From an uncultured Pseudomonadota bacterium (lineage in GTDB: Bacteria > Pseudomonadota > Gammaproteobacteria > Steroidobacterales > Steroidobacteraceae), in assembly GCA_903884235.1 (NCBI GenBank), contig CAISEB010000006.1, forward strand, positions 1-64,000: a DNA stretch of 64,000 nucleotides, given 5' to 3'. Each line of letters starts with the position of its first letter. The first letter of the stretch is position 1. Shown piece by piece: positions 1 through 64,000 of this stretch. The notes beneath the pieces were generated by a model. It saw only the letters and a program-made list of their open reading frames with translations. It did no database searches and was not told where the DNA came from. The translations under genes and the position numbers were made by a program.

Positions 1-159
1 GCATACCGCGCTCGACAATCGATCGCCAACGCACAAACCGCCGGCAAAATCACCGTCGCGCATCGACATCACGCCCCGACATCGCCAAACTTGTACGCAT
101 GACCATGAAGATCCAGTCCTTCATGCATAGTGCAGGCTAGCCCCTGTCGCAGGTCCAGC
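1..159. other. Upstream non-coding stretch, nothing recognised
   Basis: No reading frame here looks coding and no RNA gene or clear hairpin is visible. It presumably holds the promoter of the malic enzyme gene that follows, but I could not pick out a convincing -35/-10 pair. Confidence 0.3.
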
Positions 160-2493
160 ATGACTGAGTCGCGCAAACCGAGCCCGTCGAGTTCTCCGGA
201 ACATCGCCAGGCTGCCCTCAACTACCACGAGTTTCCGACGCCCGGAAAGCTCTCGGTCACCGCCACCAAGCCGTTGCTGAACCAGCATGACCTGTCGCTC
301 GCGTACTCCCCCGGCGTGGCCGCGGCGTGCGAGGAGATCGTCAAGGATCCGGCCAACGCCTATCGCTACACTGCCCGCGGCAACCTGATCGGCGTCGTGA
401 CGAACGGCACGGCGGTGCTCGGCCTCGGCGCGATCGGCCCGGATGCCGCGAAGCCGGTGATGGAAGGCAAGTCCGTTCTGTTCAAGAAGTTCGCGGGAAT
501 CGACGCGTTCGACCTCGAGATCGACGAGCGGGATCCCGATCGCCTGATCGACATCATCGCCTCGCTCGCCCCGACTTTCGGTGGCATCAACCTTGAGGAT
601 ATCAAGGCGCCCGAGTGCTTCTACATCGAGCGCAAGCTGCGTGAGCGGCTGAAGATCCCGGTCTTCCACGACGACCAGCACGGCACGGCGATCATTGTCG
701 GCGCCGCGGTCATCAACGGCGCCAAGGCCGTCGGCAAGTCGCTCGCCGACATGAAGCTCGTCGTCAGCGGCGCCGGCGCCGCGGCCCTCGCCTGCGTCGA
801 ACTGCTCGTCGACCTGGGGCTGCCGGTCGGCAACGTGTGGATGACGGACCTCGCCGGCGTCGTCTATCAAGGCCGGGTCGAGCTGATGGACGAGAAGAAG
901 CAGCGCTTCGCTCAGCCGACCGATGCCCGGACGCTGCCGGAGGTCCTGGCCAACGCCGACATCTTCCTCGGCCTCTCCGCGGGTGGCGTGCTGCACGGCG
1001 AATGGCTCGCGACGATGGCGCCGCATCCGCTGATCTTCGCGCTCGCGAACCCGGTCCCCGAGATCATGCCGGAAGTCGCTCGCAAGGTACGCCCCGATGC
1101 CGTCATCGCAACCGGGCGCAGTGACTACCCGAACCAGGTCAACAACGTCCTGTGCTTCCCCTACATATTCAGGGGTGCGCTCGACGTCGGCGCGACCACG
1201 ATCACGCGCGAGATGGAGATCGCGGCGGTCCACGCGATCGCCGAGCTCGCGCACCAGGAGCAGAGCGACGTCGTGGCGAGCGCGTACGGCATCAAGTCCG
1301 TGTCCTTCGGCAGCGAATACATCATCCCGAAGCCCTTCGACCCGCGCCTGATGACCAAGATCGCACCCGCGGTCGCGCGAGCGGCGATGGCCTCGGGGGT
1401 CGCGCAGCGCCCCATCAAGGATTTCGAGGTCTACAAGCACCAGCTCCAGCAGTTCGTCTACCAGAGCGAAACGCTGATGAAGTCGCTCTTCGCGATCGCG
1501 CGCAAGATCGATCCGGCGCACAAGCGCATCGCGTTCGCCGAGGGCGAGGACCGCCGCGTGCTGCAGGCGGCCCAGATCCTCGTGGACGAGGAGATCGCCC
1601 GCCCCGTCCTCGTCGGCCGGCCCGAGGTCATCCGCAAGCGCATGGCCGACCTTGGTCTGCGGGCCCGACTCGGGCACGAGTTCCAGGTCGTCGACACCGA
1701 GAGCGATCCGCGCTACCGGGAATACTGGAAGGAGTACTACGACCTGCGCAAGCGCGACGGCGTCACGGAGCAGTACGCAAAGATCGAGATGCGCCGGCGC
1801 GGGACGCTGATCTCGGCCATGCTCCTGCGCAAGCACGAGGTGGACGGCCTCATCTGCGGAACGTTCCCGAACACGCATCGGCACCTGCGATACATCGACG
1901 CTGCGGTCGGGCGCCGCAAGGGGTGCATCGCGTACGCGGCGATGAATGCGCTGATCCTTCCCGGCCGCCAGGTATTCATCGTCGACACGCACGTCAACGT
2001 GGACCCGAGCGCCGCGGAACTCGCCGAGATCACGATCATGGCGGCCGCGGCAATCCGCCGCTTCGGCATCCAGCCGAAGGCCGCGCTCCTGTCGCATTCG
2101 AACTTCGGCAGCAGCGATGCGCCGTCGGCGCTCAAGATGCGCGAGGTGCTCGCGCTGCTGCGCGAGCGGGCCCCGGAGCTGGAGGTCGACGGCGAGATGC
2201 ATGGCGACACCGCGCTCGATGAATCGGTGCGCCACTCGATCCTGCCCGATTCGACGCTCAAGGGATCGGCGAACCTCCTCGTCATGCCGAACATCGACGC
2301 CGCGAACATCTCCTACAACCTGCTGAAGACCGCGGCTGGCAACGGCATCGCGATCGGCCCGATCCTGCTCGGCTGCAATGCGCCGGCGCACATCCTGACG
2401 CCGTCGACGACCGTGAGGCGGATCGTGAACATGGCGACCCTGACGGTCGTCGAGGCGAGTGCCACCGAAGGCGTCGTACGCGACGGCATCTAG
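160..2493 (+). CDS. maeB: NADP-dependent malic enzyme with C-terminal phosphotransacetylase-like domain (MaeB type)
   Basis: Oxidatively decarboxylates malate to pyruvate with NADP in the cytosol, feeding pyruvate and NADPH. The 777-residue product has the usual MaeB length. The malic domain (about residues 20-160, YSPGV near 49) is followed by the HDDQHGTAI motif near 170 and a Rossmann segment GAGAAALA. From about residue 450 it becomes a PTA-like domain ([14 protein letters not shown]), which in this family is regulatory and not a working phosphotransacetylase. An upstream GTG at 130 is in frame, but the ATG at 160 with AGG seven bases before fits family N-termini better. It stands alone, 54 bases before the next gene. 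Confidence 0.95.
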
Positions 2494-2547
2494 GCGAATG
2501 GAACGGGGTGCGCCTGGCGTAGGCGCTCATGGCACGAGGAGCGGACC

Positions 2548-3663
2548 TTGGCGGATTTGATCTCGGTCGAGGATTGCGAAGCGATCGAGTACGCCTATGC
2601 GCAGGGGTGGACGGACGGGCTGCCGGTCGTGCCGCCGACCCGGGACCGGGTGTCGTCGATGCTCGCGGCCGCGGCAATCGACGCGGAGCACGTCCTGGGT
2701 GCGGTGCCCGAGCGTCGGCGACTGATCACGGCCGGCATCGCCGCGGCGAACGCGGTGATGGCAGGGTGCAGGCCTGAATACTTCCCGCTCGTGCTGGCCG
2801 CGCTCGAGGCGACGCTCGATCCCGCGTTCAAGCTCAATACGGTGACGACGAGCACCGGTGGCGCGGCGATCTGCGTGATCTTCAGCGGGCCGATGGCGGA
2901 GGCCGTCGGCATGAACGGCAAGCACAACGCACTTGGCACGGGGAACCGTGCGAACGCGACGATCGGTCGCGCGCTTCGGCTCGTCGCCAGCAACGCCCTC
3001 GGTGCAAAGACCGGCCGCCTGGATGCCACCTCGATCGGGCACCCCGGGAAGTTCACGCTCTGCTTCGTCGAGGACGCCCCGCCGCTCCCCTGGTTGCCGC
3101 TGCGCGTCCAGCAGGGCTATTCGCCTGGCGACACGACCGTCACCGTCATCGGGACCGAAGGGCCGCGACAGGTCGCGAACCAGCTGAGCGAGCGACCCGA
3201 GGATGTGTTGGCGTCCTTCGTCGTGCAGATGAAGACCGCGTCGTCCTTCATCGTCGGCAAGGGCGGGCAGTGCGTCGTCGTGCTCGGCCACGAACACGCG
3301 CTCGCGATCCGGCAGGCGGGCTGGACGCAGCAGCAGGCGCGGGAATACCTGCACCGGCACAGTCGAGTCCTGCCTGGGGAACTAGCGGCGGGAGGTATCC
3401 ATCTCGAGCGGGGCGCGCAGCACGACATGTCCGTCGGTCCGGATGGCCGGATCGCGACGTTCCGCTCGGTCGAGGACATCATTCTCGTGACGGCGGGCGG
3501 CCCCGGTGCGGGCTGGTCTGCCTACCTGCCGACCTGGGCGCCGACCCTGCATTCGCGCGCAGTCGTCCGGCGCGTCCGGGTGCCCGGCGAGGCGCTCCCG
3601 GACTGCGGCCCCGACGGGTGCGCGCTGCCGATGGGCCTGGCCGGTCCTGCTGCGGAGGCCTGA
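2548..3663 (+). CDS. UGSC-partner protein of unknown function
   Basis: A 371-residue cytosolic protein without signal peptide or membrane segment. The sequence and its pairing with the next gene match the large partner protein found beside UGSC-family (seleno)proteins; no reaction is established for it. A conserved-looking GWTDGLPVVPPT segment lies near the N-terminus, and there are Cys residues near the C-terminus (PDCGPDGCALP) that could pair in a thiol reaction. The start is a TTG at 2548 preceded by AGGAG six bases upstream; no ATG in this frame fits. One base separates the stop from the ATG of the downstream gene, so the two are almost certainly co-translated. Family call is from memory of the pattern, not from a search. 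Confidence 0.6.
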   Translation: MADLISVEDCEAIEYAYAQGWTDGLPVVPPTRDRVSSMLAAAAIDAEHVLGAVPERRRLITAGIAAANAVMAGCRPEYFPLVLAALEATLDPAFKLNTVTTSTGGAAICVIFSGPMAEAVGMNGKHNALGTGNRANATIGRALRLVASNALGAKTGRLDATSIGHPGKFTLCFVEDAPPLPWLPLRVQQGYSPGDTTVTVIGTEGPRQVANQLSERPEDVLASFVVQMKTASSFIVGKGGQCVVVLGHEHALAIRQAGWTQQQAREYLHRHSRVLPGELAAGGIHLERGAQHDMSVGPDGRIATFRSVEDIILVTAGGPGAGWSAYLPTWAPTLHSRAVVRRVRVPGEALPDCGPDGCALPMGLAGPAAEA

Positions 3664-3664
3664 A

Positions 3665-4198
3665 ATGACGATGATCCAACTCGTCGATCCGACGCTCCCG
3701 GACGAGCCACCGCCGGTCGGTCGTGCGCTTGCATCGCGTCGCCCACTCGGTCCCTCGACGCGGCTCACGCTCGTCGACAACGGCAAGCCGCGGGCGCGTG
3801 AACTGCTGCAGCTGATCGCCGACGGGCTCAGGGTACGCTGCGGTCTCGAGACCATCCGCATCGTGTCGAAGGGCACCGCGTCCCGCGTCCTCGACGACGC
3901 CGAGGTCGCTGACATCGCGGCGACCTCGGATGCGGTGATCGCGGGTCTCGGTGACTGCGGCGCGTGTTCCGCATGCAGCCTTGCCGACGCGCTGCGGATG
4001 GAGGATGCGGGCGTGCCTGCGACGGTGCTTATCAGCGACGTGTTCACCGGCCACATCGCGGCGTTCGCGGCGACCATGGGCATGCCGGGGTATCACTGCG
4101 CCGTCGTGCCCCATCCGGTGTCGACGAAGGATGCAGCGCAGCTCGCGGGATTTGCTGCCGCCGTGACCGAACAGATCGCCGCGCAGCTGTCCGGATAG
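3665..4198 (+). CDS. UGSC-family protein, cysteine form
   Basis: A 177-residue protein. The motif GDCGACSAC (Cys 98, 101, 104) matches the UGSC redox-like motif in which many relatives carry selenocysteine at the first position; here the codon is TGC, so the Cys version is used. The following stretch (ADALRMEDAGVPATVLISD) has the Rossmann-like pattern of the family. The function is unknown; a thiol or selenol redox role is inferred from the motif. The start is the ATG at 3665, because GGAGG lies six bases upstream and it directly follows the stop of the partner gene; a longer frame running into that gene is not credible. Confidence 0.65.
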   Translation: MTMIQLVDPTLPDEPPPVGRALASRRPLGPSTRLTLVDNGKPRARELLQLIADGLRVRCGLETIRIVSKGTASRVLDDAEVADIAATSDAVIAGLGDCGACSACSLADALRMEDAGVPATVLISDVFTGHIAAFAATMGMPGYHCAVVPHPVSTKDAAQLAGFAAAVTEQIAAQLSG

Positions 4199-4215
4199 GC
4201 TGCCGTCCGGCCGCC

Positions 4216-4770
4216 CTACGACTTGCTGGCCGCCGTCGGGCGGACCCGCTCCCAGGTCTTGGTCTGGACGATCCGGTGGGGAGCCGTGCCGGACGAGCGC
4301 GTGAAGGTCATGCGATTGCCATCGACCCGCACCTGCTGGGTGTAGGACGCCCTCGATTCCGAAGGGTAGAGCGCGCCGGTCGCCCGATGCGTGACCGTCG
4401 AGGTGGCGGCGTCGAACGTCCATGTTCCGTAGTAGGCGTAGTAGGAGTCGAGCGCGCCTTCCTTGGCCGCGGCTTCAGGGCCGCCTGGCGCCGCCGGGCG
4501 GGCGCCGGGCACCTCGAGCGCCGGGCGCGGCGCGCTCATGATCTGCACGCTGAACCAGCCGTCGCGGTCGTAGATGAGCAGGCCTTCGCTCGACGATCCG
4601 TAGAAAGGGTCGACTTCCGACCCGGTCGGCCCCTGCACGTCGATCCGGACGAGGTGCCAGGCTCCGACGAGATCGTTCCGCGTCGTGTGACGAGGCTCCG
4701 CAGCCATCGCGGCAAGCGCCGCCACGCCCATCAGCACGGCCGCGGCCCGTCGCAGCTCGACGAGCCTCAC
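4216..4770 (-). CDS. Exported lipocalin-like domain protein
   Basis: A 184-residue protein with a Sec-type signal peptide (hydrophobic AAAVLMGVAALAAMA, likely cleavage near residue 24). The mature part (LVGAWHLVRIDV...GLLIYDRDGWFSVQIM...YYGTWTFDAATSTVTHR) follows the lipocalin-like beta-barrel pattern of small secreted proteins that begin with a GTW/GAW element. The ligand is unknown. Its start overlaps the 3' end of the upstream TPR gene by four bases (ATGA type), so it is translationally coupled to it. Confidence 0.7.
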   Translation of the reverse strand: MRLVELRRAAAVLMGVAALAAMAAEPRHTTRNDLVGAWHLVRIDVQGPTGSEVDPFYGSSSEGLLIYDRDGWFSVQIMSAPRPALEVPGARPAAPGGPEAAAKEGALDSYYAYYGTWTFDAATSTVTHRATGALYPSESRASYTQQVRVDGNRMTFTRSSGTAPHRIVQTKTWERVRPTAASKS

Positions 4771-6302
4771 GGGCCGGGCGCCTGCGTCGCGGCAGAGAGC
4801 CCTTCGTTCGCAAGGCGACGGTTCGGGAAGGCGGCGAGCGTCGCGCGGAACGCATCGGCGGCCTCCGCCTTGCGTCCGGCGGCCAGCAACAACTCGCCGA
4901 GCAACTCATCCAGCGGCTTCGCGGACCAGGGCGGGCCGTACTCGAATTCGAACTTCGCGGCAGTCGCGATGGCCTCGCGCAGTCCTGCGATGCCCGCGGC
5001 CCGATCCCCGCCGTAGAATCGGATGGTGCCCTCGAGTGCCGTGGCGAGCGTGCGTGACTCTGCCAGCTCGTTCTCCGTCATCGCGTCGTACCAGGCGGGG
5101 TTCTCGCCCGGTGGCTGGACGCGAGCCCCGTCGCAACGGGCCTGGAGCGAGGCGAGGGCGGAGCGGGCGGCGGCGAGATCGCCCGCCTGCGCCGCGACGA
5201 TGCCCCGGGCATAGTCGTGCACGGCGAAGTAGCCGATCGAGGCGATCCCCGTGCTGTCCACGGGCTCGATCGCATCGGCGCCGCCCGCGCCGCGCGTCTC
5301 GACGAGCCAGGCTGCGCGGGCGTATGCGAGTCGCAGCCGATTTTCCTTCGTCGACCGCGTCGCCACGTCCTTCGCGACCGAGCGCACGAGCTCCGACGCC
5401 GCTGCCTGCCGGCCCGCCTGCAGGTCGGCGTACTCGAGCCACAGCAACGAGTGGTAGTTCGGATCGCCCTCGGCACGCGAGATCCTGAGCGACGCCTCGT
5501 TGGCGGTAATCGCATCTTCCCAGAGCCCGAGGGCGAAGAAGATGTGCGTCGTCATGTGCTGTGCGTGGGATGCAGCCGGCGCGACCTTCGCGTACAGGCG
5601 CGCGGCGCGCAGCCCGAGCGGCGCGTGCGTCGGGTCGTCGTACGCGTGGATCATGTAGTGCAGGCCGCCCGGATGATACTTGTTCACGTCGTAGACGGCT
5701 TCCGCTTCGGCTGCTGCCAGCATGTAGGTTGCGTGGTTGCGGATGGGCGACAGCATCAACAGCGAAAGCGAGTAGAGCGCGCGCGCATCCAGGTCGTCCG
5801 GATACTTGCGGGAAAGGTCATGGAGCGCGGCGCTGTAGGCGGCGTTGCGTGCGCTCTTTTCGCCAGGGCCATACAGCTTCTCGACCGAGGCGAGGTAGTC
5901 GCGCTCGCGCGGCGTCCCGCCCTTCGCGATGCGCTCCTCCGGCGTCGCGCCGAGCTTCGCGAGCGTCGCGCGGGCGGCCGTCGTGTTCTGCTCGTTCCAC
6001 AGGGAATGGTTGTAGGTCAGCGCCTCGCCCCAGACCGCCATCGCGAAGGCGGGATCGTCCTTCTCGGCAGCCAGGAAGAGCTTGCGCGCCGCTGCATATT
6101 CGAAGCTGTGCAGTAGGGCGAGTCCGCGCTGGAACGAGGGCTGTGCAGCCGGGCGGCCGGAATTCGCGAAGTGCACGACGCCGACGTCGCCGCTGATCGT
6201 CTCCCTGGCGGGGCCGTGCTCATGCGCCAGCGACGGCACCGTGCAGGTGACCAGCGCAATGCCGGCGATGAATGAGAGGATGGGTCCGCAGGCGCGCTTC
6301 AT
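4767..6302 (-). CDS. Periplasmic TPR-repeat protein
   Basis: A 511-residue exported protein with a signal peptide (LSFIAGIALVTCTVPSLA, cleavage near residue 25) and helical tetratricopeptide-like repeats through most of its length (for example FQRGLALLHSFEYAAARKLF and FRATLAAFPNRRLANEGLS). Such proteins usually scaffold or bind partners in the periplasm; no enzymatic motif is visible. The start is the ATG at 6302: GGAG lies seven bases upstream and the signal peptide begins there. A longer in-frame extension to 6449 has no signal and no ribosome site. It forms a two-gene operon with the lipocalin-like gene. Confidence 0.75.
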   Translation of the reverse strand: MKRACGPILSFIAGIALVTCTVPSLAHEHGPARETISGDVGVVHFANSGRPAAQPSFQRGLALLHSFEYAAARKLFLAAEKDDPAFAMAVWGEALTYNHSLWNEQNTTAARATLAKLGATPEERIAKGGTPRERDYLASVEKLYGPGEKSARNAAYSAALHDLSRKYPDDLDARALYSLSLLMLSPIRNHATYMLAAAEAEAVYDVNKYHPGGLHYMIHAYDDPTHAPLGLRAARLYAKVAPAASHAQHMTTHIFFALGLWEDAITANEASLRISRAEGDPNYHSLLWLEYADLQAGRQAAASELVRSVAKDVATRSTKENRLRLAYARAAWLVETRGAGGADAIEPVDSTGIASIGYFAVHDYARGIVAAQAGDLAAARSALASLQARCDGARVQPPGENPAWYDAMTENELAESRTLATALEGTIRFYGGDRAAGIAGLREAIATAAKFEFEYGPPWSAKPLDELLGELLLAAGRKAEAADAFRATLAAFPNRRLANEGLSAATQAPGP

Positions 6303-6523
6303 GGTGGGCTCCGCAACGACGGGGCGGTGTCGGGGCGATGCACCGCGGTAGCCCATCCTACGACAGGGGGCGTGCGTGATGCATCGGCGGCTCCCGTGGG
6401 ACGCCAGGAATCCGGGTGCGTCGGGGTCGCCGCGTGAAGTCCGGGTCATTGCCGCCGTGCGCGAGGCGGCGGATCCGCACCCCGCCCCCCCGTGCAGGAG
6501 GGGTCAGCGTACGGCCGGCAGGA

Positions 6524-7309
6524 TCACTTGAACTCGGGCTTGCGCTTGCCGAGGAAGGCCGCGATGCCCTCGCGGCCATGCGTCGTGCGCGCGGCATCGC
6601 CGATCGTACGCGACTCGAGCTCCATCTGCGTCTCGAGGCTCGACTCGAAGCTCTGCAGCAGCAGTCGGCGGGCGGCGCCGAAGGCCTGCGTGGCACCCGC
6701 CGCGAGGGTTGTCGCGAGCTTCTCCGCCTCGCCGGCCAGTTCGGCGTCGTCGACGACGCGGGTGACGAGGCCGAGCGTCACGGCCTCCTCGGCGGCGACC
6801 CGGCGATTCGTCAGGACCAGTTCCTGCGTAAGGCGCAGGCCGACGAGGCGCGGCAGCAGCCATGTCGAGCTGCCATCCGGCGTGAGGCCGATGGCGGTGT
6901 AGGCGAGCGTGAAATGCGCGGACTTCGCGGCGATGACGAGGTCACCGAGAAGAGCGAGCGGGAAGCCCGCACCTGCCGCCGGTCCGTTGACGGCGCAGAC
7001 GAGCGGCTTGGCCATGCGCGACAGGCGCGAGATCGCGACGTGCAGGTAGCCGGTGATTTCCTTGACGAGCGCGCCGGCGTTGTCGCCCGCCTTGGCGAAG
7101 CCGCCGACGTCACCACCGGCACAGAACATGCGTCCATTGCCGGTCAGCAGCACGCAGCGGATCGAATCGTCCTCGTCGCACGCCAGGGCCGCCTCCATCA
7201 GCGCGCGTGCAAGCGGCACGTCGATCGCATTGCCGACGGTGGGGCGATTGAGCGTCAGCACCGCGAGGGCGCCGCGGCGTTCGAGCAGGACGGGGGATTC
7301 GGTCGTCAT
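6524..7309 (-). CDS. Enoyl-CoA hydratase/isomerase (crotonase) family
   Basis: A 261-residue crotonase-fold enzyme acting on an acyl-CoA thioester. The oxyanion-hole segments MFCAGGDVGGF and NGPAAGAGFPLAL are present. The first Glu position of classical hydratases is not obvious, and the second is in a TPDGSS segment with Asp, as in isomerase-like PaaG relatives, so isomerase or another crotonase activity is as likely as hydration. It is transcribed in the same direction as the TetR-1 gene, 48 bases upstream, and is probably in its operon. The substrate is not known. Confidence 0.8.
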   Translation of the reverse strand: MTTESPVLLERRGALAVLTLNRPTVGNAIDVPLARALMEAALACDEDDSIRCVLLTGNGRMFCAGGDVGGFAKAGDNAGALVKEITGYLHVAISRLSRMAKPLVCAVNGPAAGAGFPLALLGDLVIAAKSAHFTLAYTAIGLTPDGSSTWLLPRLVGLRLTQELVLTNRRVAAEEAVTLGLVTRVVDDAELAGEAEKLATTLAAGATQAFGAARRLLLQSFESSLETQMELESRTIGDAARTTHGREGIAAFLGKRKPEFK

Positions 7310-7357
7310 GGGCGATACCTATATGAAGGGACATCGCTGCGCCACGACTGGCGCAGC

Positions 7358-7975
7358 TCAGGCAACGTGGCCGAGGTTGGCGAGACTCGACATGGCCGAC
7401 TGGAACAGCGTGCGGGCGTGGGTTGGGCCGGCCTTCTCGTCGAAGTAGGCCATCGTCCGCATGCCGACCAGCATCGCGTACGCGATCTCGGCCGACGTCC
7501 CGGCATTCGCCGCACCACAGGGCGAGCGCTCGAAGAGCTGGCGAAGGAAGCCCTTGCAGTACTCGTCGAGTGCGGTCTTGGCCTGCCACAGGCGCTTGTC
7601 GTGGACCGCGACGCCGAAGCATTCGAGCATGAATCCGGCCTCCGAGCGCTTGATCGCCTTGCCGGCGAAGAACAGTTCCGCAAGCAGGTCGATCTGCCGG
7701 TCCGGAGGCTCCGCACGGAAGCTGTCGAGTCGGCCGGCGATGCGCTGTGCGACATTGCTGAAGTACTGCGCGAGGATCGCATCGGTGCCGTCGTAGTAGT
7801 ACAGCAGGTGGCTCGGCGACATGTCGGCGGCGCGCGCGACGTCGGCAAGGGTCGTCTTGGCATAGCCCCGCTCGATCACGCAGTCGTGCAGCGCCTGCAG
7901 GATCTTGCGTCGACGATCGTCGCCACGCAGTCTCGTCGAGGCGATCGGGGTGCTCGTTGCGGGTTCATTGTCCAC
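7358..7975 (-). CDS. TetR-family regulator TetR-1
   Basis: A 205-residue repressor. The N-terminal helix-turn-helix covers about residues 20-66 (TTLADVARAADMSPSHLLYYY), followed by an acyl-CoA-size ligand domain. Its recognition helix (SPSHLLYY) is identical to that of TetR-2 at 26920-27513, and the two align along their whole length. It is divergent from cofC; a palindrome at 8130-8144 lies 154 bases upstream of its start and is the best candidate operator. Control of cofC-gnd and its own gene is inferred from this arrangement. Confidence 0.85.
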   Translation of the reverse strand: MDNEPATSTPIASTRLRGDDRRRKILQALHDCVIERGYAKTTLADVARAADMSPSHLLYYYDGTDAILAQYFSNVAQRIAGRLDSFRAEPPDRQIDLLAELFFAGKAIKRSEAGFMLECFGVAVHDKRLWQAKTALDEYCKGFLRQLFERSPCGAANAGTSAEIAYAMLVGMRTMAYFDEKAGPTHARTLFQSAMSSLANLGHVA

Positions 7976-8119
7976 TTGCCACCATCCCGGTCCGTATTGG
8001 TTCGGACTGCGATTGCCGCACCAGCCACCCCGTTGGGTCGCGAGTGCCGATCCCCCCTGCGGCGAGGCCCCGCACCTGCCGGATGCGGCGGCTGCGTTGC
8101 CTTGACTTCGGGGTCATTG

Positions 8120-8144
8120 TGTGAAAAATTTGAACGATATTCAA
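8120..8144. promoter_or_regulatory. Candidate TetR operator between TetR-1 and cofC
   Basis: TGTGAAAAATTTGAACGA at 8120-8137 runs into the imperfect dyad TTGAACGATATTCAA at 8130-8144 (TTGAA, five-base centre, TTCAA). The same 18 bases and a more perfect version of the dyad occur at 30353-30377 between two divergent operons. An 18-base identity in two non-coding places, each beside a TetR-1/TetR-2-associated unit, is best explained as a shared operator or promoter-operator element. Confidence 0.65.
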
Positions 8145-8295
8145 GCGCTTGCAGAGCCGATCCGAGGGGTCTGCCCGCCTGGCGCCGGACGAGGGGAGTG
8201 CGAGTGAACGGCCCGTGCACCGAGGGGGATCCGCGAACTGCCGTGGCGGTGCCGCCAGCGGGCACCCGTACCCCATCGGGCGCCGGATTCCGGCG

Positions 8296-8967
8296 ATGAC
8301 GTCGGGCTGCTGGGCCCTCGTCCCGGTCAAGACCCGCGGCCTGTGCAAGAGCCGCCTGGCCGGGCGCCTTGCCGCCGACTCCAGACTGATCCTGGTGCGG
8401 GCGATGCTCGAGCGCGCGCTCGCGGCGCTGCGCGAGGCACGCCTCGTCGACCACATCGCGGTGGTCAGTCCCGAACGCGACACGGTGCCGTCTGACATCC
8501 TCGTGCTCGGCGATCCCGGCGGCGGGCTCAATCCGGCACTCGAAGCGGGCCGCGAGGCGCTGTTGCAGCGCGGGGCGACCGAGCTCGTCGTCCTGCCCGC
8601 GGATCTCCCGTTCGTCACCGCGGCCGACATCGACACGCTCGTCGAGAGCGGGCGGCGGGGCGGCTTCGCGCTCGCGACCGACGCGGCCGGGACCGGCACG
8701 AACGCCCTCTACGTGCGGCCCCCGGTGCCGTTCCGGTTCCAGTTCGGCCCCGGCAGCCGGTTCCTGCACATGGACGAAGCGGCCCGGGTCGGGCTCGGCG
8801 CCGAGCTGTTGCGGATCGGCGGTCTTGAATTCGACGTCGACGGCCCGTCCGAACTCGGCGAACTGCTCGCGCGGGACGCGCCCCGCTATCGTTCCGTTCC
8901 GCTGCGCACGCCTGATGGCGCCGCAGCGATATCCCTGCCCGTGACCGGAGAGACCGGCACTGGCTGA
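8296..8967 (+). CDS. cofC: F420 pathway guanylyltransferase CofC (phospholactate/phosphoglycerate type)
   Basis: Activates a three-carbon phosphoacid (2-phospholactate, phosphoenolpyruvate or 3-phosphoglycerate, depending on the organism) with GTP for transfer to the deazaflavin FO. The 223-residue product has the family N-terminus ALVPVKTRGLCKSRLAG, a nucleotide-binding VVLPADLPFVTAADI segment and GTNALYVRPP with FGPGSR further on. The ATG at 8296 was chosen because the motif begins seven residues later; its ribosome site is weak, and an in-frame extension to 8149 looks non-coding. gnd follows 51 bases downstream, then convergent cofD. The substrate specificity cannot be read from the sequence by eye. 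Confidence 0.88.
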   Translation: MTSGCWALVPVKTRGLCKSRLAGRLAADSRLILVRAMLERALAALREARLVDHIAVVSPERDTVPSDILVLGDPGGGLNPALEAGREALLQRGATELVVLPADLPFVTAADIDTLVESGRRGGFALATDAAGTGTNALYVRPPVPFRFQFGPGSRFLHMDEAARVGLGAELLRIGGLEFDVDGPSELGELLARDAPRYRSVPLRTPDGAAAISLPVTGETGTG

Positions 8968-9018
8968 TCCGACAGGCGGGTCCTTCCCGCCACCGTACTT
9001 CTGGAAGCGTGACGACCC

Positions 9019-10476
9019 ATGAACAACACCCCTGCTGACGTCGGCCTCATCGGACTTGCCGTGATGGGCGAGAACCTCGCCCTCAACATGGAGAGCAAGG
9101 GGTTCAGCGTCGCGGTCTACAACCGCACCGCGAGCAAGACGGCGTCCTTCCTCAGCGGTCGCGCGGCGGGCAAGAGGTTCATCGGCAGCGATACGCTCGC
9201 GGGCTTCGCGGCCTCGCTGTCGAAGCCGCGGAAGATCGTCATGCTCGTGAAGGCGGGCAGCGCGGTCGACGAGCTGATCGACCAGCTCGTGCCGCACCTC
9301 GATCCGGGTGACATCCTGATCGATGGTGGCAACAGCCTCTATACCGACACGATCCGACGCACCCACAAGGTGGAGTCGCTCGGCTTCCTGTACGTCGGCT
9401 CCGGCGTGTCCGGCGGCGAGGAGGGTGCGCTCCTCGGGCCTTCGCTGATGCCCGGTGGCAGCGCTGCCGCGTGGCCGCACATCAAGCCGATCTTCCAGGC
9501 GATCTGCGCGCGCACGCCTGAGGGCGAGGCGTGCTGCGACTGGATGGGCGAGGACGGCGCCGGCCACTTCGTGAAGATGGTCCACAACGGCATCGAATAC
9601 GGCGACATGCAGCTGATCTGCGAGACGTACGACCTCATGAAGCGTGGGCTCGGTCTCTCGAACGATCGCATGCACGAGGTGTTCTCGGCCTGGAACAAGG
9701 GTCCGCTCGACAGCTACCTGATCGAGATCACGCGTGACATCCTCGCTTATCGCGCCGAGGACGGCAGTGCCGTCGTCGACGTGATCCTCGATGCCGCTGG
9801 CCAGAAGGGCACGGGCAAGTGGACGGTAGGCGCGGCGCTCGATGACGGCATGCCGCTGACGCTCATCGGCGAGGCGGTGTTCGCGCGCTGCCTGTCGGCC
9901 TTGAAGGACGAGCGCGCGGCCGCCGCGAAGGTGATCAGGCCGTCGCTGCCGGTATTCGCCGGGGATGTCGATGCCTTCGTCGAGGACCTGCGCCAGGCGC
10001 TCTACGCCTCGAAGATCATCAGCTACGCACAGGGATACCAGTTGCTGAAGGCCGCGGCCCGCACGCACCACTGGAACCTCAACTTCGGGGGCATCGCGCT
10101 GACCTGGCGCGGCGGTTGCATCATCCGCTCGGCCTTCCTCGGCGACATCAAGAAGGCGTTCGATCGCAATCCTGCGCTCGGCAACCTGCTGCTCGATCCG
10201 TTCTTCAGCAAGATCATCGAGACCCACCAGGCGGCATGGCGGCGCGTGATCGTAGGCGCCGTGCAGCTCGGCATCCCGGTGCCATGCCTGTCCTCCGCGC
10301 TCGCCTACCTCGACGGCTACCGCTCCGAGCGGCTGCCGGCCAACCTGCTGCAGGCGCAGCGCGACTACTTCGGTGCACACAACTACGAGCGGGTCGATCG
10401 GCCCCGCGGCGAGATGTTCCACACCAACTGGACCGGACGCGGCGGCACGACCACCTCGCAGGCCTACGGCGTCTGA
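9019..10476 (+). CDS. gnd: 6-phosphogluconate dehydrogenase, decarboxylating
   Basis: Converts 6-phosphogluconate to ribulose 5-phosphate, normally reducing NADP. The 485-residue length is that of the long (E. coli-type) family. Visible are the dinucleotide motif GLIGLAVMGENLAL, the NRT triplet after strand two that reads the NADP phosphate, the substrate segment YVGSGVSGGEEGA, the catalytic Lys region GHFVKMVHNGIEYGDMQ, and ITLTWRGGCIIRS-like C-terminal segment. It lies between cofC and cofD, an unusual position for gnd. Because FGD (38171-39175) makes 6-phosphogluconolactone, the two enzymes could work in sequence. Confidence 0.95.
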   Translation: MNNTPADVGLIGLAVMGENLALNMESKGFSVAVYNRTASKTASFLSGRAAGKRFIGSDTLAGFAASLSKPRKIVMLVKAGSAVDELIDQLVPHLDPGDILIDGGNSLYTDTIRRTHKVESLGFLYVGSGVSGGEEGALLGPSLMPGGSAAAWPHIKPIFQAICARTPEGEACCDWMGEDGAGHFVKMVHNGIEYGDMQLICETYDLMKRGLGLSNDRMHEVFSAWNKGPLDSYLIEITRDILAYRAEDGSAVVDVILDAAGQKGTGKWTVGAALDDGMPLTLIGEAVFARCLSALKDERAAAAKVIRPSLPVFAGDVDAFVEDLRQALYASKIISYAQGYQLLKAAARTHHWNLNFGGIALTWRGGCIIRSAFLGDIKKAFDRNPALGNLLLDPFFSKIIETHQAAWRRVIVGAVQLGIPVPCLSSALAYLDGYRSERLPANLLQAQRDYFGAHNYERVDRPRGEMFHTNWTGRGGTTTSQAYGV

Positions 10477-10482
10477 GTTCCG

Positions 10483-11418
10483 TCAGCGCCTGAGTTCGCG
10501 CGCGCGCTCGAGCACGAAGCTCGCGAGCCGCGTGCGATCGGCCAGCGTCTTCATCAGCGTCGCGGTCGCGAACGTGGTGACGGGCAGCGTCGCGGCTGCA
10601 TCACGATCGACATCGTCGACCACGAGCGCATCGATCAGCCCCGCGTAGTGTGCCGCGATGGCGGCGGGCGAGGACTCGATTCCGAGCTCGGCCATGATCT
10701 TCGCGGTGGGTCCCTTGACCGCGTTCGTCCCGATCAGCGGACTCACGGCAATCGCCGGCACGCGCCGTGCCACGAGCGCGGCACGCAGCGACGGGACCGC
10801 GAGCAGCGGATCGACGCTGAGGTACGGGTTCGACGGGCACAGCACGATCGCCTCGAGACCGGGGTCGGCGAACGCGGCCAGCACCTCGGGCGTGGCATGG
10901 GCGCGATCGGCCCCGTCGAATCGGATCGCGCGCAGCCTGGGTTCGCAGCGGCGGCGAACGAAGTACTCCTGGAAGGCGAGGTCGCCCGCATCGGTCGTGA
11001 CCCGCGTCGCGACCGGGTCGTCCGTCATCGGCAGGATCGCTGCACGGATGCCGAACCGGCTCGCGATACCGGCGATGACCGACGTGAGGCGCTCCCCGGC
11101 GCGCAGGCGCTGCGTGCGGTGCAGGTGCAGGGCCGTGTCGGCATCCCCGAGCCTGAACCACGTCTCGCCGCCGAGCGCTTCGGTCACGCGCATCATCGTC
11201 CAGGTCTCGTCGCGCCGACCCCAGCCCTGTTCGCGGTGCTCGAGATCGCCGAGCGTGTAGAGCGCCGTGTCGAGATCGGGACAGATCCGCAGGCCCAGGT
11301 GGTCGAAGTCATCGCCGGTGTTCACGGCGATCCGCAGTGCATCGGGCGGCAGCACCCGATACAGGCCGAGCGCGAGCTTTGCGCCGCCAACGCCACCGGA
11401 CAGGGCAAGCACACTCAT
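10483..11418 (-). CDS. cofD: 2-phospho-L-lactate transferase CofD (F420 pathway)
   Basis: Transfers the phosphoacid from the GDP/GMP-activated intermediate made by CofC to FO, giving F420-0 or its dehydro form. The 311-residue product has the diagnostic N-terminus LSGGVGGAKLALGLYRVLP, NTGDDFDHLGLRICPDLDT, the CPSNPYLSVDPLL segment and SPLIGTNAVKGPTAKIMAE. All are conserved CofD landmarks. It is convergent with gnd with only six bases between the stop codons and no visible terminator, so the cofC-gnd and cofD transcripts probably overlap at their 3' ends. Confidence 0.92.
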   Translation of the reverse strand: MSVLALSGGVGGAKLALGLYRVLPPDALRIAVNTGDDFDHLGLRICPDLDTALYTLGDLEHREQGWGRRDETWTMMRVTEALGGETWFRLGDADTALHLHRTQRLRAGERLTSVIAGIASRFGIRAAILPMTDDPVATRVTTDAGDLAFQEYFVRRRCEPRLRAIRFDGADRAHATPEVLAAFADPGLEAIVLCPSNPYLSVDPLLAVPSLRAALVARRVPAIAVSPLIGTNAVKGPTAKIMAELGIESSPAAIAAHYAGLIDALVVDDVDRDAAATLPVTTFATATLMKTLADRTRLASFVLERARELRR

Positions 11419-11764
11419 GGGCGAATCAGGACTCCTGGGCGGGGTTCGGACGGGACGGGCATCGGGGGCCGGGAGTGTCCGCTGGATCCGCGCTCGCGTT
11501 CAAGCGAATCCGGTCCGGCAACTCGTGCGCCTGGACGGGCCGTACGCCGGGATTCTCGCAATTTAAAATCAGTCATGTCGGTTTCTTTTGGCGGGTGGCG
11601 CTCTATATACTGGTCGCACAACGCCCCGGCGGTCGCTGCCGGAGTCGCAATGCAGCGTGGCATCGTTCCGCTACCGGGGGTCGCCGGCCGGGTCGACAGC
11701 CGTGCGCGAGTGCGTGCAGGTCCGGGTCCGAGTCCGGGATGCCGCCACCGTCGAGGGGGAATGC
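11419..11764. promoter_or_regulatory. Divergent intergenic region, cofD and hydratase operon promoters
   Basis: This 346-base gap separates cofD (minus) from the MaoC/thiolase operon (plus). An AT-richer patch around 11560-11605 includes CTCTATATACTGG, which has a good -10-like TATACT; the matching -35 is weak (TTTCTT about 18 bases upstream). No dyad like the one at 8130 or 30363 is present. The assignment as promoter is by position and base composition only. Confidence 0.35.
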
Positions 11765-12220
11765 GTGAGTAGCGTCGTTGATCCAGGATTGCTGTCGCTG
11801 ATCGGCAAGGCAGCCGCGCCGCAGACCCAGCTCGTCACCCGTCGGGACATCCGCAAGTATTCGGTCGCGACCGCCCAGCGACAGCGCAAGTACCTCGATG
11901 GCGACGAAGCACCGCCGATGTTCCACGTGGCCCTGTTCTGGCCCGTGCTGCCCCTCGATGAGCTCAGCGCGAACGGCGTTGCGATCGATCCGATGTTTCC
12001 CGACATCCCGGGTCGTCGACCGATGGCTGGCGGCCTCAAGATCGACTTCCACCGCCCGCTGAAGCCCGGTGACGAGCTGACCGCGACGCGTATGTTGACC
12101 AACATCTACTCGAAGCAGGGCTCGAACGGATCGCTCATCTTTGTCGAGGTCACGATGACCGTCATCGATTCGGCGGGCGAGATCGTGCTGACCGAGAAGA
12201 CCACGCGGATCATGAAATGA
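11765..12220 (+). CDS. MaoC-type hot-dog protein, FAS1-like dehydratase N-domain
   Basis: A 151-residue protein of the N-terminal MaoC/FAS1-like dehydratase domain family (PPMFHVALFWPV, GLKIDFHRPLKPGDELTA, TMTVIDSAGEIVLTEK). In steroid side-chain degradation such a subunit (ChsH1/ChsH2 type) pairs with a second MaoC half to hydrate an enoyl-CoA. The start is a GTG at 11765 preceded by GAGGGGGA; the longer in-frame extension to 11588 lacks coding character. The next gene starts inside its stop codon (ATGA overlap), supporting a heteromeric hydratase. Confidence 0.75.
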   Translation: MSSVVDPGLLSLIGKAAAPQTQLVTRRDIRKYSVATAQRQRKYLDGDEAPPMFHVALFWPVLPLDELSANGVAIDPMFPDIPGRRPMAGGLKIDFHRPLKPGDELTATRMLTNIYSKQGSNGSLIFVEVTMTVIDSAGEIVLTEKTTRIMK

Positions 12221-12642
12221 GTGCGGTTCCAGATCTGAAGCTGCTCGTCCCGGGACAAGCACTTCCGGTGCGCACGTTCCAGTGCGAGCCGGTGCAGTTG
12301 TTCCTGTACAACGCGGCGCTGTGGAATGCCGACCGGATCCATTTCGATCATCCGCACACGACGCTGACCGAAGGCTATCCGGCACTGGTCATGGCCGGCC
12401 CTCTGCTCGGCGACTGGCTCGCGCAGGCGGCGAACGAGTGGGCGGGGGATGCAGGGTTCTTGCGTTCCATCGAATATTCCAACCGTCGCGCCTGCTACGT
12501 TGGTGATGTGCTGCGCAGCGTCGGTCAGGTGAGGTCCGTCGATACCGAGTCTGGCGATGTCGTGCTCGAGCTCGCGATCGTCAATCAGCGGGACGAGGTC
12601 GCACTCCCGGGTACGGCCGTCGTTCGCCTGGCGAGGGCCTGA
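12217..12642 (+). CDS. MaoC-like enoyl-CoA hydratase subunit
   Basis: A 141-residue hot-dog-fold protein. The segment NADRIHFDHPHTT...EGYPALVMAGPLLGDWL is the hydratase-2 type motif, with Asp/His in the position of the catalytic pair. Alone it is the catalytic half; the preceding gene supplies the other hot-dog domain, as in two-chain MaoC hydratases. The start overlaps the upstream stop (ATGA), and the downstream thiolase starts two bases after its stop. A likely step is hydration of an unsaturated side-chain acyl-CoA before retro-aldol cleavage by the next two gene products. Confidence 0.8.
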   Translation: MSAVPDLKLLVPGQALPVRTFQCEPVQLFLYNAALWNADRIHFDHPHTTLTEGYPALVMAGPLLGDWLAQAANEWAGDAGFLRSIEYSNRRACYVGDVLRSVGQVRSVDTESGDVVLELAIVNQRDEVALPGTAVVRLARA

Positions 12643-12644
12643 CC

Positions 12645-13820
12645 GTGCCGAGGACACTTCGCGGCAGGACGGCGATTGTCGGCGCGGCTGACACCGACGT
12701 CGGCGTCATCAAGACCATGGGCGCGACGCAGCTGTGCATCGAGGCCATCATCCGTGCGCTCGCGGACGCAGGAATCACCAAGGACGAGATCGACGGACTC
12801 GTCACTTGCAACTCCATGGCCGAGCCGTACCTGTATCACGCGGAAACGGTCGCCGAGTACTTGCAGATCTTCCCGAAATACTGCGTCAGCGTGGGCGCCG
12901 GAGGCGGCACCACGTTCACCGCGCTGCATCAGGCGGCATCCGCGATCGAGAGCGGCATCTGCAACACGGTCGTGATCGCGATGGCCGACAGTCTGCGATC
13001 CGGCATGACCCGCGAGAAAGCGCTCGCGATGCAGTCTTCGACCGGCCATCCGCAGTTCGAGCGACCCTACGGACTCCCCGTGCCGGCCTACTACGCGCTG
13101 ATCGCGCAGGCCCACATGCATGAGTACGGCACGACGCCGGAACACCTGGCGGCGGTCGCAGTCGCGACGCGCCAGCACGCGATGCGCAACCCCAACGCGC
13201 AGATGCGTACGCCGATCACGGTCGACGACGTGCTCTCCAGCAGGATGATCGCGGATCCGTTGCACCTGCTCGACTGCTCGCTGGTCTCCGATGGCGGCGC
13301 CGCCGTCGTGCTCACGTCCCGTGAACGCGCACGGGATTTCCGTCGCCGACCCGTCTTCCTGCTCGGTGTCGGCGAGGGTCATGGACACGAGCACATCAGT
13401 GCCGCGCGCAGTCTGACGACGTCCGCCGCAGTCGAAGCTGGCCAGCGCGCATACGCCATGGCGGGCGTCGGCCCGAAGGACATGGACTTCGCGCAGCTCT
13501 ACGACTGCTTTACGCCGGTCGTCCTGATCGAACTCGAGGATCTCGGCTTCTGTGCTAAAGGGGAAGCGGGACCGTTCGTGGCGGCCGGCCACACGGCACC
13601 AGGTGGCTCGTTCCCGGTCAATACGCATGGCGGCCTGCTCTCGCACACGCATCCGGGCAATCCGGGTTCGATGTTCGCGCTGACCGAAACCGTCCTGCAG
13701 CTGCGCGGTGACGCCGGAGAGCGCCAGCTCGACAAGGCGGGCCTTGCGCTCGTGCACGCGCAGGGCGGGATCATGTCGAGCCACTGCTCGATCATCCTCG
13801 GGCGCGAGGACGCCGCATGA
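12645..13820 (+). CDS. Thiolase-fold lipid-transfer protein, Ltp2/SCP-x-like
   Basis: A 391-residue thiolase-superfamily protein of the non-decarboxylating lipid-transfer type (RTAIVGAADTDVG at the start, SDGGAAVVLTSRERA, FAQLYDCFTPVVLIELEDLGF, NTHGGLLSHTHPG, HAQGGIMSSHCSIILG). These lack the usual catalytic Cys of degradative thiolases and, with a DUF35 partner, act as aldolases that release a short acyl-CoA from 17-hydroxy-steroid-CoA-like substrates. The start is a GTG at 12645. The DUF35 gene that follows overlaps the stop by four bases, which fits the known two-protein complex. The substrate here is inferred, not shown. Confidence 0.82.
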   Translation: MPRTLRGRTAIVGAADTDVGVIKTMGATQLCIEAIIRALADAGITKDEIDGLVTCNSMAEPYLYHAETVAEYLQIFPKYCVSVGAGGGTTFTALHQAASAIESGICNTVVIAMADSLRSGMTREKALAMQSSTGHPQFERPYGLPVPAYYALIAQAHMHEYGTTPEHLAAVAVATRQHAMRNPNAQMRTPITVDDVLSSRMIADPLHLLDCSLVSDGGAAVVLTSRERARDFRRRPVFLLGVGEGHGHEHISAARSLTTSAAVEAGQRAYAMAGVGPKDMDFAQLYDCFTPVVLIELEDLGFCAKGEAGPFVAAGHTAPGGSFPVNTHGGLLSHTHPGNPGSMFALTETVLQLRGDAGERQLDKAGLALVHAQGGIMSSHCSIILGREDAA

Positions 13821-14230
13821 CGGACATCCTCGCGAAGCCAGTTCCGGTCGCCTCGCCGGAGACGGCGGAATACTGGTCTGGCGCGAAGCGCCACGAGCTC
13901 CTGATCCAGCACTGCAGCTCTTGCGGGCATCACCAGTTCTATCCGCGCGTGCTCTGCACGGCATGTTCGGGTCGCATGCTGACCTGGGTCCGGGCGAGCG
14001 GCCGCGGCACGATCAGAAGCTACACGGTCGTCCGCCGCCCGGTGTCGGAGGCGTACGCACCGGACGTGCCCTACGTGGTCGCGCTGGTCGCACTCGCCGA
14101 GGGCCCCTCGATGATGAGCCGCATCGTCGCCATCGACCCGGAGGCGGTGAGGATTGGGCTGGCGGTGGAAGTGACGTTCCAGGATTGGACGGACGCGGTG
14201 TCGGTGCCGGTGTTCCGTGCGGCCGGCTGA
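13817..14230 (+). CDS. DUF35 zinc-ribbon/OB-fold protein, partner of the thiolase
   Basis: A 137-residue protein with a rubredoxin-like zinc ribbon (CSSCGHHQFYPRVLCTACSG, four Cys) followed by an OB-fold (GRGTIRSYTVVRRP...PYVVALVALAEGPSMMSRI). The fold is known to stabilise and complete the active site of lipid-transfer thiolases in aldolase complexes and to support acyl-CoA binding. The gene overlaps the thiolase stop codon (ATGA). It is the last gene of the four-gene operon that starts at 11765. Confidence 0.85.
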   Translation: MTDILAKPVPVASPETAEYWSGAKRHELLIQHCSSCGHHQFYPRVLCTACSGRMLTWVRASGRGTIRSYTVVRRPVSEAYAPDVPYVVALVALAEGPSMMSRIVAIDPEAVRIGLAVEVTFQDWTDAVSVPVFRAAG

Positions 14231-14399
14231 CGGCAATCGCGCGGCGCTGCAGCATTCGGCGGGGCCGGTGTTGCGGGCACGCGACGATCTTCGTCGTTCG
14301 TGTTGCAGTGCACTCGCCCGGGAACCGGCAATTGCGGGCATTCCCCAGCGATCAAGCGGTCGAACCCGTTTTTCCGAGGAATAAAAAAAACCGTCAGGC

Positions 14400-14429
14400 T
14401 TGTCTAAATTCGCTGACCGGGGGTAGGAT
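14400..14429 (+). promoter_or_regulatory. Putative sigma-70-type promoter of the TonB receptor gene
   Basis: TTGTCT at 14400-14405 and TAGGAT at 14424-14429 are separated by 18 bases, about 95 bases before the ATG of the receptor gene. The surrounding 14231-14523 gap holds no coding frame; an A-run (AATAAAAAAAACC) lies just upstream. Recognition is by eye only. Confidence 0.35.
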
Positions 14430-14523
14430 CGGCAGCAAGGTGGATCGGAGTGGCATGAAGCCCACGATCGCTTGGACGATTTAAGAACGAAATTCAGATC
14501 AACGTTTGGAAGGGGGGTTCTGC

Positions 14524-16968
14524 ATGTCGAAGCAGTACGATTCAATGATTCTGCGTGCCGCGGTGGCGATGGCGCTGGTCGCCGGCGCCTCGGGCAGTGC
14601 GCTCGCTCAGCAAGTCGCCGCGGCCAATTCCGGTGGCCTCGAAGAGGTCATCGTCAGCGCGACCCGTCGCGAGTCCAACCTGCAGTCGACGCCGATCGCC
14701 GTGTCGGCGGTGGACCAGGTCCTCATCAAGCAGGTCTCGCCCGAGAACATCGGCGACCTCGCGGCCTACGTGCCGAACTTCTCCGCTGCGAAGGTCAACG
14801 GCTTCAATGCCGCGTCGTTCGCGATGCGCGGCGTCGGCCAGACCGACATCATCGTCTACAACGAAGCGCCGGTCGGTGTCATCGTCGACGACTTCGTGAT
14901 GCCGAACGTCCAGACGCAGCTGCTCGACGCGTTCGACGTGCAGCAGATCGAAGTGCTGCGCGGCCCGCAGGGCACGCTGTTCGGCAAGAACACCACGGGC
15001 GGCGCCGTCGTGGTCCACACGAAGCAGGCGGAGCTGAACACCTGGAGCGCGGAAGCGAACATCCAGGCCGGCTCGCCCGACCTCAACCTTCGCGACTTCC
15101 AGGCGGCGATCAACGTTCCGCTGGTGACCGACCGGCTGGCGCTGCGCGTCGTCGCCTCGAAGGAGACAGTGACCGGCTACATGCGCAACTCGACGACCTC
15201 GAGCTACGTGACGCCGTACGCCGCGACGACCGGCACGTTCGTCGGCGACGGCTCCCGGGTCGGCGGCACCGATGCGCTCGCCGCGCGTGCCAAGCTGACC
15301 TGGCAGATCGCCGACAACCTCACCGCGCACCTGCAGTACGAGCAGGTCCACGACCGTTCGGACACGCCGGCTGCGGTCAACACCTCGCCCGCCGGCACCG
15401 TGTTCTCGGCGCTCGGCCTGACCGGCAATTGCCAGGGCGATCCGCTGAACTGCGGCGGCATCGACAATCGCAACGGCTTCCTGATCGACATGCCGCGTGG
15501 CCATCACGTCGATTCGGACGGCACGTACCTCAACATCGATTGGAAGCTGGCCCCCGGCACGCTCACGATCGATGGTGGCTACCGTGCCCAGGACTCGAGC
15601 CTGCCGTCCGACTACACGGGTACCGTGGGTCCGTTGTCGGTGTTCGATGCGAACCGCTCGGATGCGCGCAAGACGTACCAGGCTGAAGCGCGCTTCGCTT
15701 CCAAGGACATCGGGATCTTCAATTACGTCGTCGGCGCCTTCTACCAGCACGACAACACGAAGTTCTGCGTCGCGCAGGTCCTTGGCATCTACGACCAGTT
15801 CTTCGACAACACGACGAACACGCTCGGCCTGACGCCTGGCGGTTGGAACAACAACCCGCAGGTCATGTGCAGCGCCCAGGAGTCGAAGTCGACCGCCGCG
15901 TACGCTGAATTCAACATCAAGCCCACCGACAAGCTCACGTTCACCGTGGGCGGTCGCTACACGAAAGACGACAAGAGCTTCGTGGCGCGCAACCAGATGT
16001 TCGTCCAGGAACTCGGCACGACGGGCGCGTTCGACCCGACGTTCACCTGGGACAAGCTGCCGGGCGGCCTGATGGGCGCGGCGGACTTCACCAAGTACTC
16101 CTACGGAGTGGTGCGGGATTCGCATAGCTGGTCGAGCCCGACGTACCGCTTCATGGCGTCGTACCAGTTCAATACGGACCTGTTCGGGTACCTCAGCTTC
16201 TCGCACGGCTACAAGGCAGGTGGCTACAACGACCAGGTCGGTACCGGCGGCCTGCCGATCACCGCGGCCGAGCTCGCGCCGACCAACCCGGAGAAGGCTG
16301 ATTCCATCGAACTTGGCATCAAGGCCGAGCTCATGGACCGCCGGATCCGCATCAACGAGGCGGTGTTCCACGTCAAGTACAAGGACGCGATCCGCCAGGT
16401 CGTTGCGCCGATCACGAACTCCGCCGGCCAGCCCGCCGAGGAGACGCTGTTCCGCAACGCAGCGGGCATGACGGTGTACGGCATCGAGAACGAGATCACG
16501 GCGAAGCTCAGCGAGCACCTGACGCTGCGCCTGCCGGCGTCGTACCAGCATTGCAAGTACGATGAGTTCGTCAGCATCGGGGCGACGTTCGACCTCACGA
16601 CGATCCCGGTGTCGCGTTGCCCCGAGTACACCGCGACGGTGGCGCTCGCGTGGAACCAACCGGCCGGCGAGGGCAGCGTGACAGTCGAGGGCTCGGCGAA
16701 CTACCAGAGCCGGAACCTCGACACGTTCTCGATCGCCAACCAGGCGCCATGGGCGCAGACGTTCCTCGATGCGCGCACGCTCATCGACGCGTCGGTGACC
16801 TATCACGCGGCGAGCGACTCGTGGTACTTCAAGGCCCTCGGGCGGAACCTCTCCGACAAGCGCTACGTGGCATCGTCGCAGAACGTCGATCCGCTGTGGA
16901 TCTGGACGCTGTACGGCGCGCCGCGCTACTTCGGCCTCGAGTACGGCGTGAAGTTCGGCAAGCACTGA
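14524..16968 (+). CDS. TonB-dependent outer-membrane receptor
   Basis: An 814-residue receptor that imports a substrate across the outer membrane using TonB energy. It has a signal peptide (AVAMALVAGASGSALAQ), a TonB-box-like start of the mature part (LEEVIVSATRRESNLQSTP), a plug domain with VLRGPQGTLFGKNTTGG near residue 145, and a beta-barrel ending in LEYGVKFGKH. It resembles the large receptor class of sphingomonads and steroid or terpenoid degraders. The start is the ATG at 14524, because AAGGGGGG precedes it; the in-frame TTG at 14506 overlaps that site. Neighbouring acyl-CoA genes suggest an organic substrate and not iron, but this is inference. Confidence 0.92.
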   Translation: MSKQYDSMILRAAVAMALVAGASGSALAQQVAAANSGGLEEVIVSATRRESNLQSTPIAVSAVDQVLIKQVSPENIGDLAAYVPNFSAAKVNGFNAASFAMRGVGQTDIIVYNEAPVGVIVDDFVMPNVQTQLLDAFDVQQIEVLRGPQGTLFGKNTTGGAVVVHTKQAELNTWSAEANIQAGSPDLNLRDFQAAINVPLVTDRLALRVVASKETVTGYMRNSTTSSYVTPYAATTGTFVGDGSRVGGTDALAARAKLTWQIADNLTAHLQYEQVHDRSDTPAAVNTSPAGTVFSALGLTGNCQGDPLNCGGIDNRNGFLIDMPRGHHVDSDGTYLNIDWKLAPGTLTIDGGYRAQDSSLPSDYTGTVGPLSVFDANRSDARKTYQAEARFASKDIGIFNYVVGAFYQHDNTKFCVAQVLGIYDQFFDNTTNTLGLTPGGWNNNPQVMCSAQESKSTAAYAEFNIKPTDKLTFTVGGRYTKDDKSFVARNQMFVQELGTTGAFDPTFTWDKLPGGLMGAADFTKYSYGVVRDSHSWSSPTYRFMASYQFNTDLFGYLSFSHGYKAGGYNDQVGTGGLPITAAELAPTNPEKADSIELGIKAELMDRRIRINEAVFHVKYKDAIRQVVAPITNSAGQPAEETLFRNAAGMTVYGIENEITAKLSEHLTLRLPASYQHCKYDEFVSIGATFDLTTIPVSRCPEYTATVALAWNQPAGEGSVTVEGSANYQSRNLDTFSIANQAPWAQTFLDARTLIDASVTYHAASDSWYFKALGRNLSDKRYVASSQNVDPLWIWTLYGAPRYFGLEYGVKFGKH

Positions 16969-16990
16969 TCGCAGCCCGTCAGGCTGATCG

Positions 16991-17021
16991 AAGGGCCGGC
17001 GAAAGCCGGCCTTTCCTTTTT
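16991..17021. terminator. Rho-independent terminator
   Basis: GGCCGGC, a GAAA loop and GCCGGCC form the core of a ten-pair stem, flanked by AAG/TTT and followed by CCTTTTT. It lies 22 bases after the receptor stop and before the convergent TetR gene, so it ends the receptor transcript and may slow the opposite one. Confidence 0.85.
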
Positions 17022-17055
17022 GGGCGCCTGGAATGGAGCTGCGCCGGCGCCGCCG

Positions 17056-17688
17056 TCAGGCGTCGCGCAGCTCGTGCAGCTTGTCCGCGAGGTAGCGGAG
17101 GACTCTGCGGTCGCGGTCGCCGCCACGGTGCGTGAGCGAGCTGATCGCGAGGCCCTCCATCACGTATCGCGACAGGTCGAGCGCGATGTCGAACTGCTCA
17201 TCCCGGCCCTGCCACTCCGGAAACACTTCCTTCGCGGTCTGGTACCACTCGCGTTCGAAGGCCTCCGCCGTCGGCTTCAGGATCCCGGCGAGCTCCGGGT
17301 CCGTGCGGGCGGCCACCGAGAGCTCGAGGAACGCGACGAACAGCGGGTGGCGAACGTGGTCGAAGAACGCGTCCACGCCGAGCAGGACGCGATCCTGCCC
17401 GCCTTCGGAGGAGCGTGTCATCGCCTTGCGGAACGCCTTCAGGCGCTTCTTGTGAAGGTGCTCGACGGCACCGCGTACGATGTCCAGCTTCGAGGGGAAG
17501 TGGTGAAGCATCGCGCCGCGCGACAGGCCGGCCTTCTGCGCGATCGCGGTCGTCGTCGTCCCTCGGTATCCGTACTCGACGATGCAGGAGATCGCACTGT
17601 CGAGGATTGCATTGCGGGTCGCGGCGCTCTTCTGCGCCTGCCAGCCCAGCTCTGCCACAGCGCTGTCGAGATTGTCCTGGTCCGGCAT
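17056..17688 (-). CDS. TetR-family regulator
   Basis: A 210-residue repressor with an N-terminal helix-turn-helix (TTTAIAQKAGLSRGAMLHHFPSK, about residues 40-62) and a C-terminal ligand domain. The ATG at 17688 was preferred over the longer frame to 17805 because AAGGGCGAG precedes it and the extension has no family counterpart. It is divergent from the SDR gene at 17892; the 200-base gap includes TCAAACGATATTGA (17772-17785), a small dyad whose centre resembles the 8130 site, and may carry its operator. Confidence 0.8.
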   Translation of the reverse strand: MPDQDNLDSAVAELGWQAQKSAATRNAILDSAISCIVEYGYRGTTTTAIAQKAGLSRGAMLHHFPSKLDIVRGAVEHLHKKRLKAFRKAMTRSSEGGQDRVLLGVDAFFDHVRHPLFVAFLELSVAARTDPELAGILKPTAEAFEREWYQTAKEVFPEWQGRDEQFDIALDLSRYVMEGLAISSLTHRGGDRDRRVLRYLADKLHELRDA

Positions 17689-17771
17689 TCGTCTCGCCCT
17701 TCGGCCGGCGCGCATGGATGCTGCAGTGCGGCGCGCTGGAAAGTAAATCAGCGAACCAGAATGTTGTCGCT

Positions 17772-17842
17772 GCCTGTAAAAGTCAAACGATATTGAAACC
17801 GACAACTCTGACTGTTAGTTTGAGGTTCTGTGCCGACCGCTA
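17772..17842 (+). promoter_or_regulatory. Divergent promoter/operator region of the SDR gene
   Basis: TCAAACGATATTGA at 17772-17785 is a short dyad (TCAA, six-base centre, TTGA). Downstream, TTTGAG followed after 16 bases by TAGAGT near 17837-17842 would make a plausible promoter for the SDR gene. Both calls rest on inspection only. Confidence 0.35.
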
Positions 17843-17891
17843 GAGTTCGGCCATGTCGTCCAATCTGATTTGTTCATCGAGGGGGCTTCGC

Positions 17892-18650
17892 ATGGGTCGT
17901 GTAACAGGCAAGGTGGCGCTGGTGACGGGCGCCGCAATCGGGCTCGGCCGAGCGGATGCGATCGCGCTCGTGCGCGAGGGCGCGAACGTGATGGTCACCG
18001 ACGTGAATGTCGCTGCTGGTGAGGCACTCGTCGCTGAGCTGAACGCAACCCGCGCGGGCTCGGCGCACTTCATGCGCCAGGACGTTGCGGATGAAGCGCA
18101 GTGGATCAGCGTGCTTGACGAGGTCAAGAAGCGCTTCGGCGGGCTGCAGGTGCTCGTCAACAATGCCGGCATGGTCACCATCGGCACGCCCGAGTCGACA
18201 ACCCTCGAGCAGTTCCGCAAGCACCAGGCGGTGATGTCCGAGGGCGTGTTCCTCGGCTGCAAGTACGCAATCCCGCTGATGCGCGACAGTGGTGGGGGAT
18301 CGATCATCAACATGTCGTCCGTCGCCTCGCATCTCGGGTATCCGGTTTACTTCGCATACACCGCCGCGAAGGGCGCGGTGCGCTCGATGACCAAGGCGAT
18401 GGCCGTCCATTGCCAGATGAACAAGTACAACATTCGCTGCAATTCGATCCATGCCGGCGCGATCCACACCGCCATGGTCGAAAATTCCGCGAAGGAACTC
18501 GGCATGTCGATCAGCGCCTTCGAGCAGATGCCCACGGGGCTCGGCAAGCCCGAGGACGTCGCGAACCTGGTGCTGTTCCTTGCTTCCGAGGAATCCCGGT
18601 TCATCAACGGCGCGGAACTGATGATCGACAACGCCCTCACGGTGCAGTGA
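17892..18650 (+). CDS. Short-chain dehydrogenase/reductase
   Basis: A 252-residue classical SDR using NAD(P). The cofactor motif TGAAIGLGRA follows the first strand, Asp after the second strand (MVTDVN) points to NAD over NADP, and NNAG, the catalytic Ser (NMSSVAS) and YTAAK complete the active site. It could oxidise a hydroxyacyl-CoA or hydroxysteroid; the substrate is unknown. The start at 17892 was chosen for the GAGGGGG seven bases upstream; an earlier ATG at 17853 has no ribosome site. It is followed by a hairpin and the acyl-CoA ligase gene, probably in one operon. Confidence 0.88.
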   Translation: MGRVTGKVALVTGAAIGLGRADAIALVREGANVMVTDVNVAAGEALVAELNATRAGSAHFMRQDVADEAQWISVLDEVKKRFGGLQVLVNNAGMVTIGTPESTTLEQFRKHQAVMSEGVFLGCKYAIPLMRDSGGGSIINMSSVASHLGYPVYFAYTAAKGAVRSMTKAMAVHCQMNKYNIRCNSIHAGAIHTAMVENSAKELGMSISAFEQMPTGLGKPEDVANLVLFLASEESRFINGAELMIDNALTVQ

Positions 18651-18657
18651 AGGCGGC

Positions 18658-18686
18658 GGGTCGCGCCGCACCCGCTGGCGCGACCC
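18658..18686 (+). other. Intercistronic GC-rich hairpin
   Basis: GGGTCGCGCC and GGCGCGACCC pair perfectly around a nine-base loop between the SDR and acyl-CoA ligase genes. No T-run follows, so it is not a normal intrinsic terminator; an mRNA-stabilising or processing element is more likely. Confidence 0.6.
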
Positions 18687-18711
18687 CGGATCGGACAGAT
18701 CGGAGAGCAGC

Positions 18712-20475
18712 ATGGCCATGAAGAAGAAGTCGCGTACGAAGTCCAGCCCGAAAACGGACACCGTCAAGGCGCGCAGCAAGCCCGTCCGCAAGGCCGCCGC
18801 AAGGAAGCCGCCGAAGCCGGCTAAGGAGTCTCTCGCGGCGCTGCGGATCTCCGTGACGACGATCGGCGATCTGCTGCTGACCGCAACGGACCGGCACGCG
18901 AACTCCGACGCGCTCATCTTCGAGAATCGCAAGCTTAGCTACCGAGACCTGACTTCGCGCGCGATGCGCCATGCCCGCTCGCTGCAGGCGCTCGGAGTGA
19001 AGCCGCGCGACCACGTCGGCCTCCTGCTGCCCTCGAGCGTCGACTTCGTCGAGTTCCTGTTCGCAATTGCGCTCTGTGGCGCCGTGACCGTCCCGATCAA
19101 CGCACGCTATCGTTCGCACGAGCTGTCTTACGTCATCGAGAATGGCGACCTCGTGACGGTCATCACGACCTCGGACGTCCCCGACCAGGTCGATTTCGTA
19201 TCCCGGCTGCGTTCCGCGCTGCCTACCCTCGCGAGCCAGAAGGATCCACTTGCGCTCGAGCTGCCCGAAGCGCCGAAGCTTCGCAACATGGTCCTGCTCG
19301 GCAAGAAGGCCGAGCCAGGATACGTTGGCCAGAAGGAGTTCGTGAAGCTCGGTGCGGCGGTAGACGAGGATTCAGTGCATCGCGCCCGCCTCGGGGTCCG
19401 CGTCCGCGATGTCGGGCTCATGCTCTATACCTCCGGCACGACGGCGAACCCGAAGGGCTGCCTGATCACCCACGAGGCGATGGTGCGCAACAGCATTGCG
19501 CTCGGCCGCCATCGCTACCAGCTGACCTCGAGCGATCGGTTCTGGTCGCCGTTGCCTCTGTTCCACATCGCAGCGATCCTGCCCCTGATCGCCGCATTCG
19601 ACGTGGGTGCCGCGTACCTGACCGCGGGTTTCTTCGAGGCCGGCCAGGCGCTCGAGATGCTCGAGAAGGAGAAGGCGACGGCAACCTATCCGTGCTTCGT
19701 CGCGATCATGTCGGACCTGATCTACCACCCCAACTTCAAGAAGGCGGATCTGTCCCGCGTCCGCCTGATGAATTCGAGCTTCGCGCTGCAGCCTCCCGGC
19801 ATCATGGACTCGATGCTGAAGGCCCTGCCGAACGCCATCCAGGTCGGGACGTTCGGCATGACCGAAACGGCAGGTACCGTCTCGACGAGCATGCTCACCG
19901 ACACGCTCAAGGCCCGCACCACAGGCCTCGGGAAGCCGCTGCCGGGCCTCGAGGTCCGCATCGTGGATCCCGAGAGCGGTGCCGACCTCGGCCCTGGCAA
20001 GCGCGGCGAGGTGCTCGTGCGCGGCTATAGCACGCTCGAGGGCTACTACAAGGACCCCGTCAAGACGGCGGCCGCCATCGACGAAGATGGCTGGTATCAC
20101 ACCGGCGACGTCGGATCGCGTAACGCCGAAGGCGTCATGATGTTCCACGGGCGCACCAAGGACATGCTCAAGGTCGGCGGCGAAAACGTCGCCGCGGCCG
20201 AGATCGAGGCCTGCCTGCAGCGCCATCCGAGCGTCAAGCTCGCGCAGGTCGTCGGTATCCCCGACGTGCGCCTCGTCGAGGTAGCCGCGGCGTTCGTGGA
20301 ACTGAAACCCGGCGCGAAGGCGACGCCCGAGGAGCTGATCGCGCACTGCAAGGCCGAGATCGCCGGCTTCAAGGTGCCGCGCCAGGTGCGGTACGTGAGC
20401 GAGTGGCCGATGTCGACCAGCAAGATCCAGAAGTTCCGGCTGCGCGACGAGCTGATCGCCGAACTCGGCCTGTAG
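18712..20475 (+). CDS. Acyl-CoA synthetase (AMP-forming) with basic N-terminal tail
   Basis: A 587-residue ANL-superfamily ligase that adenylates a carboxylic acid and forms its CoA thioester. The P-loop-like motif YTSGTTANPKG, the GMTETAG segment, the YHTGDVG hinge and a C-terminal Lys in SKIQKFRLRD are all present. Residues 1-38 form a Lys/Arg/Ala/Pro-rich tail (KKKSRTKSSPK, VRKAAARKPPKPAKE) that is not part of the enzyme fold and resembles histone-H1-like bacterial tails. GGAGAG lies four bases before the ATG, and the tail is encoded after it, so it is translated. The substrate is not known. Confidence 0.9.
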   Translation: MAMKKKSRTKSSPKTDTVKARSKPVRKAAARKPPKPAKESLAALRISVTTIGDLLLTATDRHANSDALIFENRKLSYRDLTSRAMRHARSLQALGVKPRDHVGLLLPSSVDFVEFLFAIALCGAVTVPINARYRSHELSYVIENGDLVTVITTSDVPDQVDFVSRLRSALPTLASQKDPLALELPEAPKLRNMVLLGKKAEPGYVGQKEFVKLGAAVDEDSVHRARLGVRVRDVGLMLYTSGTTANPKGCLITHEAMVRNSIALGRHRYQLTSSDRFWSPLPLFHIAAILPLIAAFDVGAAYLTAGFFEAGQALEMLEKEKATATYPCFVAIMSDLIYHPNFKKADLSRVRLMNSSFALQPPGIMDSMLKALPNAIQVGTFGMTETAGTVSTSMLTDTLKARTTGLGKPLPGLEVRIVDPESGADLGPGKRGEVLVRGYSTLEGYYKDPVKTAAAIDEDGWYHTGDVGSRNAEGVMMFHGRTKDMLKVGGENVAAAEIEACLQRHPSVKLAQVVGIPDVRLVEVAAAFVELKPGAKATPEELIAHCKAEIAGFKVPRQVRYVSEWPMSTSKIQKFRLRDELIAELGL

Positions 20476-20496
20476 ACCAGGGACGGCGAAGCCTGG

Positions 20497-21660
20497 CTAG
20501 AACGAGCGTGGGAGCCCGAGTCCCTCTGCGATCATGTTGCGCGCCATCTCGTTGCTGATCGGTCCGATCATCAGCAGGCGCGCATCGCGCCAGTAGCGCT
20601 GCATGTCGGTCTCGGCCGAGTAACCCATGCCGCCGAGGATCGAGATGCCGAGGTCCGCGGACTTCACGGCGTACTCCGAGACCAGCGCCTTGGTCATCGC
20701 GGCCTCCTGAGCGCAGCGCCGCCCGGATGCCTGCAGCCAGGCCGTGTTGAACAGCATGAGCTCGGCCTGCTTCTGCATCATCGCGATTTCCGCAACGTAG
20801 TGCTGCAGCGACTGGAATTCGCCGATCAGCTTGCCGAACGCACGTCGCTGCTTCATGTATGACAGCGCGTCCTCGAGCACGCCGTCGATCATGCCGAGGC
20901 ACATCGCGGAATTCATGATGCGCTCGCTGTTGAGCGTGCTGGTGGTGTCCTTCCAGGCCTTGCCCGCCTCGCCGAGCAGCAGGTTGTCCGGAACGAACAC
21001 CCGATCGAGATGCACCGCGCACGAATTGAGCGCGCGCATGCCGAGCTTGTCGAGCGGCGTGATCCGCATCCGCTCGCTTTCCCGCGGCACGAAGAACAGC
21101 GACACGCCGTCGGAGCGCTTCTGGACGTTCCGTTCGGAGCGGGCCATCAGCAGCAGGTAGTCCGCCGTATCCGCGGTCGTGCTCCAGGTCTTCTCCCCGG
21201 TCAGCTCCCAGCCGCCGGGGACCTTCTCGGCGTGCGTGCGCATCGCGCCGAGCACGTCCGTGCCACCTCCGGGTTCCGTGAACGCCATGGCCGTGCGCAG
21301 CCGGCCCGCGGCCATTTCCGGGAGGAAGCGTCGCTTCTGCTCGTCCGTGCCGTGGAGCGCGATCGCTCGCGTACCGGAGAAGGCGGTGATGCCCCAGATC
21401 CAGCCGAGACCGGCGAGCGTGCGGGCAATCTCGCGCACGAACACCGCCTGCTTGACGATGTCGCCGCCGAGGCCGCCGTACTCCTCGTCGACCCCGAGGC
21501 CCGTGAAGCCTGCGTCCACGAACTTGGTCCAGAGCTCCGCCGGGTACTGGTGCTCGCGTCGCTCGAGCATCCGGCACCAGTCCTTCGGCAGTTCCCGCTC
21601 GACCCATCGCCGGACGGTGTCGCGGAACAGCTGCGTTTCTTCGTCGAGCGAGAAGTCCAT
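20497..21660 (-). CDS. Acyl-CoA dehydrogenase
   Basis: A 387-residue FAD enzyme making an alpha,beta-unsaturated acyl-CoA. It has the N-terminal helical domain, the FAD/substrate segment AFTEPGGGTDV near 135, RRAFGKLIGEFQ and the C-terminal GGMGYSAETDMQRYWRDAR in which the Glu corresponds to the usual catalytic base. It converges with the acyl-CoA ligase gene with 21 bases between stops and no visible terminator. It is likely to act in the same acyl-CoA pathway. Confidence 0.9.
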   Translation of the reverse strand: MDFSLDEETQLFRDTVRRWVERELPKDWCRMLERREHQYPAELWTKFVDAGFTGLGVDEEYGGLGGDIVKQAVFVREIARTLAGLGWIWGITAFSGTRAIALHGTDEQKRRFLPEMAAGRLRTAMAFTEPGGGTDVLGAMRTHAEKVPGGWELTGEKTWSTTADTADYLLLMARSERNVQKRSDGVSLFFVPRESERMRITPLDKLGMRALNSCAVHLDRVFVPDNLLLGEAGKAWKDTTSTLNSERIMNSAMCLGMIDGVLEDALSYMKQRRAFGKLIGEFQSLQHYVAEIAMMQKQAELMLFNTAWLQASGRRCAQEAAMTKALVSEYAVKSADLGISILGGMGYSAETDMQRYWRDARLLMIGPISNEMARNMIAEGLGLPRSF

Positions 21661-21761
21661 CGGTGCGCCTCGGGTCCGGCCGGATTTGGTCGTTTGATCA
21701 AATCAAGCTAGCAGAAACGGCGAACGCGGTGTACTGGCACGGCCGCAGGCGCCGCCTGAGG

Positions 21762-22478
21762 CTAGCGCGCGCGTCGTCGCACGGCGCTGCTTGCGGCCTT
21801 TGCGCGGGTGGGGCGGGGAGTGCCAAGGGCGCGGATACCCGCGGTCGCGAACGGCACGAGGCGCGCGAGGTGGGCATCGTAGTCCCCGGAGCGGCACAGC
21901 CCCCGGGACTGCCGGTCCAGGATCCCGGTCTCGGCGACCATGCGCTGCACGATCGACTGGACCCAGTAGAACGCCGTATAGAGGTCCTCGTCCCGGAGCT
22001 CCGGCGAGGCGGCCCTCAAGGCCGCGCAGTAGCGCCGTACGACGGGGCCATAGGCGGCGTTGAGGGGCTTCAGGGCCGGCGTGTTGACGGGCGACATGGC
22101 GCTGCGAGCGATGAGCTGGAGGTAGTGCTTCCAGCCCGCGTCCGGCAGCCGAGCCAGCTCGAACGAGCCACTGCAGAAGGCGTGGATGACGCGCTCGAGG
22201 GCCGGGACTCCGGTCGGCGCGGTTTGCTCCTCGTGCTCGAGCGCCTCCAGCACCCGGGAGGCGTGCTCGGCGCTGCGGCGCCCAATCACGTGCCGGAACA
22301 GGTCCTGCTTCGGACCGAAGTGGTAGCTGACGAGGGCGACCTTGACCTGTGCGTCACGGGCGATGTCCCGGAGCGAGACGCCTTCGTAGCCGCCGGCCGC
22401 GAAGAGCCGTTCCGAGGAGTCGAGAATCCGCAGCCTCGTGGGCTTCCGGGCCGGTGCCCGGGAGGCGCTCTGCTTCAT
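21762..22478 (-). CDS. TetR-family regulator
   Basis: A 238-residue repressor. The helix-turn-helix is VSLRDIARDAQVKVALVSYHFGPKQDLFRHV (positions about 34-64, shown in two halves by the motifs VSLRDIARDA and VALVSYHFG). The C-terminal part is the longer ligand domain type seen in CecR-like relatives, ending in a basic tail. It lies upstream of the acyl-CoA dehydrogenase gene on the same strand (101-base gap) and divergent from a SnoaL-like gene. Confidence 0.82.
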   Translation of the reverse strand: MKQSASRAPARKPTRLRILDSSERLFAAGGYEGVSLRDIARDAQVKVALVSYHFGPKQDLFRHVIGRRSAEHASRVLEALEHEEQTAPTGVPALERVIHAFCSGSFELARLPDAGWKHYLQLIARSAMSPVNTPALKPLNAAYGPVVRRYCAALRAASPELRDEDLYTAFYWVQSIVQRMVAETGILDRQSRGLCRSGDYDAHLARLVPFATAGIRALGTPRPTRAKAASSAVRRRAR

Positions 22479-22719
22479 TGGTGCGATGCTTTCCCTGCGA
22501 TGCCGAACCCGATATTCGCACGCGCCGACGCCGGGTGCATCTGCGAGGTCGGTCCGGGCGGCCGCCTACTGCGGTGCAGCAGGCAATTCCGCGCTCGGTC
22601 TCGAATTGGGCGAACGATCAATTCATGGGTGGCGCCCGTGGCCAGCGCCACGGGGCAGTGCAATACTAGGCGGCGTCTTGCGGCACCGGGCCGCGCACAC
22701 TTCCACATGGAGCGATGAC

Positions 22720-23127
22720 ATGGCGGACAAGCAGGGCATCACCGAGATCCTGGGCAAGATGGGGTGGGCTTACGACACCGGGCATCTGGACTTCCTCGAG
22801 ACCGTCTTTACCGACGACGCGCGGTTCACGATCTCGATCGCCGGGATGGGCCAGGTAGGCGACTACCAGTCGAAGGCAACGGTCATGGGGCTGTATCGCG
22901 GCGCCAAGGCCTCCCAGACCGATACCCGTCGCCACGTCGTCTCGAACATCTTCTTCTCCGAGGATACGGCGACGACCGCCACGGTGGTCTCGTACCTCAG
23001 CCTGTTCGTCAAGAACGCGGATGGCGTCAAGCTGCTGAGCACGGGCGAGTACACCGATAAGTTCGTGCTATCCGGTGGCGCCTGGAAACTCCAGCATCGA
23101 GACCTGTTCCTCGACGCCCCGTACTGA
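22720..23127 (+). CDS. SnoaL-like (NTF2-fold) protein
   Basis: A 135-residue cone-shaped NTF2-fold protein (ITEILGKMGWAYDTGHLDFLETVFTDDARFTI at the start, WKLQHRDLFLD at the end). Members isomerise, hydrate or cyclise hydrophobic substrates, including ketosteroid isomerases. The ATG at 22720 has GGAG eight bases upstream; the long in-frame extension to 22438 overlaps the TetR promoter and is not coding. No catalytic residue can be assigned with certainty. Confidence 0.8.
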   Translation: MADKQGITEILGKMGWAYDTGHLDFLETVFTDDARFTISIAGMGQVGDYQSKATVMGLYRGAKASQTDTRRHVVSNIFFSEDTATTATVVSYLSLFVKNADGVKLLSTGEYTDKFVLSGGAWKLQHRDLFLDAPY

Positions 23128-23136
23128 TTCCACCGG

Positions 23137-23166
23137 GCCGGTGCGCTCCCTGAGGGTGGCACCGGC
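23137..23166 (+). other. Intercistronic hairpin
   Basis: GCCGGTGC and GCACCGGC pair around a 14-base loop just after the first SnoaL-like gene. There is no T-run. It is like the other intercistronic hairpins at 18658, 32953 and 38126. Confidence 0.5.
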
Positions 23167-23228
23167 TGTTCCTCCAGCGCGGCCGAGCGGGGTGGCTCCG
23201 CCTCGTACAGGCCGCAGAGGCTCAATGC

Positions 23229-23795
23229 ATGACTGATTCCCACGACGCGCGCGCTTTCGAAGCGCGCATCCGCCGTCTCGAGGACCGATTCGAGATTGGC
23301 GAGCTGATCGCGCGCTACGGGCTCGTGATGGACAATCGCGACATCGCGACAATGCCCGCGCTGTTCACCACGGACGCCAAGGTTCGCTCCAGCGATGGAA
23401 TGATGGACTCGGATGGCCGCGACGCCGTGTGCGCTATGTATCGGGGTCGACTGGAAGTGCTGGGACCCAGCAACCACGTCACCCATGACCGCATCATCAC
23501 GTTCGACGACGCCAACGCGGACGTGGCGACGGGTCTGGTGCTCTCCCACGCGGAGATGTGTCGCAAGGGCGTCGCGATGGTCGCGGCCATCCGCTACGAG
23601 GACGCCTATCGCCGCGAGGAAGGGCGCTGGCGCTTTGCGGCGCGCACGCTACTGTTCATGTACTTCGTGCGCAGCGATGAGTACATCGATGCACTCGGCC
23701 CCGGCGTCGCGCTTCGCAACCGGGTGCTGCGCGATGCGCGAGCCGCCGACTGGCCGGAAAAGCTCCAGACCTGGCGGGACTTCTACCGTGCCTGA
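23229..23795 (+). CDS. SnoaL-like (NTF2-fold) protein
   Basis: A 188-residue protein with the NTF2-like pattern IGELIARYGLVMDNRDIATMPALFTTDAKV and a later RWRFAARTLLF strand. It is longer than the first copy by a C-terminal helical extension. A GTG start of the alpha/beta hydrolase gene lies inside its last eight bases, so the two are translationally coupled. A role as isomerase or hydratase for a polycyclic or terpenoid intermediate is possible but not shown. Confidence 0.8.
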   Translation: MTDSHDARAFEARIRRLEDRFEIGELIARYGLVMDNRDIATMPALFTTDAKVRSSDGMMDSDGRDAVCAMYRGRLEVLGPSNHVTHDRIITFDDANADVATGLVLSHAEMCRKGVAMVAAIRYEDAYRREEGRWRFAARTLLFMYFVRSDEYIDALGPGVALRNRVLRDARAADWPEKLQTWRDFYRA

Positions 23796-24693
23796 GGGCA
23801 GGATCGCCCCCCGGGGCGAGTTGCCCTCGAGCCACGCCGCACCCCTGCAGGCGCGGACCTTCATCAATCGCACCGGCCTTCGCCTACGTGGCGACGAGTG
23901 GGGCCCTGAACGGGCCCCCACGGTCGTCCTGATGCACGGAGGTGGCCAGACGCGCCGGTCCTGGAGCGGTGCCGCGCGCGAGTTCGCCGCCACGGGCTAC
24001 CGCGTCATCAACCTCGATGCACGCGGGCACGGCGAGAGCGAGTGGCCTGCCGACGGGCGCTACACGCTCGATGCCCTGTGCGACGACATCGAGGCGGTCA
24101 TTCCCCCCGATTCCGGGCCCGTGGTCCTCGTCGGAGCATCCATGGGTGGCGTCGCCGCGCTGCATTTCGTCGCCACAGGCCGGGCCCGAAGGGTCGATGC
24201 GATCGTGATGGTCGACATCGTGCCGCGCGTCGAACAGCAAGGATCGGATCGGATCCAGGCGTTCATGCGTGCGCACCCCGGTGGCTTCGCCAGCATCGAT
24301 GAGGCCGCGGACGCAGTGGCCGAGTACTACCCCGAGCGGCCGCGCCCTAAGGACTCGAGCGGGCTCGAGGCGAACCTGCGGCGTCGCAACGACGGCCGGT
24401 ACTACTGGCACTGGGATCCCCGGCTGATCGACGGCCCGCACGCGCTCGAACCACCGGACTTCGGCGATCCCCTGCTGCAGGCCGCGCGTGTCGTACGGAT
24501 TCCCGTGCTCATCGTGCGTGGCCTGCGCAGCGACGTTGTCAGCGATGCCGGCATCGAGGAATTCCGCGGCGCTGTTCCGCACCTCGAGGTCTGCGAAATC
24601 CAGCAAGCCGGCCACATGGTGGCCGGCGACCGCAACGATGCGTTCAATGCCGGTACGCTGGAATTCCTGCGCCGGCACGTCCCGGTGCCCTGA
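23788..24693 (+). CDS. Alpha/beta-fold hydrolase
   Basis: A 301-residue hydrolase. The oxyanion segment MHGGGQTRRSW, the nucleophile elbow GASMGG, a late acidic residue in RGLRSDVVSD and the catalytic His in QAGHMV make the triad. It resembles epoxide hydrolase and C-C bond hydrolase relatives; which one is not clear. The start is the GTG at 23788 overlapping the previous gene's stop; a longer frame to 23413 is antiparallel in usage to that gene and not credible. Confidence 0.85.
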   Translation: MPEGRIAPRGELPSSHAAPLQARTFINRTGLRLRGDEWGPERAPTVVLMHGGGQTRRSWSGAAREFAATGYRVINLDARGHGESEWPADGRYTLDALCDDIEAVIPPDSGPVVLVGASMGGVAALHFVATGRARRVDAIVMVDIVPRVEQQGSDRIQAFMRAHPGGFASIDEAADAVAEYYPERPRPKDSSGLEANLRRRNDGRYYWHWDPRLIDGPHALEPPDFGDPLLQAARVVRIPVLIVRGLRSDVVSDAGIEEFRGAVPHLEVCEIQQAGHMVAGDRNDAFNAGTLEFLRRHVPVP

Positions 24694-24712
24694 AACGGCT
24701 CCGGCCGCGACC

Positions 24713-25873
24713 TCAGCGGCGTTGGTCGAAACGGCGCCCCAGCATCGCGCCGGCGATGTTGACCTTCTGGATGTCGATCGCGCCGCCGGCAATGCCCCAG
24801 CCCCAGGCATCGCGCATGCGCCGTTCGGCGGGGTATTGCTTCGAATAACCGTATGCGCCCATCAACTGCATCGCATTGCCGGTCACAGTCCGCGCGATTT
24901 CATTCGCGAAGCACTTCGCGACGGAGGAGTGGAGCGGACTTGGCAGTCCGTGCTCTGCGTTGGATGCCGCGCGGTGAATCAGCAGGCGTGCCGCCTCGAC
25001 CTGCATCTGCATCTCCGCCAGCTTGATCTGGACTCCCTGGAATTCCATGATCGGCTTGCCGAACTGCTTGCGCTCCTTGACGTAATCGACGACGTCGGCG
25101 AGCGCACCCGAGGCCTGGGCAAGTGCCATCGTTGCATTTCCGCAGCGCTCGAGGTCGAAGGCCTCCATCAGCTTCTTGAAGCCACCCGCCGGTACGACGA
25201 TGTGGTGGGCGGGGACCTTCACGTTGTCGAAGAAAAGGTCCGCCGAGGGAACGCCGCGGAACCCCATCAGGGATTCGGGTGCGCCGAAGCTGAGCCCGGG
25301 TGTGCCGTTCTCGACATACACCGCACCGATGCCGGCCGCGCCTGGCGCATCCGAGATGCGGCAGTAGACGACGTATCCATCGGCGTGGCCGCCACCGGAG
25401 CACCAGCGCTTATTGCCGTTCAGGATCACGTGGTCGCCGAGGACTTCCGCGCGCGTCTGCAGGTCCGTGAGCGCCGTGCCCGCCTGCGGTTCGGACATCG
25501 CGATCGCGACGATCACCTCGCCCCGACACACGGCCGGCACCACGGCCTCGACGAGCTTCTGCTGCCCGAACTTCTCGATCGCCCTGACCGGGCCGACGCA
25601 CGACTCGAACACCGGAAAGGCAATCGCCGCCGAGATCTGCGCGAACTCCTCGAGCACCAGCAGCGCCTCGAGATTGCCGAGCCCGAGCCCACCCAGGCGT
25701 TCCGGAACGTTGATGCCGAGGAAGCCGAGCTCGGCGAACTGCTTGATCAGCGCCCGTGAGGGCGGGTGGCCGGTCTTCTCGATCTCCTCCGCGAGCGGAG
25801 GCAGCGCGCTGCGTGCGAATCGCCTCGCGGTCTCGACCAGTTCTCGCTGCTCGTCGCTCAGTTGGAAATCCAT
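24713..25873 (-). CDS. Acyl-CoA dehydrogenase, catalytic Glu replaced by Gln
   Basis: A 386-residue acyl-CoA dehydrogenase-fold protein with AMSEPQAGTAL near 130, RKQFGKPIMEFQ and a C-terminal QLMGAYGYSKQYP. In medium-chain enzymes the base is the Glu of TEYP; here the same position is Gln. Some family members use a Glu elsewhere, so loss of activity does not follow. It is the last gene of the minus-strand operon beginning with the hydratase at 30258, 57 bases after the amidohydrolase. Confidence 0.88.
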   Translation of the reverse strand: MDFQLSDEQRELVETARRFARSALPPLAEEIEKTGHPPSRALIKQFAELGFLGINVPERLGGLGLGNLEALLVLEEFAQISAAIAFPVFESCVGPVRAIEKFGQQKLVEAVVPAVCRGEVIVAIAMSEPQAGTALTDLQTRAEVLGDHVILNGNKRWCSGGGHADGYVVYCRISDAPGAAGIGAVYVENGTPGLSFGAPESLMGFRGVPSADLFFDNVKVPAHHIVVPAGGFKKLMEAFDLERCGNATMALAQASGALADVVDYVKERKQFGKPIMEFQGVQIKLAEMQMQVEAARLLIHRAASNAEHGLPSPLHSSVAKCFANEIARTVTGNAMQLMGAYGYSKQYPAERRMRDAWGWGIAGGAIDIQKVNIAGAMLGRRFDQRR

Positions 25874-25930
25874 GGATCAGTTCCTAGTCGTTGGGCGGTA
25901 GCGCCGCCCGTATGTAAGTCCGGCCAGCCG

Positions 25931-26923
25931 TCAACGGCTCAGTCGGTAGAAATTCATCGCCGTGCCGCCGAGCAGTGCCAGCCGCTCGATCCGTGGGCGT
26001 CCTGAAGTCACGCGCTTGAAGGCGTTCCAGAGCACGCCATACGAGCACGAGGCCCGGTCCATCGGGAAGTTGCTCTCGAGCATGCAGCGCGAGGCCCCGA
26101 AAAGTTCGATGCAGGCATCGAAGTACGGTCGGAACGCATCGGAGAGCTCCACAGATCCGGGTGGCGCGGGGCGCTTGTGCCAGCCGAAGCCCGCCGACGT
26201 CATCGTCTGGCCGCCGAGCTTCACGAACACGTTCGGGCGGGCGGCGACGGTCTCGAGGCCACGACGCCAGTCGTCTAGGACTGCCTGTCGGCGTCCAGCG
26301 TAGGGACCGACGCCGAGCGGCCCACCCATGTGATCGAGGACGATCCGTGCCTCCGGGAAGTCACCGGCGAGGCTGGCCAGTTCCCCGAACTGCGCGGGGT
26401 ACAACCAGGCGTCGAACGCAAGGTCGCGGCGTATAAGCTCCGAGAAACCCGCCCGGAAATCCGCGCGTCCCATCAGTCCCGCCGGCGGGTGGGTGTGCGA
26501 CGGACGGATCTGCTCGCTCGCGTCCCAGGCGGTCGCGTAGCGCACGGCACGCACTCGCCGACTCGCCGCGAGGTGCGCGTCAAGGACTTCGCCAACTGCT
26601 GCACCGAGCGTGAGGTCGGCGAACGCGACGATGCCCGCCGCGAGTCTCGGGCCGTCGGCAATCCTGTCCGTGCCACGCGCGACCTCCTCCACCCATTCGG
26701 TCTCGCCGACCGGGCGAAGGGGTTCAGGTCCGTCCGTGCGATAATGCTGCAGGCATTCCACGAAGACCGTGTGTTCGATCCGGTGGCCGGCGAACTCCCC
26801 GACGAAATCATCGGCGAGGTAGCGGCTGCCTGGATATTCCCAGAGGTGGTGATGCGGATCGCACAGCGGGATGTCCGGCTCGAGGGCCGACTCCGCCGTC
26901 AAGGCGCGCCAGGCATCGCTCAC
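25931..26923 (-). CDS. Amidohydrolase-2 family (metal-dependent hydrolase)
   Basis: A 330-residue TIM-barrel hydrolase. The metal motif DPHHHLWEY (HxH) lies near residue 20, followed by IVLDHMGGP and a late ESNFPMD segment with the acid residue of the family. Relatives are lactonases and decarboxylases of the pyrone-dicarboxylate lactonase type. The start is a GTG at 26923 that overlaps the stop of TetR-2 (GTGA), so it is co-translated. It may open a lactone or cleave a ring-derived intermediate in this pathway. Confidence 0.82.
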   Translation of the reverse strand: MSDAWRALTAESALEPDIPLCDPHHHLWEYPGSRYLADDFVGEFAGHRIEHTVFVECLQHYRTDGPEPLRPVGETEWVEEVARGTDRIADGPRLAAGIVAFADLTLGAAVGEVLDAHLAASRRVRAVRYATAWDASEQIRPSHTHPPAGLMGRADFRAGFSELIRRDLAFDAWLYPAQFGELASLAGDFPEARIVLDHMGGPLGVGPYAGRRQAVLDDWRRGLETVAARPNVFVKLGGQTMTSAGFGWHKRPAPPGSVELSDAFRPYFDACIELFGASRCMLESNFPMDRASCSYGVLWNAFKRVTSGRPRIERLALLGGTAMNFYRLSR

Positions 26924-27513
26924 GACGCAACCTCTGCTGAAATCCGCTGGGCACGCTCGAGCATCTCCTCGCGGAACATCGCCCGGGCGCGCCTGAGGCT
27001 GAGGCCCTCGTCGAAGTAGCAGGCCGTGCGCAGTCCGACGAGCATCGCGTATGCAACCTCGGCGCGGGTCCTCGCATCGGTGCGGCTCGCGGCCGTGGGT
27101 TCGAACAGCTCGAGAAGGTAGGTCTTGCAGAACTGGTCGATCGCGACCTTGCCTCGCTTCAGCTCCTCGTCGTGCACTGCCGCCGCGAAGCACTGGAGCA
27201 TGAAGCCGATCTCGGACTTGTCGTCGGAGGTGCCACCGAAGAACAGGTCCGCGAGCAAGTCGATCTTCCGCCCCGGGCCCTCGTGCCGGAAGCTGCTCAT
27301 GCGCTCGATGATGCGTTCGACGATGTAGGCGAAGTAGCTCTGCAGGATCGCGTCGAGCCCCGGGAAGTAATACAGCAGATGACTCGGGGACATCCCGGCC
27401 GCGCGCGCGACATCGGCGAGCGTGGTCTTGGTATAGCCCTTCTCGATGACGCACGCGTGCAGTGCGTTGAAGATCGCCCGGCGTCGCTCGCCGGCCCGTC
27501 CAGCCTGGTGCAA
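26920..27513 (-). CDS. TetR-family regulator TetR-2, paralogue of TetR-1
   Basis: A 197-residue repressor inside the minus-strand acyl-CoA operon. Its helix-turn-helix reads TTLADVARAAGMSPSHLLYYF, differing by a single residue in the turn from TetR-1, and the ligand domain also aligns (IDLLADLFFGG against IDLLAELFFAG; AYAMLVGLRT against AYAMLVGMRT). Two repressors with the same recognition helix probably bind the same operators, at 8130 and 30363. It may act as the feedback regulator of its own operon. Confidence 0.85.
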   Translation of the reverse strand: MHQAGRAGERRRAIFNALHACVIEKGYTKTTLADVARAAGMSPSHLLYYFPGLDAILQSYFAYIVERIIERMSSFRHEGPGRKIDLLADLFFGGTSDDKSEIGFMLQCFAAAVHDEELKRGKVAIDQFCKTYLLELFEPTAASRTDARTRAEVAYAMLVGLRTACYFDEGLSLRRARAMFREEMLERAQRISAEVAS

Positions 27514-27560
27514 GGTCGCGCTCCTTACGGTGGTCGGATTCGCCCGGTGCCGTCCTGATC

Positions 27561-28313
27561 TCAGAGCTTGGATGACTCGCCGCCGTCGATCACGAGCACG
27601 GCGCCGGTCACGAAGTTCGACTTCGGCGAGGCCAGGTAGCAGACCATCGGCCCTATTTCCTCATCGACGCCCATGCGCCGCGCGGGGATCTTCTTCAGCC
27701 GCATCGCCAGGATCTCCGGCGACTCGAGCACGGCCTTCTGCGCGCTCGTCTCGAACGCGCCCGGCGCGATCGCATTCACCTGGACACCCTTGCTGGCCCA
27801 CTCGGCGGCGAGCGCCTTCGTGAACTGCAGCAGCGCGCCCTTGGACGAGGAGTACGCGACGAGGATCGGCTTGCCGAGGATGCCCGAGGTCGAGGCGATG
27901 TTGATGATCTTGCCGGAACGCTGCGGGATCATGTGGCGGCCGGCGGCGCGCGCGAGCGTAGCGGGTGCAGCGACGTTGACCGTGAACACCTCGTGCCAGA
28001 CGCTCTCGGCCTGGTCCAGGAAAGCACCGGCCGGCGCGATGCCCGCGTTGTTCACGACGATGTCGAGCCGCCCGAATGCGGCCACGGCCTCGTCGGCCAG
28101 CGCGCCGACCGCGGCGAGATCGCGCATGTCGCAGGGGCGGCCCTTGATGCGACCGGGATACCTGGCCTCGAGCTCGGCGAGATCGTCGGCCGAGCGCGCC
28201 GCGGCGAGCACGGACACACCCTGCTCGGCGAGGGCGACGGCCATCGCGCGGCCGAGTCCACGACTCGCGCCGGTGACGATCGCGACCTTGCCGTCGAGTT
28301 CAAGGTCCATCAT
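27561..28313 (-). CDS. Short-chain dehydrogenase/reductase
   Basis: A 250-residue classical SDR: TGASRGLGRAMA cofactor motif, basic residue after strand two (AAARSADD) which favours NADP, NNAG, catalytic NIASTSG and YSSSKGA. Its ATG overlaps the stop of the preceding acyl-CoA dehydrogenase (ATGA). In a beta-oxidation-like operon it probably oxidises a 3-hydroxyacyl-CoA or an alicyclic hydroxyl group. Confidence 0.9.
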   Translation of the reverse strand: MMDLELDGKVAIVTGASRGLGRAMAVALAEQGVSVLAAARSADDLAELEARYPGRIKGRPCDMRDLAAVGALADEAVAAFGRLDIVVNNAGIAPAGAFLDQAESVWHEVFTVNVAAPATLARAAGRHMIPQRSGKIINIASTSGILGKPILVAYSSSKGALLQFTKALAAEWASKGVQVNAIAPGAFETSAQKAVLESPEILAMRLKKIPARRMGVDEEIGPMVCYLASPKSNFVTGAVLVIDGGESSKL

Positions 28314-29440
28314 CGCACTTCCTCCGTCAGCTGCTTGGCGATGCCGAGGCGCAGCACCTCGGATGCCCCCTCGTAGATGCGCATCGGCCGTGCCTGGCGG
28401 TACAGGCGCTCGATCTTCGAATTCCGGATCAGGCCGAAGCGGCCCATCATCTGCACGCAGCGATCGACGATCTTGCAGGCCGCCTCGGTCGCGGCGAGCT
28501 TCGCCATCGACGAGTGGGGCAGGGCGGCTGCCGCGTCGTGCACGGCGTAGGAGGCCGCGCGGTAGGTCAGCAGCTGCGCCATTTCGAGCTCGGTCCAGCT
28601 GTCGGCCAGCATCTGCGCGACGGGGCCGAGCTTCGCGAGCGGACGGCCGAACTGGATGCGGGTGCGGGTGTGGCGCACGGCTTCCTCGAGGGCGGCACGC
28701 GCAAGGCCGCACGCGGCGCCGGCCACCGAGACGCGGAACACCGCGAGCGTGGCGAGCACGAGATCGAGGCCGCGACCCGGTTCGCCAAGACGCGCGCTCG
28801 CCGGCAGCTCCACATTGCGGAAGCGCAGCTCCGCGAGCACGTGCGGCGCCATGATCACGGGTGTGGGCGAAGTCGCCAAGCCCTTGACGGATGCCGGCAC
28901 GAGCACCATCGAGTAGCCGGCCTGCTCCTTCGCGAACGTCAGGTAGAAGTCCGCGGCGCCGCCGTTCGAGATGAACGACTTCGATCCGTTGAGCTTGAGT
29001 ATCCCGTCGGCCTCGGTGAGCTCGGTGGCGACTCGCTTGAGGTCGGAGCCCACGTCCTCCTCGGTCAGCGCAAGCGCGCCGAGCGCTTCGGCCTTCGCGA
29101 TCTTCGGCAGCCACTCGGCGCGCTGCGCCTCGGAGCCACCGACCGAGATCGCGTAGCTGCCGATGCCCTGTAGCGCGAACAGCGAGTCGAGGTGCGACGA
29201 GGTGCCCATGAGAATCTCGCGTACGAGGCAGATCGCGAGCGGGTCCGGCCGCTCGAACCTGCCGCCGTAGGCGCTCGGCACCATCAGGTCGCTCAGGCCG
29301 CTTTGCCGCAGCGCAGCAAGAACGCCCGGGTGCAGCTCGCTCATCTCGTCGGCTTGGGACGCGATCGGTTCCACGGCGCGGGCCAGATCCCTGGCTTGCC
29401 CCTGGATGGCGAGGTATTTCGGTTCGAGGTCGAAGTTCAT
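28310..29440 (-). CDS. Acyl-CoA dehydrogenase, unusual catalytic position
   Basis: A 376-residue acyl-CoA dehydrogenase: ALTEEDVGSDLKR near 125, RIQFGRPLAKLGP, and a C-terminal MMGRFGLIRNSKIERLYRQ with RIYEGASEV. The residue matching the usual Glu base is Asn. The protein could use a Glu from another helix, as isovaleryl-type enzymes do. The ATG at 29440 was chosen for AAGGA eight bases upstream; the frame extends to 29785 but that part is opposite the crotonase gene's coding sense. Confidence 0.88.
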   Translation of the reverse strand: MNFDLEPKYLAIQGQARDLARAVEPIASQADEMSELHPGVLAALRQSGLSDLMVPSAYGGRFERPDPLAICLVREILMGTSSHLDSLFALQGIGSYAISVGGSEAQRAEWLPKIAKAEALGALALTEEDVGSDLKRVATELTEADGILKLNGSKSFISNGGAADFYLTFAKEQAGYSMVLVPASVKGLATSPTPVIMAPHVLAELRFRNVELPASARLGEPGRGLDLVLATLAVFRVSVAGAACGLARAALEEAVRHTRTRIQFGRPLAKLGPVAQMLADSWTELEMAQLLTYRAASYAVHDAAAALPHSSMAKLAATEAACKIVDRCVQMMGRFGLIRNSKIERLYRQARPMRIYEGASEVLRLGIAKQLTEEVR

Positions 29441-29481
29441 GCGGGTCGTCCTTGCAGTCGATGCGGCGCCTTGGCGTCGGG

Positions 29482-30258
29482 TCAGGCGTTCTTCTTCTTG
29501 CGGCCCTCGAACTGGGGCTTGCGCTTCTCCATGAAGGCGGTCGCGCCTTCGATCATGTCCTTGGAGCCGATCGCCTGCACCAGCATGCCGAGGCTGGTCT
29601 GATAGTTGTCGCGGGCTTGGTTCCACCACAGGTTCGAGCTGATCTTGGCGATCTCGAGGTAGCGGGGGCTCATGTCCAGCAGCTGGTCCGCCCAGCGCGT
29701 GACTTCGGCCTCGAGCTCCTCCGGGGCCACCACCGCGTTGATCCAGCCGAGTTCGAGCGCTTCCTTCGCCGGGTAGCGCTTGCACAGGAACGCCACCTCC
29801 TTCGCGCGCTTCTCGCCGATGCTCATCGATAGGAAGTTGGTGCCGCCGAGCACGGGAGCACTGCCGATACGTACGCCGGTCTGCCCGAACGTCGCCTTTT
29901 CGGACGCGATCGCGAGGTCGCAGGCGATCACCAGTTCGTTGCCGCCGCCCGCGGCGGCGCCATTCACCGCGGCGATCACCGGACGCGGGCTCATGCGGAT
30001 CGCTTCGTACAGGTGCAGCGATCCGTAGAACATGCTGCGCAGGGCCTCGGCATTGGGGTTGCTGAGGTTGGCGAGGTAGCCACCCGCGCAGAACGCCTTA
30101 CCGGTCCCGGTCAGGACGATGACGCCCGCGTCCACCGAATCCTGGATCGCGGCGATCATTTCCTTCGCCATCGAGGCGTCGTAGGAGTTCATGCGCTCCG
30201 GCCGATTCAGCCGGATCCACGCCACTTCGCCGCGGCGTTCGACTTCGATATCAGACAT
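29482..30258 (-). CDS. Crotonase-family protein, MenB/BadI-like
   Basis: A 258-residue crotonase. The segment AAGGGNELVIACDLAIASEKATFGQTGVRIGS, followed by EKRAKEVAFLCKRYPAKEA and EKRKPQFEGR, is closer to naphthoate synthase and 2-ketocyclohexanecarboxyl-CoA hydrolase than to enoyl-CoA hydratases (only short parts are quoted as motifs GQTGVRIGS and CKRYPAKEA). Those enzymes make or break a carbon-carbon bond in a ring. A ring-opening role would suit the alicyclic context. AGGGGGAAG precedes the ATG. It is the first gene of a six-gene operon controlled from the 30353-30377 site. Confidence 0.85.
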   Translation of the reverse strand: MSDIEVERRGEVAWIRLNRPERMNSYDASMAKEMIAAIQDSVDAGVIVLTGTGKAFCAGGYLANLSNPNAEALRSMFYGSLHLYEAIRMSPRPVIAAVNGAAAGGGNELVIACDLAIASEKATFGQTGVRIGSAPVLGGTNFLSMSIGEKRAKEVAFLCKRYPAKEALELGWINAVVAPEELEAEVTRWADQLLDMSPRYLEIAKISSNLWWNQARDNYQTSLGMLVQAIGSKDMIEGATAFMEKRKPQFEGRKKKNA

Positions 30259-30352
30259 CGCTTCCCCCTGAAGACCGGTAACCGATCGTGACTCTAACTT
30301 GCGCGTGCCGCCGGCGGATTGCTCGGCGTGGCGCTTGACATTCCCCATAGTC

Positions 30353-30377
30353 TGTGAAAAATTTGAACGAAGTTCAA
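30353..30377. promoter_or_regulatory. Candidate TetR operator between two divergent operons
   Basis: TGTGAAAAATTTGAACGA at 30353-30370 is identical to 8120-8137; it continues into the dyad TTGAACGAAGTTCAA at 30363-30377, in which TTGAAC and GTTCAA are perfect six-base arms. The site lies 95 bases upstream of the crotonase gene (minus) and 271 bases upstream of the split-barrel gene (plus), so one repressor could control both directions. Confidence 0.7.
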
Positions 30378-30647
30378 GGCTTGCTTGATAACAGCAAGTA
30401 ACCTTTACTCGAGGGGGGCGATTCCGGGCCGGCGACGGCGAGGAATCTTCAGGAAGCTTGGCTCGCCATCTGCCACGCCGAAGCGTTTCGACGCCGTCCA
30501 GCACCGATGCTGCGACGCAGCGGAACGGGTCGTCGACCGATGTGGGGCCTGGGCGGACACCTCGTCCATGTCAGTACGTCGGGGACCTCCAGTCCCTACA
30601 ATAGAACGGTCCCAAAGCCAGTTCCTGCATCTACGGAGAAAACAAAA

Positions 30648-31223
30648 ATGTCCGAGTCGAAAGAGATGAAATTCGATCCGACCAAGCTTGAGACGGTGAA
30701 CGTCTCCACCGACTACCCGATGGAGCCGGATGAGTTCACCACGCTGTTCAAGTACAACGCGTACTGCTCGATGGCGCACGTGAACAAGAAGGGCTACCCG
30801 ATCGTCACGCCGATGTTCTACGTCGTGCTCGAGGACGGCTTCCTCTACATGAGCTCCATCAAGAAGCACCGCGCGAAGGTGATGGACCTCGAGGAAAACC
30901 CGAAGATGTCCGTCAGCATCTCGAACGACGGCTGCAACCTGAAGCGCCAGAAGGCGATCCTGATCATCGGCCACGGCGAAGTCAGCTACGAAGACGAGCT
31001 GATGCGCAAGGTCCACTGGGCGATCCTCGACAAGTACTGGTCCGAGGTGAAGAGCCCCGAGCAGCGCGCGGCCGCGTTCGCCGCCGTGCACACGCCGCTG
31101 CGCGCGATCATCAAGGTCGTGCCGACCAAGACCATGAGCTGGGACTTCGGCAAGATGGTCATGGCCTACGAGAAGGGCGTCTGGTTCAACGAGGCCTACC
31201 TCTGCTCGAAGCAGTACGAGTAA
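30648..31223 (+). CDS. Split-beta-barrel (PNPOx-like) flavin/deazaflavin protein
   Basis: A 191-residue protein of the pyridoxamine-phosphate-oxidase-like split-barrel family, which includes F420-binding FDOR proteins. It has the typical pattern YCSMAHVNKKGYPIVTPMFYVV, a GFLYMSS strand and HRAKVMDLEENPKMSVSI. It lies first in the eight-gene operon that encodes CofGH, FGD and CofE, so F420 is the likely cofactor, but FMN or haem cannot be excluded from sequence. The ATG at 30648 has GGAG nine bases upstream; an in-frame extension to 30507 is not coding. Confidence 0.75.
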   Translation: MSESKEMKFDPTKLETVNVSTDYPMEPDEFTTLFKYNAYCSMAHVNKKGYPIVTPMFYVVLEDGFLYMSSIKKHRAKVMDLEENPKMSVSISNDGCNLKRQKAILIIGHGEVSYEDELMRKVHWAILDKYWSEVKSPEQRAAAFAAVHTPLRAIIKVVPTKTMSWDFGKMVMAYEKGVWFNEAYLCSKQYE

Positions 31224-31283
31224 CAGCGCCGACTTCCTGAAGGACGTCGACAACTCGATCGGGACAACTGCGAGGACTTTGCA

Positions 31284-32945
31284 ATGGGCCGTTGGGACGA
31301 CAAGACGATTCGTGCAGCACGCAAGTGGGAAAGCTGGAAGATGGAGGAATACCCCCTCCACGACCGGGTGCTGACGAAGATCATCGAGGACAAGGCCCGC
31401 AAGCATCCCGATCGGGTTGTATTCCAGTTCCGTGACTATCCGATCACGAACGGGGAATTCAACGAGCGCATCAACAAGGCGGCGAATGGCCTGATCAGGC
31501 TGGGCGTGAAGCCGGGCGACAAGGTGGCGATCATGCTGCCGAACGTCCCGGAGTTCCTGTACAGCTGGTTCGGCACGAACAAGGCCGGTGCCGCCGAGGT
31601 GCCGATCAACGCCGCGCTGAAGGGCCAGGGCCTGACCTACCAGATCGACCAGTCCGACTGCGTCGTGCTGATCGCGCACACCGATTACCTCGATCGCCTG
31701 CCCGAAGTGATGGGCGATCTGAAGAAGCTCACCCACGTCGTGTGGGTCAAGGGCGCCAGCTACACCGAGGCGCTCCCCTCGTTCCCGGGCATGGCGGCGT
31801 TGACGTACGAGGAGCTGGTCGCCGGCTCCGGTGACGCGCCGAAGGTCATCGTCCACTACCGCGACCTCGCGACGATCCTCTACACCTCCGGTACGACCGG
31901 CGTGTCGAAGGGCGTCGAGATGGGCCACCGCTACTGGTACGACATCTGGACCGAGGCGGTGAAGTACGCCCGCTACACCGAGGACGACGTCCTCTACACC
32001 GGCCTGCCGTTCTTCCACGGCAATGCGCAGGGCATCACGGTCGGTCCCGCGATCATGGCCGACGCCAAGGCGGTCATCGTCGAGCGCTTCTCGGCGAGCC
32101 AGCTGTGGGACGACTGCCGTCGCTGGGAGTGCACCGAGGCGAACTACATCGGCGGCATCATCCCGATCCTGCTCAAGCAGGACCCAAAGGAGAACGACGG
32201 CGATAATCCGGTGCGCCTGATGGTCGGCGCCGCGGCGCCTGCCGACGAGTGGCATGCCTTCCAGACCCGCTTCAACACGAAGCTGCTCGAGGTCTATGGC
32301 ATGACCGAGTGCTACTGCTGTCTCGCGAGCCCCTACGACGCGCCGCGCGCGGGCTCCTGTGGCCAGGCGATCACCGGCTGGGACGTCCGCATCGTCGATG
32401 ACGACGATGAGGACTGCGCACCGGACACGGTGGGCGAGTTCATCTGCCGGTCCAACAAGATGTTCGTCGGGACCTCCGGCTACTACAAGAAGCCCGAGGC
32501 GACGCTCGACCTGTTCAAGAACGGCTGGATCCACACGGGCGACCTCGGCCGCCGTGATGCCGACGGTTACTTCTACTTCGCGGACCGCAAGAAGCAGGCG
32601 ATCCGTCGCCGCGGCGAGAACATCTCGTCGTTCGAGGTCGAGTCCGTGATCGGCACGCACCCGTCCGTCCTCGAGTCCTGCGTCGTCGGCGTGCCATCCG
32701 ACGTCGGCGAGGAGGAGGTCAAGGCGGTGGTTGTGCTGAAGCCCGGCCACACCGCGACGCCGGAGGAACTGATCCACTGGTGTGCGCCGCGCATGGCGTA
32801 CTTCGCGATCCCGCGCTACATCGCGATCCGCGAAACGCTGCCGAAGACGCCGAGCGAGCGCGTCGAGAAATTCAAGCTCAAGTCCGAAGGCATCACCGAG
32901 GACTGCTGGGACCGCGAGAAGGCGGGCATCAAGCTCGCACGGTGA
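31284..32945 (+). CDS. Acyl-CoA synthetase (AMP-forming), CaiC-like
   Basis: A 553-residue ANL ligase with YTSGTTGVSKG, the acceptor motif YGMTECYCC, WIHTGDLG and a late RRRGENISS hinge segment; the C-terminal catalytic Lys lies in PSERVEKFKLK. It activates a carboxylic acid as a CoA thioester, the entry step of a degradation pathway. Sequence style is that of crotonobetaine/carnitine-CoA ligase-like enzymes. The GAGGA eight bases upstream supports the ATG at 31284. Confidence 0.9.
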   Translation: MGRWDDKTIRAARKWESWKMEEYPLHDRVLTKIIEDKARKHPDRVVFQFRDYPITNGEFNERINKAANGLIRLGVKPGDKVAIMLPNVPEFLYSWFGTNKAGAAEVPINAALKGQGLTYQIDQSDCVVLIAHTDYLDRLPEVMGDLKKLTHVVWVKGASYTEALPSFPGMAALTYEELVAGSGDAPKVIVHYRDLATILYTSGTTGVSKGVEMGHRYWYDIWTEAVKYARYTEDDVLYTGLPFFHGNAQGITVGPAIMADAKAVIVERFSASQLWDDCRRWECTEANYIGGIIPILLKQDPKENDGDNPVRLMVGAAAPADEWHAFQTRFNTKLLEVYGMTECYCCLASPYDAPRAGSCGQAITGWDVRIVDDDDEDCAPDTVGEFICRSNKMFVGTSGYYKKPEATLDLFKNGWIHTGDLGRRDADGYFYFADRKKQAIRRRGENISSFEVESVIGTHPSVLESCVVGVPSDVGEEEVKAVVVLKPGHTATPEELIHWCAPRMAYFAIPRYIAIRETLPKTPSERVEKFKLKSEGITEDCWDREKAGIKLAR

Positions 32946-32952
32946 CGATCAC

Positions 32953-32980
32953 GAGGTGCCGGGGCATGCCCCGGCACCTC
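32953..32980 (+). other. Perfect 28-base palindrome between ligase and flavoprotein genes
   Basis: Arms of 13 bases (GAGGTGCCGGGGC and its exact complement) meet at a central AT. It would form a very stable hairpin in the mRNA, without a T-run. Its place in the middle of an operon suggests processing or partial attenuation between the ligase and the exported flavoprotein. Confidence 0.6.
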
Positions 32981-33021
32981 CCGTCGCTGGCTACATCACG
33001 AACTCGAATCGGGGGGGCGGC

Positions 33022-34779
33022 ATGGCTGAAGGCAACAAGAATCTGACGCGTCGGCAGGTGATCGTCGGCGCGAGCGCAGCGACGGTGACGCTGGGTGCGG
33101 TGACCCTCGGGTCGTCGAAGGCGCAGGCCGCCGGCCGCTGGGACCATGAATCCGACATCGTCGTCGTCGGCAGTGGAGCGGGCGCGTCCACCGCGGCGCT
33201 CATTGCGCACGACAACGGTGACAGCGTCACGGTGCTCGAGAAGGCACCGATCGTCGGTGGCACCTCGGCGAAGTCCGCCGGCGTGCTCTGGATCCCGAAC
33301 AACTTCGCGCTGCGCGGCCGCAAGATCGAGGACAAGAAGGAGGACTGCGTCCGGTTCATGGCGCGCTACTCCTATCCCGAGCGGTTCAACGCCTCGCAGC
33401 CAAACCTCGGGATCGGCGAACGCAACCTGGCGATGCTCGAGACGTTCTACGACAACGCCTCGCCGACGATCGAGCGACTGCAGAAGATCGGAGCCCTCGA
33501 GGTCGCGGAGTGGCGCATGTTCGCGCTTGATCGCCCCGCGACCGACTATCTCGACCATGTGCTCGAGAACAAGGTGCCTGCCGGTCGTACGCTTGGCCCC
33601 CTGAAGGCGGATGGCAAGACGGTCGGCCTCGGGGTCGATCTGATGATCCACCTGAACGGGGCGCTCAAGAAGAAGGGCATCCCGGTCCTGGTCAACCACC
33701 GCGTCGTGCGCGTGGTTACGAACCCGGCCGGTCGCGTCGTCGGCGTCGAAGCGGAATCCGGCGGCAAGACCGTCACGGTCCGTGCCCGCAAAGCCGTCAT
33801 CTTCGGCACCGGGGGCTATGCCCACAACCCGGAATTCGTCGCGACCTACCAGCGCGTCCCGATCTATGGCGCCTGCGCGCATCCGTGGTCGACGGGCGAC
33901 TTCATCAACATCGCCGGTGCCGCGGGTGCGCGCCTCGGCTACATGGCGGGCGCCTGGCGTACGCAGATCCTCCTCGAGGAGGCGCTGCAGAATCCGAACC
34001 TCGCGGCCGGCGTGTTCTTCCCGCCGGGCGACTCGATGCTGCAGGTCAATCGATACGGCAAGCGTGTCGTCGACGAGAAGCGCAACTACAACGACCGTAC
34101 GGAGATCCACGCCCAGTTCAACCCGACCGAGGCGGAGTACCCGAACCACCTGATGTTCATGGTGTACGACGAGCGCACGGCGGACGGCTTCGCCGGCGCC
34201 TACCCGCTGCCCGAGAAGCCGACGGGCGCGCCCTACGTGATCAGCGCCGACACGCTCGACGGCCTCGCCGCGAAGCTCGCCGAGCGCCTGAAGGACGTGG
34301 GCCCGAAGACCGGCAACTTCTCGCTGTCGGCGGATTTCGCCGCCAACCTCAAGGCGTCGATCGTGCGCTACAACGCCTTCGCGAAGACGGGCAAGGACGA
34401 GGACTTCAGCCGCGGCAAGCACTCCTACGACACGGAGTGGCACGCGGTGTTCTCGCCGATGCACCCGGGCTCGAAGTATCCGAAGAACCCGTCGCCGAAC
34501 GCCACGATGCATCCGCTTTCAGCAAAGGGGCCGTACTACGCGATCATCCTCGCGAGCGGCTGCCTCGACACGAACGGTGGTCCCCAGATCGACCCGAAGG
34601 GGCGCGTCCTGAACACCAAGGACCAGCCGATTCCGGGCCTCTACGGCGCCGGCAACTGCATCGCGAGCCCGTCGCGGTACGCGTACTGGGGCGCGGGGCA
34701 TACGCTCGGCAATGCCATCACCTGGGGCGCGGTTGCGGCCAACAACGCGCACGCCGAGACGCCGAGCGAGGCCGAATGA
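33022..34779 (+). CDS. Tat-exported FAD-binding dehydrogenase, 3-ketosteroid dehydrogenase-like
   Basis: A 585-residue flavoprotein. The N-terminus NLTRRQVIVGASAATVTLG carries a twin-Arg followed by a hydrophobic stretch and AQAA, a Tat signal, so it acts in the periplasm. The FAD motif VVVGSGAGASTAAL is followed by GGTSAKSAGVLWIPNN; near the C-terminus GLYGAGNCIASPSRYAYWGAG corresponds to the Tyr-containing active-site segment of KstD-type enzymes. These introduce a 1(2) double bond in 3-keto steroids or similar. No haem domain is fused; the overlapping next gene encodes a cytochrome c. RBS GGGGGGGCGG precedes the ATG at 33022. Confidence 0.85.
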   Translation: MAEGNKNLTRRQVIVGASAATVTLGAVTLGSSKAQAAGRWDHESDIVVVGSGAGASTAALIAHDNGDSVTVLEKAPIVGGTSAKSAGVLWIPNNFALRGRKIEDKKEDCVRFMARYSYPERFNASQPNLGIGERNLAMLETFYDNASPTIERLQKIGALEVAEWRMFALDRPATDYLDHVLENKVPAGRTLGPLKADGKTVGLGVDLMIHLNGALKKKGIPVLVNHRVVRVVTNPAGRVVGVEAESGGKTVTVRARKAVIFGTGGYAHNPEFVATYQRVPIYGACAHPWSTGDFINIAGAAGARLGYMAGAWRTQILLEEALQNPNLAAGVFFPPGDSMLQVNRYGKRVVDEKRNYNDRTEIHAQFNPTEAEYPNHLMFMVYDERTADGFAGAYPLPEKPTGAPYVISADTLDGLAAKLAERLKDVGPKTGNFSLSADFAANLKASIVRYNAFAKTGKDEDFSRGKHSYDTEWHAVFSPMHPGSKYPKNPSPNATMHPLSAKGPYYAIILASGCLDTNGGPQIDPKGRVLNTKDQPIPGLYGAGNCIASPSRYAYWGAGHTLGNAITWGAVAANNAHAETPSEAE

Positions 34780-35171
34780 GCCGACCGGCGCGCTGGCGCC
34801 ACTGGGTCCCGGTCGTCGCACTGCTCGCGACCGGGGTCGCGCGGGGCGGGGACGTCAGCTTCCAGGGTGACCTGATGCCGGTGCTGAACGAGCGCTGCGT
34901 CATGTGCCACCTGGAGGGTGCCCAGCAGGCGAACTTCAGCCTCTATCCGGAGGCCTGGAGCCAGCTTGTCGGGGTCACCTCGACCGAGTCGCCGATGAAG
35001 CGGGTCGAGCCCGGCAAGCCCGACCAGAGCTACCTGTACCGAAAGCTGATGGGCACGCACCTCGAAGCCGGTGGCAGTGGCGCGCGGATGCCGATCCAGC
35101 AGGATCCACTCGATTCCGCCTTCCTCGCGCTGCTGCGGCAGTGGATCGAGCAGGGCGCCAAGCAAAACTGA
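34776..35171 (+). CDS. Exported monohaem c-type cytochrome
   Basis: A 131-residue protein with a short signal peptide (VPVVALLATGVARG) and one haem motif CVMCH at residues 41-45; Met105 in GARMP is a plausible axial ligand. The pattern is that of cytochrome c-like domains of the planctomycete type. Its ATG overlaps the stop of the Tat flavoprotein (ATGA), so it is most likely the electron acceptor of that dehydrogenase, passing electrons into the respiratory chain. Confidence 0.82.
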   Translation: MSRPARWRHWVPVVALLATGVARGGDVSFQGDLMPVLNERCVMCHLEGAQQANFSLYPEAWSQLVGVTSTESPMKRVEPGKPDQSYLYRKLMGTHLEAGGSGARMPIQQDPLDSAFLALLRQWIEQGAKQN

Positions 35172-35190
35172 GTCCCCGGGGGAGACGATC

Positions 35191-35679
35191 ATGACGAACG
35201 ACAACCAGGCGACCATCGAAGCCCTGCTGCGCAGGGTCGACGAGCTCGAGAGCCGCAGCGCACTGCGCGATCTCGTGTCCGACTACTGCATCGGATTCGA
35301 TACGCACGACTGGGATCGCTTCATCGGTATCTGGCACGACGACTGCGTCTGGGAGATCGGGCCGCCGTTCGGCTCGTTCGAGGGCCATGCCGGCATCAAG
35401 AAGGCCGTGTTCGAGATCCTGTATCCGGCCTGGCGGGAGACCCATCACCTGACGAGCAACCTTCGTGTCCAGTTCAGCGACGCCGACCATGCCCGTGGCA
35501 CCTGCGATGTCGACTGCATGGGTGCGCTGAAGGACAACAGCGTGCAGATGATCAGTGCGACGTACACTGACGACTTCGAGCGGCGCAATGGGGTCTGGAA
35601 GATCGCGCGCCGGGGCGTCAAGATGCACTACTTCAACGTGATCCCGGGCGCGCAGATGAACGCGCCGGGCGCAGCCTGA
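35191..35679 (+). CDS. SnoaL-like (NTF2-fold) protein
   Basis: A 162-residue NTF2-fold protein (LRDLVSDYCIGFDTHDWDRFIGIWHDDCVW, with Asp/His pairs that line the pocket in this family; WKIARRGVKMHYF near the end). It sits between the cytochrome and CofGH genes in the F420 operon. It is a candidate isomerase or hydratase, and the pocket could also be ligand-binding only. GGGGGAGA precedes the ATG at 35191; the longer in-frame start overlaps the cytochrome. Confidence 0.8.
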   Translation: MTNDNQATIEALLRRVDELESRSALRDLVSDYCIGFDTHDWDRFIGIWHDDCVWEIGPPFGSFEGHAGIKKAVFEILYPAWRETHHLTSNLRVQFSDADHARGTCDVDCMGALKDNSVQMISATYTDDFERRNGVWKIARRGVKMHYFNVIPGAQMNAPGAA

Positions 35680-35716
35680 CGCTGGACGCCGCCCCGTAGC
35701 GGCGGAGGTCGAATTC

Positions 35717-38092
35717 TTGCACCCCGCCATCACGAATTTCGTCGATGCCTGCGCCGCAGGCACGCTGCCATCCGCCGACGAGGTCCTGGGCCTGGATACG
35801 GACCTGCCGCTGGCGGAGCTCGTGGCCGCGGCCGGGCACATTCGCGACGTCGGTCGACCGGGAGCCGTCAGCTATTCGCCGAAGGTATTCCTGCCATTGA
35901 CATTCCTGTGCCGGGACTCGTGCCACTACTGCACGTTTGCGAAGGCGCCGCGCTCGCTGAAGTCACCGTACATGTCCATCGCGGAGATGGTCGCCATCGC
36001 CGCGCGCGGCGCCGAAGTCGGCTGCCGCGAGGCGCTCTTCACGCTCGGTGACCAACCGGAGCTGCGCTACAGCGCCGCGCGCAATGCGCTCGCCGCCCTC
36101 GGACACACGACCACGCTCGGATACGTGGAGGAGGCCGCCCGCGCCGTCTACGAGCAGACGGGCCTGCTGCCCCACGTGAACCCCGGCGTCATGAGTGCCG
36201 CGTCCCTCGCCAGCATGCGCAGCGTGTCGGTGTCCGGCGGGCTCATGCTCGAGTCCGCATCCGAGCGCCTGCGCAGGCGAGGTGGTCCTCATTTCGGGTC
36301 CCCCGACAAGCTGCCCTCGGTTCGGCTCGCGACGCTCCGGGAGGCGGGCCGGCAGCGGATCCCGTTCACGACCGGCATCCTGATCGGCATTGGCGAGACG
36401 CGCCGCGAGCGGCTCGAGTCGCTGCTGGAAATCCGGGCGCTGCACGCCGAGTACGGCCACATCCAGGAAATCATCGTCCAGAACTTCGCGCCGAAAGCCG
36501 GCACGCGCATGGCGAACGTGCCGCCGCCGGCGCTCGACGAGCACCTCTGGACGATCGCGGTCGCGCGCTTGATGTTCGGGCCGGCGATGAGCATCCAGGC
36601 ACCGCCGAACCTCCAGCCCGATGGCTTGCGCCAACTCATCGATGCCGGCATCAACGATTGGGGCGGCGTATCCCCGGTGACGCCGGACCATGTGAACCCC
36701 GAGGCGCCCTGGCCCGAGGTCGAGCGGCTGCGCGCCGTCACCGAGGCTGCCGGCAAGGCGCTGGTGCCGCGACTGGCGGTGTATCCGGAGTACATCAGGG
36801 ATCTCCCGAAGTGGGTCGCGCCGGGGTTCCACACGGCGATCCTGCGCAGCATCGACAGTGATGGCTTCGCACGCGAGGACCAGTGGTACTCGGGTGCCGC
36901 GACAACCGCCTTGCCTGCCGATGCCGTACGCCTCCTGAGGGCGCCCGCACCCCGCTCGGTCTCCGCGCTCGACAAGCTGCTGTTCCGGGCGCGCGACGGC
37001 GTGCGGCTTGGCGAGGCGGATGTGACGAGGCTGTTCGAGGCGCGGGGCAGCGAGTTCACGCGTGTCGTCGCGGCGGCCGATGCGCTGCGCCGCCAGGTGA
37101 ATGGCGACACCGTCACCTACGTGATCAACCGCAACATCAGCTACACGAACATCTGCTACTACAAGTGCAGCTTCTGCGCGTTCTCGAAGGGGCAGGGCAG
37201 CAACGACCTGCGCGGCACGCCGTACAACCTTGACCTTGGGACGATCGCCGGACGTGTCCGCGAGGCGCGCGACAAGGGAGCGACCGAAGTCTGCATGCAG
37301 GGCGGCATCCATCCGAGCTACACCGGTGATACCTACCTGTCGATCTGCCGTGCCGCCAAGGAGGCGGTTCCGGATATCCACATCCATGCGTTCTCGCCGC
37401 TCGAGATCTGGCAGGGTGCGAAGACGATCGGCCTTTCGCTGCGCGACTACCTGACCCGCCTCAAGGAGGCCGGACTCGCCACGCTGCCGGGGACCGCGGC
37501 CGAGATCCTGGACGAGGAGATCCGCCGCCGCATCTGTGCCGACAAGATCTCCACCGACGAGTGGATCGAAGTCATCGAGACCGCGCACTCGGTCGGCCTG
37601 CGCACCACGGCGACGATCATGTTCGGACATCTCGAGACGCCGACGCATTGGGCGCGCCATTTGCTGGCGGTGCGCGACCTGCAGGCGCGGACCGGCGGAT
37701 TCACGGAGTTCGTGCCGCTGCCGTTCGTGCACATGGAGGCGCCGATGTACCGCAAGGGTCTCGCGCGCAAGGGCCCGACGTTCCGCGAGGCGGTGCTGAT
37801 GCATGCGGTCGCGCGCCTTGCGCTGCACCCGCTGATCCCGAATATCCAGGCGTCATGGGTCAAGATGGGCACGGAAGGCGTGCTCGCCTGCCTGCAGGCG
37901 GGTGCCAACGACCTCGGCGGCACGCTGATGAACGAGTACATTTCCCGCTCCGCCGGCGCGGCCCACGGCCAGGAAATGCTGGCCACCGACCTCGAGGGGA
38001 TGATCGCCGGGATCGGGCGGCATGCGCTCCAGCGCACGACCCTCTACGGCGAGGTGCCGACCGGCGAGGCCCCCTTCGCGCGCCGTGCGTGA
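35717..38092 (+). CDS. cofGH: FO synthase, fused CofG-CofH radical SAM enzyme
   Basis: Makes the deazaflavin chromophore FO from tyrosine and the riboflavin intermediate 5-amino-6-ribitylamino-uracil. The 791-residue product holds two radical SAM halves: CofG with CRDSCHYC (Cys 65, 69, 72) and CofH with CYYKCSFC (Cys 480, 484, 487). Fused FO synthase is the actinobacterial arrangement (FbiC), whereas archaea have two proteins. The start is a TTG at 35717 with GGAGG eight bases upstream; no better ATG exists. A hairpin follows, then fgd. Confidence 0.95.
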   Translation: MHPAITNFVDACAAGTLPSADEVLGLDTDLPLAELVAAAGHIRDVGRPGAVSYSPKVFLPLTFLCRDSCHYCTFAKAPRSLKSPYMSIAEMVAIAARGAEVGCREALFTLGDQPELRYSAARNALAALGHTTTLGYVEEAARAVYEQTGLLPHVNPGVMSAASLASMRSVSVSGGLMLESASERLRRRGGPHFGSPDKLPSVRLATLREAGRQRIPFTTGILIGIGETRRERLESLLEIRALHAEYGHIQEIIVQNFAPKAGTRMANVPPPALDEHLWTIAVARLMFGPAMSIQAPPNLQPDGLRQLIDAGINDWGGVSPVTPDHVNPEAPWPEVERLRAVTEAAGKALVPRLAVYPEYIRDLPKWVAPGFHTAILRSIDSDGFAREDQWYSGAATTALPADAVRLLRAPAPRSVSALDKLLFRARDGVRLGEADVTRLFEARGSEFTRVVAAADALRRQVNGDTVTYVINRNISYTNICYYKCSFCAFSKGQGSNDLRGTPYNLDLGTIAGRVREARDKGATEVCMQGGIHPSYTGDTYLSICRAAKEAVPDIHIHAFSPLEIWQGAKTIGLSLRDYLTRLKEAGLATLPGTAAEILDEEIRRRICADKISTDEWIEVIETAHSVGLRTTATIMFGHLETPTHWARHLLAVRDLQARTGGFTEFVPLPFVHMEAPMYRKGLARKGPTFREAVLMHAVARLALHPLIPNIQASWVKMGTEGVLACLQAGANDLGGTLMNEYISRSAGAAHGQEMLATDLEGMIAGIGRHALQRTTLYGEVPTGEAPFARRA

Positions 38093-38125
38093 CGGGCGTG
38101 CGACCGGGGACCCGATACTGACCGT

Positions 38126-38149
38126 GGGGCCGGCAGCACCGCCGGCCCC
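38126..38149 (+). other. Intercistronic hairpin between cofGH and fgd
   Basis: GGGGCCGGC and GCCGGCCCC form nine GC-rich pairs around AGCACC. The T-run is lacking (GATCTTCC follows). Position just upstream of the fgd ribosome site suggests stabilisation of one cistron or partial attenuation. Confidence 0.6.
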
Positions 38150-38170
38150 CGATCTTCCAGGAGATACGTC

Positions 38171-39175
38171 TTGATCAAGATTGGCTACAAGGCTTCGGCG
38201 GAGCAGTTCGCCCCGACCGAACTGCTGCGCTACTCGGTGATGGCCGAGCAGGTGGGTTTTGATTCGGTGTTCATCTCGGATCACTTCCAGCCCTGGCGAC
38301 ACACGGGCGGCCATGCGCCGTTTTCGCTCTCCTGGATGGGCGCGCTCGGTGCGAGCACGTCGCGCGTGCAAATCGGCACCAGCGTGCTGACACCGACGTT
38401 CCGCTACCACCCCTCGATCATCGCCCACGCCTTCGGCACGATGGGCGTGATGTTCCCGGGGCGCATCATCCTCGGCATCGGGACCGGCGAGTCGCTGAAC
38501 GAGGTGCCGGCGACCGGCATGCACTGGCCCGAAGCGAAGGAGCGCACGGCGCGCCTCAAGGAGTCGGTCAAGCTGATCCGCCAGCTATGGAGCGAGGACC
38601 GGGTCAACTTCAACGGCGAGTACTTCAAGACCGAGAATGCGACGATCTACGACAAGCCGGAGAAGTTGGTTCCCATCTACATCGCAGGTGCCGGCCCACT
38701 CATCTCGAAGTACGCGGGCCTCGTGGGCGACGGCTTCATCTGCACGAGCGGCAAGTCGCAAGACCTGTACACCGGCACGCTGCTGCCGAACCTTGAGCTC
38801 GGCCTCGAGACCGCGAAGCGCGATCCGGCCTCGATCGACAGGATGATCGAGGTCAAGGTGTCCTTCGACACAGACCGCAACAGGGCGATGGAGGACACGC
38901 GCTACTGGGCCGCCCTCGCGCTGTCGCCCGAGGAGAAGATGACAGTGGAGGATCCGCTCGAAATGGAGCGTCTCGCCGATGCATTACCCGCCGAACGGGC
39001 GGCGAAGCGATGGATTGTCTCGACGGACCCCGACGAGCACGTGGAGAGGATCGGCTTCTACATCGGGCTCGGCTTCAAGCATCTCGTATTCCACGCGCCG
39101 GGACCGGACCAGGCGCGATTCCTGAAGCTGTACGCAGAACACATCATCCCGCGCATTCGCAAGCGCTGGGGCTGA
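38171..39175 (+). CDS. fgd: F420-dependent glucose-6-phosphate dehydrogenase (FGD) homologue, LLM family
   Basis: A 334-residue LLM-class enzyme that would oxidise glucose 6-phosphate to 6-phosphogluconolactone and reduce F420. It matches the mycobacterial FGD pattern closely: [12 protein letters not shown] at the start, [48 protein letters not shown] and [13 protein letters not shown]. Residues equivalent to the F420/G6P ligands are kept: Asp37, His38, Trp42, Glu107, and the phosphate-binding Lys195, Lys256 and Arg280. Length is within two residues. The start is a TTG at 38171 with AGGAG eight bases upstream. It sits between cofGH and cofE. The reading relies on remembered FGD structure; no alignment could be run. 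Confidence 0.88.
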
Positions 39176-39189
39176 GGGCGGCTGCTGCG

Positions 39190-39957
39190 TTGGCCGCATC
39201 GATCGAGCTGATCGCCGTCCCAGGCCTGCCAATGGTCGAGCCGGGGTACGACCTCGCTGAGATGGTTCATTCGGCCATGGCGATTGCAGGCTTGCAACTG
39301 CAGGATCGCGACGTCGTCGTGTTCGCTCAGAAGGTCGTCTCCAAGAGCGAGGGACGGCGCATTGAGCTTACCGACGTCGTGCCGTCGCCGCGGGCGCTCG
39401 AAATTGCCGCCGAGGTTCGCAAGGATCCGCGCCTCGTCGAGCTCGTGCTCCGCGAATCCAAGCGGATCGTCCGCAAGATCCCGGATGTGCTCATCGTCGA
39501 GCACCGCCTCGGACTCGTGATGGCGAACGCCGGCATAGACCAGTCGAACGTCGCCGACCCGGCGAGCGGAGAGCAGGCGCTGCTGCTGCCCGTGGACCCG
39601 GATGGAAGCGCGGAGCGCCTGCGCGCGGATTTCCGCCGCATCAGCGGACGTGACGTCGGCGTCGTGATTAACGACAGCTTCGGCCGGCCGTGGCGGCAGG
39701 GCACGGTCGGGGTCGCGATCGGTTGCGCGGGGCTGCCGGCGCTCGTTGACCTGCGTGGAACGCCGGACCTGTTCGGGCGCACGTTGAAGGTCACGGTGAT
39801 CGCCTACGCGGATGAGATCGCCGCTGCCGCCTCGCTGCTAATGGGGCAGGCGACCGAGGGCCGCCCCGTCGTCATCGTGCGTGGCCTCGAGGCCACCCAG
39901 GCGCCAGCACCGGCGACGAGCATCGTGCGTGACGCGCGCGAGGACCTGTTCCAGTAG
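39190..39957 (+). CDS. cofE: F420-0:gamma-glutamyl ligase CofE, single domain
   Basis: Adds gamma-linked glutamates to F420-0 with GTP. The 255-residue product has IELIAVPGLPMV, VVVFAQKVVSKSEGR, VMANAGIDQSN, the metal-binding NDSFGRPWRQGT and GRTLKVTVIAYADEIAAAASL. It ends after the ligase fold and lacks the C-terminal FMN reductase domain of mycobacterial FbiB. The TTG at 39190 is the first in-frame start after the fgd stop (14-base gap); its ribosome site is weak. It is the last gene of the F420 operon. Confidence 0.9.
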   Translation: MAASIELIAVPGLPMVEPGYDLAEMVHSAMAIAGLQLQDRDVVVFAQKVVSKSEGRRIELTDVVPSPRALEIAAEVRKDPRLVELVLRESKRIVRKIPDVLIVEHRLGLVMANAGIDQSNVADPASGEQALLLPVDPDGSAERLRADFRRISGRDVGVVINDSFGRPWRQGTVGVAIGCAGLPALVDLRGTPDLFGRTLKVTVIAYADEIAAAASLLMGQATEGRPVVIVRGLEATQAPAPATSIVRDAREDLFQ

Positions 39958-39976
39958 GCCCGGCGCGCGTCACGCC

Positions 39977-42115
39977 TCAGCGTGGCAGTTCGAACACGTA
40001 GATGGCGTTGCCGCCGGCCGGCTGGTAGATCTCCGGGCTCTGCCGCGCCGTCATCAGCTTGAACACGCCCATGCCGGCCTGGACCGCGATGTACTGCTTG
40101 CCGTGGGCCGAATACGTGACCGGATATCCGTGCAGTCCGGAGCCGAGGCGGGTCTGCCAAAGCACCTTGCCGGTATCCATGTCGAATGCCTTGAAGTAGC
40201 GATCGACATCACCGACGAACGCAAGGCCGCCGGCGGTCGTCAGCACGCCAGTCATGAACATTGCGCGCTGCTGGTGGACCCAGCGTTCCGTCATCGTCTT
40301 CAGGTCCCACGACGCGAGGCGACCGAGCATGCCGTTCACGTTCGGCATCTCGAACACGCGAGACTCGCCGCCGTAGCCACCGAAACCCTCCGCCATCTTG
40401 ACCTCGCGGCCGACGAAATCGACGCAGAGCTGGTGCTCGGGAATGATCAGCGACTGGGACTTCGGATCGTAGGCGCTCGATTGCCAGTTGTGGCCGCCGT
40501 AGATGCTCGGGCAGACCGATACGGAGTCGCCGATCTTGGCGTCGATGATGTCCTGGCGATACTTGACCCGGCCGTTGGCCTTGTCGAGCGTCGCGAACAT
40601 GTTCTGGTAGATCGTCTCCTTGAAGTCGACGAACTTCCCACTGGCGCGGTCGAGCTTCCAGAGGATGCCGTCCTTGCCGATCGCGAAGACATAGTGATGG
40701 CCGTCGATGTCGACCAGCACCCGCTCGAACACGGTATCCATGTCGAGTGATTCGCCAGCGACATGCTGGTAGTACCAGGCGAGCTTCCCGGTCTTGGGGT
40801 CGATCGCGAGCGTCGAATCGGTGTACAGCGCCGCGTCGTTCGGCGACATGTGCCGGCTTGCCGCGACCCAGGGCTTCGCCTGCGCGGTTCCCGTGTAATA
40901 GAGGTTGAGCACTGGGTCATAGCTGCCGGCGATCCAGGTGTCGCCGCCCGCCCGGAACTCCGGCGGGAGCCCGGCCCACGACGCGTCGTTCGGATCGCCG
41001 GGCTGGGCGATTGTCTGCAGGCGCCAGAGTTCCTTGCCCGTGTCCGGGTCGTGCCCGGTGATGAAGCAGCCTTCCTTCTTGTATCGCTCGCAGCCGTTCA
41101 GGCCGGTCACGACGACGCCACCGGCGATGGTCGGGCCCGCCGTATTGGTGTAGCCCTTGGTCCAGTCTGCCCTGGGTGCGCGCCAGGCGAGCTGCCCGGT
41201 ACGGGCATCCAGCGCGACGACGGCAGCGTCATAGGTCGCGAGGAAGACCTTGTCCTTGTAGATCGCGATGTTCCGCATCGGGCCGCCGAGCGTCTTCGAG
41301 TCGGGCGGGAACGGGTATGCGTACTCCCAGATCAGGTCGCCCGTTGCCCCGTCGATCGCCTGGATGACGTTGCCCGGGTTGGCGAGGTACATGATCCCGT
41401 CGTGGACGAGCGGCGTACCCTGGTTGCTGCCCTCGTGCATGGTCATGACCCACGCGAGCTTGAGCTGGCCGACGTTCTTGCGATTGACCTGGCCGAGAGG
41501 GCTGTAGCCCTTGCCGTCCTGCGTCCGGCGCCAGCTCAGCCAGTCACCGGGCGCCGGGTTCCTGAGCATCTCGTCGGTGACGGGCGTGTAGCTTCCGACG
41601 GTCCTGTTGATGAATCCCGAGGCCTTCTCGGCCGCAGCCGCGATCGATGCCGCGCCGGCCCAGGACTCCACCTTGGTGTTCGCGGGCGTTGCCATCGAGG
41701 CGAGCCACTTGTCGCCCATCACCGCCACGCCGAGCTTCGTCAGTGAGTTCGACCTCAACTCGGTGGCTCCGGCTGGGGCGCCATTCGCCTTCAAGACGAG
41801 CGCGGTCAGCGCGACACCAGCCGCCTCGTTCAATGAATGCGGGGCCGTGGGCGGCATCTTGGTGGTGATCACCGTGTAGATGTCGCCGGCCGTGTGCTCG
41901 CCCCACTTGGCAAGGAAGTTCGGGCCGGCGAGCTCCGGCCCGTGCCCGGTGCCCTTCAGCGCCCCCTGGTGGCATTCGGTGCACGCGACATCGTACGTTC
42001 GCTTGCCGTCGTTCGCCTGCGTCTCGGTGTAGACGCCCTCTGCGGACGCGGTGCCCACGACGAGGCCGGTTGCGACCAGGAACAGTGACGCGGCAAGGCG
42101 GGTTCTGTGTGTCAT
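39977..42115 (-). CDS. PQQ-dependent dehydrogenase with N-terminal cytochrome c domain
   Basis: A 712-residue exported quinohaemoprotein for oxidising an alcohol in the periplasm. A signal peptide (SLFLVATGLVVGTASA) is followed by one haem motif CTECH at residues 45-49 and then the eight-bladed PQQ propeller (repeats such as VVALDARTGQLAWRA and CFITGHDPDTGKELWR). In most alcohol dehydrogenases of this type the cytochrome is at the C-terminus, so this order is unusual. The active-site segment SLDMD gives Asp458 and Asp460; the extra Asp two residues after the catalytic one is the mark of lanthanide-using enzymes. It is downstream of the receptor gene at 42224 but separated by a terminator. Confidence 0.88.
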   Translation of the reverse strand: MTHRTRLAASLFLVATGLVVGTASAEGVYTETQANDGKRTYDVACTECHQGALKGTGHGPELAGPNFLAKWGEHTAGDIYTVITTKMPPTAPHSLNEAAGVALTALVLKANGAPAGATELRSNSLTKLGVAVMGDKWLASMATPANTKVESWAGAASIAAAAEKASGFINRTVGSYTPVTDEMLRNPAPGDWLSWRRTQDGKGYSPLGQVNRKNVGQLKLAWVMTMHEGSNQGTPLVHDGIMYLANPGNVIQAIDGATGDLIWEYAYPFPPDSKTLGGPMRNIAIYKDKVFLATYDAAVVALDARTGQLAWRAPRADWTKGYTNTAGPTIAGGVVVTGLNGCERYKKEGCFITGHDPDTGKELWRLQTIAQPGDPNDASWAGLPPEFRAGGDTWIAGSYDPVLNLYYTGTAQAKPWVAASRHMSPNDAALYTDSTLAIDPKTGKLAWYYQHVAGESLDMDTVFERVLVDIDGHHYVFAIGKDGILWKLDRASGKFVDFKETIYQNMFATLDKANGRVKYRQDIIDAKIGDSVSVCPSIYGGHNWQSSAYDPKSQSLIIPEHQLCVDFVGREVKMAEGFGGYGGESRVFEMPNVNGMLGRLASWDLKTMTERWVHQQRAMFMTGVLTTAGGLAFVGDVDRYFKAFDMDTGKVLWQTRLGSGLHGYPVTYSAHGKQYIAVQAGMGVFKLMTARQSPEIYQPAGGNAIYVFELPR

Positions 42116-42160
42116 GTGACCTGTGCCAGTGAGGTGTAGGGACAGCCCCGGCTGCTGCTT

Positions 42161-42194
42161 GAAAAAAAGGGCGGGCGCCGAAGCACCCGCCCTT
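42161..42194 (-). terminator. Rho-independent terminator of the receptor gene
   Basis: Read on the minus strand, AAGGGCGGGTGC, a TTCG-type loop and CGCCCGCCCTT are followed by seven T. One pair is G-U only on the minus-strand RNA (a mismatch on the plus-strand), so it works in the direction of the receptor gene that ends at 42224. The PQQ dehydrogenase gene starts after it. Confidence 0.85.
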
Positions 42195-42223
42195 GATCGC
42201 CAGGCCTCGGAGGACCCGGCCTC

Positions 42224-44956
42224 TTACTTGAGACCCTTGAACTCGACGGTCACGCGGCGGTTCTCCGCGCGGCCCGCCGGCGTGTCGTTGCTGGCGATCG
42301 GATGCTCCTCGCCGAAGCCCTCCGCCGTCAGCATCGACGCCTTGACGCCGTGTGCCGCCAGGTACGCCTTGACCGCTTCCGCGCGCTGCTCGGACAACTT
42401 CAGGTTGTACTTGGCGTTACCGACCGAGTCCGTATAGCCGCGGATCGCGACGGTGCCGCAGTTGCACTTCTGGATGTTGACGACGGCACTGTCGAGGATG
42501 CCAATCGAGACCGGCTTCAGCTTCGCCGAGGCCGTCTCGAACTGCACGCCCTTCAGGACGACTTCCTGCGCCGGCGGCGCCGGCGGCGCGACTGGAGCCC
42601 GCGGCGGCGGCGGCGGCGGAGCCGCAACCGGGGCAGGTGCCGGAGCGGGAGCCGGGGGAGCGACCGGCGCCGGTGCAGGTGCCGCCGCAGCCTTCGGTGC
42701 CGGTGCAGGCTTCGCCGGCGCGTCGCCACCGAAGCTGTGCACGAAGCGCACGCCGAACACGCGCGGCGCCACCGGCGTCGCGTAGGTCCACAGGCCACCG
42801 AAGCCCACCGCCGCACCGACGTCGTACGCCTGCGTCCAGGCATCGTTCTTGGTGAGGTTCATGCCGTACACGCTGTAGCGTGTCTGGTCATGCTGCACGT
42901 TGAATGATGCGTTCAGGATGTTCTGGTGCGGGTTGTGCCCTTGCGGCGAGTTGAGGAATGTCAGTTCCTCGGGTCCGATGTAGTGATAGTCAAGCTGCAC
43001 GGAGGCGGTGCTCTCGCCAACCGGCCACTCGTACGCCGGCGTGATCGTCGCCGTGATCGGCGGCGCGCGACGCAGGTGCAGGTAGGAAAGGTCCGTGCCG
43101 CTGACAGGGTCGATCAGCTTGTCGTACTTGGCATGCAGCCAGCCCAGGTTCGCACCGAGCGTCAGGCCCTGACTAAGCTTGGCGAGCATGTCGAGCTCGA
43201 AGCCCTGGATCGTTGCCGACGAGGCGTTGACCACCAGGGTCTCCTGGCCGGTTCCGCTACTGGTCGGGACGCTCTCCTCCTCCTGCTTGTTCTTGTACTT
43301 CATCAGGAACACCGACGCGTTCACGCGCAGGCGGTGCTGGAAGTACTCGGCCTTCCAGCCGGCCTCGAAGTTGTCGACCTTCTCCGGGTCGTACGGCTTC
43401 GACGCCGCCTCGTATGTGCCCGGCCGACCATCGAAGCCGCCGGCGCGGAAGCCCTGCGAGTAAAGCAGGTACGCCATCATGTCCGGCGTGAACTTGTACT
43501 TCAGGCTGACCTTCGGTGTGAACTGCGACCAGCTGCGTTCGAACGGCGCGTCCAGGTTGCCGCCAACGGGCAGCGACGGAGCCATCGAGGGATCGATGAC
43601 ACCGCTGGACTTCTTGTCCTGCGTGTAGCGACCGCCGATCGTCAGCGTCCAGTTGTTGTCGAACTTGTAGTCGCCATCGAAGAATGCGGCATACGAGTCC
43701 GTGTGCTGCTGCACGGTCTGCGGTACCTGGAACACGGTGCCGGCTGGGTAACCGTACAGGAAATCGACGAAGCCGATGTAGCTCAGCAGGTTGATGCGGT
43801 AGGCCGAGTTCCAGTCGTACAGGCCGACCGTGTACGACAGCGCGCCGTCACCGGAGTGCGTCAGGCGCAGTTCATGGCTGTGCTGGTAGTACGTTGCCGG
43901 CCGGTCGGTCGAGTAGAGCTGCAGGGCCGTACCATCCCAGTCCTGGTGCGCTGCTTCGTCCGTCTTGAAGTAGCCGAACAGGTAGTCGAGCTTGTAGCCG
44001 GGTGCCAGGTTGTACTCGGCATGCAGTGTGTGCATGTCGGAGTTGAAGTAGGCGGGCTTGGGCGCATCGTTCGCATACGTCACGTAGCGGTTGCCGCCCT
44101 GCGGCGACTGCACTGATTGGGCGCATTGGTTGTAGTAGAAGCACCAGACTTGGCCGGGCTGCGCCATGTTCAGCTGGATGTCGGTGTCCTGGTCCTGCCA
44201 GCTGCGGTCGAAGCGGTAGGTGATCCTGAAGTCGTCGGTGATCTTCCAGAGGAAGCTCGGCGAGAACGACTTGTAGTGCTGTCCGCCAATCCGCTGGTTC
44301 ACGGTCGCATCGTAGTAGTAGCCGTCGCGCTCGCGGCTGGCTGCGCCGAGCTTGACGGCGAAGCTGTCGCCGACCGGCAGGTTGACGTAGCCGTCGACCT
44401 GCGTGTCGTTGTACTCGGCGAATCCAATGCGAATGCTGCCGCTTACGCCATCGGTGGACGGCGAGGTGCGGGTTGCGTTGATGACGCCGGCGATCGCATT
44501 GCGGCCGAACAGCGTGCCCTGCGGTCCGCGCAGGATCTCGATGCTCTGCAGGTCGAGCGCCTTGATCATGGCGCCTGAGTTCGCGCCAATAAAGATCCCG
44601 TCGACGACGACGCCGGCGGCAGGGTCAAAGCTCTTTTCCACGTCGGTGGTGCCGATGCCGCGGATCGCGATGGCCGCGGGGCTGCCCGGGCCCTGCTGCA
44701 GGTCATCGATCTGTACGTTCGGCGCCGCGTCCGCAAAGTTGCGCAGGTCGGTGTCGAAGCGCTTGAGGAGGTCCTTGGAGCTGAGCGCGCTCACGGACGC
44801 CGTGACGTCCTGGAGGTTCTCCGTCCGCTTACGAGCGGTGACGACGACCTCCTCGAGGGTGTTTTCTTCGGCGATGGCGACCTGGGCCGCCACGGCGCTG
44901 CTAAGGGCCAGGGCGATCGCGATCGATCGACGCAGGTCAAGTGTTCCCGTACGCAT
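42224..44956 (-). CDS. TonB-dependent receptor fused to an OmpA-like peptidoglycan-binding domain
   Basis: A 910-residue outer-membrane protein in three parts. Residues 1-29 are the signal peptide; LEEVVVTARKRTENLQD is the TonB box and plug start, with ILRGPQGTLFGRNAIAG near 145. The barrel ends at Phe742 (GVRFVHSF). An Ala-Pro linker follows (about 743-798, runs of APAP and PPPPPP), then an OmpA-like domain (799-910). In that domain Asp843 (GYTDSVG) and Arg858 (LSEQRAEAV) keep the 15-residue spacing of the diaminopimelate-binding pair of OmpA, and NRRVTVEF closes it. Receptors normally end at the last barrel strand. GGAGG precedes the ATG. Confidence 0.9.
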   Translation of the reverse strand: MRTGTLDLRRSIAIALALSSAVAAQVAIAEENTLEEVVVTARKRTENLQDVTASVSALSSKDLLKRFDTDLRNFADAAPNVQIDDLQQGPGSPAAIAIRGIGTTDVEKSFDPAAGVVVDGIFIGANSGAMIKALDLQSIEILRGPQGTLFGRNAIAGVINATRTSPSTDGVSGSIRIGFAEYNDTQVDGYVNLPVGDSFAVKLGAASRERDGYYYDATVNQRIGGQHYKSFSPSFLWKITDDFRITYRFDRSWQDQDTDIQLNMAQPGQVWCFYYNQCAQSVQSPQGGNRYVTYANDAPKPAYFNSDMHTLHAEYNLAPGYKLDYLFGYFKTDEAAHQDWDGTALQLYSTDRPATYYQHSHELRLTHSGDGALSYTVGLYDWNSAYRINLLSYIGFVDFLYGYPAGTVFQVPQTVQQHTDSYAAFFDGDYKFDNNWTLTIGGRYTQDKKSSGVIDPSMAPSLPVGGNLDAPFERSWSQFTPKVSLKYKFTPDMMAYLLYSQGFRAGGFDGRPGTYEAASKPYDPEKVDNFEAGWKAEYFQHRLRVNASVFLMKYKNKQEEESVPTSSGTGQETLVVNASSATIQGFELDMLAKLSQGLTLGANLGWLHAKYDKLIDPVSGTDLSYLHLRRAPPITATITPAYEWPVGESTASVQLDYHYIGPEELTFLNSPQGHNPHQNILNASFNVQHDQTRYSVYGMNLTKNDAWTQAYDVGAAVGFGGLWTYATPVAPRVFGVRFVHSFGGDAPAKPAPAPKAAAAPAPAPVAPPAPAPAPAPVAAPPPPPPRAPVAPPAPPAQEVVLKGVQFETASAKLKPVSIGILDSAVVNIQKCNCGTVAIRGYTDSVGNAKYNLKLSEQRAEAVKAYLAAHGVKASMLTAEGFGEEHPIASNDTPAGRAENRRVTVEFKGLK

Positions 44957-45789
44957 CAGTCCTCCAAGAGAGTGTTGTTGCCTATCGTCCCAATTCGTTC
45001 AGTGCGTCGTGTACCGGCCGAACCGGTCAGTCCGCTTCGAAAACAGCACGCCTTCGCGCCGATGCTCGTGCGTCATCTCGAAGATCGGGGTCTGCCAAGG
45101 CGGCGCCGCAGCGCCCGGCTCCGTGCGGGACCCGCAGGCCCGGTGGAAGCCGAGGATTGATCGTCGAGGCGCGGGCGTAGTGTTCTTCGCGCGCTTCGTC
45201 GGTATCCGTACGTTCTGCCTCGCGCCGGATGCTGCCCGCTCGTAGCGGTCGCTTCGGCAATCCCCTCAATCAACGAGCCAACGTCCGAAATCGGGGCAGC
45301 GCGCGGATTGATCCGCATGCGACGCCCGTTCGCTACATTAGTCGTGTTGTTGGCGTACAGCAAGTGGTGGTGAGTGCGGGGCCCGCCGCCCGACCGGGCG
45401 GGCCACGCCCTCTGGCAACTGCGGTTTTTGCGGGTTTTCTTCAGTCCGAGGACGCTTGGGTGCGCAACGCTGCACGGCGCCACCCGACCGGAGGCGGGGC
45501 GGCCCCGGAACGAAATTCCCACGCCCCCGGCTGTGTTGCGTCCGTGCGACAGGCGCCGGTAGCCAGGCCGAGCCGTCGTGGTGGCTTCCGCTCGCGCGGA
45601 TCGATGATTACTAGCGGCCAACAAGTTAAGAAGCTAGACTGAATTTGCGCTGTCCCGGTGCCTGGGCAGCGTGCGCGGCGCGCCGATCGATCCGCGCCCA
45701 ATGCCCGCAGCCGAGGTGTTTCACCAGGCCGCGGGAGGGCGGGGGGCAGTTCGCCGCACCGCAAATTCGTGGGGAGGCTGACGACGAGG
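44957..45789. other. 833-base gap between divergent genes
   Basis: This gap separates the TonB-OmpA receptor (minus) from the crotonase gene (plus). Six-frame reading shows only low-complexity Arg/Ala-rich frames without ribosome sites. The right end has an AT-richer patch, CAACAAGTTAAGAAGCTAGACTG (quoted in part: AAGCTAGACTG at about 45628-45638), with TAGACT as a possible -10. No RNA gene or dyad is evident. Confidence 0.4.
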
Positions 45790-46578
45790 ATGACTAACGA
45801 GACCGATCCGGAGGTCCGGGTCCACGGCGCCGATGGCGTTGGCTGGATCACGCTCAATCGCCCCACCAGCATCAACGCGATCAACGACGCCATCCGGACC
45901 GGGGTCCCCGCGGCCCTCGAGGCGCTGGATCGGGATGCAGCGATCCGTGTGATCGTCATCCAGGGCAGTGGACCGCGCGGATTCTGCGCCGGCGCCGATA
46001 TCAAAGAGGGCAAGCCCGTCGAGGGGCCTGTGGCGGCGCGGGAGCGGCTCATGAAGTCACCGTGGATCGAGTCGCTCGACCGGGTCACGAAGCCGGTCAT
46101 CGCTTCGATTCATGGCTATTGCTTCGGTGGTGGCCTGGAAATTGCGCTCGCCTGCGACCTGCGTATCGCCTCTCCAGACGCCCTGTTCTCGTTGCCGGAG
46201 ACGGGTCTTGGGTTGATTCCGGGCGGGGGCGGCACCCAGCGGTTACCGCGGCTGATTGGACTTGCCCGCGCCCTCGACCTGCTGATCACCGGAGACCGCA
46301 TCGATGCGGCCGAGGCGCTGCGCATCGGCCTCGTCACGCGCCTCGTGACCGATCGCGACAGCCTCGAACGCGAAACGGGGGAATTTGCGAAGCGGATCGC
46401 CGCCCGCCCGGGTACGGCGACGCGCTACGTCAAGGAGGCCGCCAAGGCCGGTCTCGACCTCGACCTGAAGGCGGGATTCCGGGTCGAGCGCGATCTGTTC
46501 GCGCTTCTACTATCGACCGAGGAACGTCTCGCCGCGGCGGCCGCATTCAAGAACAAGGCGTCCGGCAAGGACAAGTAG
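45790..46578 (+). CDS. Enoyl-CoA hydratase
   Basis: A 262-residue crotonase with both catalytic Glu residues in place: GGGLEIALACD and SLPETGLGLIPGGGG, as well as RGFCAGADIKEG for the oxyanion hole. It hydrates 2-enoyl-CoA to 3-hydroxyacyl-CoA. It starts a three-gene beta-oxidation set with the dehydrogenase and thiolase that follow. The ATG at 45790 is used because the long extension to 45658 is Arg-rich and unlike the family; GGGGAGG lies eleven bases upstream. Confidence 0.92.
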   Translation: MTNETDPEVRVHGADGVGWITLNRPTSINAINDAIRTGVPAALEALDRDAAIRVIVIQGSGPRGFCAGADIKEGKPVEGPVAARERLMKSPWIESLDRVTKPVIASIHGYCFGGGLEIALACDLRIASPDALFSLPETGLGLIPGGGGTQRLPRLIGLARALDLLITGDRIDAAEALRIGLVTRLVTDRDSLERETGEFAKRIAARPGTATRYVKEAAKAGLDLDLKAGFRVERDLFALLLSTEERLAAAAAFKNKASGKDK

Positions 46579-46607
46579 CGGATCAAGGGTCCGAAGGAAC
46601 GATGATC

Positions 46608-47516
46608 ATGACAGTTGAGAATGCCGCATCGCGGGTCGTCGTTGTCGGCAGTGGGCTGATGGGCACCGGCATTGCGCACGGATTCGCCGCTGCAGGTTTT
46701 GCCGTGACGCTCGTCGATCTGGACGCGGCCGCCCTCGAGCGCGCAACGGGAGGCATCAAGAAGATCCTTGCCGACGGCGTCAAGCTCGGAAAGGTCCCGG
46801 AAGCTGCCGCGACCGCGGCGCTGGCGCGCCTCGATACCAATGCGAGTCTCACGGATGCGTTGAATGGACGTTCCGCTGTGCTCCTGGTCGAGACCGCGAC
46901 CGAGAACATGGCCGCCAAGATCGCGATCGTGAAGGAAGCCGATCGGCTGCTGCCTGCGGATGCCGTAATTGGCACCAATACCTCGGCACTCAGCGTCACT
47001 GAGATCGCAGCCGCCACGCAACGCGCCGATCGCGTGCTCGGCATGCATTTCTTCAACCCCGTCCACAAGATGAAACTGCTCGAACTGGTCCGCGGCGTGG
47101 CGACCAGTGAGGACACGGTGGCCCGTGCGCGCGCCTGGGGCGAAGCGCTCGGCAAGACGACGATTCTCGTCAACGAAGCGCCGGGCCTCACCACGAGCCG
47201 CATGTCGGCCATGATGGGGAACGAGGCGATGTACATGCTGATGGAGGGAGTCGCCAGCGCAGAGGATATCGATACCGCACTGCGCGTCGGCTTCAATCAC
47301 CCGATGGGCCCGCTGGAGCTTGGTGACCTCACCGGTTGGGATACGCGACTCGCCGTACTGAAGTACCTCCACGAGACACTGGGCGAAAAGTTCCGTCCCT
47401 GCCCGCTGATCCAGAAGATGGTCAAGGCAGGTCGACTCGGACGCAAGTCCGGCAAGGGCGTATACGAATATGTCGACGGCCAGCGCGTACCGGGCTCCGG
47501 CCTGAAGGCGCGCTGA
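46608..47516 (+). CDS. 3-hydroxyacyl-CoA dehydrogenase
   Basis: A 302-residue enzyme oxidising 3-hydroxyacyl-CoA with NAD. VVVVGSGLMGTGIAHGFAAAGF is the Rossmann motif (GSGLMG), and HFFNPVHKMKLLELV supplies the catalytic His and Glu context; the C-terminal DLTGWDTRLAVL helix is typical. Start choice: an ATG at 46602 and one at 46608; AAGGA is nine bases before the second and only three before the first, so 46608 is preferred. It overlaps the thiolase start (TGATG). Confidence 0.93.
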   Translation: MTVENAASRVVVVGSGLMGTGIAHGFAAAGFAVTLVDLDAAALERATGGIKKILADGVKLGKVPEAAATAALARLDTNASLTDALNGRSAVLLVETATENMAAKIAIVKEADRLLPADAVIGTNTSALSVTEIAAATQRADRVLGMHFFNPVHKMKLLELVRGVATSEDTVARARAWGEALGKTTILVNEAPGLTTSRMSAMMGNEAMYMLMEGVASAEDIDTALRVGFNHPMGPLELGDLTGWDTRLAVLKYLHETLGEKFRPCPLIQKMVKAGRLGRKSGKGVYEYVDGQRVPGSGLKAR

Positions 47517-48688
47517 TGCGCGACGTCGTCATCGCGGCCGCGACGCGCACGCCGATTGGCCGATTCAAGGGCATGTTCGCGGATGTGCGCGCCGATCATC
47601 TTGGCGCCGCGGTGCTCAACGAACTACTGCGTCGCACGGGGCTCCCGGCGGACCTCGTCGAGGACGTCATCTTCGGCTGCGTGACGCAGATCGGCGAGCA
47701 GTGTGGGAATATCGCTCGCACCTCGCTGCTCGGTGCCGGCTGGCCTGAGCACATTCCCGGAATGACCGTGGATCGCAAGTGCGGATCGGCCGAGGCGGCA
47801 ATCCATACGGCGTATGCCCAGATCGCGGCCGGCGTCATCGACGTGGCTGCCGCCGGCGGTGCCGAAAGCATGACCCGCGTCCCGATGGGCAGCAATCGCG
47901 ACCTGCACGGCAAGCCTTTCGGCTGGCTGCTGACGGATCGCTACGAGATGACGTCACAGGGAGAGGCTGCCGAGCGCGTCGCCGATTTGTGGGACCTGAC
48001 GCGCACGGATCTCGATCAGTTTGCGGTCGACAGTCATGCGCGGGCGGGGGCCGCGGCGGATCGAGGCTGGTTCGATCGCGAGATCGTGCCCGTCCGCGTT
48101 GGGAATTTCAGCGAAGCCCGGGATGGCGACGGCGAGATTCTCGTGTCGAAGGACGAGACGATCCGTCGGGGCACCAACCTTGAGAAGCTCGCGACTCTGA
48201 AAACGGTATTCCGGGCCGATGGCCGGGTCACCGCCGGGAATTCCTCGCAGATCTCCGATGGTGCGGCGGCGCTCCTGTTGATGGCTGCAGACGTGGCGCG
48301 CCTACGCGGCATCGTGCCAATCGCGCGGATCCACGCCGTCGCGGTTGTCGGCTCGGATCCGACTCTGATGCTGACAGGGCCCGTAGCCGCCGCGCGCAAG
48401 GTCCTCGCGAAGGCAGGCCTGACCGCCGATGACATCGACCTGTTCGAAGTCAACGAGGCATTTGCCTCGGTGCCGCTGATGTGGCGCAAGGAGCTCGGCG
48501 TCAATGCCGATCGGCTCAACGTCAACGGAGGAGCCGTAGCGCTCGGGCATCCGCTCGGGGCCAGCGGTGCGCGGATCATGACGACGCTCGTACACGAATT
48601 GATGCGCAGAGGTGCCCGCTACGGGCTCCAGACGATATGCTGTGCCGGTGGGCTCGCGACGGCCACGATCGTCGAACGCATCGGGTAA
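47516..48688 (+). CDS. Acetyl-CoA acyltransferase (thiolase)
   Basis: A 390-residue degradative thiolase that cleaves 3-ketoacyl-CoA. The nucleophile is Cys in TVDRKCGSAEAA, with NEAFAS and GGAVALGHPLGASGAR, and CCAGGLATA near the end for the second Cys. It completes hydration, oxidation and cleavage in one three-gene operon beginning at 45790. The ATG shares its A with the stop of the dehydrogenase gene. The substrate chain length is not readable. Confidence 0.93.
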   Translation: MRDVVIAAATRTPIGRFKGMFADVRADHLGAAVLNELLRRTGLPADLVEDVIFGCVTQIGEQCGNIARTSLLGAGWPEHIPGMTVDRKCGSAEAAIHTAYAQIAAGVIDVAAAGGAESMTRVPMGSNRDLHGKPFGWLLTDRYEMTSQGEAAERVADLWDLTRTDLDQFAVDSHARAGAAADRGWFDREIVPVRVGNFSEARDGDGEILVSKDETIRRGTNLEKLATLKTVFRADGRVTAGNSSQISDGAAALLLMAADVARLRGIVPIARIHAVAVVGSDPTLMLTGPVAAARKVLAKAGLTADDIDLFEVNEAFASVPLMWRKELGVNADRLNVNGGAVALGHPLGASGARIMTTLVHELMRRGARYGLQTICCAGGLATATIVERIG

Positions 48689-48770
48689 GTGGTTGCGATA
48701 TGAAGATGACAAAGAAGGCGCGATGGCGGAGCTGCCCGGCAGGCCGACCGTCGACCCGAGGGGGCGAACG

Positions 48771-50666
48771 ATGAAGATTGCAGCAATCCTGGTGGTGGCC
48801 ATCGGCCTCACGAGTGGTGGTCAGGCTGTGGCGCGGGACGATGCGGCCAAGGCCCGGCGGCCAGCACCGGCGGTAGCCACGGACAAGGAAATCATGCCCG
48901 GCGCCGGCGTGTACCACGTCGTCTGTGCCCAGTGCCACGACAAGGCCGTCTTCAAGGCCCCGGCGAAGTCGTTCCTGAACATGATGGCTCCGGAGGCCAT
49001 CTACGCGGCGCTGAACGCAGGGCAGATGCGCGAGCAGGCGGCCAAGCTCACGGACGAGCAGAAGCACGAAGTCGCCGAATACGTAGGTGACGCGGCCCTG
49101 GCCGAGGCGCTTCGTGCCGCGCAACCGCCGACGTGCTCGAAGGCCAACCGATCGATCGACGGCCACGCGCCGGTCAGGCTTTATTCGTGGGGCGCTGATC
49201 TCGGCAACAGCCACTTCATCCCCGCGGACGTCGCGCGCCTTGGGGTTGGTGACATTCCCAGGCTGAAACTCAAGTGGGCGTTCGCGTTCCCAGCCGCACA
49301 GCGTGCGCGCTCCCAGCCGACGATCGCGATGGGCACGCTCTTCGTCGGCAGCCAGGACGGAACGGTGTATGCGCTGGACGCGAAGTCGGGCTGCGTCCGC
49401 TGGACCTTCCACGCGAGCGCCGAGGTTCGCACGCCGGTTGTCCTATCGCATGCCGATGCCGCCGGGATGCGCGGCAAGCCAACGATCGCATTCTTCGGCG
49501 ATCTCATCGGCCGCGCCTATGCTGTGGACGCCGCGAGCGGCAAGTTGCTTTGGAAGTCGGCGGTCGATGACCATCCGACGGCGACCATAACCGGCGCGCC
49601 CGCCTACCATGCCGGCCGGTTATATGTGCCGGTTTCCTCGCTCGAGGAAGCCGCCACGGCCGGGGGCTACGAGTGCTGTACGTTCCGGGGCTCGGTCGTC
49701 GCGTTCAATGCCCGCACAGGCAAGCAGATCTGGAAGCGGTTCACGATCGATGAGGCGCCGGCACCCGTCGGCACGACGAAGACCGGAACGCGGATTTTCG
49801 CGCCATCCGGGGCGGCGGTCTGGAACTCCCCGACGATCGATGCCAAGCGGGGAGTGCTGTACGTGGGCACCGGTGACAACTATACCGAGCCCTCGAACGA
49901 TCGCAGCGACGCCGTAATCGCCATGGACCTCGCCACTGGCGAGATCCGCTGGTCCAATCAGCTGTTCCCGAAGGATGCGTGGAACGTTGGCTGCATCCTC
50001 GGCAACGATCTGTGCCCGGCCGATCCGGGGCCGGACTACGACATCGGTGCCGGCACGACCCTCGTGCATGCGGCGGATGGTCGCGACTTCGTCGTCGCAG
50101 GCCTCAAGAGCGGCCATGCCATCGCGCTCGATGCGGATCATCCGCAGAAGCAGGTGTGGGCTCGGCGCCTCGGCCGCGGCGGCATCGAGGGCGGAATTCA
50201 GTTCTCCCTGGGCCATGACGCGGATAACGTCTACGTGCCGATCGCGGACATGCAGATCCACGACCAGACCAAGCCCACGGAGCCGCAGCATCCGGGTCTG
50301 TATGCGCTCGATCCAGCGACAGGCGCGCTGCGCTGGGGAGCCGTCGCCGAGAACGACCATTGCACGGGGCGCACCGACTGCGACGCCGGTATCCTGTCTG
50401 CGGTAACCTCAATCCCCGGCGCCGTATTTGCGGGACACATGGACGGCCGGTTCCGAGCCTACGACTCGAAGTCAGGCAAGATCATCTGGGAGTACGATAC
50501 CTCCGGGGAGGTCAAGGCCACGTCCGGGGCAACCGCGCACGGCGGTTCCATTGGGGGCGGTGGTCCATCCATCGTCGGCGGCATGGTCTACGTGAATTCC
50601 GGATACGGGATCTACTGGCACATGCCCGGCAATGTGTTGCTGGCATTCTCGGTGGACGGCAAGTAG
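48771..50666 (+). CDS. Quinohaemoprotein dehydrogenase, polyvinyl-alcohol-dehydrogenase-like
   Basis: A 631-residue exported enzyme: signal peptide (AAILVVAIGLTSGGQAVA), one haem motif CAQCH at 52-56, then PQQ-propeller repeats (TVYALDAKSGCVRWTF, SVVAFNARTGKQIWKR). The vicinal pair in GGYECCTFRG near 302 is the disulfide that lies over PQQ. The arrangement of N-terminal cytochrome and propeller and the ECCTFRG segment match PVA dehydrogenase, which oxidises secondary alcohols. The ATG at 48771 has GGGGG ahead; an in-frame extension to 48612 overlaps the thiolase. The real alcohol is unknown. Confidence 0.85.
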   Translation: MKIAAILVVAIGLTSGGQAVARDDAAKARRPAPAVATDKEIMPGAGVYHVVCAQCHDKAVFKAPAKSFLNMMAPEAIYAALNAGQMREQAAKLTDEQKHEVAEYVGDAALAEALRAAQPPTCSKANRSIDGHAPVRLYSWGADLGNSHFIPADVARLGVGDIPRLKLKWAFAFPAAQRARSQPTIAMGTLFVGSQDGTVYALDAKSGCVRWTFHASAEVRTPVVLSHADAAGMRGKPTIAFFGDLIGRAYAVDAASGKLLWKSAVDDHPTATITGAPAYHAGRLYVPVSSLEEAATAGGYECCTFRGSVVAFNARTGKQIWKRFTIDEAPAPVGTTKTGTRIFAPSGAAVWNSPTIDAKRGVLYVGTGDNYTEPSNDRSDAVIAMDLATGEIRWSNQLFPKDAWNVGCILGNDLCPADPGPDYDIGAGTTLVHAADGRDFVVAGLKSGHAIALDADHPQKQVWARRLGRGGIEGGIQFSLGHDADNVYVPIADMQIHDQTKPTEPQHPGLYALDPATGALRWGAVAENDHCTGRTDCDAGILSAVTSIPGAVFAGHMDGRFRAYDSKSGKIIWEYDTSGEVKATSGATAHGGSIGGGGPSIVGGMVYVNSGYGIYWHMPGNVLLAFSVDGK

Positions 50667-50711
50667 TCCTCGCGCATCCTGCGGCGTCACGGCCGGTCGG
50701 TTCAGGGACAG

Positions 50712-51416
50712 ATGATGGTCGCCAAGCGAAAGCCCGCCTTAACGAAGCCCGCGCGCCCGGTTGCCCCGGAAGCGAAGCCGATCGTGCGTCGTCGCCAGGC
50801 AGACCGATCGGCGCTGTCGGACCGGCTCCTGACGGAAGCGGCGATCGAACTCCTGGTGCAGTCCGGTGCGCAGGGCACCACACTGCAGGCGGTCGGCGAG
50901 CGCGCGGGCTACAGTCGGGCGCTCGCGACCCACCGATTCGGATCGAAGGCAGGCCTGTTCAACCAGGTCCTCAAGGATGCGAGCGCGGACTGGCTCGAGC
51001 GGATGCAGAAGGCCGTCGGCAGCCGCACCGGGGCGGAGGCGTTATGTGCCGCGACCGATGCGACCTACAAGTTCATCCGCGACCGCCCGAATGAGGTGCG
51101 CGCGATGTACCTGCTGTGGTTCCAGAGCATCGATCCCGGCGCCGTCTTCCGCTCGAACCTCGCGAACGTCCATCGCGCGCAACGTCGCGACGTCGCCGAG
51201 TGGATTCGGGCCGGCCAGGCGGCGGGCGAGGTCGACCCCGGCGTGAATCGAAATCGCGTCGCGGAGCAGTATTGCGCGACGATGGCGGGGATTGCCTACC
51301 AGTGGCTCGCGAATCCCGATATGCCGATCGGTGCGATGTACCAGCAACTGAAGGCCGATGTCCGGTCGCGCCTCGCGCCTCGTCCCGTCGGGGCTGGCGG
51401 GGCGACGGCATCCTGA
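50712..51416 (+). CDS. TetR-family regulator
   Basis: A 234-residue repressor with a basic N-terminal tail (about residues 1-30, KRKPALTKPARP) and helix-turn-helix TTLQAVGERAGYSRALATHRFGSK. It lies between the quinohaemoprotein gene and ribA on the same strand; 45 bases before it and 46 after. The ligand is unknown. Confidence 0.8.
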   Translation: MMVAKRKPALTKPARPVAPEAKPIVRRRQADRSALSDRLLTEAAIELLVQSGAQGTTLQAVGERAGYSRALATHRFGSKAGLFNQVLKDASADWLERMQKAVGSRTGAEALCAATDATYKFIRDRPNEVRAMYLLWFQSIDPGAVFRSNLANVHRAQRRDVAEWIRAGQAAGEVDPGVNRNRVAEQYCATMAGIAYQWLANPDMPIGAMYQQLKADVRSRLAPRPVGAGGATAS

Positions 51417-51462
51417 TGACGGTCCTTCGTCCGGTTCGCGGGTCGACATGCAACCGGAGAGA

Positions 51463-52074
51463 ATGTTGAAGCGCGTGACGACGGCTCGACTGCCCACCCT
51501 GTTCGGACAGTTTGACATCCACGGCTACCGTTCGGACGTCGACGGAGAAGAGCACGTCGCGCTCGTCCGCGGTGACCTTGCGGCGGATGCAGCGCCCGTA
51601 GTCCGCATCCATTCGGAATGTCTCACTGGCGAGGTGTTCGGTTCGCTGCGCTGCGACTGCCGCGTGCAGCTGGAAATCGCACTGCGGCGAATTGCCGATG
51701 AAGGCCGGGGCGTGCTGATCTACCTACGCGGCCATGAGGGGCGCGGGATCGGGCTCGTGAACAAGATCCGCGCGTACGCGCTGCAGGACCTCGGTCGCGA
51801 TACGGTGTGTGCGAACAGCGACCTCGGACTGCCCGTCGATGCCCGTGAGTATGGGATCGCGGTTCAGATCCTTCGCGACCTCGGCGTCAGCCGAGTGCGC
51901 CTGATGACGAACAATCCCGACAAGATCCACGCGCTCGAAGCGGCGGGTGTCATCGTCACCGAGCGGGTCTCGGCTACCTCGACGCCCACGGCTGACAACC
52001 GCACCTACCTGCTGACGAAGGAGGCGAAGCTCGGGCACCTGTTCGGCGCGCGGCCATGGGGTCCTGCCAGCTGA
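51463..52074 (+). CDS. ribA: GTP cyclohydrolase II
   Basis: Opens GTP to the first pyrimidine intermediate of riboflavin. The 203-residue protein has the zinc Cys triad 53, 64, 66 (ECLTGEVFGSLRCDC), LRGHEGRGIGLVNKIRAYALQD for the nucleotide, and MTNNPDKIHALEAAGV. It is the stand-alone RibA form without a DHBP synthase domain. The start is the ATG at 51463 with GGAGAG just ahead; an ATG at 51448 is an alternative that adds five residues. Its pathway also supplies the ribityl-uracil used by FO synthase. Confidence 0.93.
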   Translation: MLKRVTTARLPTLFGQFDIHGYRSDVDGEEHVALVRGDLAADAAPVVRIHSECLTGEVFGSLRCDCRVQLEIALRRIADEGRGVLIYLRGHEGRGIGLVNKIRAYALQDLGRDTVCANSDLGLPVDAREYGIAVQILRDLGVSRVRLMTNNPDKIHALEAAGVIVTERVSATSTPTADNRTYLLTKEAKLGHLFGARPWGPAS

Positions 52075-52131
52075 GAGCCCTGCATTGCGGGGCGCACGAG
52101 TCCGTCCTACAACACCAACCGAGGGGGTTCC

Positions 52132-52644
52132 ATGTCCCGGATAGCCAGACGTCTTGGGTCCATCACTGTCCTCACGCTTTGCCTGGGCGGTCTGTCAGTT
52201 GCCGGCGTGGCGACCGCCGGCGATGAGGGTACGCCTACCGCGAAGATGCTCGGTTCCGGCAACGCTGATGGCATGGTCAAGCTCGTGTTCATGCTCAAGC
52301 GCAGGCAGGGCATGTCCCGCGAGGATTTCCTCCGATATTACGAACAACATCATGCGCGGCTCGGCGAGAAGTACGTGCCGAACGCGGTGCGTTACGTGCG
52401 GCGGTTCATCGACCCGATGGCGGGGCCTTCCGGAGGCGGCGACGCGGAGTACGACGTGTTGACCGAGCTGTGGTTCGCAAACCAGGGGGAGATGGACAAG
52501 GCGATGACGCTGTTGTCCGATCCGAAGGTGCATGCCGAAATCGAGGCGGACGAGAAGGTGCTCTTCGACCGCGCTGCCACTCGCATGTACACCATCACGG
52601 AGCGCGACTCCAAGATGTCCGGAGTCGTGACTCCGGCGCACTAG
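52132..52644 (+). CDS. Exported EthD-domain (dimeric alpha-beta barrel) protein
   Basis: A 170-residue protein with a signal peptide (ITVLTLCLGGLSVAGVATAG) ahead of an EthD-like fold (VKLVFMLKRRQGMSREDFLRYYEQHHARLG, then LTELWFANQGEMDKAMTLL). The family is normally cytosolic and about 100 residues; an exported form is uncommon. Members bind or transform phenolic or ether substrates. GGGGG precedes the ATG. No operon partner is close. Confidence 0.8.
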   Translation: MSRIARRLGSITVLTLCLGGLSVAGVATAGDEGTPTAKMLGSGNADGMVKLVFMLKRRQGMSREDFLRYYEQHHARLGEKYVPNAVRYVRRFIDPMAGPSGGGDAEYDVLTELWFANQGEMDKAMTLLSDPKVHAEIEADEKVLFDRAATRMYTITERDSKMSGVVTPAH

Positions 52645-52749
52645 CGAGAACCGGGCACGCTCAGGCGCCGGGACGAAAGCATCAGGCGCGGTTCGTCCCG
52701 GTTCCGTCGCTCGACGGGACGGCGCGCAGAAGCAGTCCCTTAGCGGGCC

Positions 52750-52878
52750 TCGCAGATCTCGATCGCTTACGGCCGACAGGGCCGGGAGGCGATTGAGGTG
52801 CCCGCGGTGGTCCGCGCCGACGATGAGCGCCGCGTCGTACTGGCGCCAGCGGGCCGGATTCCCGATCGCTCGCTCAAA
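52750..52878 (-). pseudogene. Decayed start of a GGDEF domain downstream of the PAS gene
   Basis: Read in the same frame past the PAS gene's stop (TGA), the translation goes FERAIGNPARWRQYDAALIV and then ADHRGHLNRLPALSAVSDRDL. This has the pattern of the first helix and strand of a diguanylate cyclase domain (D-R-F-E-x-A-I ... A-L-I-V-x-D-x-x-x-x-x-x-N). A CGA-to-TGA change at 52879-52881 would explain the stop. No GGDEF motif survives; the rest of the domain is missing. Confidence 0.45.
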
Positions 52879-53391
52879 TCAGTCAGGCAGCAGCGTGCGT
52901 GTCGGAAGCCGGGTCAGCAAATCGATTTGAGCGAGTGCGTTCAGCCGCGCTTCGTCGTGACGCTGGCCGGCCGTCACGTCGGTGTGGATGAGGACGGCGC
53001 CCCGGCGACCATGCTCGATCCGTGCTGCCGTCAGCAGGAACGAATGCTTCTCGGTCGGCGAGATGTGGCTGTACTCGAACGAATACACCGCGACGACATC
53101 GTCGAGCACCATGCGCAGGCCCCAGTACACCTCGGACGCGTTGCGGCAGTCCGCGTCGGCACTGTCGCGACACACCTGAAGGTAGTTGCCTCCAGCAGCC
53201 AGTTCGCGACCCCCTGAGGGATCGTGTCGGTCGCTGTGCCGACGCCATGCTCCGTTGACGGCGACGATCGTGCCTTCGTTGTCCAGGATCGCCACGGGGT
53301 GCGGTATCGAATCGAGAATCGCGGCCGCCACTGCGGGGTCGGTGCCGTGCGGCATCGCATCGGGGACTCCCATAATGACTGTGTCAGGCAT
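52879..53391 (-). CDS. PAS-domain protein, truncated before its GGDEF domain
   Basis: A 170-residue protein with one PAS domain (ILDSIPHPVAILDNEGTIVAVNGAWRRH and FEYSHISPTEKHSFLLTAARI). It ends in QIDLLTRLPTRTLLPD, which is the typical beginning of a diguanylate cyclase domain, then a stop. It is therefore likely the sensor half of a broken cyclic-di-GMP enzyme and without catalytic output. Whether it is still made is unknown. Confidence 0.7.
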   Translation of the reverse strand: MPDTVIMGVPDAMPHGTDPAVAAAILDSIPHPVAILDNEGTIVAVNGAWRRHSDRHDPSGGRELAAGGNYLQVCRDSADADCRNASEVYWGLRMVLDDVVAVYSFEYSHISPTEKHSFLLTAARIEHGRRGAVLIHTDVTAGQRHDEARLNALAQIDLLTRLPTRTLLPD

Positions 53392-53455
53392 GACCTGATG
53401 ATGATCTGGGGGATCTAGGGGTTTTAACTATAAAGTGATAAAACCGCAGCACAAT

Positions 53456-53471
53456 CGTGTTATGTAACACG
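53456..53471. promoter_or_regulatory. 16-base perfect dyad upstream of the PAS gene
   Basis: CGTGTTA, TG and TAACACG form a perfect inverted repeat in the gap 53392-53616. A second, looser inverted repeat (GTTTTA ... TAAAAC) lies at 53421-53444. Both are in AT-richer DNA and could be operators or transcript ends. Confidence 0.4.
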
Positions 53472-53616
53472 CGCGAGGGTGACGCCCGCAAAGGGGCTGG
53501 CGCCGGACCATGCGGTGGCAGCGGCCGGTCGGAACCGACGGTGCGGGGCGCGAGCGGGATTCGTGGCCCGATCGGGCGGGGGCGCGCGACGGACGTCGCG
53601 GTGCCCGGAGGCGGGT

Positions 53617-53805
53617 TTACTTTGCCGTGACCGCCTGCAGGCGGGGCTCGATCCGGGTGAGCACGGGCGCCTGGCGGGGACCGCCGTCCATTTCGCGACC
53701 GGTCACCTTTTCCTGCTCGACCAGCGCGTCGACAAGGTCGATCGTCTTCGCGAGGTCATCGAGAATCTGGGTGGTCGAGGCTTTTTGGCGACGTCGGAAG
53801 AACAT
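53617..53805 (-). CDS. Small hypothetical protein
   Basis: A 62-residue frame (MFFRRRQKASTTQILDDLAK at the start, helix-forming) with AGGA eight bases ahead of its ATG. No family is recognised. It is in a region of decay, and the frame may be chance; a start signal is the main support. Confidence 0.4.
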   Translation of the reverse strand: MFFRRRQKASTTQILDDLAKTIDLVDALVEQEKVTGREMDGGPRQAPVLTRIEPRLQAVTAK

Positions 53806-54011
53806 GGCGTAGTCCTGTAGTCCCGGCAGGGCCGGCGATGGCGCAAAAGTACGTTTTGCTCGCCGCGAAGGGAATTGGCCGGCCCGTCTCAGGATGGCGA
53901 CAGGATTTTAAATAACTGATCTTAAAGCGTTTATTGTTTTTTAATTATTTACGACACCGTCCGACGGGAACCGCACAGACCTTGCACTTATTACATAATT
54001 GCATCGGTATC
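53806..54011. other. AT-rich gap
   Basis: About 200 bases with an unusually AT-rich core near 53905-53950 (runs such as TTTTTTAATTATTT). It lies between the small frame and the end of the racemase remnant, and no gene, hairpin or repeat could be assigned. Confidence 0.35.
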
Positions 54012-55050
54012 CTACTGCGTGACGCCGCCGGTGACACCCCACGTGTCATTGAGCACGTAGCCGGATGGCCATGGATCATCGGCGTCGAGAACGTACTGGT
54101 GAAACCCCGTGATCCAGCCTCGACCCGAGACGGCAGGCAGGATCGCGGCGCGATCGCCGACATGGCAGTCGCCGAGAATCTTGCCTCGAAAGCGCGAATC
54201 GATGAGCGACGAATGCACCATCACGTCGCCGACCTGCATTTGCCCGCGCGCCCGCAGCACGGCCATTCGCGCGCAGGTGCCGGTGCCGGTCGGACTGCGG
54301 TCCGATCGGCCCGGCGCAACGATGCAGGTATTGCGGGTCACCTCGCCGACGCCGCGGAACGGCTCGTGCAACTGCACGATGCTGACGCCCGTGATGCCCG
54401 GATTGAGCGGATGCACGACGGCGAGTTGCTCGCGCGCGGCGAGTCGGATCCGTTCGCCGAGTACCGCGAGGTCACGGGCTTCGTCCGCGGCCACTCGAAA
54501 GCCGAGCCGCGTTGCATCCACCAGCGCGTAGAACATGCCGCCGTACGCGATGTCGACCGTGAGCGTACCGACGCCTTCGACCTCCAGCGCAGCGTCGAGC
54601 CGATCCACGAACGAGGCCACATTCTCGATCTCGACGGACACGCACTTGCCGTCCCGGCACGTCGCGCGCGGTCACGACTCCGCCCGGAACCTCGATCATC
54701 ACCGTTGTTTCCGGCTCCACCATGGGCACGAGGCCGGTCTCGAGCACGACCGTCGTGATGCAGATCAGGTTCGAGCCCGAGCTCGGTACGTACTCCGTCG
54801 GCTCCATGATGATTGCGCCGATCGCGCAGCCAGGCGCGACGGGGGGCACGAGCAGGTTGGCGTGTCGAGCGACGCTACCGCGAGGCTCGCACAGCAGCAA
54901 CCGGCGCACGTCGTCGTGGTCCCGCTGCATCGCCTGCATCTGCTCGAACAGCGTGCCGCCGCGCGGTGGTCGCACGCCGCCCACGATCACGTCGCCAGTC
55001 TCACCCTCGGCGTGGCAGCCGACGACCGAAATCGCGCGGCGCGTTTTCAT
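54012..55050 (-). pseudogene. Proline racemase / trans-3-hydroxyproline dehydratase family gene, frameshifted
   Basis: Two adjoining minus-strand frames give the two halves of one protein. The N-terminal half (55050 to about 54650) has GCHAEGETGDVIVGG, EPRGSVARHANLLVPP and SSGSNLICITTVVLETG. The C-terminal half (from about 54641 to 54012) has VSVEIENVASFVDRLDA and SPTGTGTCARMAVLRARG with the second catalytic Cys. The shift is a missing two bases (or one extra) in a GCGCGCG run near 54660. This could be a real mutation or an assembly error in a dinucleotide run. The first active-site residue is Ser/Arg-like and not Cys, so dehydratase is likelier than racemase activity. Confidence 0.75.
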
Positions 55051-55379
55051 CGTGAGCGCACAGGGACGGATGCACGGGCTGGGATCGACTTCATGTTGCA
55101 GGCCTCCGGTTCGAACCGTCGCGAAACTCTAGCGGATCCGGCCGTTGCGCGGGGAGGGGCATGGCCGTCGCCAGGCTCCAGGCCAAACAATGCCCGATCG
55201 TCCTGCTGCGTCAGCGCCACGTCGAGCCAGTGATGCAGGAGTTCAAGGTCGAACGCACCACCGGCGGCCTTGCGTTCGAGGATGGCGCCGAGCAATGCGC
55301 GTCGGCGTCCGAGATCCGGCTCCTGGACGGGGCGCGAGAGGTGCCGGACGAGGATGGAGATCCTAGGCGGGTGCAGCAC
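55047..55379 (-). CDS. Hypothetical protein overlapping the racemase start
   Basis: A 110-residue frame from GTG 55379, preceded by AGGAG five bases upstream. The first 70 codons have the strong third-position G/C bias of true genes here (LLGAILERKAAGGAFDLELL), with a looser region after. Its stop overlaps the racemase ATG (ATGA), so the racemase may depend on coupled translation; the racemase start itself has no ribosome site. A GGAGG just upstream of an in-frame ATG (near 55092) could instead drive a short 15-codon leader. No family is recognised. Confidence 0.5.
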   Translation of the reverse strand: MLHPPRISILVRHLSRPVQEPDLGRRRALLGAILERKAAGGAFDLELLHHWLDVALTQQDDRALFGLEPGDGHAPPRATAGSARVSRRFEPEACNMKSIPARASVPVRSR

Positions 55380-55567
55380 GGTGACTCCTGGGCCGGTGCT
55401 TCGGCGGCGAATCATTGTCCGCGTCAATCTCTCGCCGCCAAGGGCGAAAATCGACTGCGTTCGTGCAGAAATGCACTCGCCGCCGAAAAATCACCGTGAA
55501 GCAGGGTGGCGGGCGAACGGTGCCGCGGTATGGGCCGCGCCCGCACATGAGATGAGTTTTTCGTTAT

Positions 55568-55582
55568 ATACATACGCCGTAC
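55568..55582. promoter_or_regulatory. Shared 15-base element, copy 1
   Basis: ATACATACGCCGTAC; the exact complement occurs at 62078-62092 upstream of alkB. It is in the gap between the MFS gene's stop and the hypothetical/racemase unit, and about 190 bases upstream of the latter. TAC...GTA dyad symmetry suggests a repressor site. See findings. Confidence 0.5.
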
Positions 55583-55640
55583 CGAGATCGCTGCGACGAA
55601 GTTGTCCAGCGAAGCCCGCTCCGCGGCCGCGCGCCCAGGC

Positions 55641-56990
55641 CTATGCGTCGTCCGGACCGGCGGCGTAGGGCGTCATGGCCTCGGCAGCAATGCCGGGCAA
55701 TGCCGTCGTATCCCGGATCACGCGAACCCAGAGCCCGCCGAGTGCGACGAGGATTGCGATGATCCCGGAGGCGAGCAACGTCGTCCGCAGCCCGAAGTGT
55801 TGTCCGAGCCACCCGCCCCACAGTGCACCGGGCACCGACGGGACCAGCGTCAGCCAACGCATCGTCGTCGTCATCCGTCCGAGCAGCGAGGCCGGCGTCA
55901 CCGACTGGCGCAGCGCGAGGAACGTCACGAACAGGAGAACCGCACCGGTCCCGAACAGGAACAGCATGAGCGTATAAGCGGCGGTGCCGAGTGCACCCAC
56001 CGGGGTCAGTGCGAGCTGCAGCCAGCCGGCGCCCGAGATACCGATGCCGAGCAGCATCGTCGGACCCGACCCGATGCGTCGCGCCACCCGGCTGCCGATC
56101 GCGCTCGCAAAGATCGTCCCACAGCCCGAGGCCACGTAGCACAGCCCGACCGTCCTCGCGGAGAGACCAAGCTCGCGCGTCGCGAACAGGATGTGTACGA
56201 CTTGCGCTGCCTGGTTGCAGAACTGCCAGAAGCCGACGGCGACGGCCATCGCCACGAGCAGCTGGTGGTTGCGGACGAAGTCGATACCCTCGCGGAGGGC
56301 CGTCCAGAAGCGGCTGTGAACGTCGCCGCCCTGCTCGACGATGTGCAGTCCCTTCAGGATCACGGAGGACAGCACCAGGAAGACGGCATCGACGATCAGC
56401 GCGAGCGGCGGGCCCACGCCCTTGATCAGCACGCCCGCGACACCTGGCCCGACGACCTCCGCGGCCGACGTCGCAAGCGCGTTCTTGGCGTGCGCCTCGA
56501 CGAGGCGCTCGCGGGGCACGACTTGTGTCAGCACGATCTGTGCGGCGCTGCCCGCAATCGAATTGATGGCCCCCAGTGCGAATCCGACGACGTAGAGCCA
56601 GGTCATGCCCAGAATTCCGAGCCACCAGGCGACGGGAACCGACAGCAACGCGAGCGCCATCGACACCTCGCCGATCACGTAGACCGGCAGCTTCGCGCGG
56701 CGATCGAGCCAGACGCCCGCTGGGAGCCCGAGTAGCGCGTAGGGCGTGAGTTCCATCGCGGTGAGGAAACCCATCTGCTTCGGCGTCGCCAGCAGGAGGA
56801 CGGCTGCCGTCAGTGGCAACGCAAGCAGCGTGATCTGCCCGCCCAGCGAGGAAATCAGGATCGAACCCCACAGGCGGCGGTACGTCGCATCGCGGAGCAG
56901 GTCCGCGGGCCCGATTGCGGCTCGCGCGACGAGCGAGGTCCAGCGGGCGAGAACCGTCGGGCGAAGCGGCGCGGAATCGGCGTCGGGCAT
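55641..56990 (-). CDS. MFS-type transporter (enterobactin-exporter-like)
   Basis: A 449-residue inner-membrane exporter with about twelve helices (ISSLGGQITLLALPLTAAVLLL, GISGAGWLQLALTPVGALG and others). The conserved loop LDRRAKLPVYVIGE after helix 2 matches the drug/siderophore exporter type. It is divergent from the dipeptidase gene. The ATG at 56990 was taken, as the upstream GTG at 57032 adds a Pro-rich segment; a TAAGAT near 57040 could be a -10. Confidence 0.82.
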   Translation of the reverse strand: MPDADSAPLRPTVLARWTSLVARAAIGPADLLRDATYRRLWGSILISSLGGQITLLALPLTAAVLLLATPKQMGFLTAMELTPYALLGLPAGVWLDRRAKLPVYVIGEVSMALALLSVPVAWWLGILGMTWLYVVGFALGAINSIAGSAAQIVLTQVVPRERLVEAHAKNALATSAAEVVGPGVAGVLIKGVGPPLALIVDAVFLVLSSVILKGLHIVEQGGDVHSRFWTALREGIDFVRNHQLLVAMAVAVGFWQFCNQAAQVVHILFATRELGLSARTVGLCYVASGCGTIFASAIGSRVARRIGSGPTMLLGIGISGAGWLQLALTPVGALGTAAYTLMLFLFGTGAVLLFVTFLALRQSVTPASLLGRMTTTMRWLTLVPSVPGALWGGWLGQHFGLRTTLLASGIIAILVALGGLWVRVIRDTTALPGIAAEAMTPYAAGPDDA

Positions 56991-57128
56991 CCTGCAGGCA
57001 TCCGGTTGCGGCGGCGAGGGGAGCCGCGTCACGACGTCATCTTAGCCGACACGGCTGCGCACACGCCGCATCCGGCGCCGCGTCGTGGTAGTTTCGCGGT
57101 GGAGTCACGTCGCGACCGGAAGAACCGA

Positions 57129-58187
57129 ATGATGCCGTCGACCATCGCCATGCAGCCGCGCGAGCAACTCGAGCATGGTGAACGCGCCGCAGCACTGCTG
57201 GCGCGAACCCTGGTCTGGGACAACCACGGCTGCATGCCCGTGGCCCGGCCGCACGACGTCTCGTTCCTGCCGCAGCTGCAGCGGTATCGGGCCGCCGGGA
57301 TCGACGCGGTGATCCTCAACATCGGCTTCGGGGAGATGTCCATCGAGGATCATGTCCGCACGGCCGCCAGCATGCGGCACTGGCTGAAGGCCCGGCCTGA
57401 CGAATACGTCCTGCTCGAACATCCCCAGGACGCCGAACTCGCGCGTTCGACGGGCCGGCTCGCGGTCGGCTTCGACGTCGAGGGCGCGAACGCGATCGCG
57501 GACCAGCCGAGTATGCTGTCGCTCTACCGGGACATCGGCGTCCGCTGGATGCTGCTCGCCTACAACCGGAACAATCTCATCGGGGGCGGCTGCCAGGACG
57601 ACGATCCTGGCCTGAGCGCGTTCGGGCGGGCCGTGATCTCGGAGATGGAGCGCATCGGCCTGCAGGTCTGCCTTAGTCATACGGGACATCGCACGGCGAG
57701 GGACGTCCTCGGGCACGCAACCCGGCCGGTAATCTTCTCGCACAGCAATCCGAGCGCCGTGCATGCGCATCCGCGCAACATCCCGGACGACCTGATCCGA
57801 GGGTGTGCCGAAACTGTTGGCGTGGTGTGCCTGAACGGCATCGGCATCTTCCTCGGCAAGAACGATGCGTCAAGCCATGCATTCGCGCGCGCGGTGGATC
57901 ACGTGGCGCAGCTCGTGGGCCCAGGGCACGTCGGGCTCGGGCTCGACTACGTGTTCGATTCTGCCGAGATGGACGCATACCTGGCCAAGATGCGCCACAC
58001 CTTCCCGCCGGGACTCGGCTACGACCTTGGCGTGAAAATGGTGCACCCCGAACAGCTGCACGAGATCGTCGCGATCCTGATGTCCCTGGGGTATGCGGAC
58101 GCGGACCTGGCACAGATGCTGGGTGGCAACCTGATGCGCGTCGCGAACGAGGTTTGGGGGCGGGCGCCGGCGAGTGCGCCGGTGTGA
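57129..58187 (+). CDS. Membrane-dipeptidase family (M19) hydrolase
   Basis: A 352-residue zinc-dependent hydrolase. LVWDNHGC (the DxH metal motif region is DNH), FDVEGANAIADQ, LSHTGHRTA, IFSHSNPSAVHAHPRN and GLGLDYVFD are conserved renal-dipeptidase segments. These cleave dipeptides, often of D- or unusual residues, at the membrane or in the cytosol. No signal peptide is visible from the ATG at 57129 (GGAAG ahead). The neighbouring racemase remnant and MFS exporter could form an amino-acid or peptide use module, but that is conjecture. Confidence 0.88.
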   Translation: MMPSTIAMQPREQLEHGERAAALLARTLVWDNHGCMPVARPHDVSFLPQLQRYRAAGIDAVILNIGFGEMSIEDHVRTAASMRHWLKARPDEYVLLEHPQDAELARSTGRLAVGFDVEGANAIADQPSMLSLYRDIGVRWMLLAYNRNNLIGGGCQDDDPGLSAFGRAVISEMERIGLQVCLSHTGHRTARDVLGHATRPVIFSHSNPSAVHAHPRNIPDDLIRGCAETVGVVCLNGIGIFLGKNDASSHAFARAVDHVAQLVGPGHVGLGLDYVFDSAEMDAYLAKMRHTFPPGLGYDLGVKMVHPEQLHEIVAILMSLGYADADLAQMLGGNLMRVANEVWGRAPASAPV

Positions 58188-58319
58188 CGCCGTTCCGGCA
58201 TGCATTGCCCGTGCGGGGTGTAGGCTGCGAAATGGAAGGATCCGGCTACTGAGTCCCCCGACGTCCCACCACCGCGAGCCTCGGGCGTCCCGCGCCCTGT
58301 GACCCGCTGGAGCTCCGAC

Positions 58320-58751
58320 ATGCTCATCCGTTCCGTGCTACTCGCCACCACGCTGCTGGTGCCGACGTCCTGCGTCCTGGCTGATGACGTGTCGGCCGGA
58401 CTCTGGGAGATCTCGCTCGAGGCCCGCGTGGAGGCGGCCCCGGACTTCGCACCCGGACCGACGACCCTGACCCAGTGCCTGGCGAAGGCCGATGCCAGGG
58501 ATCCCGCGAAGCTGCTCGCGTCCGTGACGACACCGGAAAGCGGGGATTGCAGCTTCACCGAACGCAGCTCCGTCGGAGATCACTTCCGCTTCAAGATGCA
58601 GTGCACGGGCACGCTGCAGATGCGCTCGACGGGCGATGTGAGCGTCTCGCCGAACAGGATCGATGGCGTGATCACGACGTCGAGCACGATTGACGGGGTG
58701 CCGGTTGAGCTGCGAAGCACGATCCACGGCCGTCGAATCGGCGATTGCTGA
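58320..58751 (+). CDS. Exported DUF3617-family protein
   Basis: A 143-residue protein with a signal peptide (LIRSVLLATTLLVPTSCVLAD) and a mature beta-rich part (SAGLWEISLEARVE, TQCLAK, SFTERSSVGDHFRFKMQCTG) like the DUF3617 family: short secreted proteins with conserved Cys, of unknown function. GGAG is seven bases before the ATG at 58320; an in-frame GTG at 58299 is unlikely. Confidence 0.8.
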   Translation: MLIRSVLLATTLLVPTSCVLADDVSAGLWEISLEARVEAAPDFAPGPTTLTQCLAKADARDPAKLLASVTTPESGDCSFTERSSVGDHFRFKMQCTGTLQMRSTGDVSVSPNRIDGVITTSSTIDGVPVELRSTIHGRRIGDC

Positions 58752-58846
58752 GTCCGGGCGCGCCGTCGGCATTCTGCCCCAGCCGCCACGCTGGCGGCCG
58801 CGGCCTGCTACGTCAACGATCCGGGATCCTTCTCGTTCTATTGGCC

Positions 58847-59869
58847 ATGCGTTCCATCCGAGCCCTCTGCCGCGTCCCGGCAGGCATCCTGGTGAGCGTC
58901 GCAGCGACGACCGCGCTGAGCCAGCAGGCGGGGCCTCGATACGATCCCCTGCGGATCGAATCTGATTCACAGCAGGGCGCGACGCTGGAGCTGCGGGTCC
59001 AGGATGCCGGACGGAGCCGCGACATCCCTTTGAAGGTCTTCCTGCCGCGTGACAACTCGGCGCCTGCCCCCGTGATCATGTTCAGTCATGGGCTCGGTGG
59101 ATCCCGCGAGGGAAATGCCTGGCTCGGCGAGCACTGGTCCGCGCGTGGCTATGTCGTCGTGTTCCTGCAGCACCCGGGCAGCGACGCGTCGGTCTGGGAG
59201 GATGTCCGGCCCGCGCAGCGCATGGCGGCGCTGCGACATGCTGCGAATGCCGAGAACTTCGCGCTGCGGGTCGGCGATGTCTCCGCGGTCCTCGACCAGC
59301 TCGAGCGATGGAACGCAAAGGTATCCGGCAGTCCGCTCGCCGGGCGTCTCGACCTTGCGCGCATCGGCATGTCAGGTCATTCCTTCGGAGCGATGACCAC
59401 GGAGGCGGTTGGCGGCGAGGTCCATGCCGTGCCGGGCCGGGAGCCTCGCAGCCTCAGCGATGGGCGCATTCGCAGCGCTCTGATGATGAGTCCGAGCCTG
59501 CCGCGCCAGGGCAGTCCCGCGACGGCGTTCGGCCGCGTCTCGATTCCCTGGTTGCTGATGACCGGGACCCGCGACACGAGCCCGATCGGCAACGCCACGG
59601 CAGAGTCCAGACGCGAGGTGTTCCCCGCGCTTCCGCCCGGCGACAAGTACGAGCTCGTGCTGGACGGGGCCGAGCATTCGGCGTTCGGCGATCGCCCGTT
59701 GCCCGGAGATTCAATGCCGCGGAATCCGAACCACCATCGCGTGATTCTCGCCATCAGCACCGCGTTCTGGGACTGGACGCTGAAGGGGAGGCCCGAGGCT
59801 GGTGCCTGGCTGAAGGGATCCGGGCCCGCAAGCGTGCTGGCGACTTCGGACCAGTGGCAGGCCAAGTAG
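58847..59869 (+). CDS. Exported alpha/beta hydrolase (PAF-acetylhydrolase-like)
   Basis: A 340-residue hydrolase with a signal sequence (ALCRVPAGILVSVAATTALSQ). MFSHGLGGSREGN provides the oxyanion region, GMSGHSFGA the Ser nucleophile, and DGAEHSAFGD a His context. The pattern is that of secreted esterases in the dienelactone-hydrolase/PAF-acetylhydrolase group. The chosen ATG has no good ribosome site; a start up to 34 codons earlier is possible but the DUF3617 gene's stop lies there. Confidence 0.82.
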   Translation: MRSIRALCRVPAGILVSVAATTALSQQAGPRYDPLRIESDSQQGATLELRVQDAGRSRDIPLKVFLPRDNSAPAPVIMFSHGLGGSREGNAWLGEHWSARGYVVVFLQHPGSDASVWEDVRPAQRMAALRHAANAENFALRVGDVSAVLDQLERWNAKVSGSPLAGRLDLARIGMSGHSFGAMTTEAVGGEVHAVPGREPRSLSDGRIRSALMMSPSLPRQGSPATAFGRVSIPWLLMTGTRDTSPIGNATAESRREVFPALPPGDKYELVLDGAEHSAFGDRPLPGDSMPRNPNHHRVILAISTAFWDWTLKGRPEAGAWLKGSGPASVLATSDQWQAK

Positions 59870-59947
59870 GTCCCAAGTCACTCATGCCCGGCTGGGTTAG
59901 GCGAGGAGGCGGTCCGCCTGTTGGGAGAACCGCCACCCCATCGTCGG

Positions 59948-60640
59948 CTAGTCGCGCTCGATCAGCGTGCGATGCGTGATGCCGGCGACGATCGCACCGG
60001 CGATCGGTGCAACCCAGAACATCCAGAGTTGTGCGAGGGCCCAGCCTCCGACCAGCAATGCAGGACCGGTGCTGCGAGCCGGGTTCACGGATGTATTCGT
60101 GACCGGGATGCTGACGAGGTGGATAAGCGTCAATGCGAGCCCGATCGCGATCGGTGCGAAGCCGGCGGGTGCGCGCTTGCCCGTCGCGCCGAGGATGATC
60201 ATGAGGAAGAAGAAGGTCATCACGAACTCGGTGACGAGTGCGGCGCCGAGGGAGTAGCCGCCTGGCGAGTGCTCCGCGAATCCATTGCTCGCGAGTCCGT
60301 TTGCAACGACGTCGAATCCGGGCTTGCCACTGGCGATGTAGGCGAGTACCGCGGCCGCGGCAATCGCGCCGACGACCTGGACGACGACGTAGCCGATCGC
60401 ATCGCTGGCCTTGAAGCGCCCGGCCGAGACCAGGCCGATGGTGACGGCGGGGTTGAAGTGGCCACCGGACACGTGGCCGACGGCATAGGCCATCGTCAGG
60501 ACCGACAGTCCGAACGCGAGCGCAACTCCGAGCAGGCCGATGCCAACCCCCGGGAACGCGGCTGCAAGGACTGCGCTGCCACAGCCGCCAAGCACCAGCC
60601 AGAACGTGCCGAGGAACTCGGCGGCCCACTTGTTCATCAT
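59948..60640 (-). CDS. aqpZ: Aquaporin Z
   Basis: A 230-residue water channel, equal in length to E. coli AqpZ, with six helices and two half-helices. NPAVT and NPARS are the two NPA boxes, and [19 protein letters not shown] carries the His and Arg of a water-type selectivity filter. The ATG at 60640 with AGGGGAAAT nine bases ahead was chosen; a longer frame to 60697 is not needed. Confidence 0.95.
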
Positions 60641-60803
60641 GCTCGGATTTCCCCTAGGACTCATTGTTGAAGCAACTGCCGGCCCGGCATCGTGCAAAGC
60701 AAACCGCGCCCGCGTGGCTGGACTCTATCAAGAGATTGCGGTGAGCACGTAGGGGAATGGCTGAGGGCCGGCGGCCGGTTGTTCGGCGGGATGCAGGAAG
60801 CGC

Positions 60804-61952
60804 CTACTGCTGTGGCGCCTCTTGCGCCGCAGCAACGCGTGCGATCCGGCGCTCCCCCTCCGTAGCATGATCGTGGTCCCACGAGTCCAGTCGGGACGAC
60901 ATCAGTCGCATCCACAGAGGTGGAATCAGCGTCGCCAGGATGGTCGTCAGGTAGCCGTTGATCATGACCGGGGCGTCGGGGAACGAGCGCAGGTCGTGAT
61001 ACGGAACCCCGGCATTCGCGTGGTGGTGCGAGTGCCGAGTCAGGTTGAACATCGACCAGGAGCTGATCCGTCGGTTGGTGTTCCAGGAATGGCGCGCCTG
61101 CACCGGGGTACCCGGCTCCCTGGCGAGGCAGTAGTGCTCCATGTAGTTGACGATCTCGAGCAGGGCCTTTGCCCACAATCCGCACGCGACGAAGAACCCG
61201 ACCGCAGCCCACGCCCCCATTGCGTAGGCGCAGGCGACCAGCAGGAAGCTCATCATCTGTCCGCGGATCACGCGATTGTGGAAGTTCCAGCGGGGCAGGC
61301 CGAGGCGAGAGAGTCGGCCGCACTCGAGGGTCCACCCGCTGCGGAGGCTGCGCACGGTGGAGATCAGGATATGGGCATAGACGCTGCGCCCGCGCGGTGC
61401 CGTCGCGGGGTCACGCGGGGTCGCGACGTAGCGATGGTGACCATAGACGTGTTCGATCGAGAAGACCGTGTCGAGGCTGAACGCAAGCATCCAGCTGCCG
61501 ACGATCATGGAGACCCGGTCCCGCGTGCGATGGGTCAGTTCGTGCGCGGGGATCGTTCCGACCATTCCGATCATCAGGCCGGTGAGGACGAATGCGCAGA
61601 GGTGCTGCCCGGCCGTCGTTGCCGCGCGCGCGGCCAGCAGGTCGTAGCCGGTCAGCGCCGTCAGCCGGCCGCCGAACCTCAGCGGGTCACCCGCGCAGAT
61701 CGTCCACACGGACGAGTAGACGATCAGGCAGAGCAGGGGAAGCGCCGCCCAAAGCTGGGCCGTGAGGATCCGGGGTCGCTTGAACCCAGGCGAGGACTGG
61801 TCGTTCCCGGCGACCGCGTCGCCGATGACATAGAAGGCCACGATAGCGAACAGGCCGACCGTGACCGTTGCGCCACCCGACAGCAGCACGACGATCGACA
61901 GCGCACCGATCGCATGGAAGAGGAAGTACTTGAGATAGTGCAGGGCGTTCAT
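60804..61952 (-). CDS. alkB: Alkane 1-monooxygenase (AlkB type)
   Basis: A 382-residue integral membrane di-iron hydroxylase, with six helices. The His boxes are HELTHR (residues 137-142), EHVYGHH (167-173), NYMEHY near 270 and LTRHSHHHANAGVPYH near 307-322, all the alkane-hydroxylase pattern. It oxidises a methyl or terminal carbon using rubredoxin electrons; no rubredoxin gene is in the window. It may start the degradation of an aliphatic or steroid side chain. A shared 15-base element lies 126 bases upstream of its start. Confidence 0.93.
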   Translation of the reverse strand: MNALHYLKYFLFHAIGALSIVVLLSGGATVTVGLFAIVAFYVIGDAVAGNDQSSPGFKRPRILTAQLWAALPLLCLIVYSSVWTICAGDPLRFGGRLTALTGYDLLAARAATTAGQHLCAFVLTGLMIGMVGTIPAHELTHRTRDRVSMIVGSWMLAFSLDTVFSIEHVYGHHRYVATPRDPATAPRGRSVYAHILISTVRSLRSGWTLECGRLSRLGLPRWNFHNRVIRGQMMSFLLVACAYAMGAWAAVGFFVACGLWAKALLEIVNYMEHYCLAREPGTPVQARHSWNTNRRISSWSMFNLTRHSHHHANAGVPYHDLRSFPDAPVMINGYLTTILATLIPPLWMRLMSSRLDSWDHDHATEGERRIARVAAAQEAPQQ

Positions 61953-62077
61953 GCGGGCAAGTGCTAAACGGGCGACCGGCCGGGCTCGACTCTACATCGG
62001 ATCGATGGCGCTACGGCGAAGCGAGAGCCGACTTCGCGTCGTCCGGGCTGGCCTGCTGAACTTTTAGTTCGGATGAT

Positions 62078-62092
62078 GTACGGCGTATGTAT
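62078..62092. promoter_or_regulatory. Shared 15-base element, copy 2
   Basis: GTACGGCGTATGTAT, the exact complement of ATACATACGCCGTAC at 55568-55582. It lies in the alkB/def divergent gap (61953-62169), which also has a TAAACT at 62116-62121. It is suited for controlling alkB or def. Confidence 0.5.
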
Positions 62093-62169
62093 CGATAACA
62101 AATTTTGATTTCGGCTAAACTGGTGCCCGAGCATCGCGCCAGCGATCCCCGCGGCCGCACGGAGCACGA

Positions 62170-62700
62170 ATGGGCGTCAGGACCGTACTTCGGATGGGCG
62201 ATCCGCGCCTGCTGCGGGTATCAGAGCCCGTGACTCAATACGGTACGCATGAGCTGCGCACTCTCATTGAGGACCTGTGGGACACCATGCGGGCAACCGA
62301 CGGGGTTGGAATCGCGGCCCCGCACATCGGCGTGGCCCTGCGGGTGGTGGTGTTCGGATTCAACGCCAACCCCCGATACCCCGATGCCCCTCCGGTGCCG
62401 GAAACGGTGCTGATCAACCCGACCTTCACGGCGCTCACCGACGAGCTCGAAGAGGATTGGGAAGGCTGCCTGTCTGTTCCGGGACTGCGCGGCGCAGTAT
62501 CCCGGCCCGGTCGCATCCGCTACCGCGGATTCGATGCAGGCGGAGCCCCGATCGACCGAACCGTCGACGGCTTCCACGCGCGCGCCGTGCAACACGAGGT
62601 CGATCACCTCGACGGAATTCTGTATCCCATGCGGATCAGGGACATGCGCAAGTTCGGATTCAGGGACGTGCTCGCGGCGGGCATCACGCCGGACGGCTGA
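62170..62700 (+). CDS. def: Peptide deformylase, Gln-to-His variant
   Basis: A 176-residue metalloenzyme that removes formyl groups from nascent proteins. Motif two is EGCLS (Cys100) and motif three is QHEVDH (His142, His146). Motif one normally reads GxGxAAxQ; here it is GVGIAAPH, with His52 in place of the Gln that polarises the reaction. Divergent PDF-like proteins of this kind are second copies with weaker or different activity. The main def gene would be elsewhere. Confidence 0.88.
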   Translation: MGVRTVLRMGDPRLLRVSEPVTQYGTHELRTLIEDLWDTMRATDGVGIAAPHIGVALRVVVFGFNANPRYPDAPPVPETVLINPTFTALTDELEEDWEGCLSVPGLRGAVSRPGRIRYRGFDAGGAPIDRTVDGFHARAVQHEVDHLDGILYPMRIRDMRKFGFRDVLAAGITPDG

Positions 62701-62718
62701 TCACAACGCTCGCGACCA

Positions 62719-63228
62719 TCACCAAACCGGGCTCCCGGTACCGAGGGCCTGGGTCTTCTGCGTCAGCGGGTGGCTCGGCCCGTGCGTCGCTGCGAGCTGT
62801 GGTACGGCTTCCTTCGCAGTCGCAGCGGCACCAGCCAGGTCACCACTGCGGACCTGCAGGCGCTCGACGAGACCCAGCGACGCGGTCGTGCCGGACGCCC
62901 CGAAATCTCCCACGAGTGCCTCGCCGTGCACGCGCAGGTCTAGCAGCTCGACCCGCGTCCCGGGTGACTTCCACGGCATGCGTGACTGCGCCTCGGCGGC
63001 GCGCGTGCCATACCTGAGGGTCAGCGCGCCCCGACCGGCGGTCGAGCCCGCCCACCGGCGCGCGATATAGCAGCAAGCGATGGCGTCCGGGTCGGTCCCC
63101 GCCAACTCGAGCGCGCCCTCGATTTCCTGATCCGTCGCGTCGCCGTGTCCCTTCTCGGCGATGGCGAGCGCATGGTCGCGAGTCGCGTTCGCCGCGAGCG
63201 GCCGATCGCCGGCGCCCAATGCGATCAC
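62719..63228 (-). CDS. Hypothetical protein with TPR-like C-terminal end
   Basis: A 169-residue frame starting with GTG, with strong third-position G/C bias across most codons. The C-terminal part (RSGDLAGAAATAKEAVPQLA, then HGPSHPLTQKTQAL) has the pattern of the last TPR helix of kinase-associated TPR proteins. The frame may be a broken C-terminal remnant since coding bias continues ahead of the GTG. No function is assigned. Confidence 0.5.
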   Translation of the reverse strand: MIALGAGDRPLAANATRDHALAIAEKGHGDATDQEIEGALELAGTDPDAIACCYIARRWAGSTAGRGALTLRYGTRAAEAQSRMPWKSPGTRVELLDLRVHGEALVGDFGASGTTASLGLVERLQVRSGDLAGAAATAKEAVPQLAATHGPSHPLTQKTQALGTGSPVW

Positions 63229-63423
63229 CGCGGCACGCTGCGCGAGCGGACCGGCGGGCGTTAGCCCCGAACGAGGCCCGACATGCCGCCGGACGATGCC
63301 GCGGCCCCAACTACGGGATGTCGTAGTAGCATCCGCCCAACCGCGGCCTGACGAGGGGTCCGTGGGACCGCGGATCCGCGCACCGTGCGCGGCCGACCAT
63401 TCCTGGATCCGGGAGCAGCGACG
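63229..63423. other. Gap upstream of the esterase gene
   Basis: A 195-base gap between the TPR-like frame (minus) and the esterase gene (plus). Part of it may be the 5' end of the TPR-like frame, whose codon bias continues. No other feature is seen. Confidence 0.3.
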
Positions 63424-64000
63424 ATGTCGTCCCGATGCGGACTGGTCCTCATGCTGGCGTTCCTGTCCGCGAATTCAGTCGCGGCCACCCCACCGGCGAC
63501 GGGCGACTGCACCTCGACCGCCTCGGGCGACCTGCGCGTCCATCGGCTCGAGAGTCGCATCTTCGGCAATACCCGCCAGATCCGGGTGTTACTACCGCCG
63601 GGCTACGACGCGCCCGAGAACGCCGAACGTCGGTACGCCGTGCTCTACATGCTCGACGGCCAGAACCTGTTCGATGCGTGCCTCAGTGACGTCAGTCACC
63701 GCGAATGGGAACTCGACGAAACGGTCTATCGACTGATCCGCGAGGGCCGCATCCCGCCGATGATCGTCGTCGGCGTCGACCATGCGGGCCCCGACCGGGC
63801 GCGCGAGTTCCTGCCGTACAAGGATTTCGCCGGCAACCCTGACATGGGCGAACCGGAAGGACGTCGCTTCCCCGATTTCATGACGAGCGAAGTCATGCCG
63901 AGCGTGGACAGTCGGTACCGCACCCTCACGGACCACGATCACACCGGGATCGGCGGATCCTCCTATGGTGGTTCGGCGGCGCTCTATGCACTGCTCGCAA
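63424..64000 (+). CDS. Exported esterase (alpha/beta hydrolase), cut by the window edge
   Basis: The frame begins with ATG at 63424 (GGAG ten bases ahead) and is open to the last base. A signal peptide (CGLVLMLAFLSANSVAA) precedes an esterase-D-like N-terminus (IRVLLPPGYDAPENAERRYA), YMLDGQNLF and the Ser elbow GGSSYGGS near residue 180. The remaining third, with the Asp/His of the triad, is outside the window. It would hydrolyse an ester in the periplasm. Confidence 0.85.
   Translation, partial: MSSRCGLVLMLAFLSANSVAATPPATGDCTSTASGDLRVHRLESRIFGNTRQIRVLLPPGYDAPENAERRYAVLYMLDGQNLFDACLSDVSHREWELDETVYRLIREGRIPPMIVVGVDHAGPDRAREFLPYKDFAGNPDMGEPEGRRFPDFMTSEVMPSVDSRYRTLTDHDHTGIGGSSYGGSAALYALLA

Follow-up and report, generated by a model that had tools for sequence, protein, structure and literature searches.

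The closest analogue of the system presented here is MftR of Mycobacterium smegmatis, a TetR repressor of the mycofactocin gene cluster which is released by long-chain acyl-CoA (PMC8728441; here and below, statements on published systems refer to the available parts of the cited texts). KstR is a TetR repressor of lipid catabolism in mycobacteria, with 83 and 74 genes predicted to be controlled in two species (PMC1995591). In M. bovis BCG, mutation of the TetR gene BCG_2177c/Rv2160A changed the expression of a PPOX-class F420-dependent enzyme; its available parts describe neither a control of F420 synthesis nor a shared operator, and the string 'fbi' occurs 0 times in the main text (PMC9301340). 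The main text of a 2021 FEMS review gave 0 matches to 'transcriptional regulat' (PMC8498797). We found little in print on bacterial control of F420 synthesis, and read the present system as a variant of the TetR/acyl-CoA theme.

The window, the whole stretch of 64,000 nucleotides that was analysed, comes from an uncultured member of the Steroidobacteraceae (genome G000). It holds two genes for TetR proteins and two putative operators, and the latter adjoin genes for F420 synthesis and for an acyl-CoA pathway (Table 1). We consider it highly probable that a TetR subfamily including the paralogues TetR-1 and TetR-2 has the dyad TTGAAY-N3-RTTCAA as its operator, and that the two paralogues jointly control the acyl-CoA and F420 genes. 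For comparison, two genomes of the same genus (G005 and G006) and a relative in which one TetR was detected (G255) were used. The six-gene operon with TetR-2 and the eight-gene operon with CofGH, FGD and CofE, both named in a preliminary description of this DNA, were recovered. In the latter, the CxxCH protein was named by eye and has no family match, and the eighth gene is the ORF in frame 35071-35679, SnoaL-like by eye only.

Table 1. Features around the two putative operators (window coordinates; scores in bits)
Feature	Position	Strand	Basis or remark
Enoyl-CoA hydratase/isomerase family gene, downstream of TetR-1	6524..7309	-	NCBIfam matches, best ones under cut-offs
TetR-1	7358..7975	-	Pfam TetR_N, 35.7
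Promoter-like core toward cofC: TTGACT (8102-8107), 16 bp, AAAAAT (8124-8129)	8102..8129	+	Sequence; flush with operator 1
Operator 1 (putative), TTGAACGATATTCAA	8130..8144	+	Exact degenerate dyad; conserved in G005, G006, G255
cofC	8296..8967	+	TIGR03552, 139.8 (cut-off 105)
gnd, 6-phosphogluconate dehydrogenase	9019..10476	+	TIGR00873, 730.6 (cut-off 426.7)
cofD, convergent with gnd	10483..11418	-	TIGR01819, 297.3 (cut-off 257.45)
Six-gene acyl-CoA operon: ECH, ACAD, SDR, TetR-2, amidohydrolase, ACAD	24713..30258	-	Pfam
TetR-2 (start approximate), in acyl-CoA operon	26920..27528	-	Pfam TetR_N 37.4, TetR_C_6 36.0
Promoter-like core, rightward: TTGACA, 16 bp, AAAAAT	30335..30362	+	Flush with operator 2; geometry conserved
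Operator 2 (putative), perfect dyad TTGAACGAAGTTCAA	30363..30377	+	Between divergent operons; conserved in G005, G006, G255
Inverted repeat CTTGCT-N7-AGCAAG	30380..30398		Just downstream of operator 2; conserved
Rightward operon, first part: PPOX-type protein, acyl-CoA ligase, FAD oxidoreductase, CxxCH protein, SnoaL-like ORF	30648..35679	+	
cofGH, bifunctional FO synthase	35717..38092	+	NF006687, 1122.6 (cut-off 1018)
fgd, F420-dependent glucose-6-phosphate dehydrogenase	38171..39175	+	TIGR03554, 492.5 (cut-off 420)
cofE (start approximate; ORF opens at 39010)	39176..39957	+	TIGR01916, 282.7 (cut-off 180.65)

Both proteins exceed the Pfam cut-off for the TetR_N helix-turn-helix (24 bits). The TetR_C_6 domain (cut-off 27 bits) is recognized in TetR-2 and narrowly missed by TetR-1 (26.3 bits), a likeness to BetI-type regulators; the NCBIfam equivalog models of BetI gave 31.7 and 47.7 bits against a cut-off of 118, and 31.3 and 45.8 against 201.3. 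The MftR model TIGR03968 also stayed far from its cut-off of 224.9 (TetR-1 21.9, TetR-2 21.8 bits). The AlphaFold model of TetR-1 has 9 helices (mean pLDDT 86.3) and shows the all-helical TetR fold. It yielded 222 PDB matches at E<=0.001, and among the 50 listed most are titled as TetR or other transcriptional regulators; the solved structures compared are distant TetRs and gave no hint of a ligand.

The preliminary description rested on an 18-mer, TGTGAAAAATTTGAACGA, at 8120-8137 and 30353-30370. A search of both strands confirmed these as the sole two copies in the window. Its reading as an operator needs one correction: the 18-mer is not the operator alone and combines a promoter -10 region with the operator. 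Both copies run into TTGAAC-N3-GTTCAA-type dyads, as had been noted, perfect at operator 2 and one half-site base off at operator 1. Each operator adjoins a sigma-70-like promoter, directed into cofC-gnd at the first site and into the cofGH/fgd/cofE operon at the second. The rightward core at operator 2 matches the consensus at 10/12 positions (the region has 1 such core against 0.1 expected), and at operator 1 the other three genomes carry TTGACA at equal offset; the -10 hexamers of both promoters are weak.

A loose form of the dyad, TTGAACNNNGTTCAA with <=2 mismatches, was found twice in the window against 0.63 expected, and 13 of 100 shuffles reach two. Since these window statistics are not significant, genome-wide and comparative tests were needed. 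In the 4.12-Mb genome the exact dyad (TTGAAYNNNRTTCAA) occurs at operators 1 and 2 only. Base composition alone predicts 0.07 occurrences (P of two or more about 0.002) and the reversed control has 0. With <=2 mismatches there are 23 places in the whole genome versus 12 for the reversed control; TTGAACGWWRTTCAA with <=1 mismatch adds one place in G000 (C20:15453) and produces background matches in 42 of 98 relatives. Because loosened patterns give such background, counts were restricted to the exact dyad. The extra place, with one mismatch and no TTGACA in the stretch examined ahead of it, is probably due to chance and was not accepted as a third regulon member.

The two sites, the two TetR genes and their gene arrangement are retained in G005 and G006, while the remaining intergenic DNA has diverged. 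In four-genome alignments of the two intergenic regions, 17% and 23% of all columns are identical, and the -35 box and the dyad stand out as blocks. ECH-type loci in other genomes carry a counterpart of operator 2 in the same position. Of 60 TetR loci, 49 have an exact dyad <=350 bp upstream of the TetR operon, where 0.28 would be expected; the dyad is therefore very probably the operator of the TetR-1/TetR-2 subfamily, as judged from comparative genomics, and the claim of one putative operator shared by both places gains support. The dyads, the promoter geometry, their conservation and the tight link to the TetR subfamily can be read from the DNA directly. The overlap of the dyad with promoter elements might instead indicate that it is bound by another regulator, or is merely a conserved promoter element. 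We consider this very improbable, because the dyad tracks TetR in those 49 loci across differing neighbourhoods and promoter arrangements, and because, of 11 cof loci taken from genomes of the family that have no TetR match, 0 show a dyad near a cof gene. TTGACA ends 22-23 bp ahead of the dyad at 17 of 24 ECH/cof sites (a set in which L064 and L067 are one place in G005); at this offset it is absent from the four cofE sites and from 35/35 TetR-promoter sites of Halieaceae-type loci.

The resemblance to KstR lies in an AAC/GTT palindrome, found at the regulator's own promoter and overlapping the -10 region. However, the KstR operator TnnAACnnGTTnnA has a 2-bp centre, whereas the present dyad has 3 bp and does not conform to it, and the KstR regulon is large compared with two sites in G000 (PMC1995591). 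MftR resembles the predicted role of TetR-1 and TetR-2 as a TetR repressor of redox-cofactor genes, but its cofactor is mycofactocin and its operator T-N2-GGCA-N5-TGCC-N2-A (PMC8728441).

How far F420 synthesis itself belongs to the regulon was judged from the position of the dyads. The earlier proposal of a single regulon is supported by comparative genomics. In the window, the putative sites precede cofC-gnd and the operon with cofGH and cofE; cofD has no exact dyad nearby, those of the window being at 8130 and 30363 only. The 60 TetR loci contain 13 other exact dyads; 11 of them precede a mapped gene, which is cofE in three cases. In a second lineage (G257, G258, G260 and G262) the dyad directly precedes cofE, and in G257 it lies between cofED and cofC-cofGH. 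Loci from Halieaceae and Porticoccaceae have the dyad at TetR and in some cases at a TonB-receptor promoter (5 of 7 presumed sites precede a TonB-receptor-like ORF; the other two, L098 and L112, precede a glutathione-transferase-like ORF named by eye), and their CofGH loci examined have none <=400 bp from cof genes. This distribution would suit a dyad that controls catabolic genes only, with the cof genes downstream as incidental passengers of the operons. Such an explanation is improbable given that cofC is the first gene of the operator 1 promoter in all four genomes compared, and given the cofE sites of the second lineage. Among CofGH loci from other TetR-bearing genomes, a dyad precedes a cof gene by <=400 bp in only 3 of 46, so that the putative direct control of F420 is a trait of particular lineages. 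CofGH was found in 45 of 49 TetR-carrying genomes; among 212 genomes that belong to the window's family and gave no TetR match, it was found in 61. This comparison sets many families against one and is not phylogenetically independent. Of the 65 genomes of the family that carry CofGH, 61 gave no TetR match at E<=1e-25.

The paralogues TetR-1 and TetR-2 have diverged to 54% identity and fall into separate supported clades. The right half-site is ATTCAA at operator 1 and GTTCAA at operator 2 in G000, G005 and G006. Both observations favour a division of labour, in which TetR-1 acts mainly on operator 1 and TetR-2 on operator 2 with different ligands, giving two regulons with an ancestral operator. 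This is possible but rather doubtful: the sequence SPSHLLYY, correctly noted earlier as common to TetR-1 and TetR-2, is unchanged in all six paralogues of the genus, and one consensus describes all sites. Moreover, G255 has both operators with one TetR detected, and its operator 1 has GTTCAA; in this genome cofD is the last gene of the acyl-CoA operon. We prefer joint control, and infer that both paralogues act on both sites.

Bound dimers would cover the -10 end and the likely start point at the promoters of cofC-gnd and of the operon from the PPOX gene to cofGH-fgd-cofE, and the dimer at operator 2 would be positioned about 105 bp ahead of the divergent acyl-CoA operon. With the promoters covered, the whole gene set would stay silent. 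Once the pathway's substrate appears, an intermediate, most likely an acyl-CoA, would release the repressors, and the catabolic enzymes would be turned on together with F420 synthesis and with its reduction by FGD, Gnd taking the FGD product onward. Matches to BadI (NCBIfam, 201.0 bits, cut-off 467.6), cyclohexane-1-carbonyl-CoA dehydrogenase (218 and 183.2, cut-off 650) and 3-ketosteroid-delta-1-dehydrogenase (249.7, cut-off 789) are far under the cut-offs and were rejected, so that the substrate is a guess.

Further elements were found between the divergent operons. The arms of the inverted repeat next to operator 2 are kept in 4/4 aligned genomes, with a different centre in G255; it folds as a hairpin with z-scores of only -1.0 to -1.5. 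TG-T-TATCAA is an attractive candidate within the genus for the leftward promoter of the acyl-CoA operon, but its bases differ in G255, where the inverted-repeat arms persist. Close to the start of the PPOX gene, a conserved TACAAT box might provide a second promoter outside this control. A search of Rfam over 7000-40500 gave 0 matches.

On a wider scale, we tentatively propose that in some gammaproteobacteria F420 is an inducible cofactor under this dedicated TetR subfamily. The signal might be an acyl-CoA intermediate, perhaps derived from an alicyclic or steroid-like acid, that jointly switches on degradation and both the synthesis and the reduction of F420, and also uptake in Halieaceae; the duplicated repressor with its shared operator might read two ligands, and cof genes might have been recruited to the regulon in two or more lineages. 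With putative repressor sites on the start signals for F420, beside a pathway for acid degradation, the bacterium may produce F420 as needed for the use of one particular food source. The parallel to MftR suggests acyl-CoA-gated supply of a redox cofactor as a recurring design. Since the likely regulator, operator, promoters and the pathway which F420 may serve are all in one place, how F420 is controlled and what it does in these bacteria can both be tested directly.

The 18-mer TGTGAAAAATTTGAACGA, read in the preliminary description as a shared operator, occurs only twice in the whole window on both strands, before cofC-gnd and between the two divergent operons. As had been claimed, it leads into a dyad at each place, TTGAACGATATTCAA before cofC-gnd and a perfect TTGAACGAAGTTCAA at the second site; both are of the type TTGAAY-N3-RTTCAA. 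A promoter scan of site 2 revealed TTGACA, a spacer of 16 bp and AAAAAT, directly followed by the dyad; at site 1 the order is TTGACT, 16 bp, AAAAAT and dyad. The 18-mer therefore combines the -10 region with the first part of the operator and is not operator throughout. Family searches and naming by eye yielded the acyl-CoA and F420 operons as originally proposed. In the family searches cofC, gnd, cofD, cofGH, fgd and cofE all score over the curated cut-offs. The PPOX-type protein scores over the Pfam PNPOx_N cut-off and matches the NCBIfam F420-PPOX models only under cut-off, so F420 is at most a possible cofactor of it.

Features of the window and dyads at other loci (locus:position)
Feature	Position	Strand	Description
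TetR-1	7358..7975	-	
18-mer, first copy	8120-8137		
Operator 1	8130-8144		before cofC-gnd
Acyl-CoA dehydrogenase gene	20497-21660		no dyad
Acyl-CoA operon	24713..30258	-	ECH, acyl-CoA dehydrogenase, SDR, TetR-2, amidohydrolase, acyl-CoA dehydrogenase
TetR-2	26920..about 27528	-	
TTGACA	30335-30340		site 2
18-mer, second copy	30353-30370		
AAAAAT	30357-30362		site 2
Operator 2	30363-30377		between divergent operons
Inverted repeat	30380-30398		CTTGCT-N7-AGCAAG
Conserved box	30593-30604		TCCCTACAATAG (TCTCTACAATAG in G006)
F420 operon	from 30648	+	PPOX-type protein, acyl-CoA ligase, FAD oxidoreductase, CxxCH protein (by eye), SnoaL-like ORF (by eye), cofGH, fgd, cofE
Dyads before TonB-receptor-like genes	L100:3088, L105:3019, L115:3190, L119:3034, L124:3207		near TetR, Halieaceae-type loci
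Dyads before glutathione-transferase-like ORFs	L098:547, L112:3844		ORF by eye
Acyl-CoA dehydrogenase dyad	L294:1925 (G272:C9)		exact, just upstream of gene

Close homologues of both TetR-1 and TetR-2 were detected in three of 15 genus genomes searched, namely that of the window (G000), G005 and G006. The latter two keep the gene order (TetR-1, cofC, gnd, cofD, then the TetR-2 operon with the F420 operon opposite) and the two dyads as well: the one ahead of cofC reads TTGAACAACATTCAA, the one between the divergent operons TTGAACAAAGTTCAA. In G255, the genome of a locus titled Steroidobacteraceae (L081; G170 is the same genome by coordinates), operator 1 precedes cofC-gnd, operator 2 lies between ECH and PPOX-...-cofGH-fgd-cofE, and cofD is the final gene of the acyl-CoA operon. 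One TetR was detected there; with an assembly some 81% complete and a cluster split over two contigs, a second could have been missed, and we infer the junction. All four genomes agree in just 17% and 23% of the intergenic columns, but the best 27-column windows of the alignments fall on the dyads, with 21 and 26 identical columns. Two contig ends of the G005 assembly, the end of L064 (C59) and the start of L067 (C61), show the same ECH/operator place in slightly different sequence, which reflects either strain variants or a duplication.

Two further elements lie near operator 2. The inverted repeat directly after it, whose arms are conserved in 4/4 aligned genomes and whose centre varies in G255, may act as another operator or, in the cof transcript, as a 5′ hairpin. 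Shortly ahead of the PPOX start, a box conserved in the three same-genus genomes is a possible second promoter, one that would escape operator 2.

TTGACA ends 22-23 bp ahead of the dyad at 17 of 24 ECH/cof sites (L064 and L067, both counted, are the same place). The same offset was found at four of five TonB-receptor-like sites (at 22 bp) and at both sites before a glutathione-transferase-like ORF (22 bp), and at none of four cofE sites and none of 35 TetR-promoter sites of Halieaceae-type loci. Thus, the operator also serves other promoter arrangements. At sites with this geometry, a dyad-bound dimer would mask the last part of the -10 box together with the probable start point. The dyads preceding TonB-receptor-like genes near TetR suggest that substrate uptake is part of the regulon in Halieaceae-type loci. 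The dehydrogenase gene behind the L294 dyad resembles by eye the window gene at 20497-21660.

Taken by itself, the window holds no unusual number of loose dyads with up to two mismatches (2 found vs 0.63 expected). Genome-wide, exact TTGAAYNNNRTTCAA occurs at two places in G000, both in the window, where base composition predicts about 0.07, and the reversed control at none. In 17 genomes, picked for an already known TetR or F420 locus, 34 exact places compare with 3 for the reversed control, and in eight Halieaceae-type genomes 17 compare with 2. By coordinate matching, 26 of the 34 fall at loci of the TetR, of acyl-CoA genes or of cof genes, with one place in G005 counted twice. The eight remaining copies lie before TonB-receptor-like ORFs named by eye (G255 C183, G005 C2), within long reading frames (G262, G263, G265, G267) or overlap short frames only (G257 C117, G270).

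At 49 of 60 loci an exact dyad stands no more than 350 bp upstream of the TetR gene or of its operon, against 0.28 expected from the remainder of those loci. The loci came from a search of named genomes, two of which supply two loci each, and their titles mostly name gammaproteobacteria or unplaced Proteobacteria. Among the 11 others, corresponding promoters carry exact dyads outside the distance limits of the count (L095, L120) or variant dyads (L093, L107, L116, L127), contig ends cut L086 and L138, and no dyad was found near L121, L122 and the distant L137. The 37 aligned sequences all have M52, S55, H56, L57, Y59 and Y60 in the recognition region. Such linkage across different neighbourhoods has hardly any explanation other than binding of the TetR to the dyad, which we regard as very probable. 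The TetRs of L114 (titled Planctomycetota) and L134 (titled Flavobacteriaceae) group with Halieaceae and Porticoccaceae/Cellvibrionales in the tree; these are probably misbinned contigs.

In G257, G258, G260 and G262 a distance of 147-234 bp separates the dyad from the matched cofE stretch downstream of it; in G257 it is also 144 bp ahead of cofC-cofGH. CofGH was found in 45 of 49 TetR-bearing genomes searched, compared with 61 of 212 in the window's family that gave no TetR match. Against an F420 link, only 3 of 46 CofGH loci of TetR-bearing genomes, and none of 11 control loci, place a cof gene no more than 400 bp from a dyad. For the loci of Halieaceae and Porticoccaceae that were examined, there seems to be no direct action of the TetR on the cof cluster. 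F420 synthesis is common in the family of the window (CofGH in 65/217 genomes) and most of its F420 producers do without this TetR (61 of those 65 genomes gave no TetR match).

The nearest known systems are MftR, a TetR protein released by long-chain acyl-CoA, which differs in its cofactor (PMC8728441), and KstR, which differs in operator spacing (PMC1995591). Among the matches listed from openly available full text, none describes the control of F420 synthesis by a TetR protein. In the tree each of TetR-1 and TetR-2 falls in a supported clade of its own, so the paralogues may differ in specificity. The best reading is that both paralogues would repress at operators 1 and 2 until a pathway metabolite relieves repression, this ligand presumably being an acyl-CoA, given the neighbouring genes and the MftR precedent. 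Upon relief, the enzymes of catabolism would go up together with the synthesis and reduction of F420.
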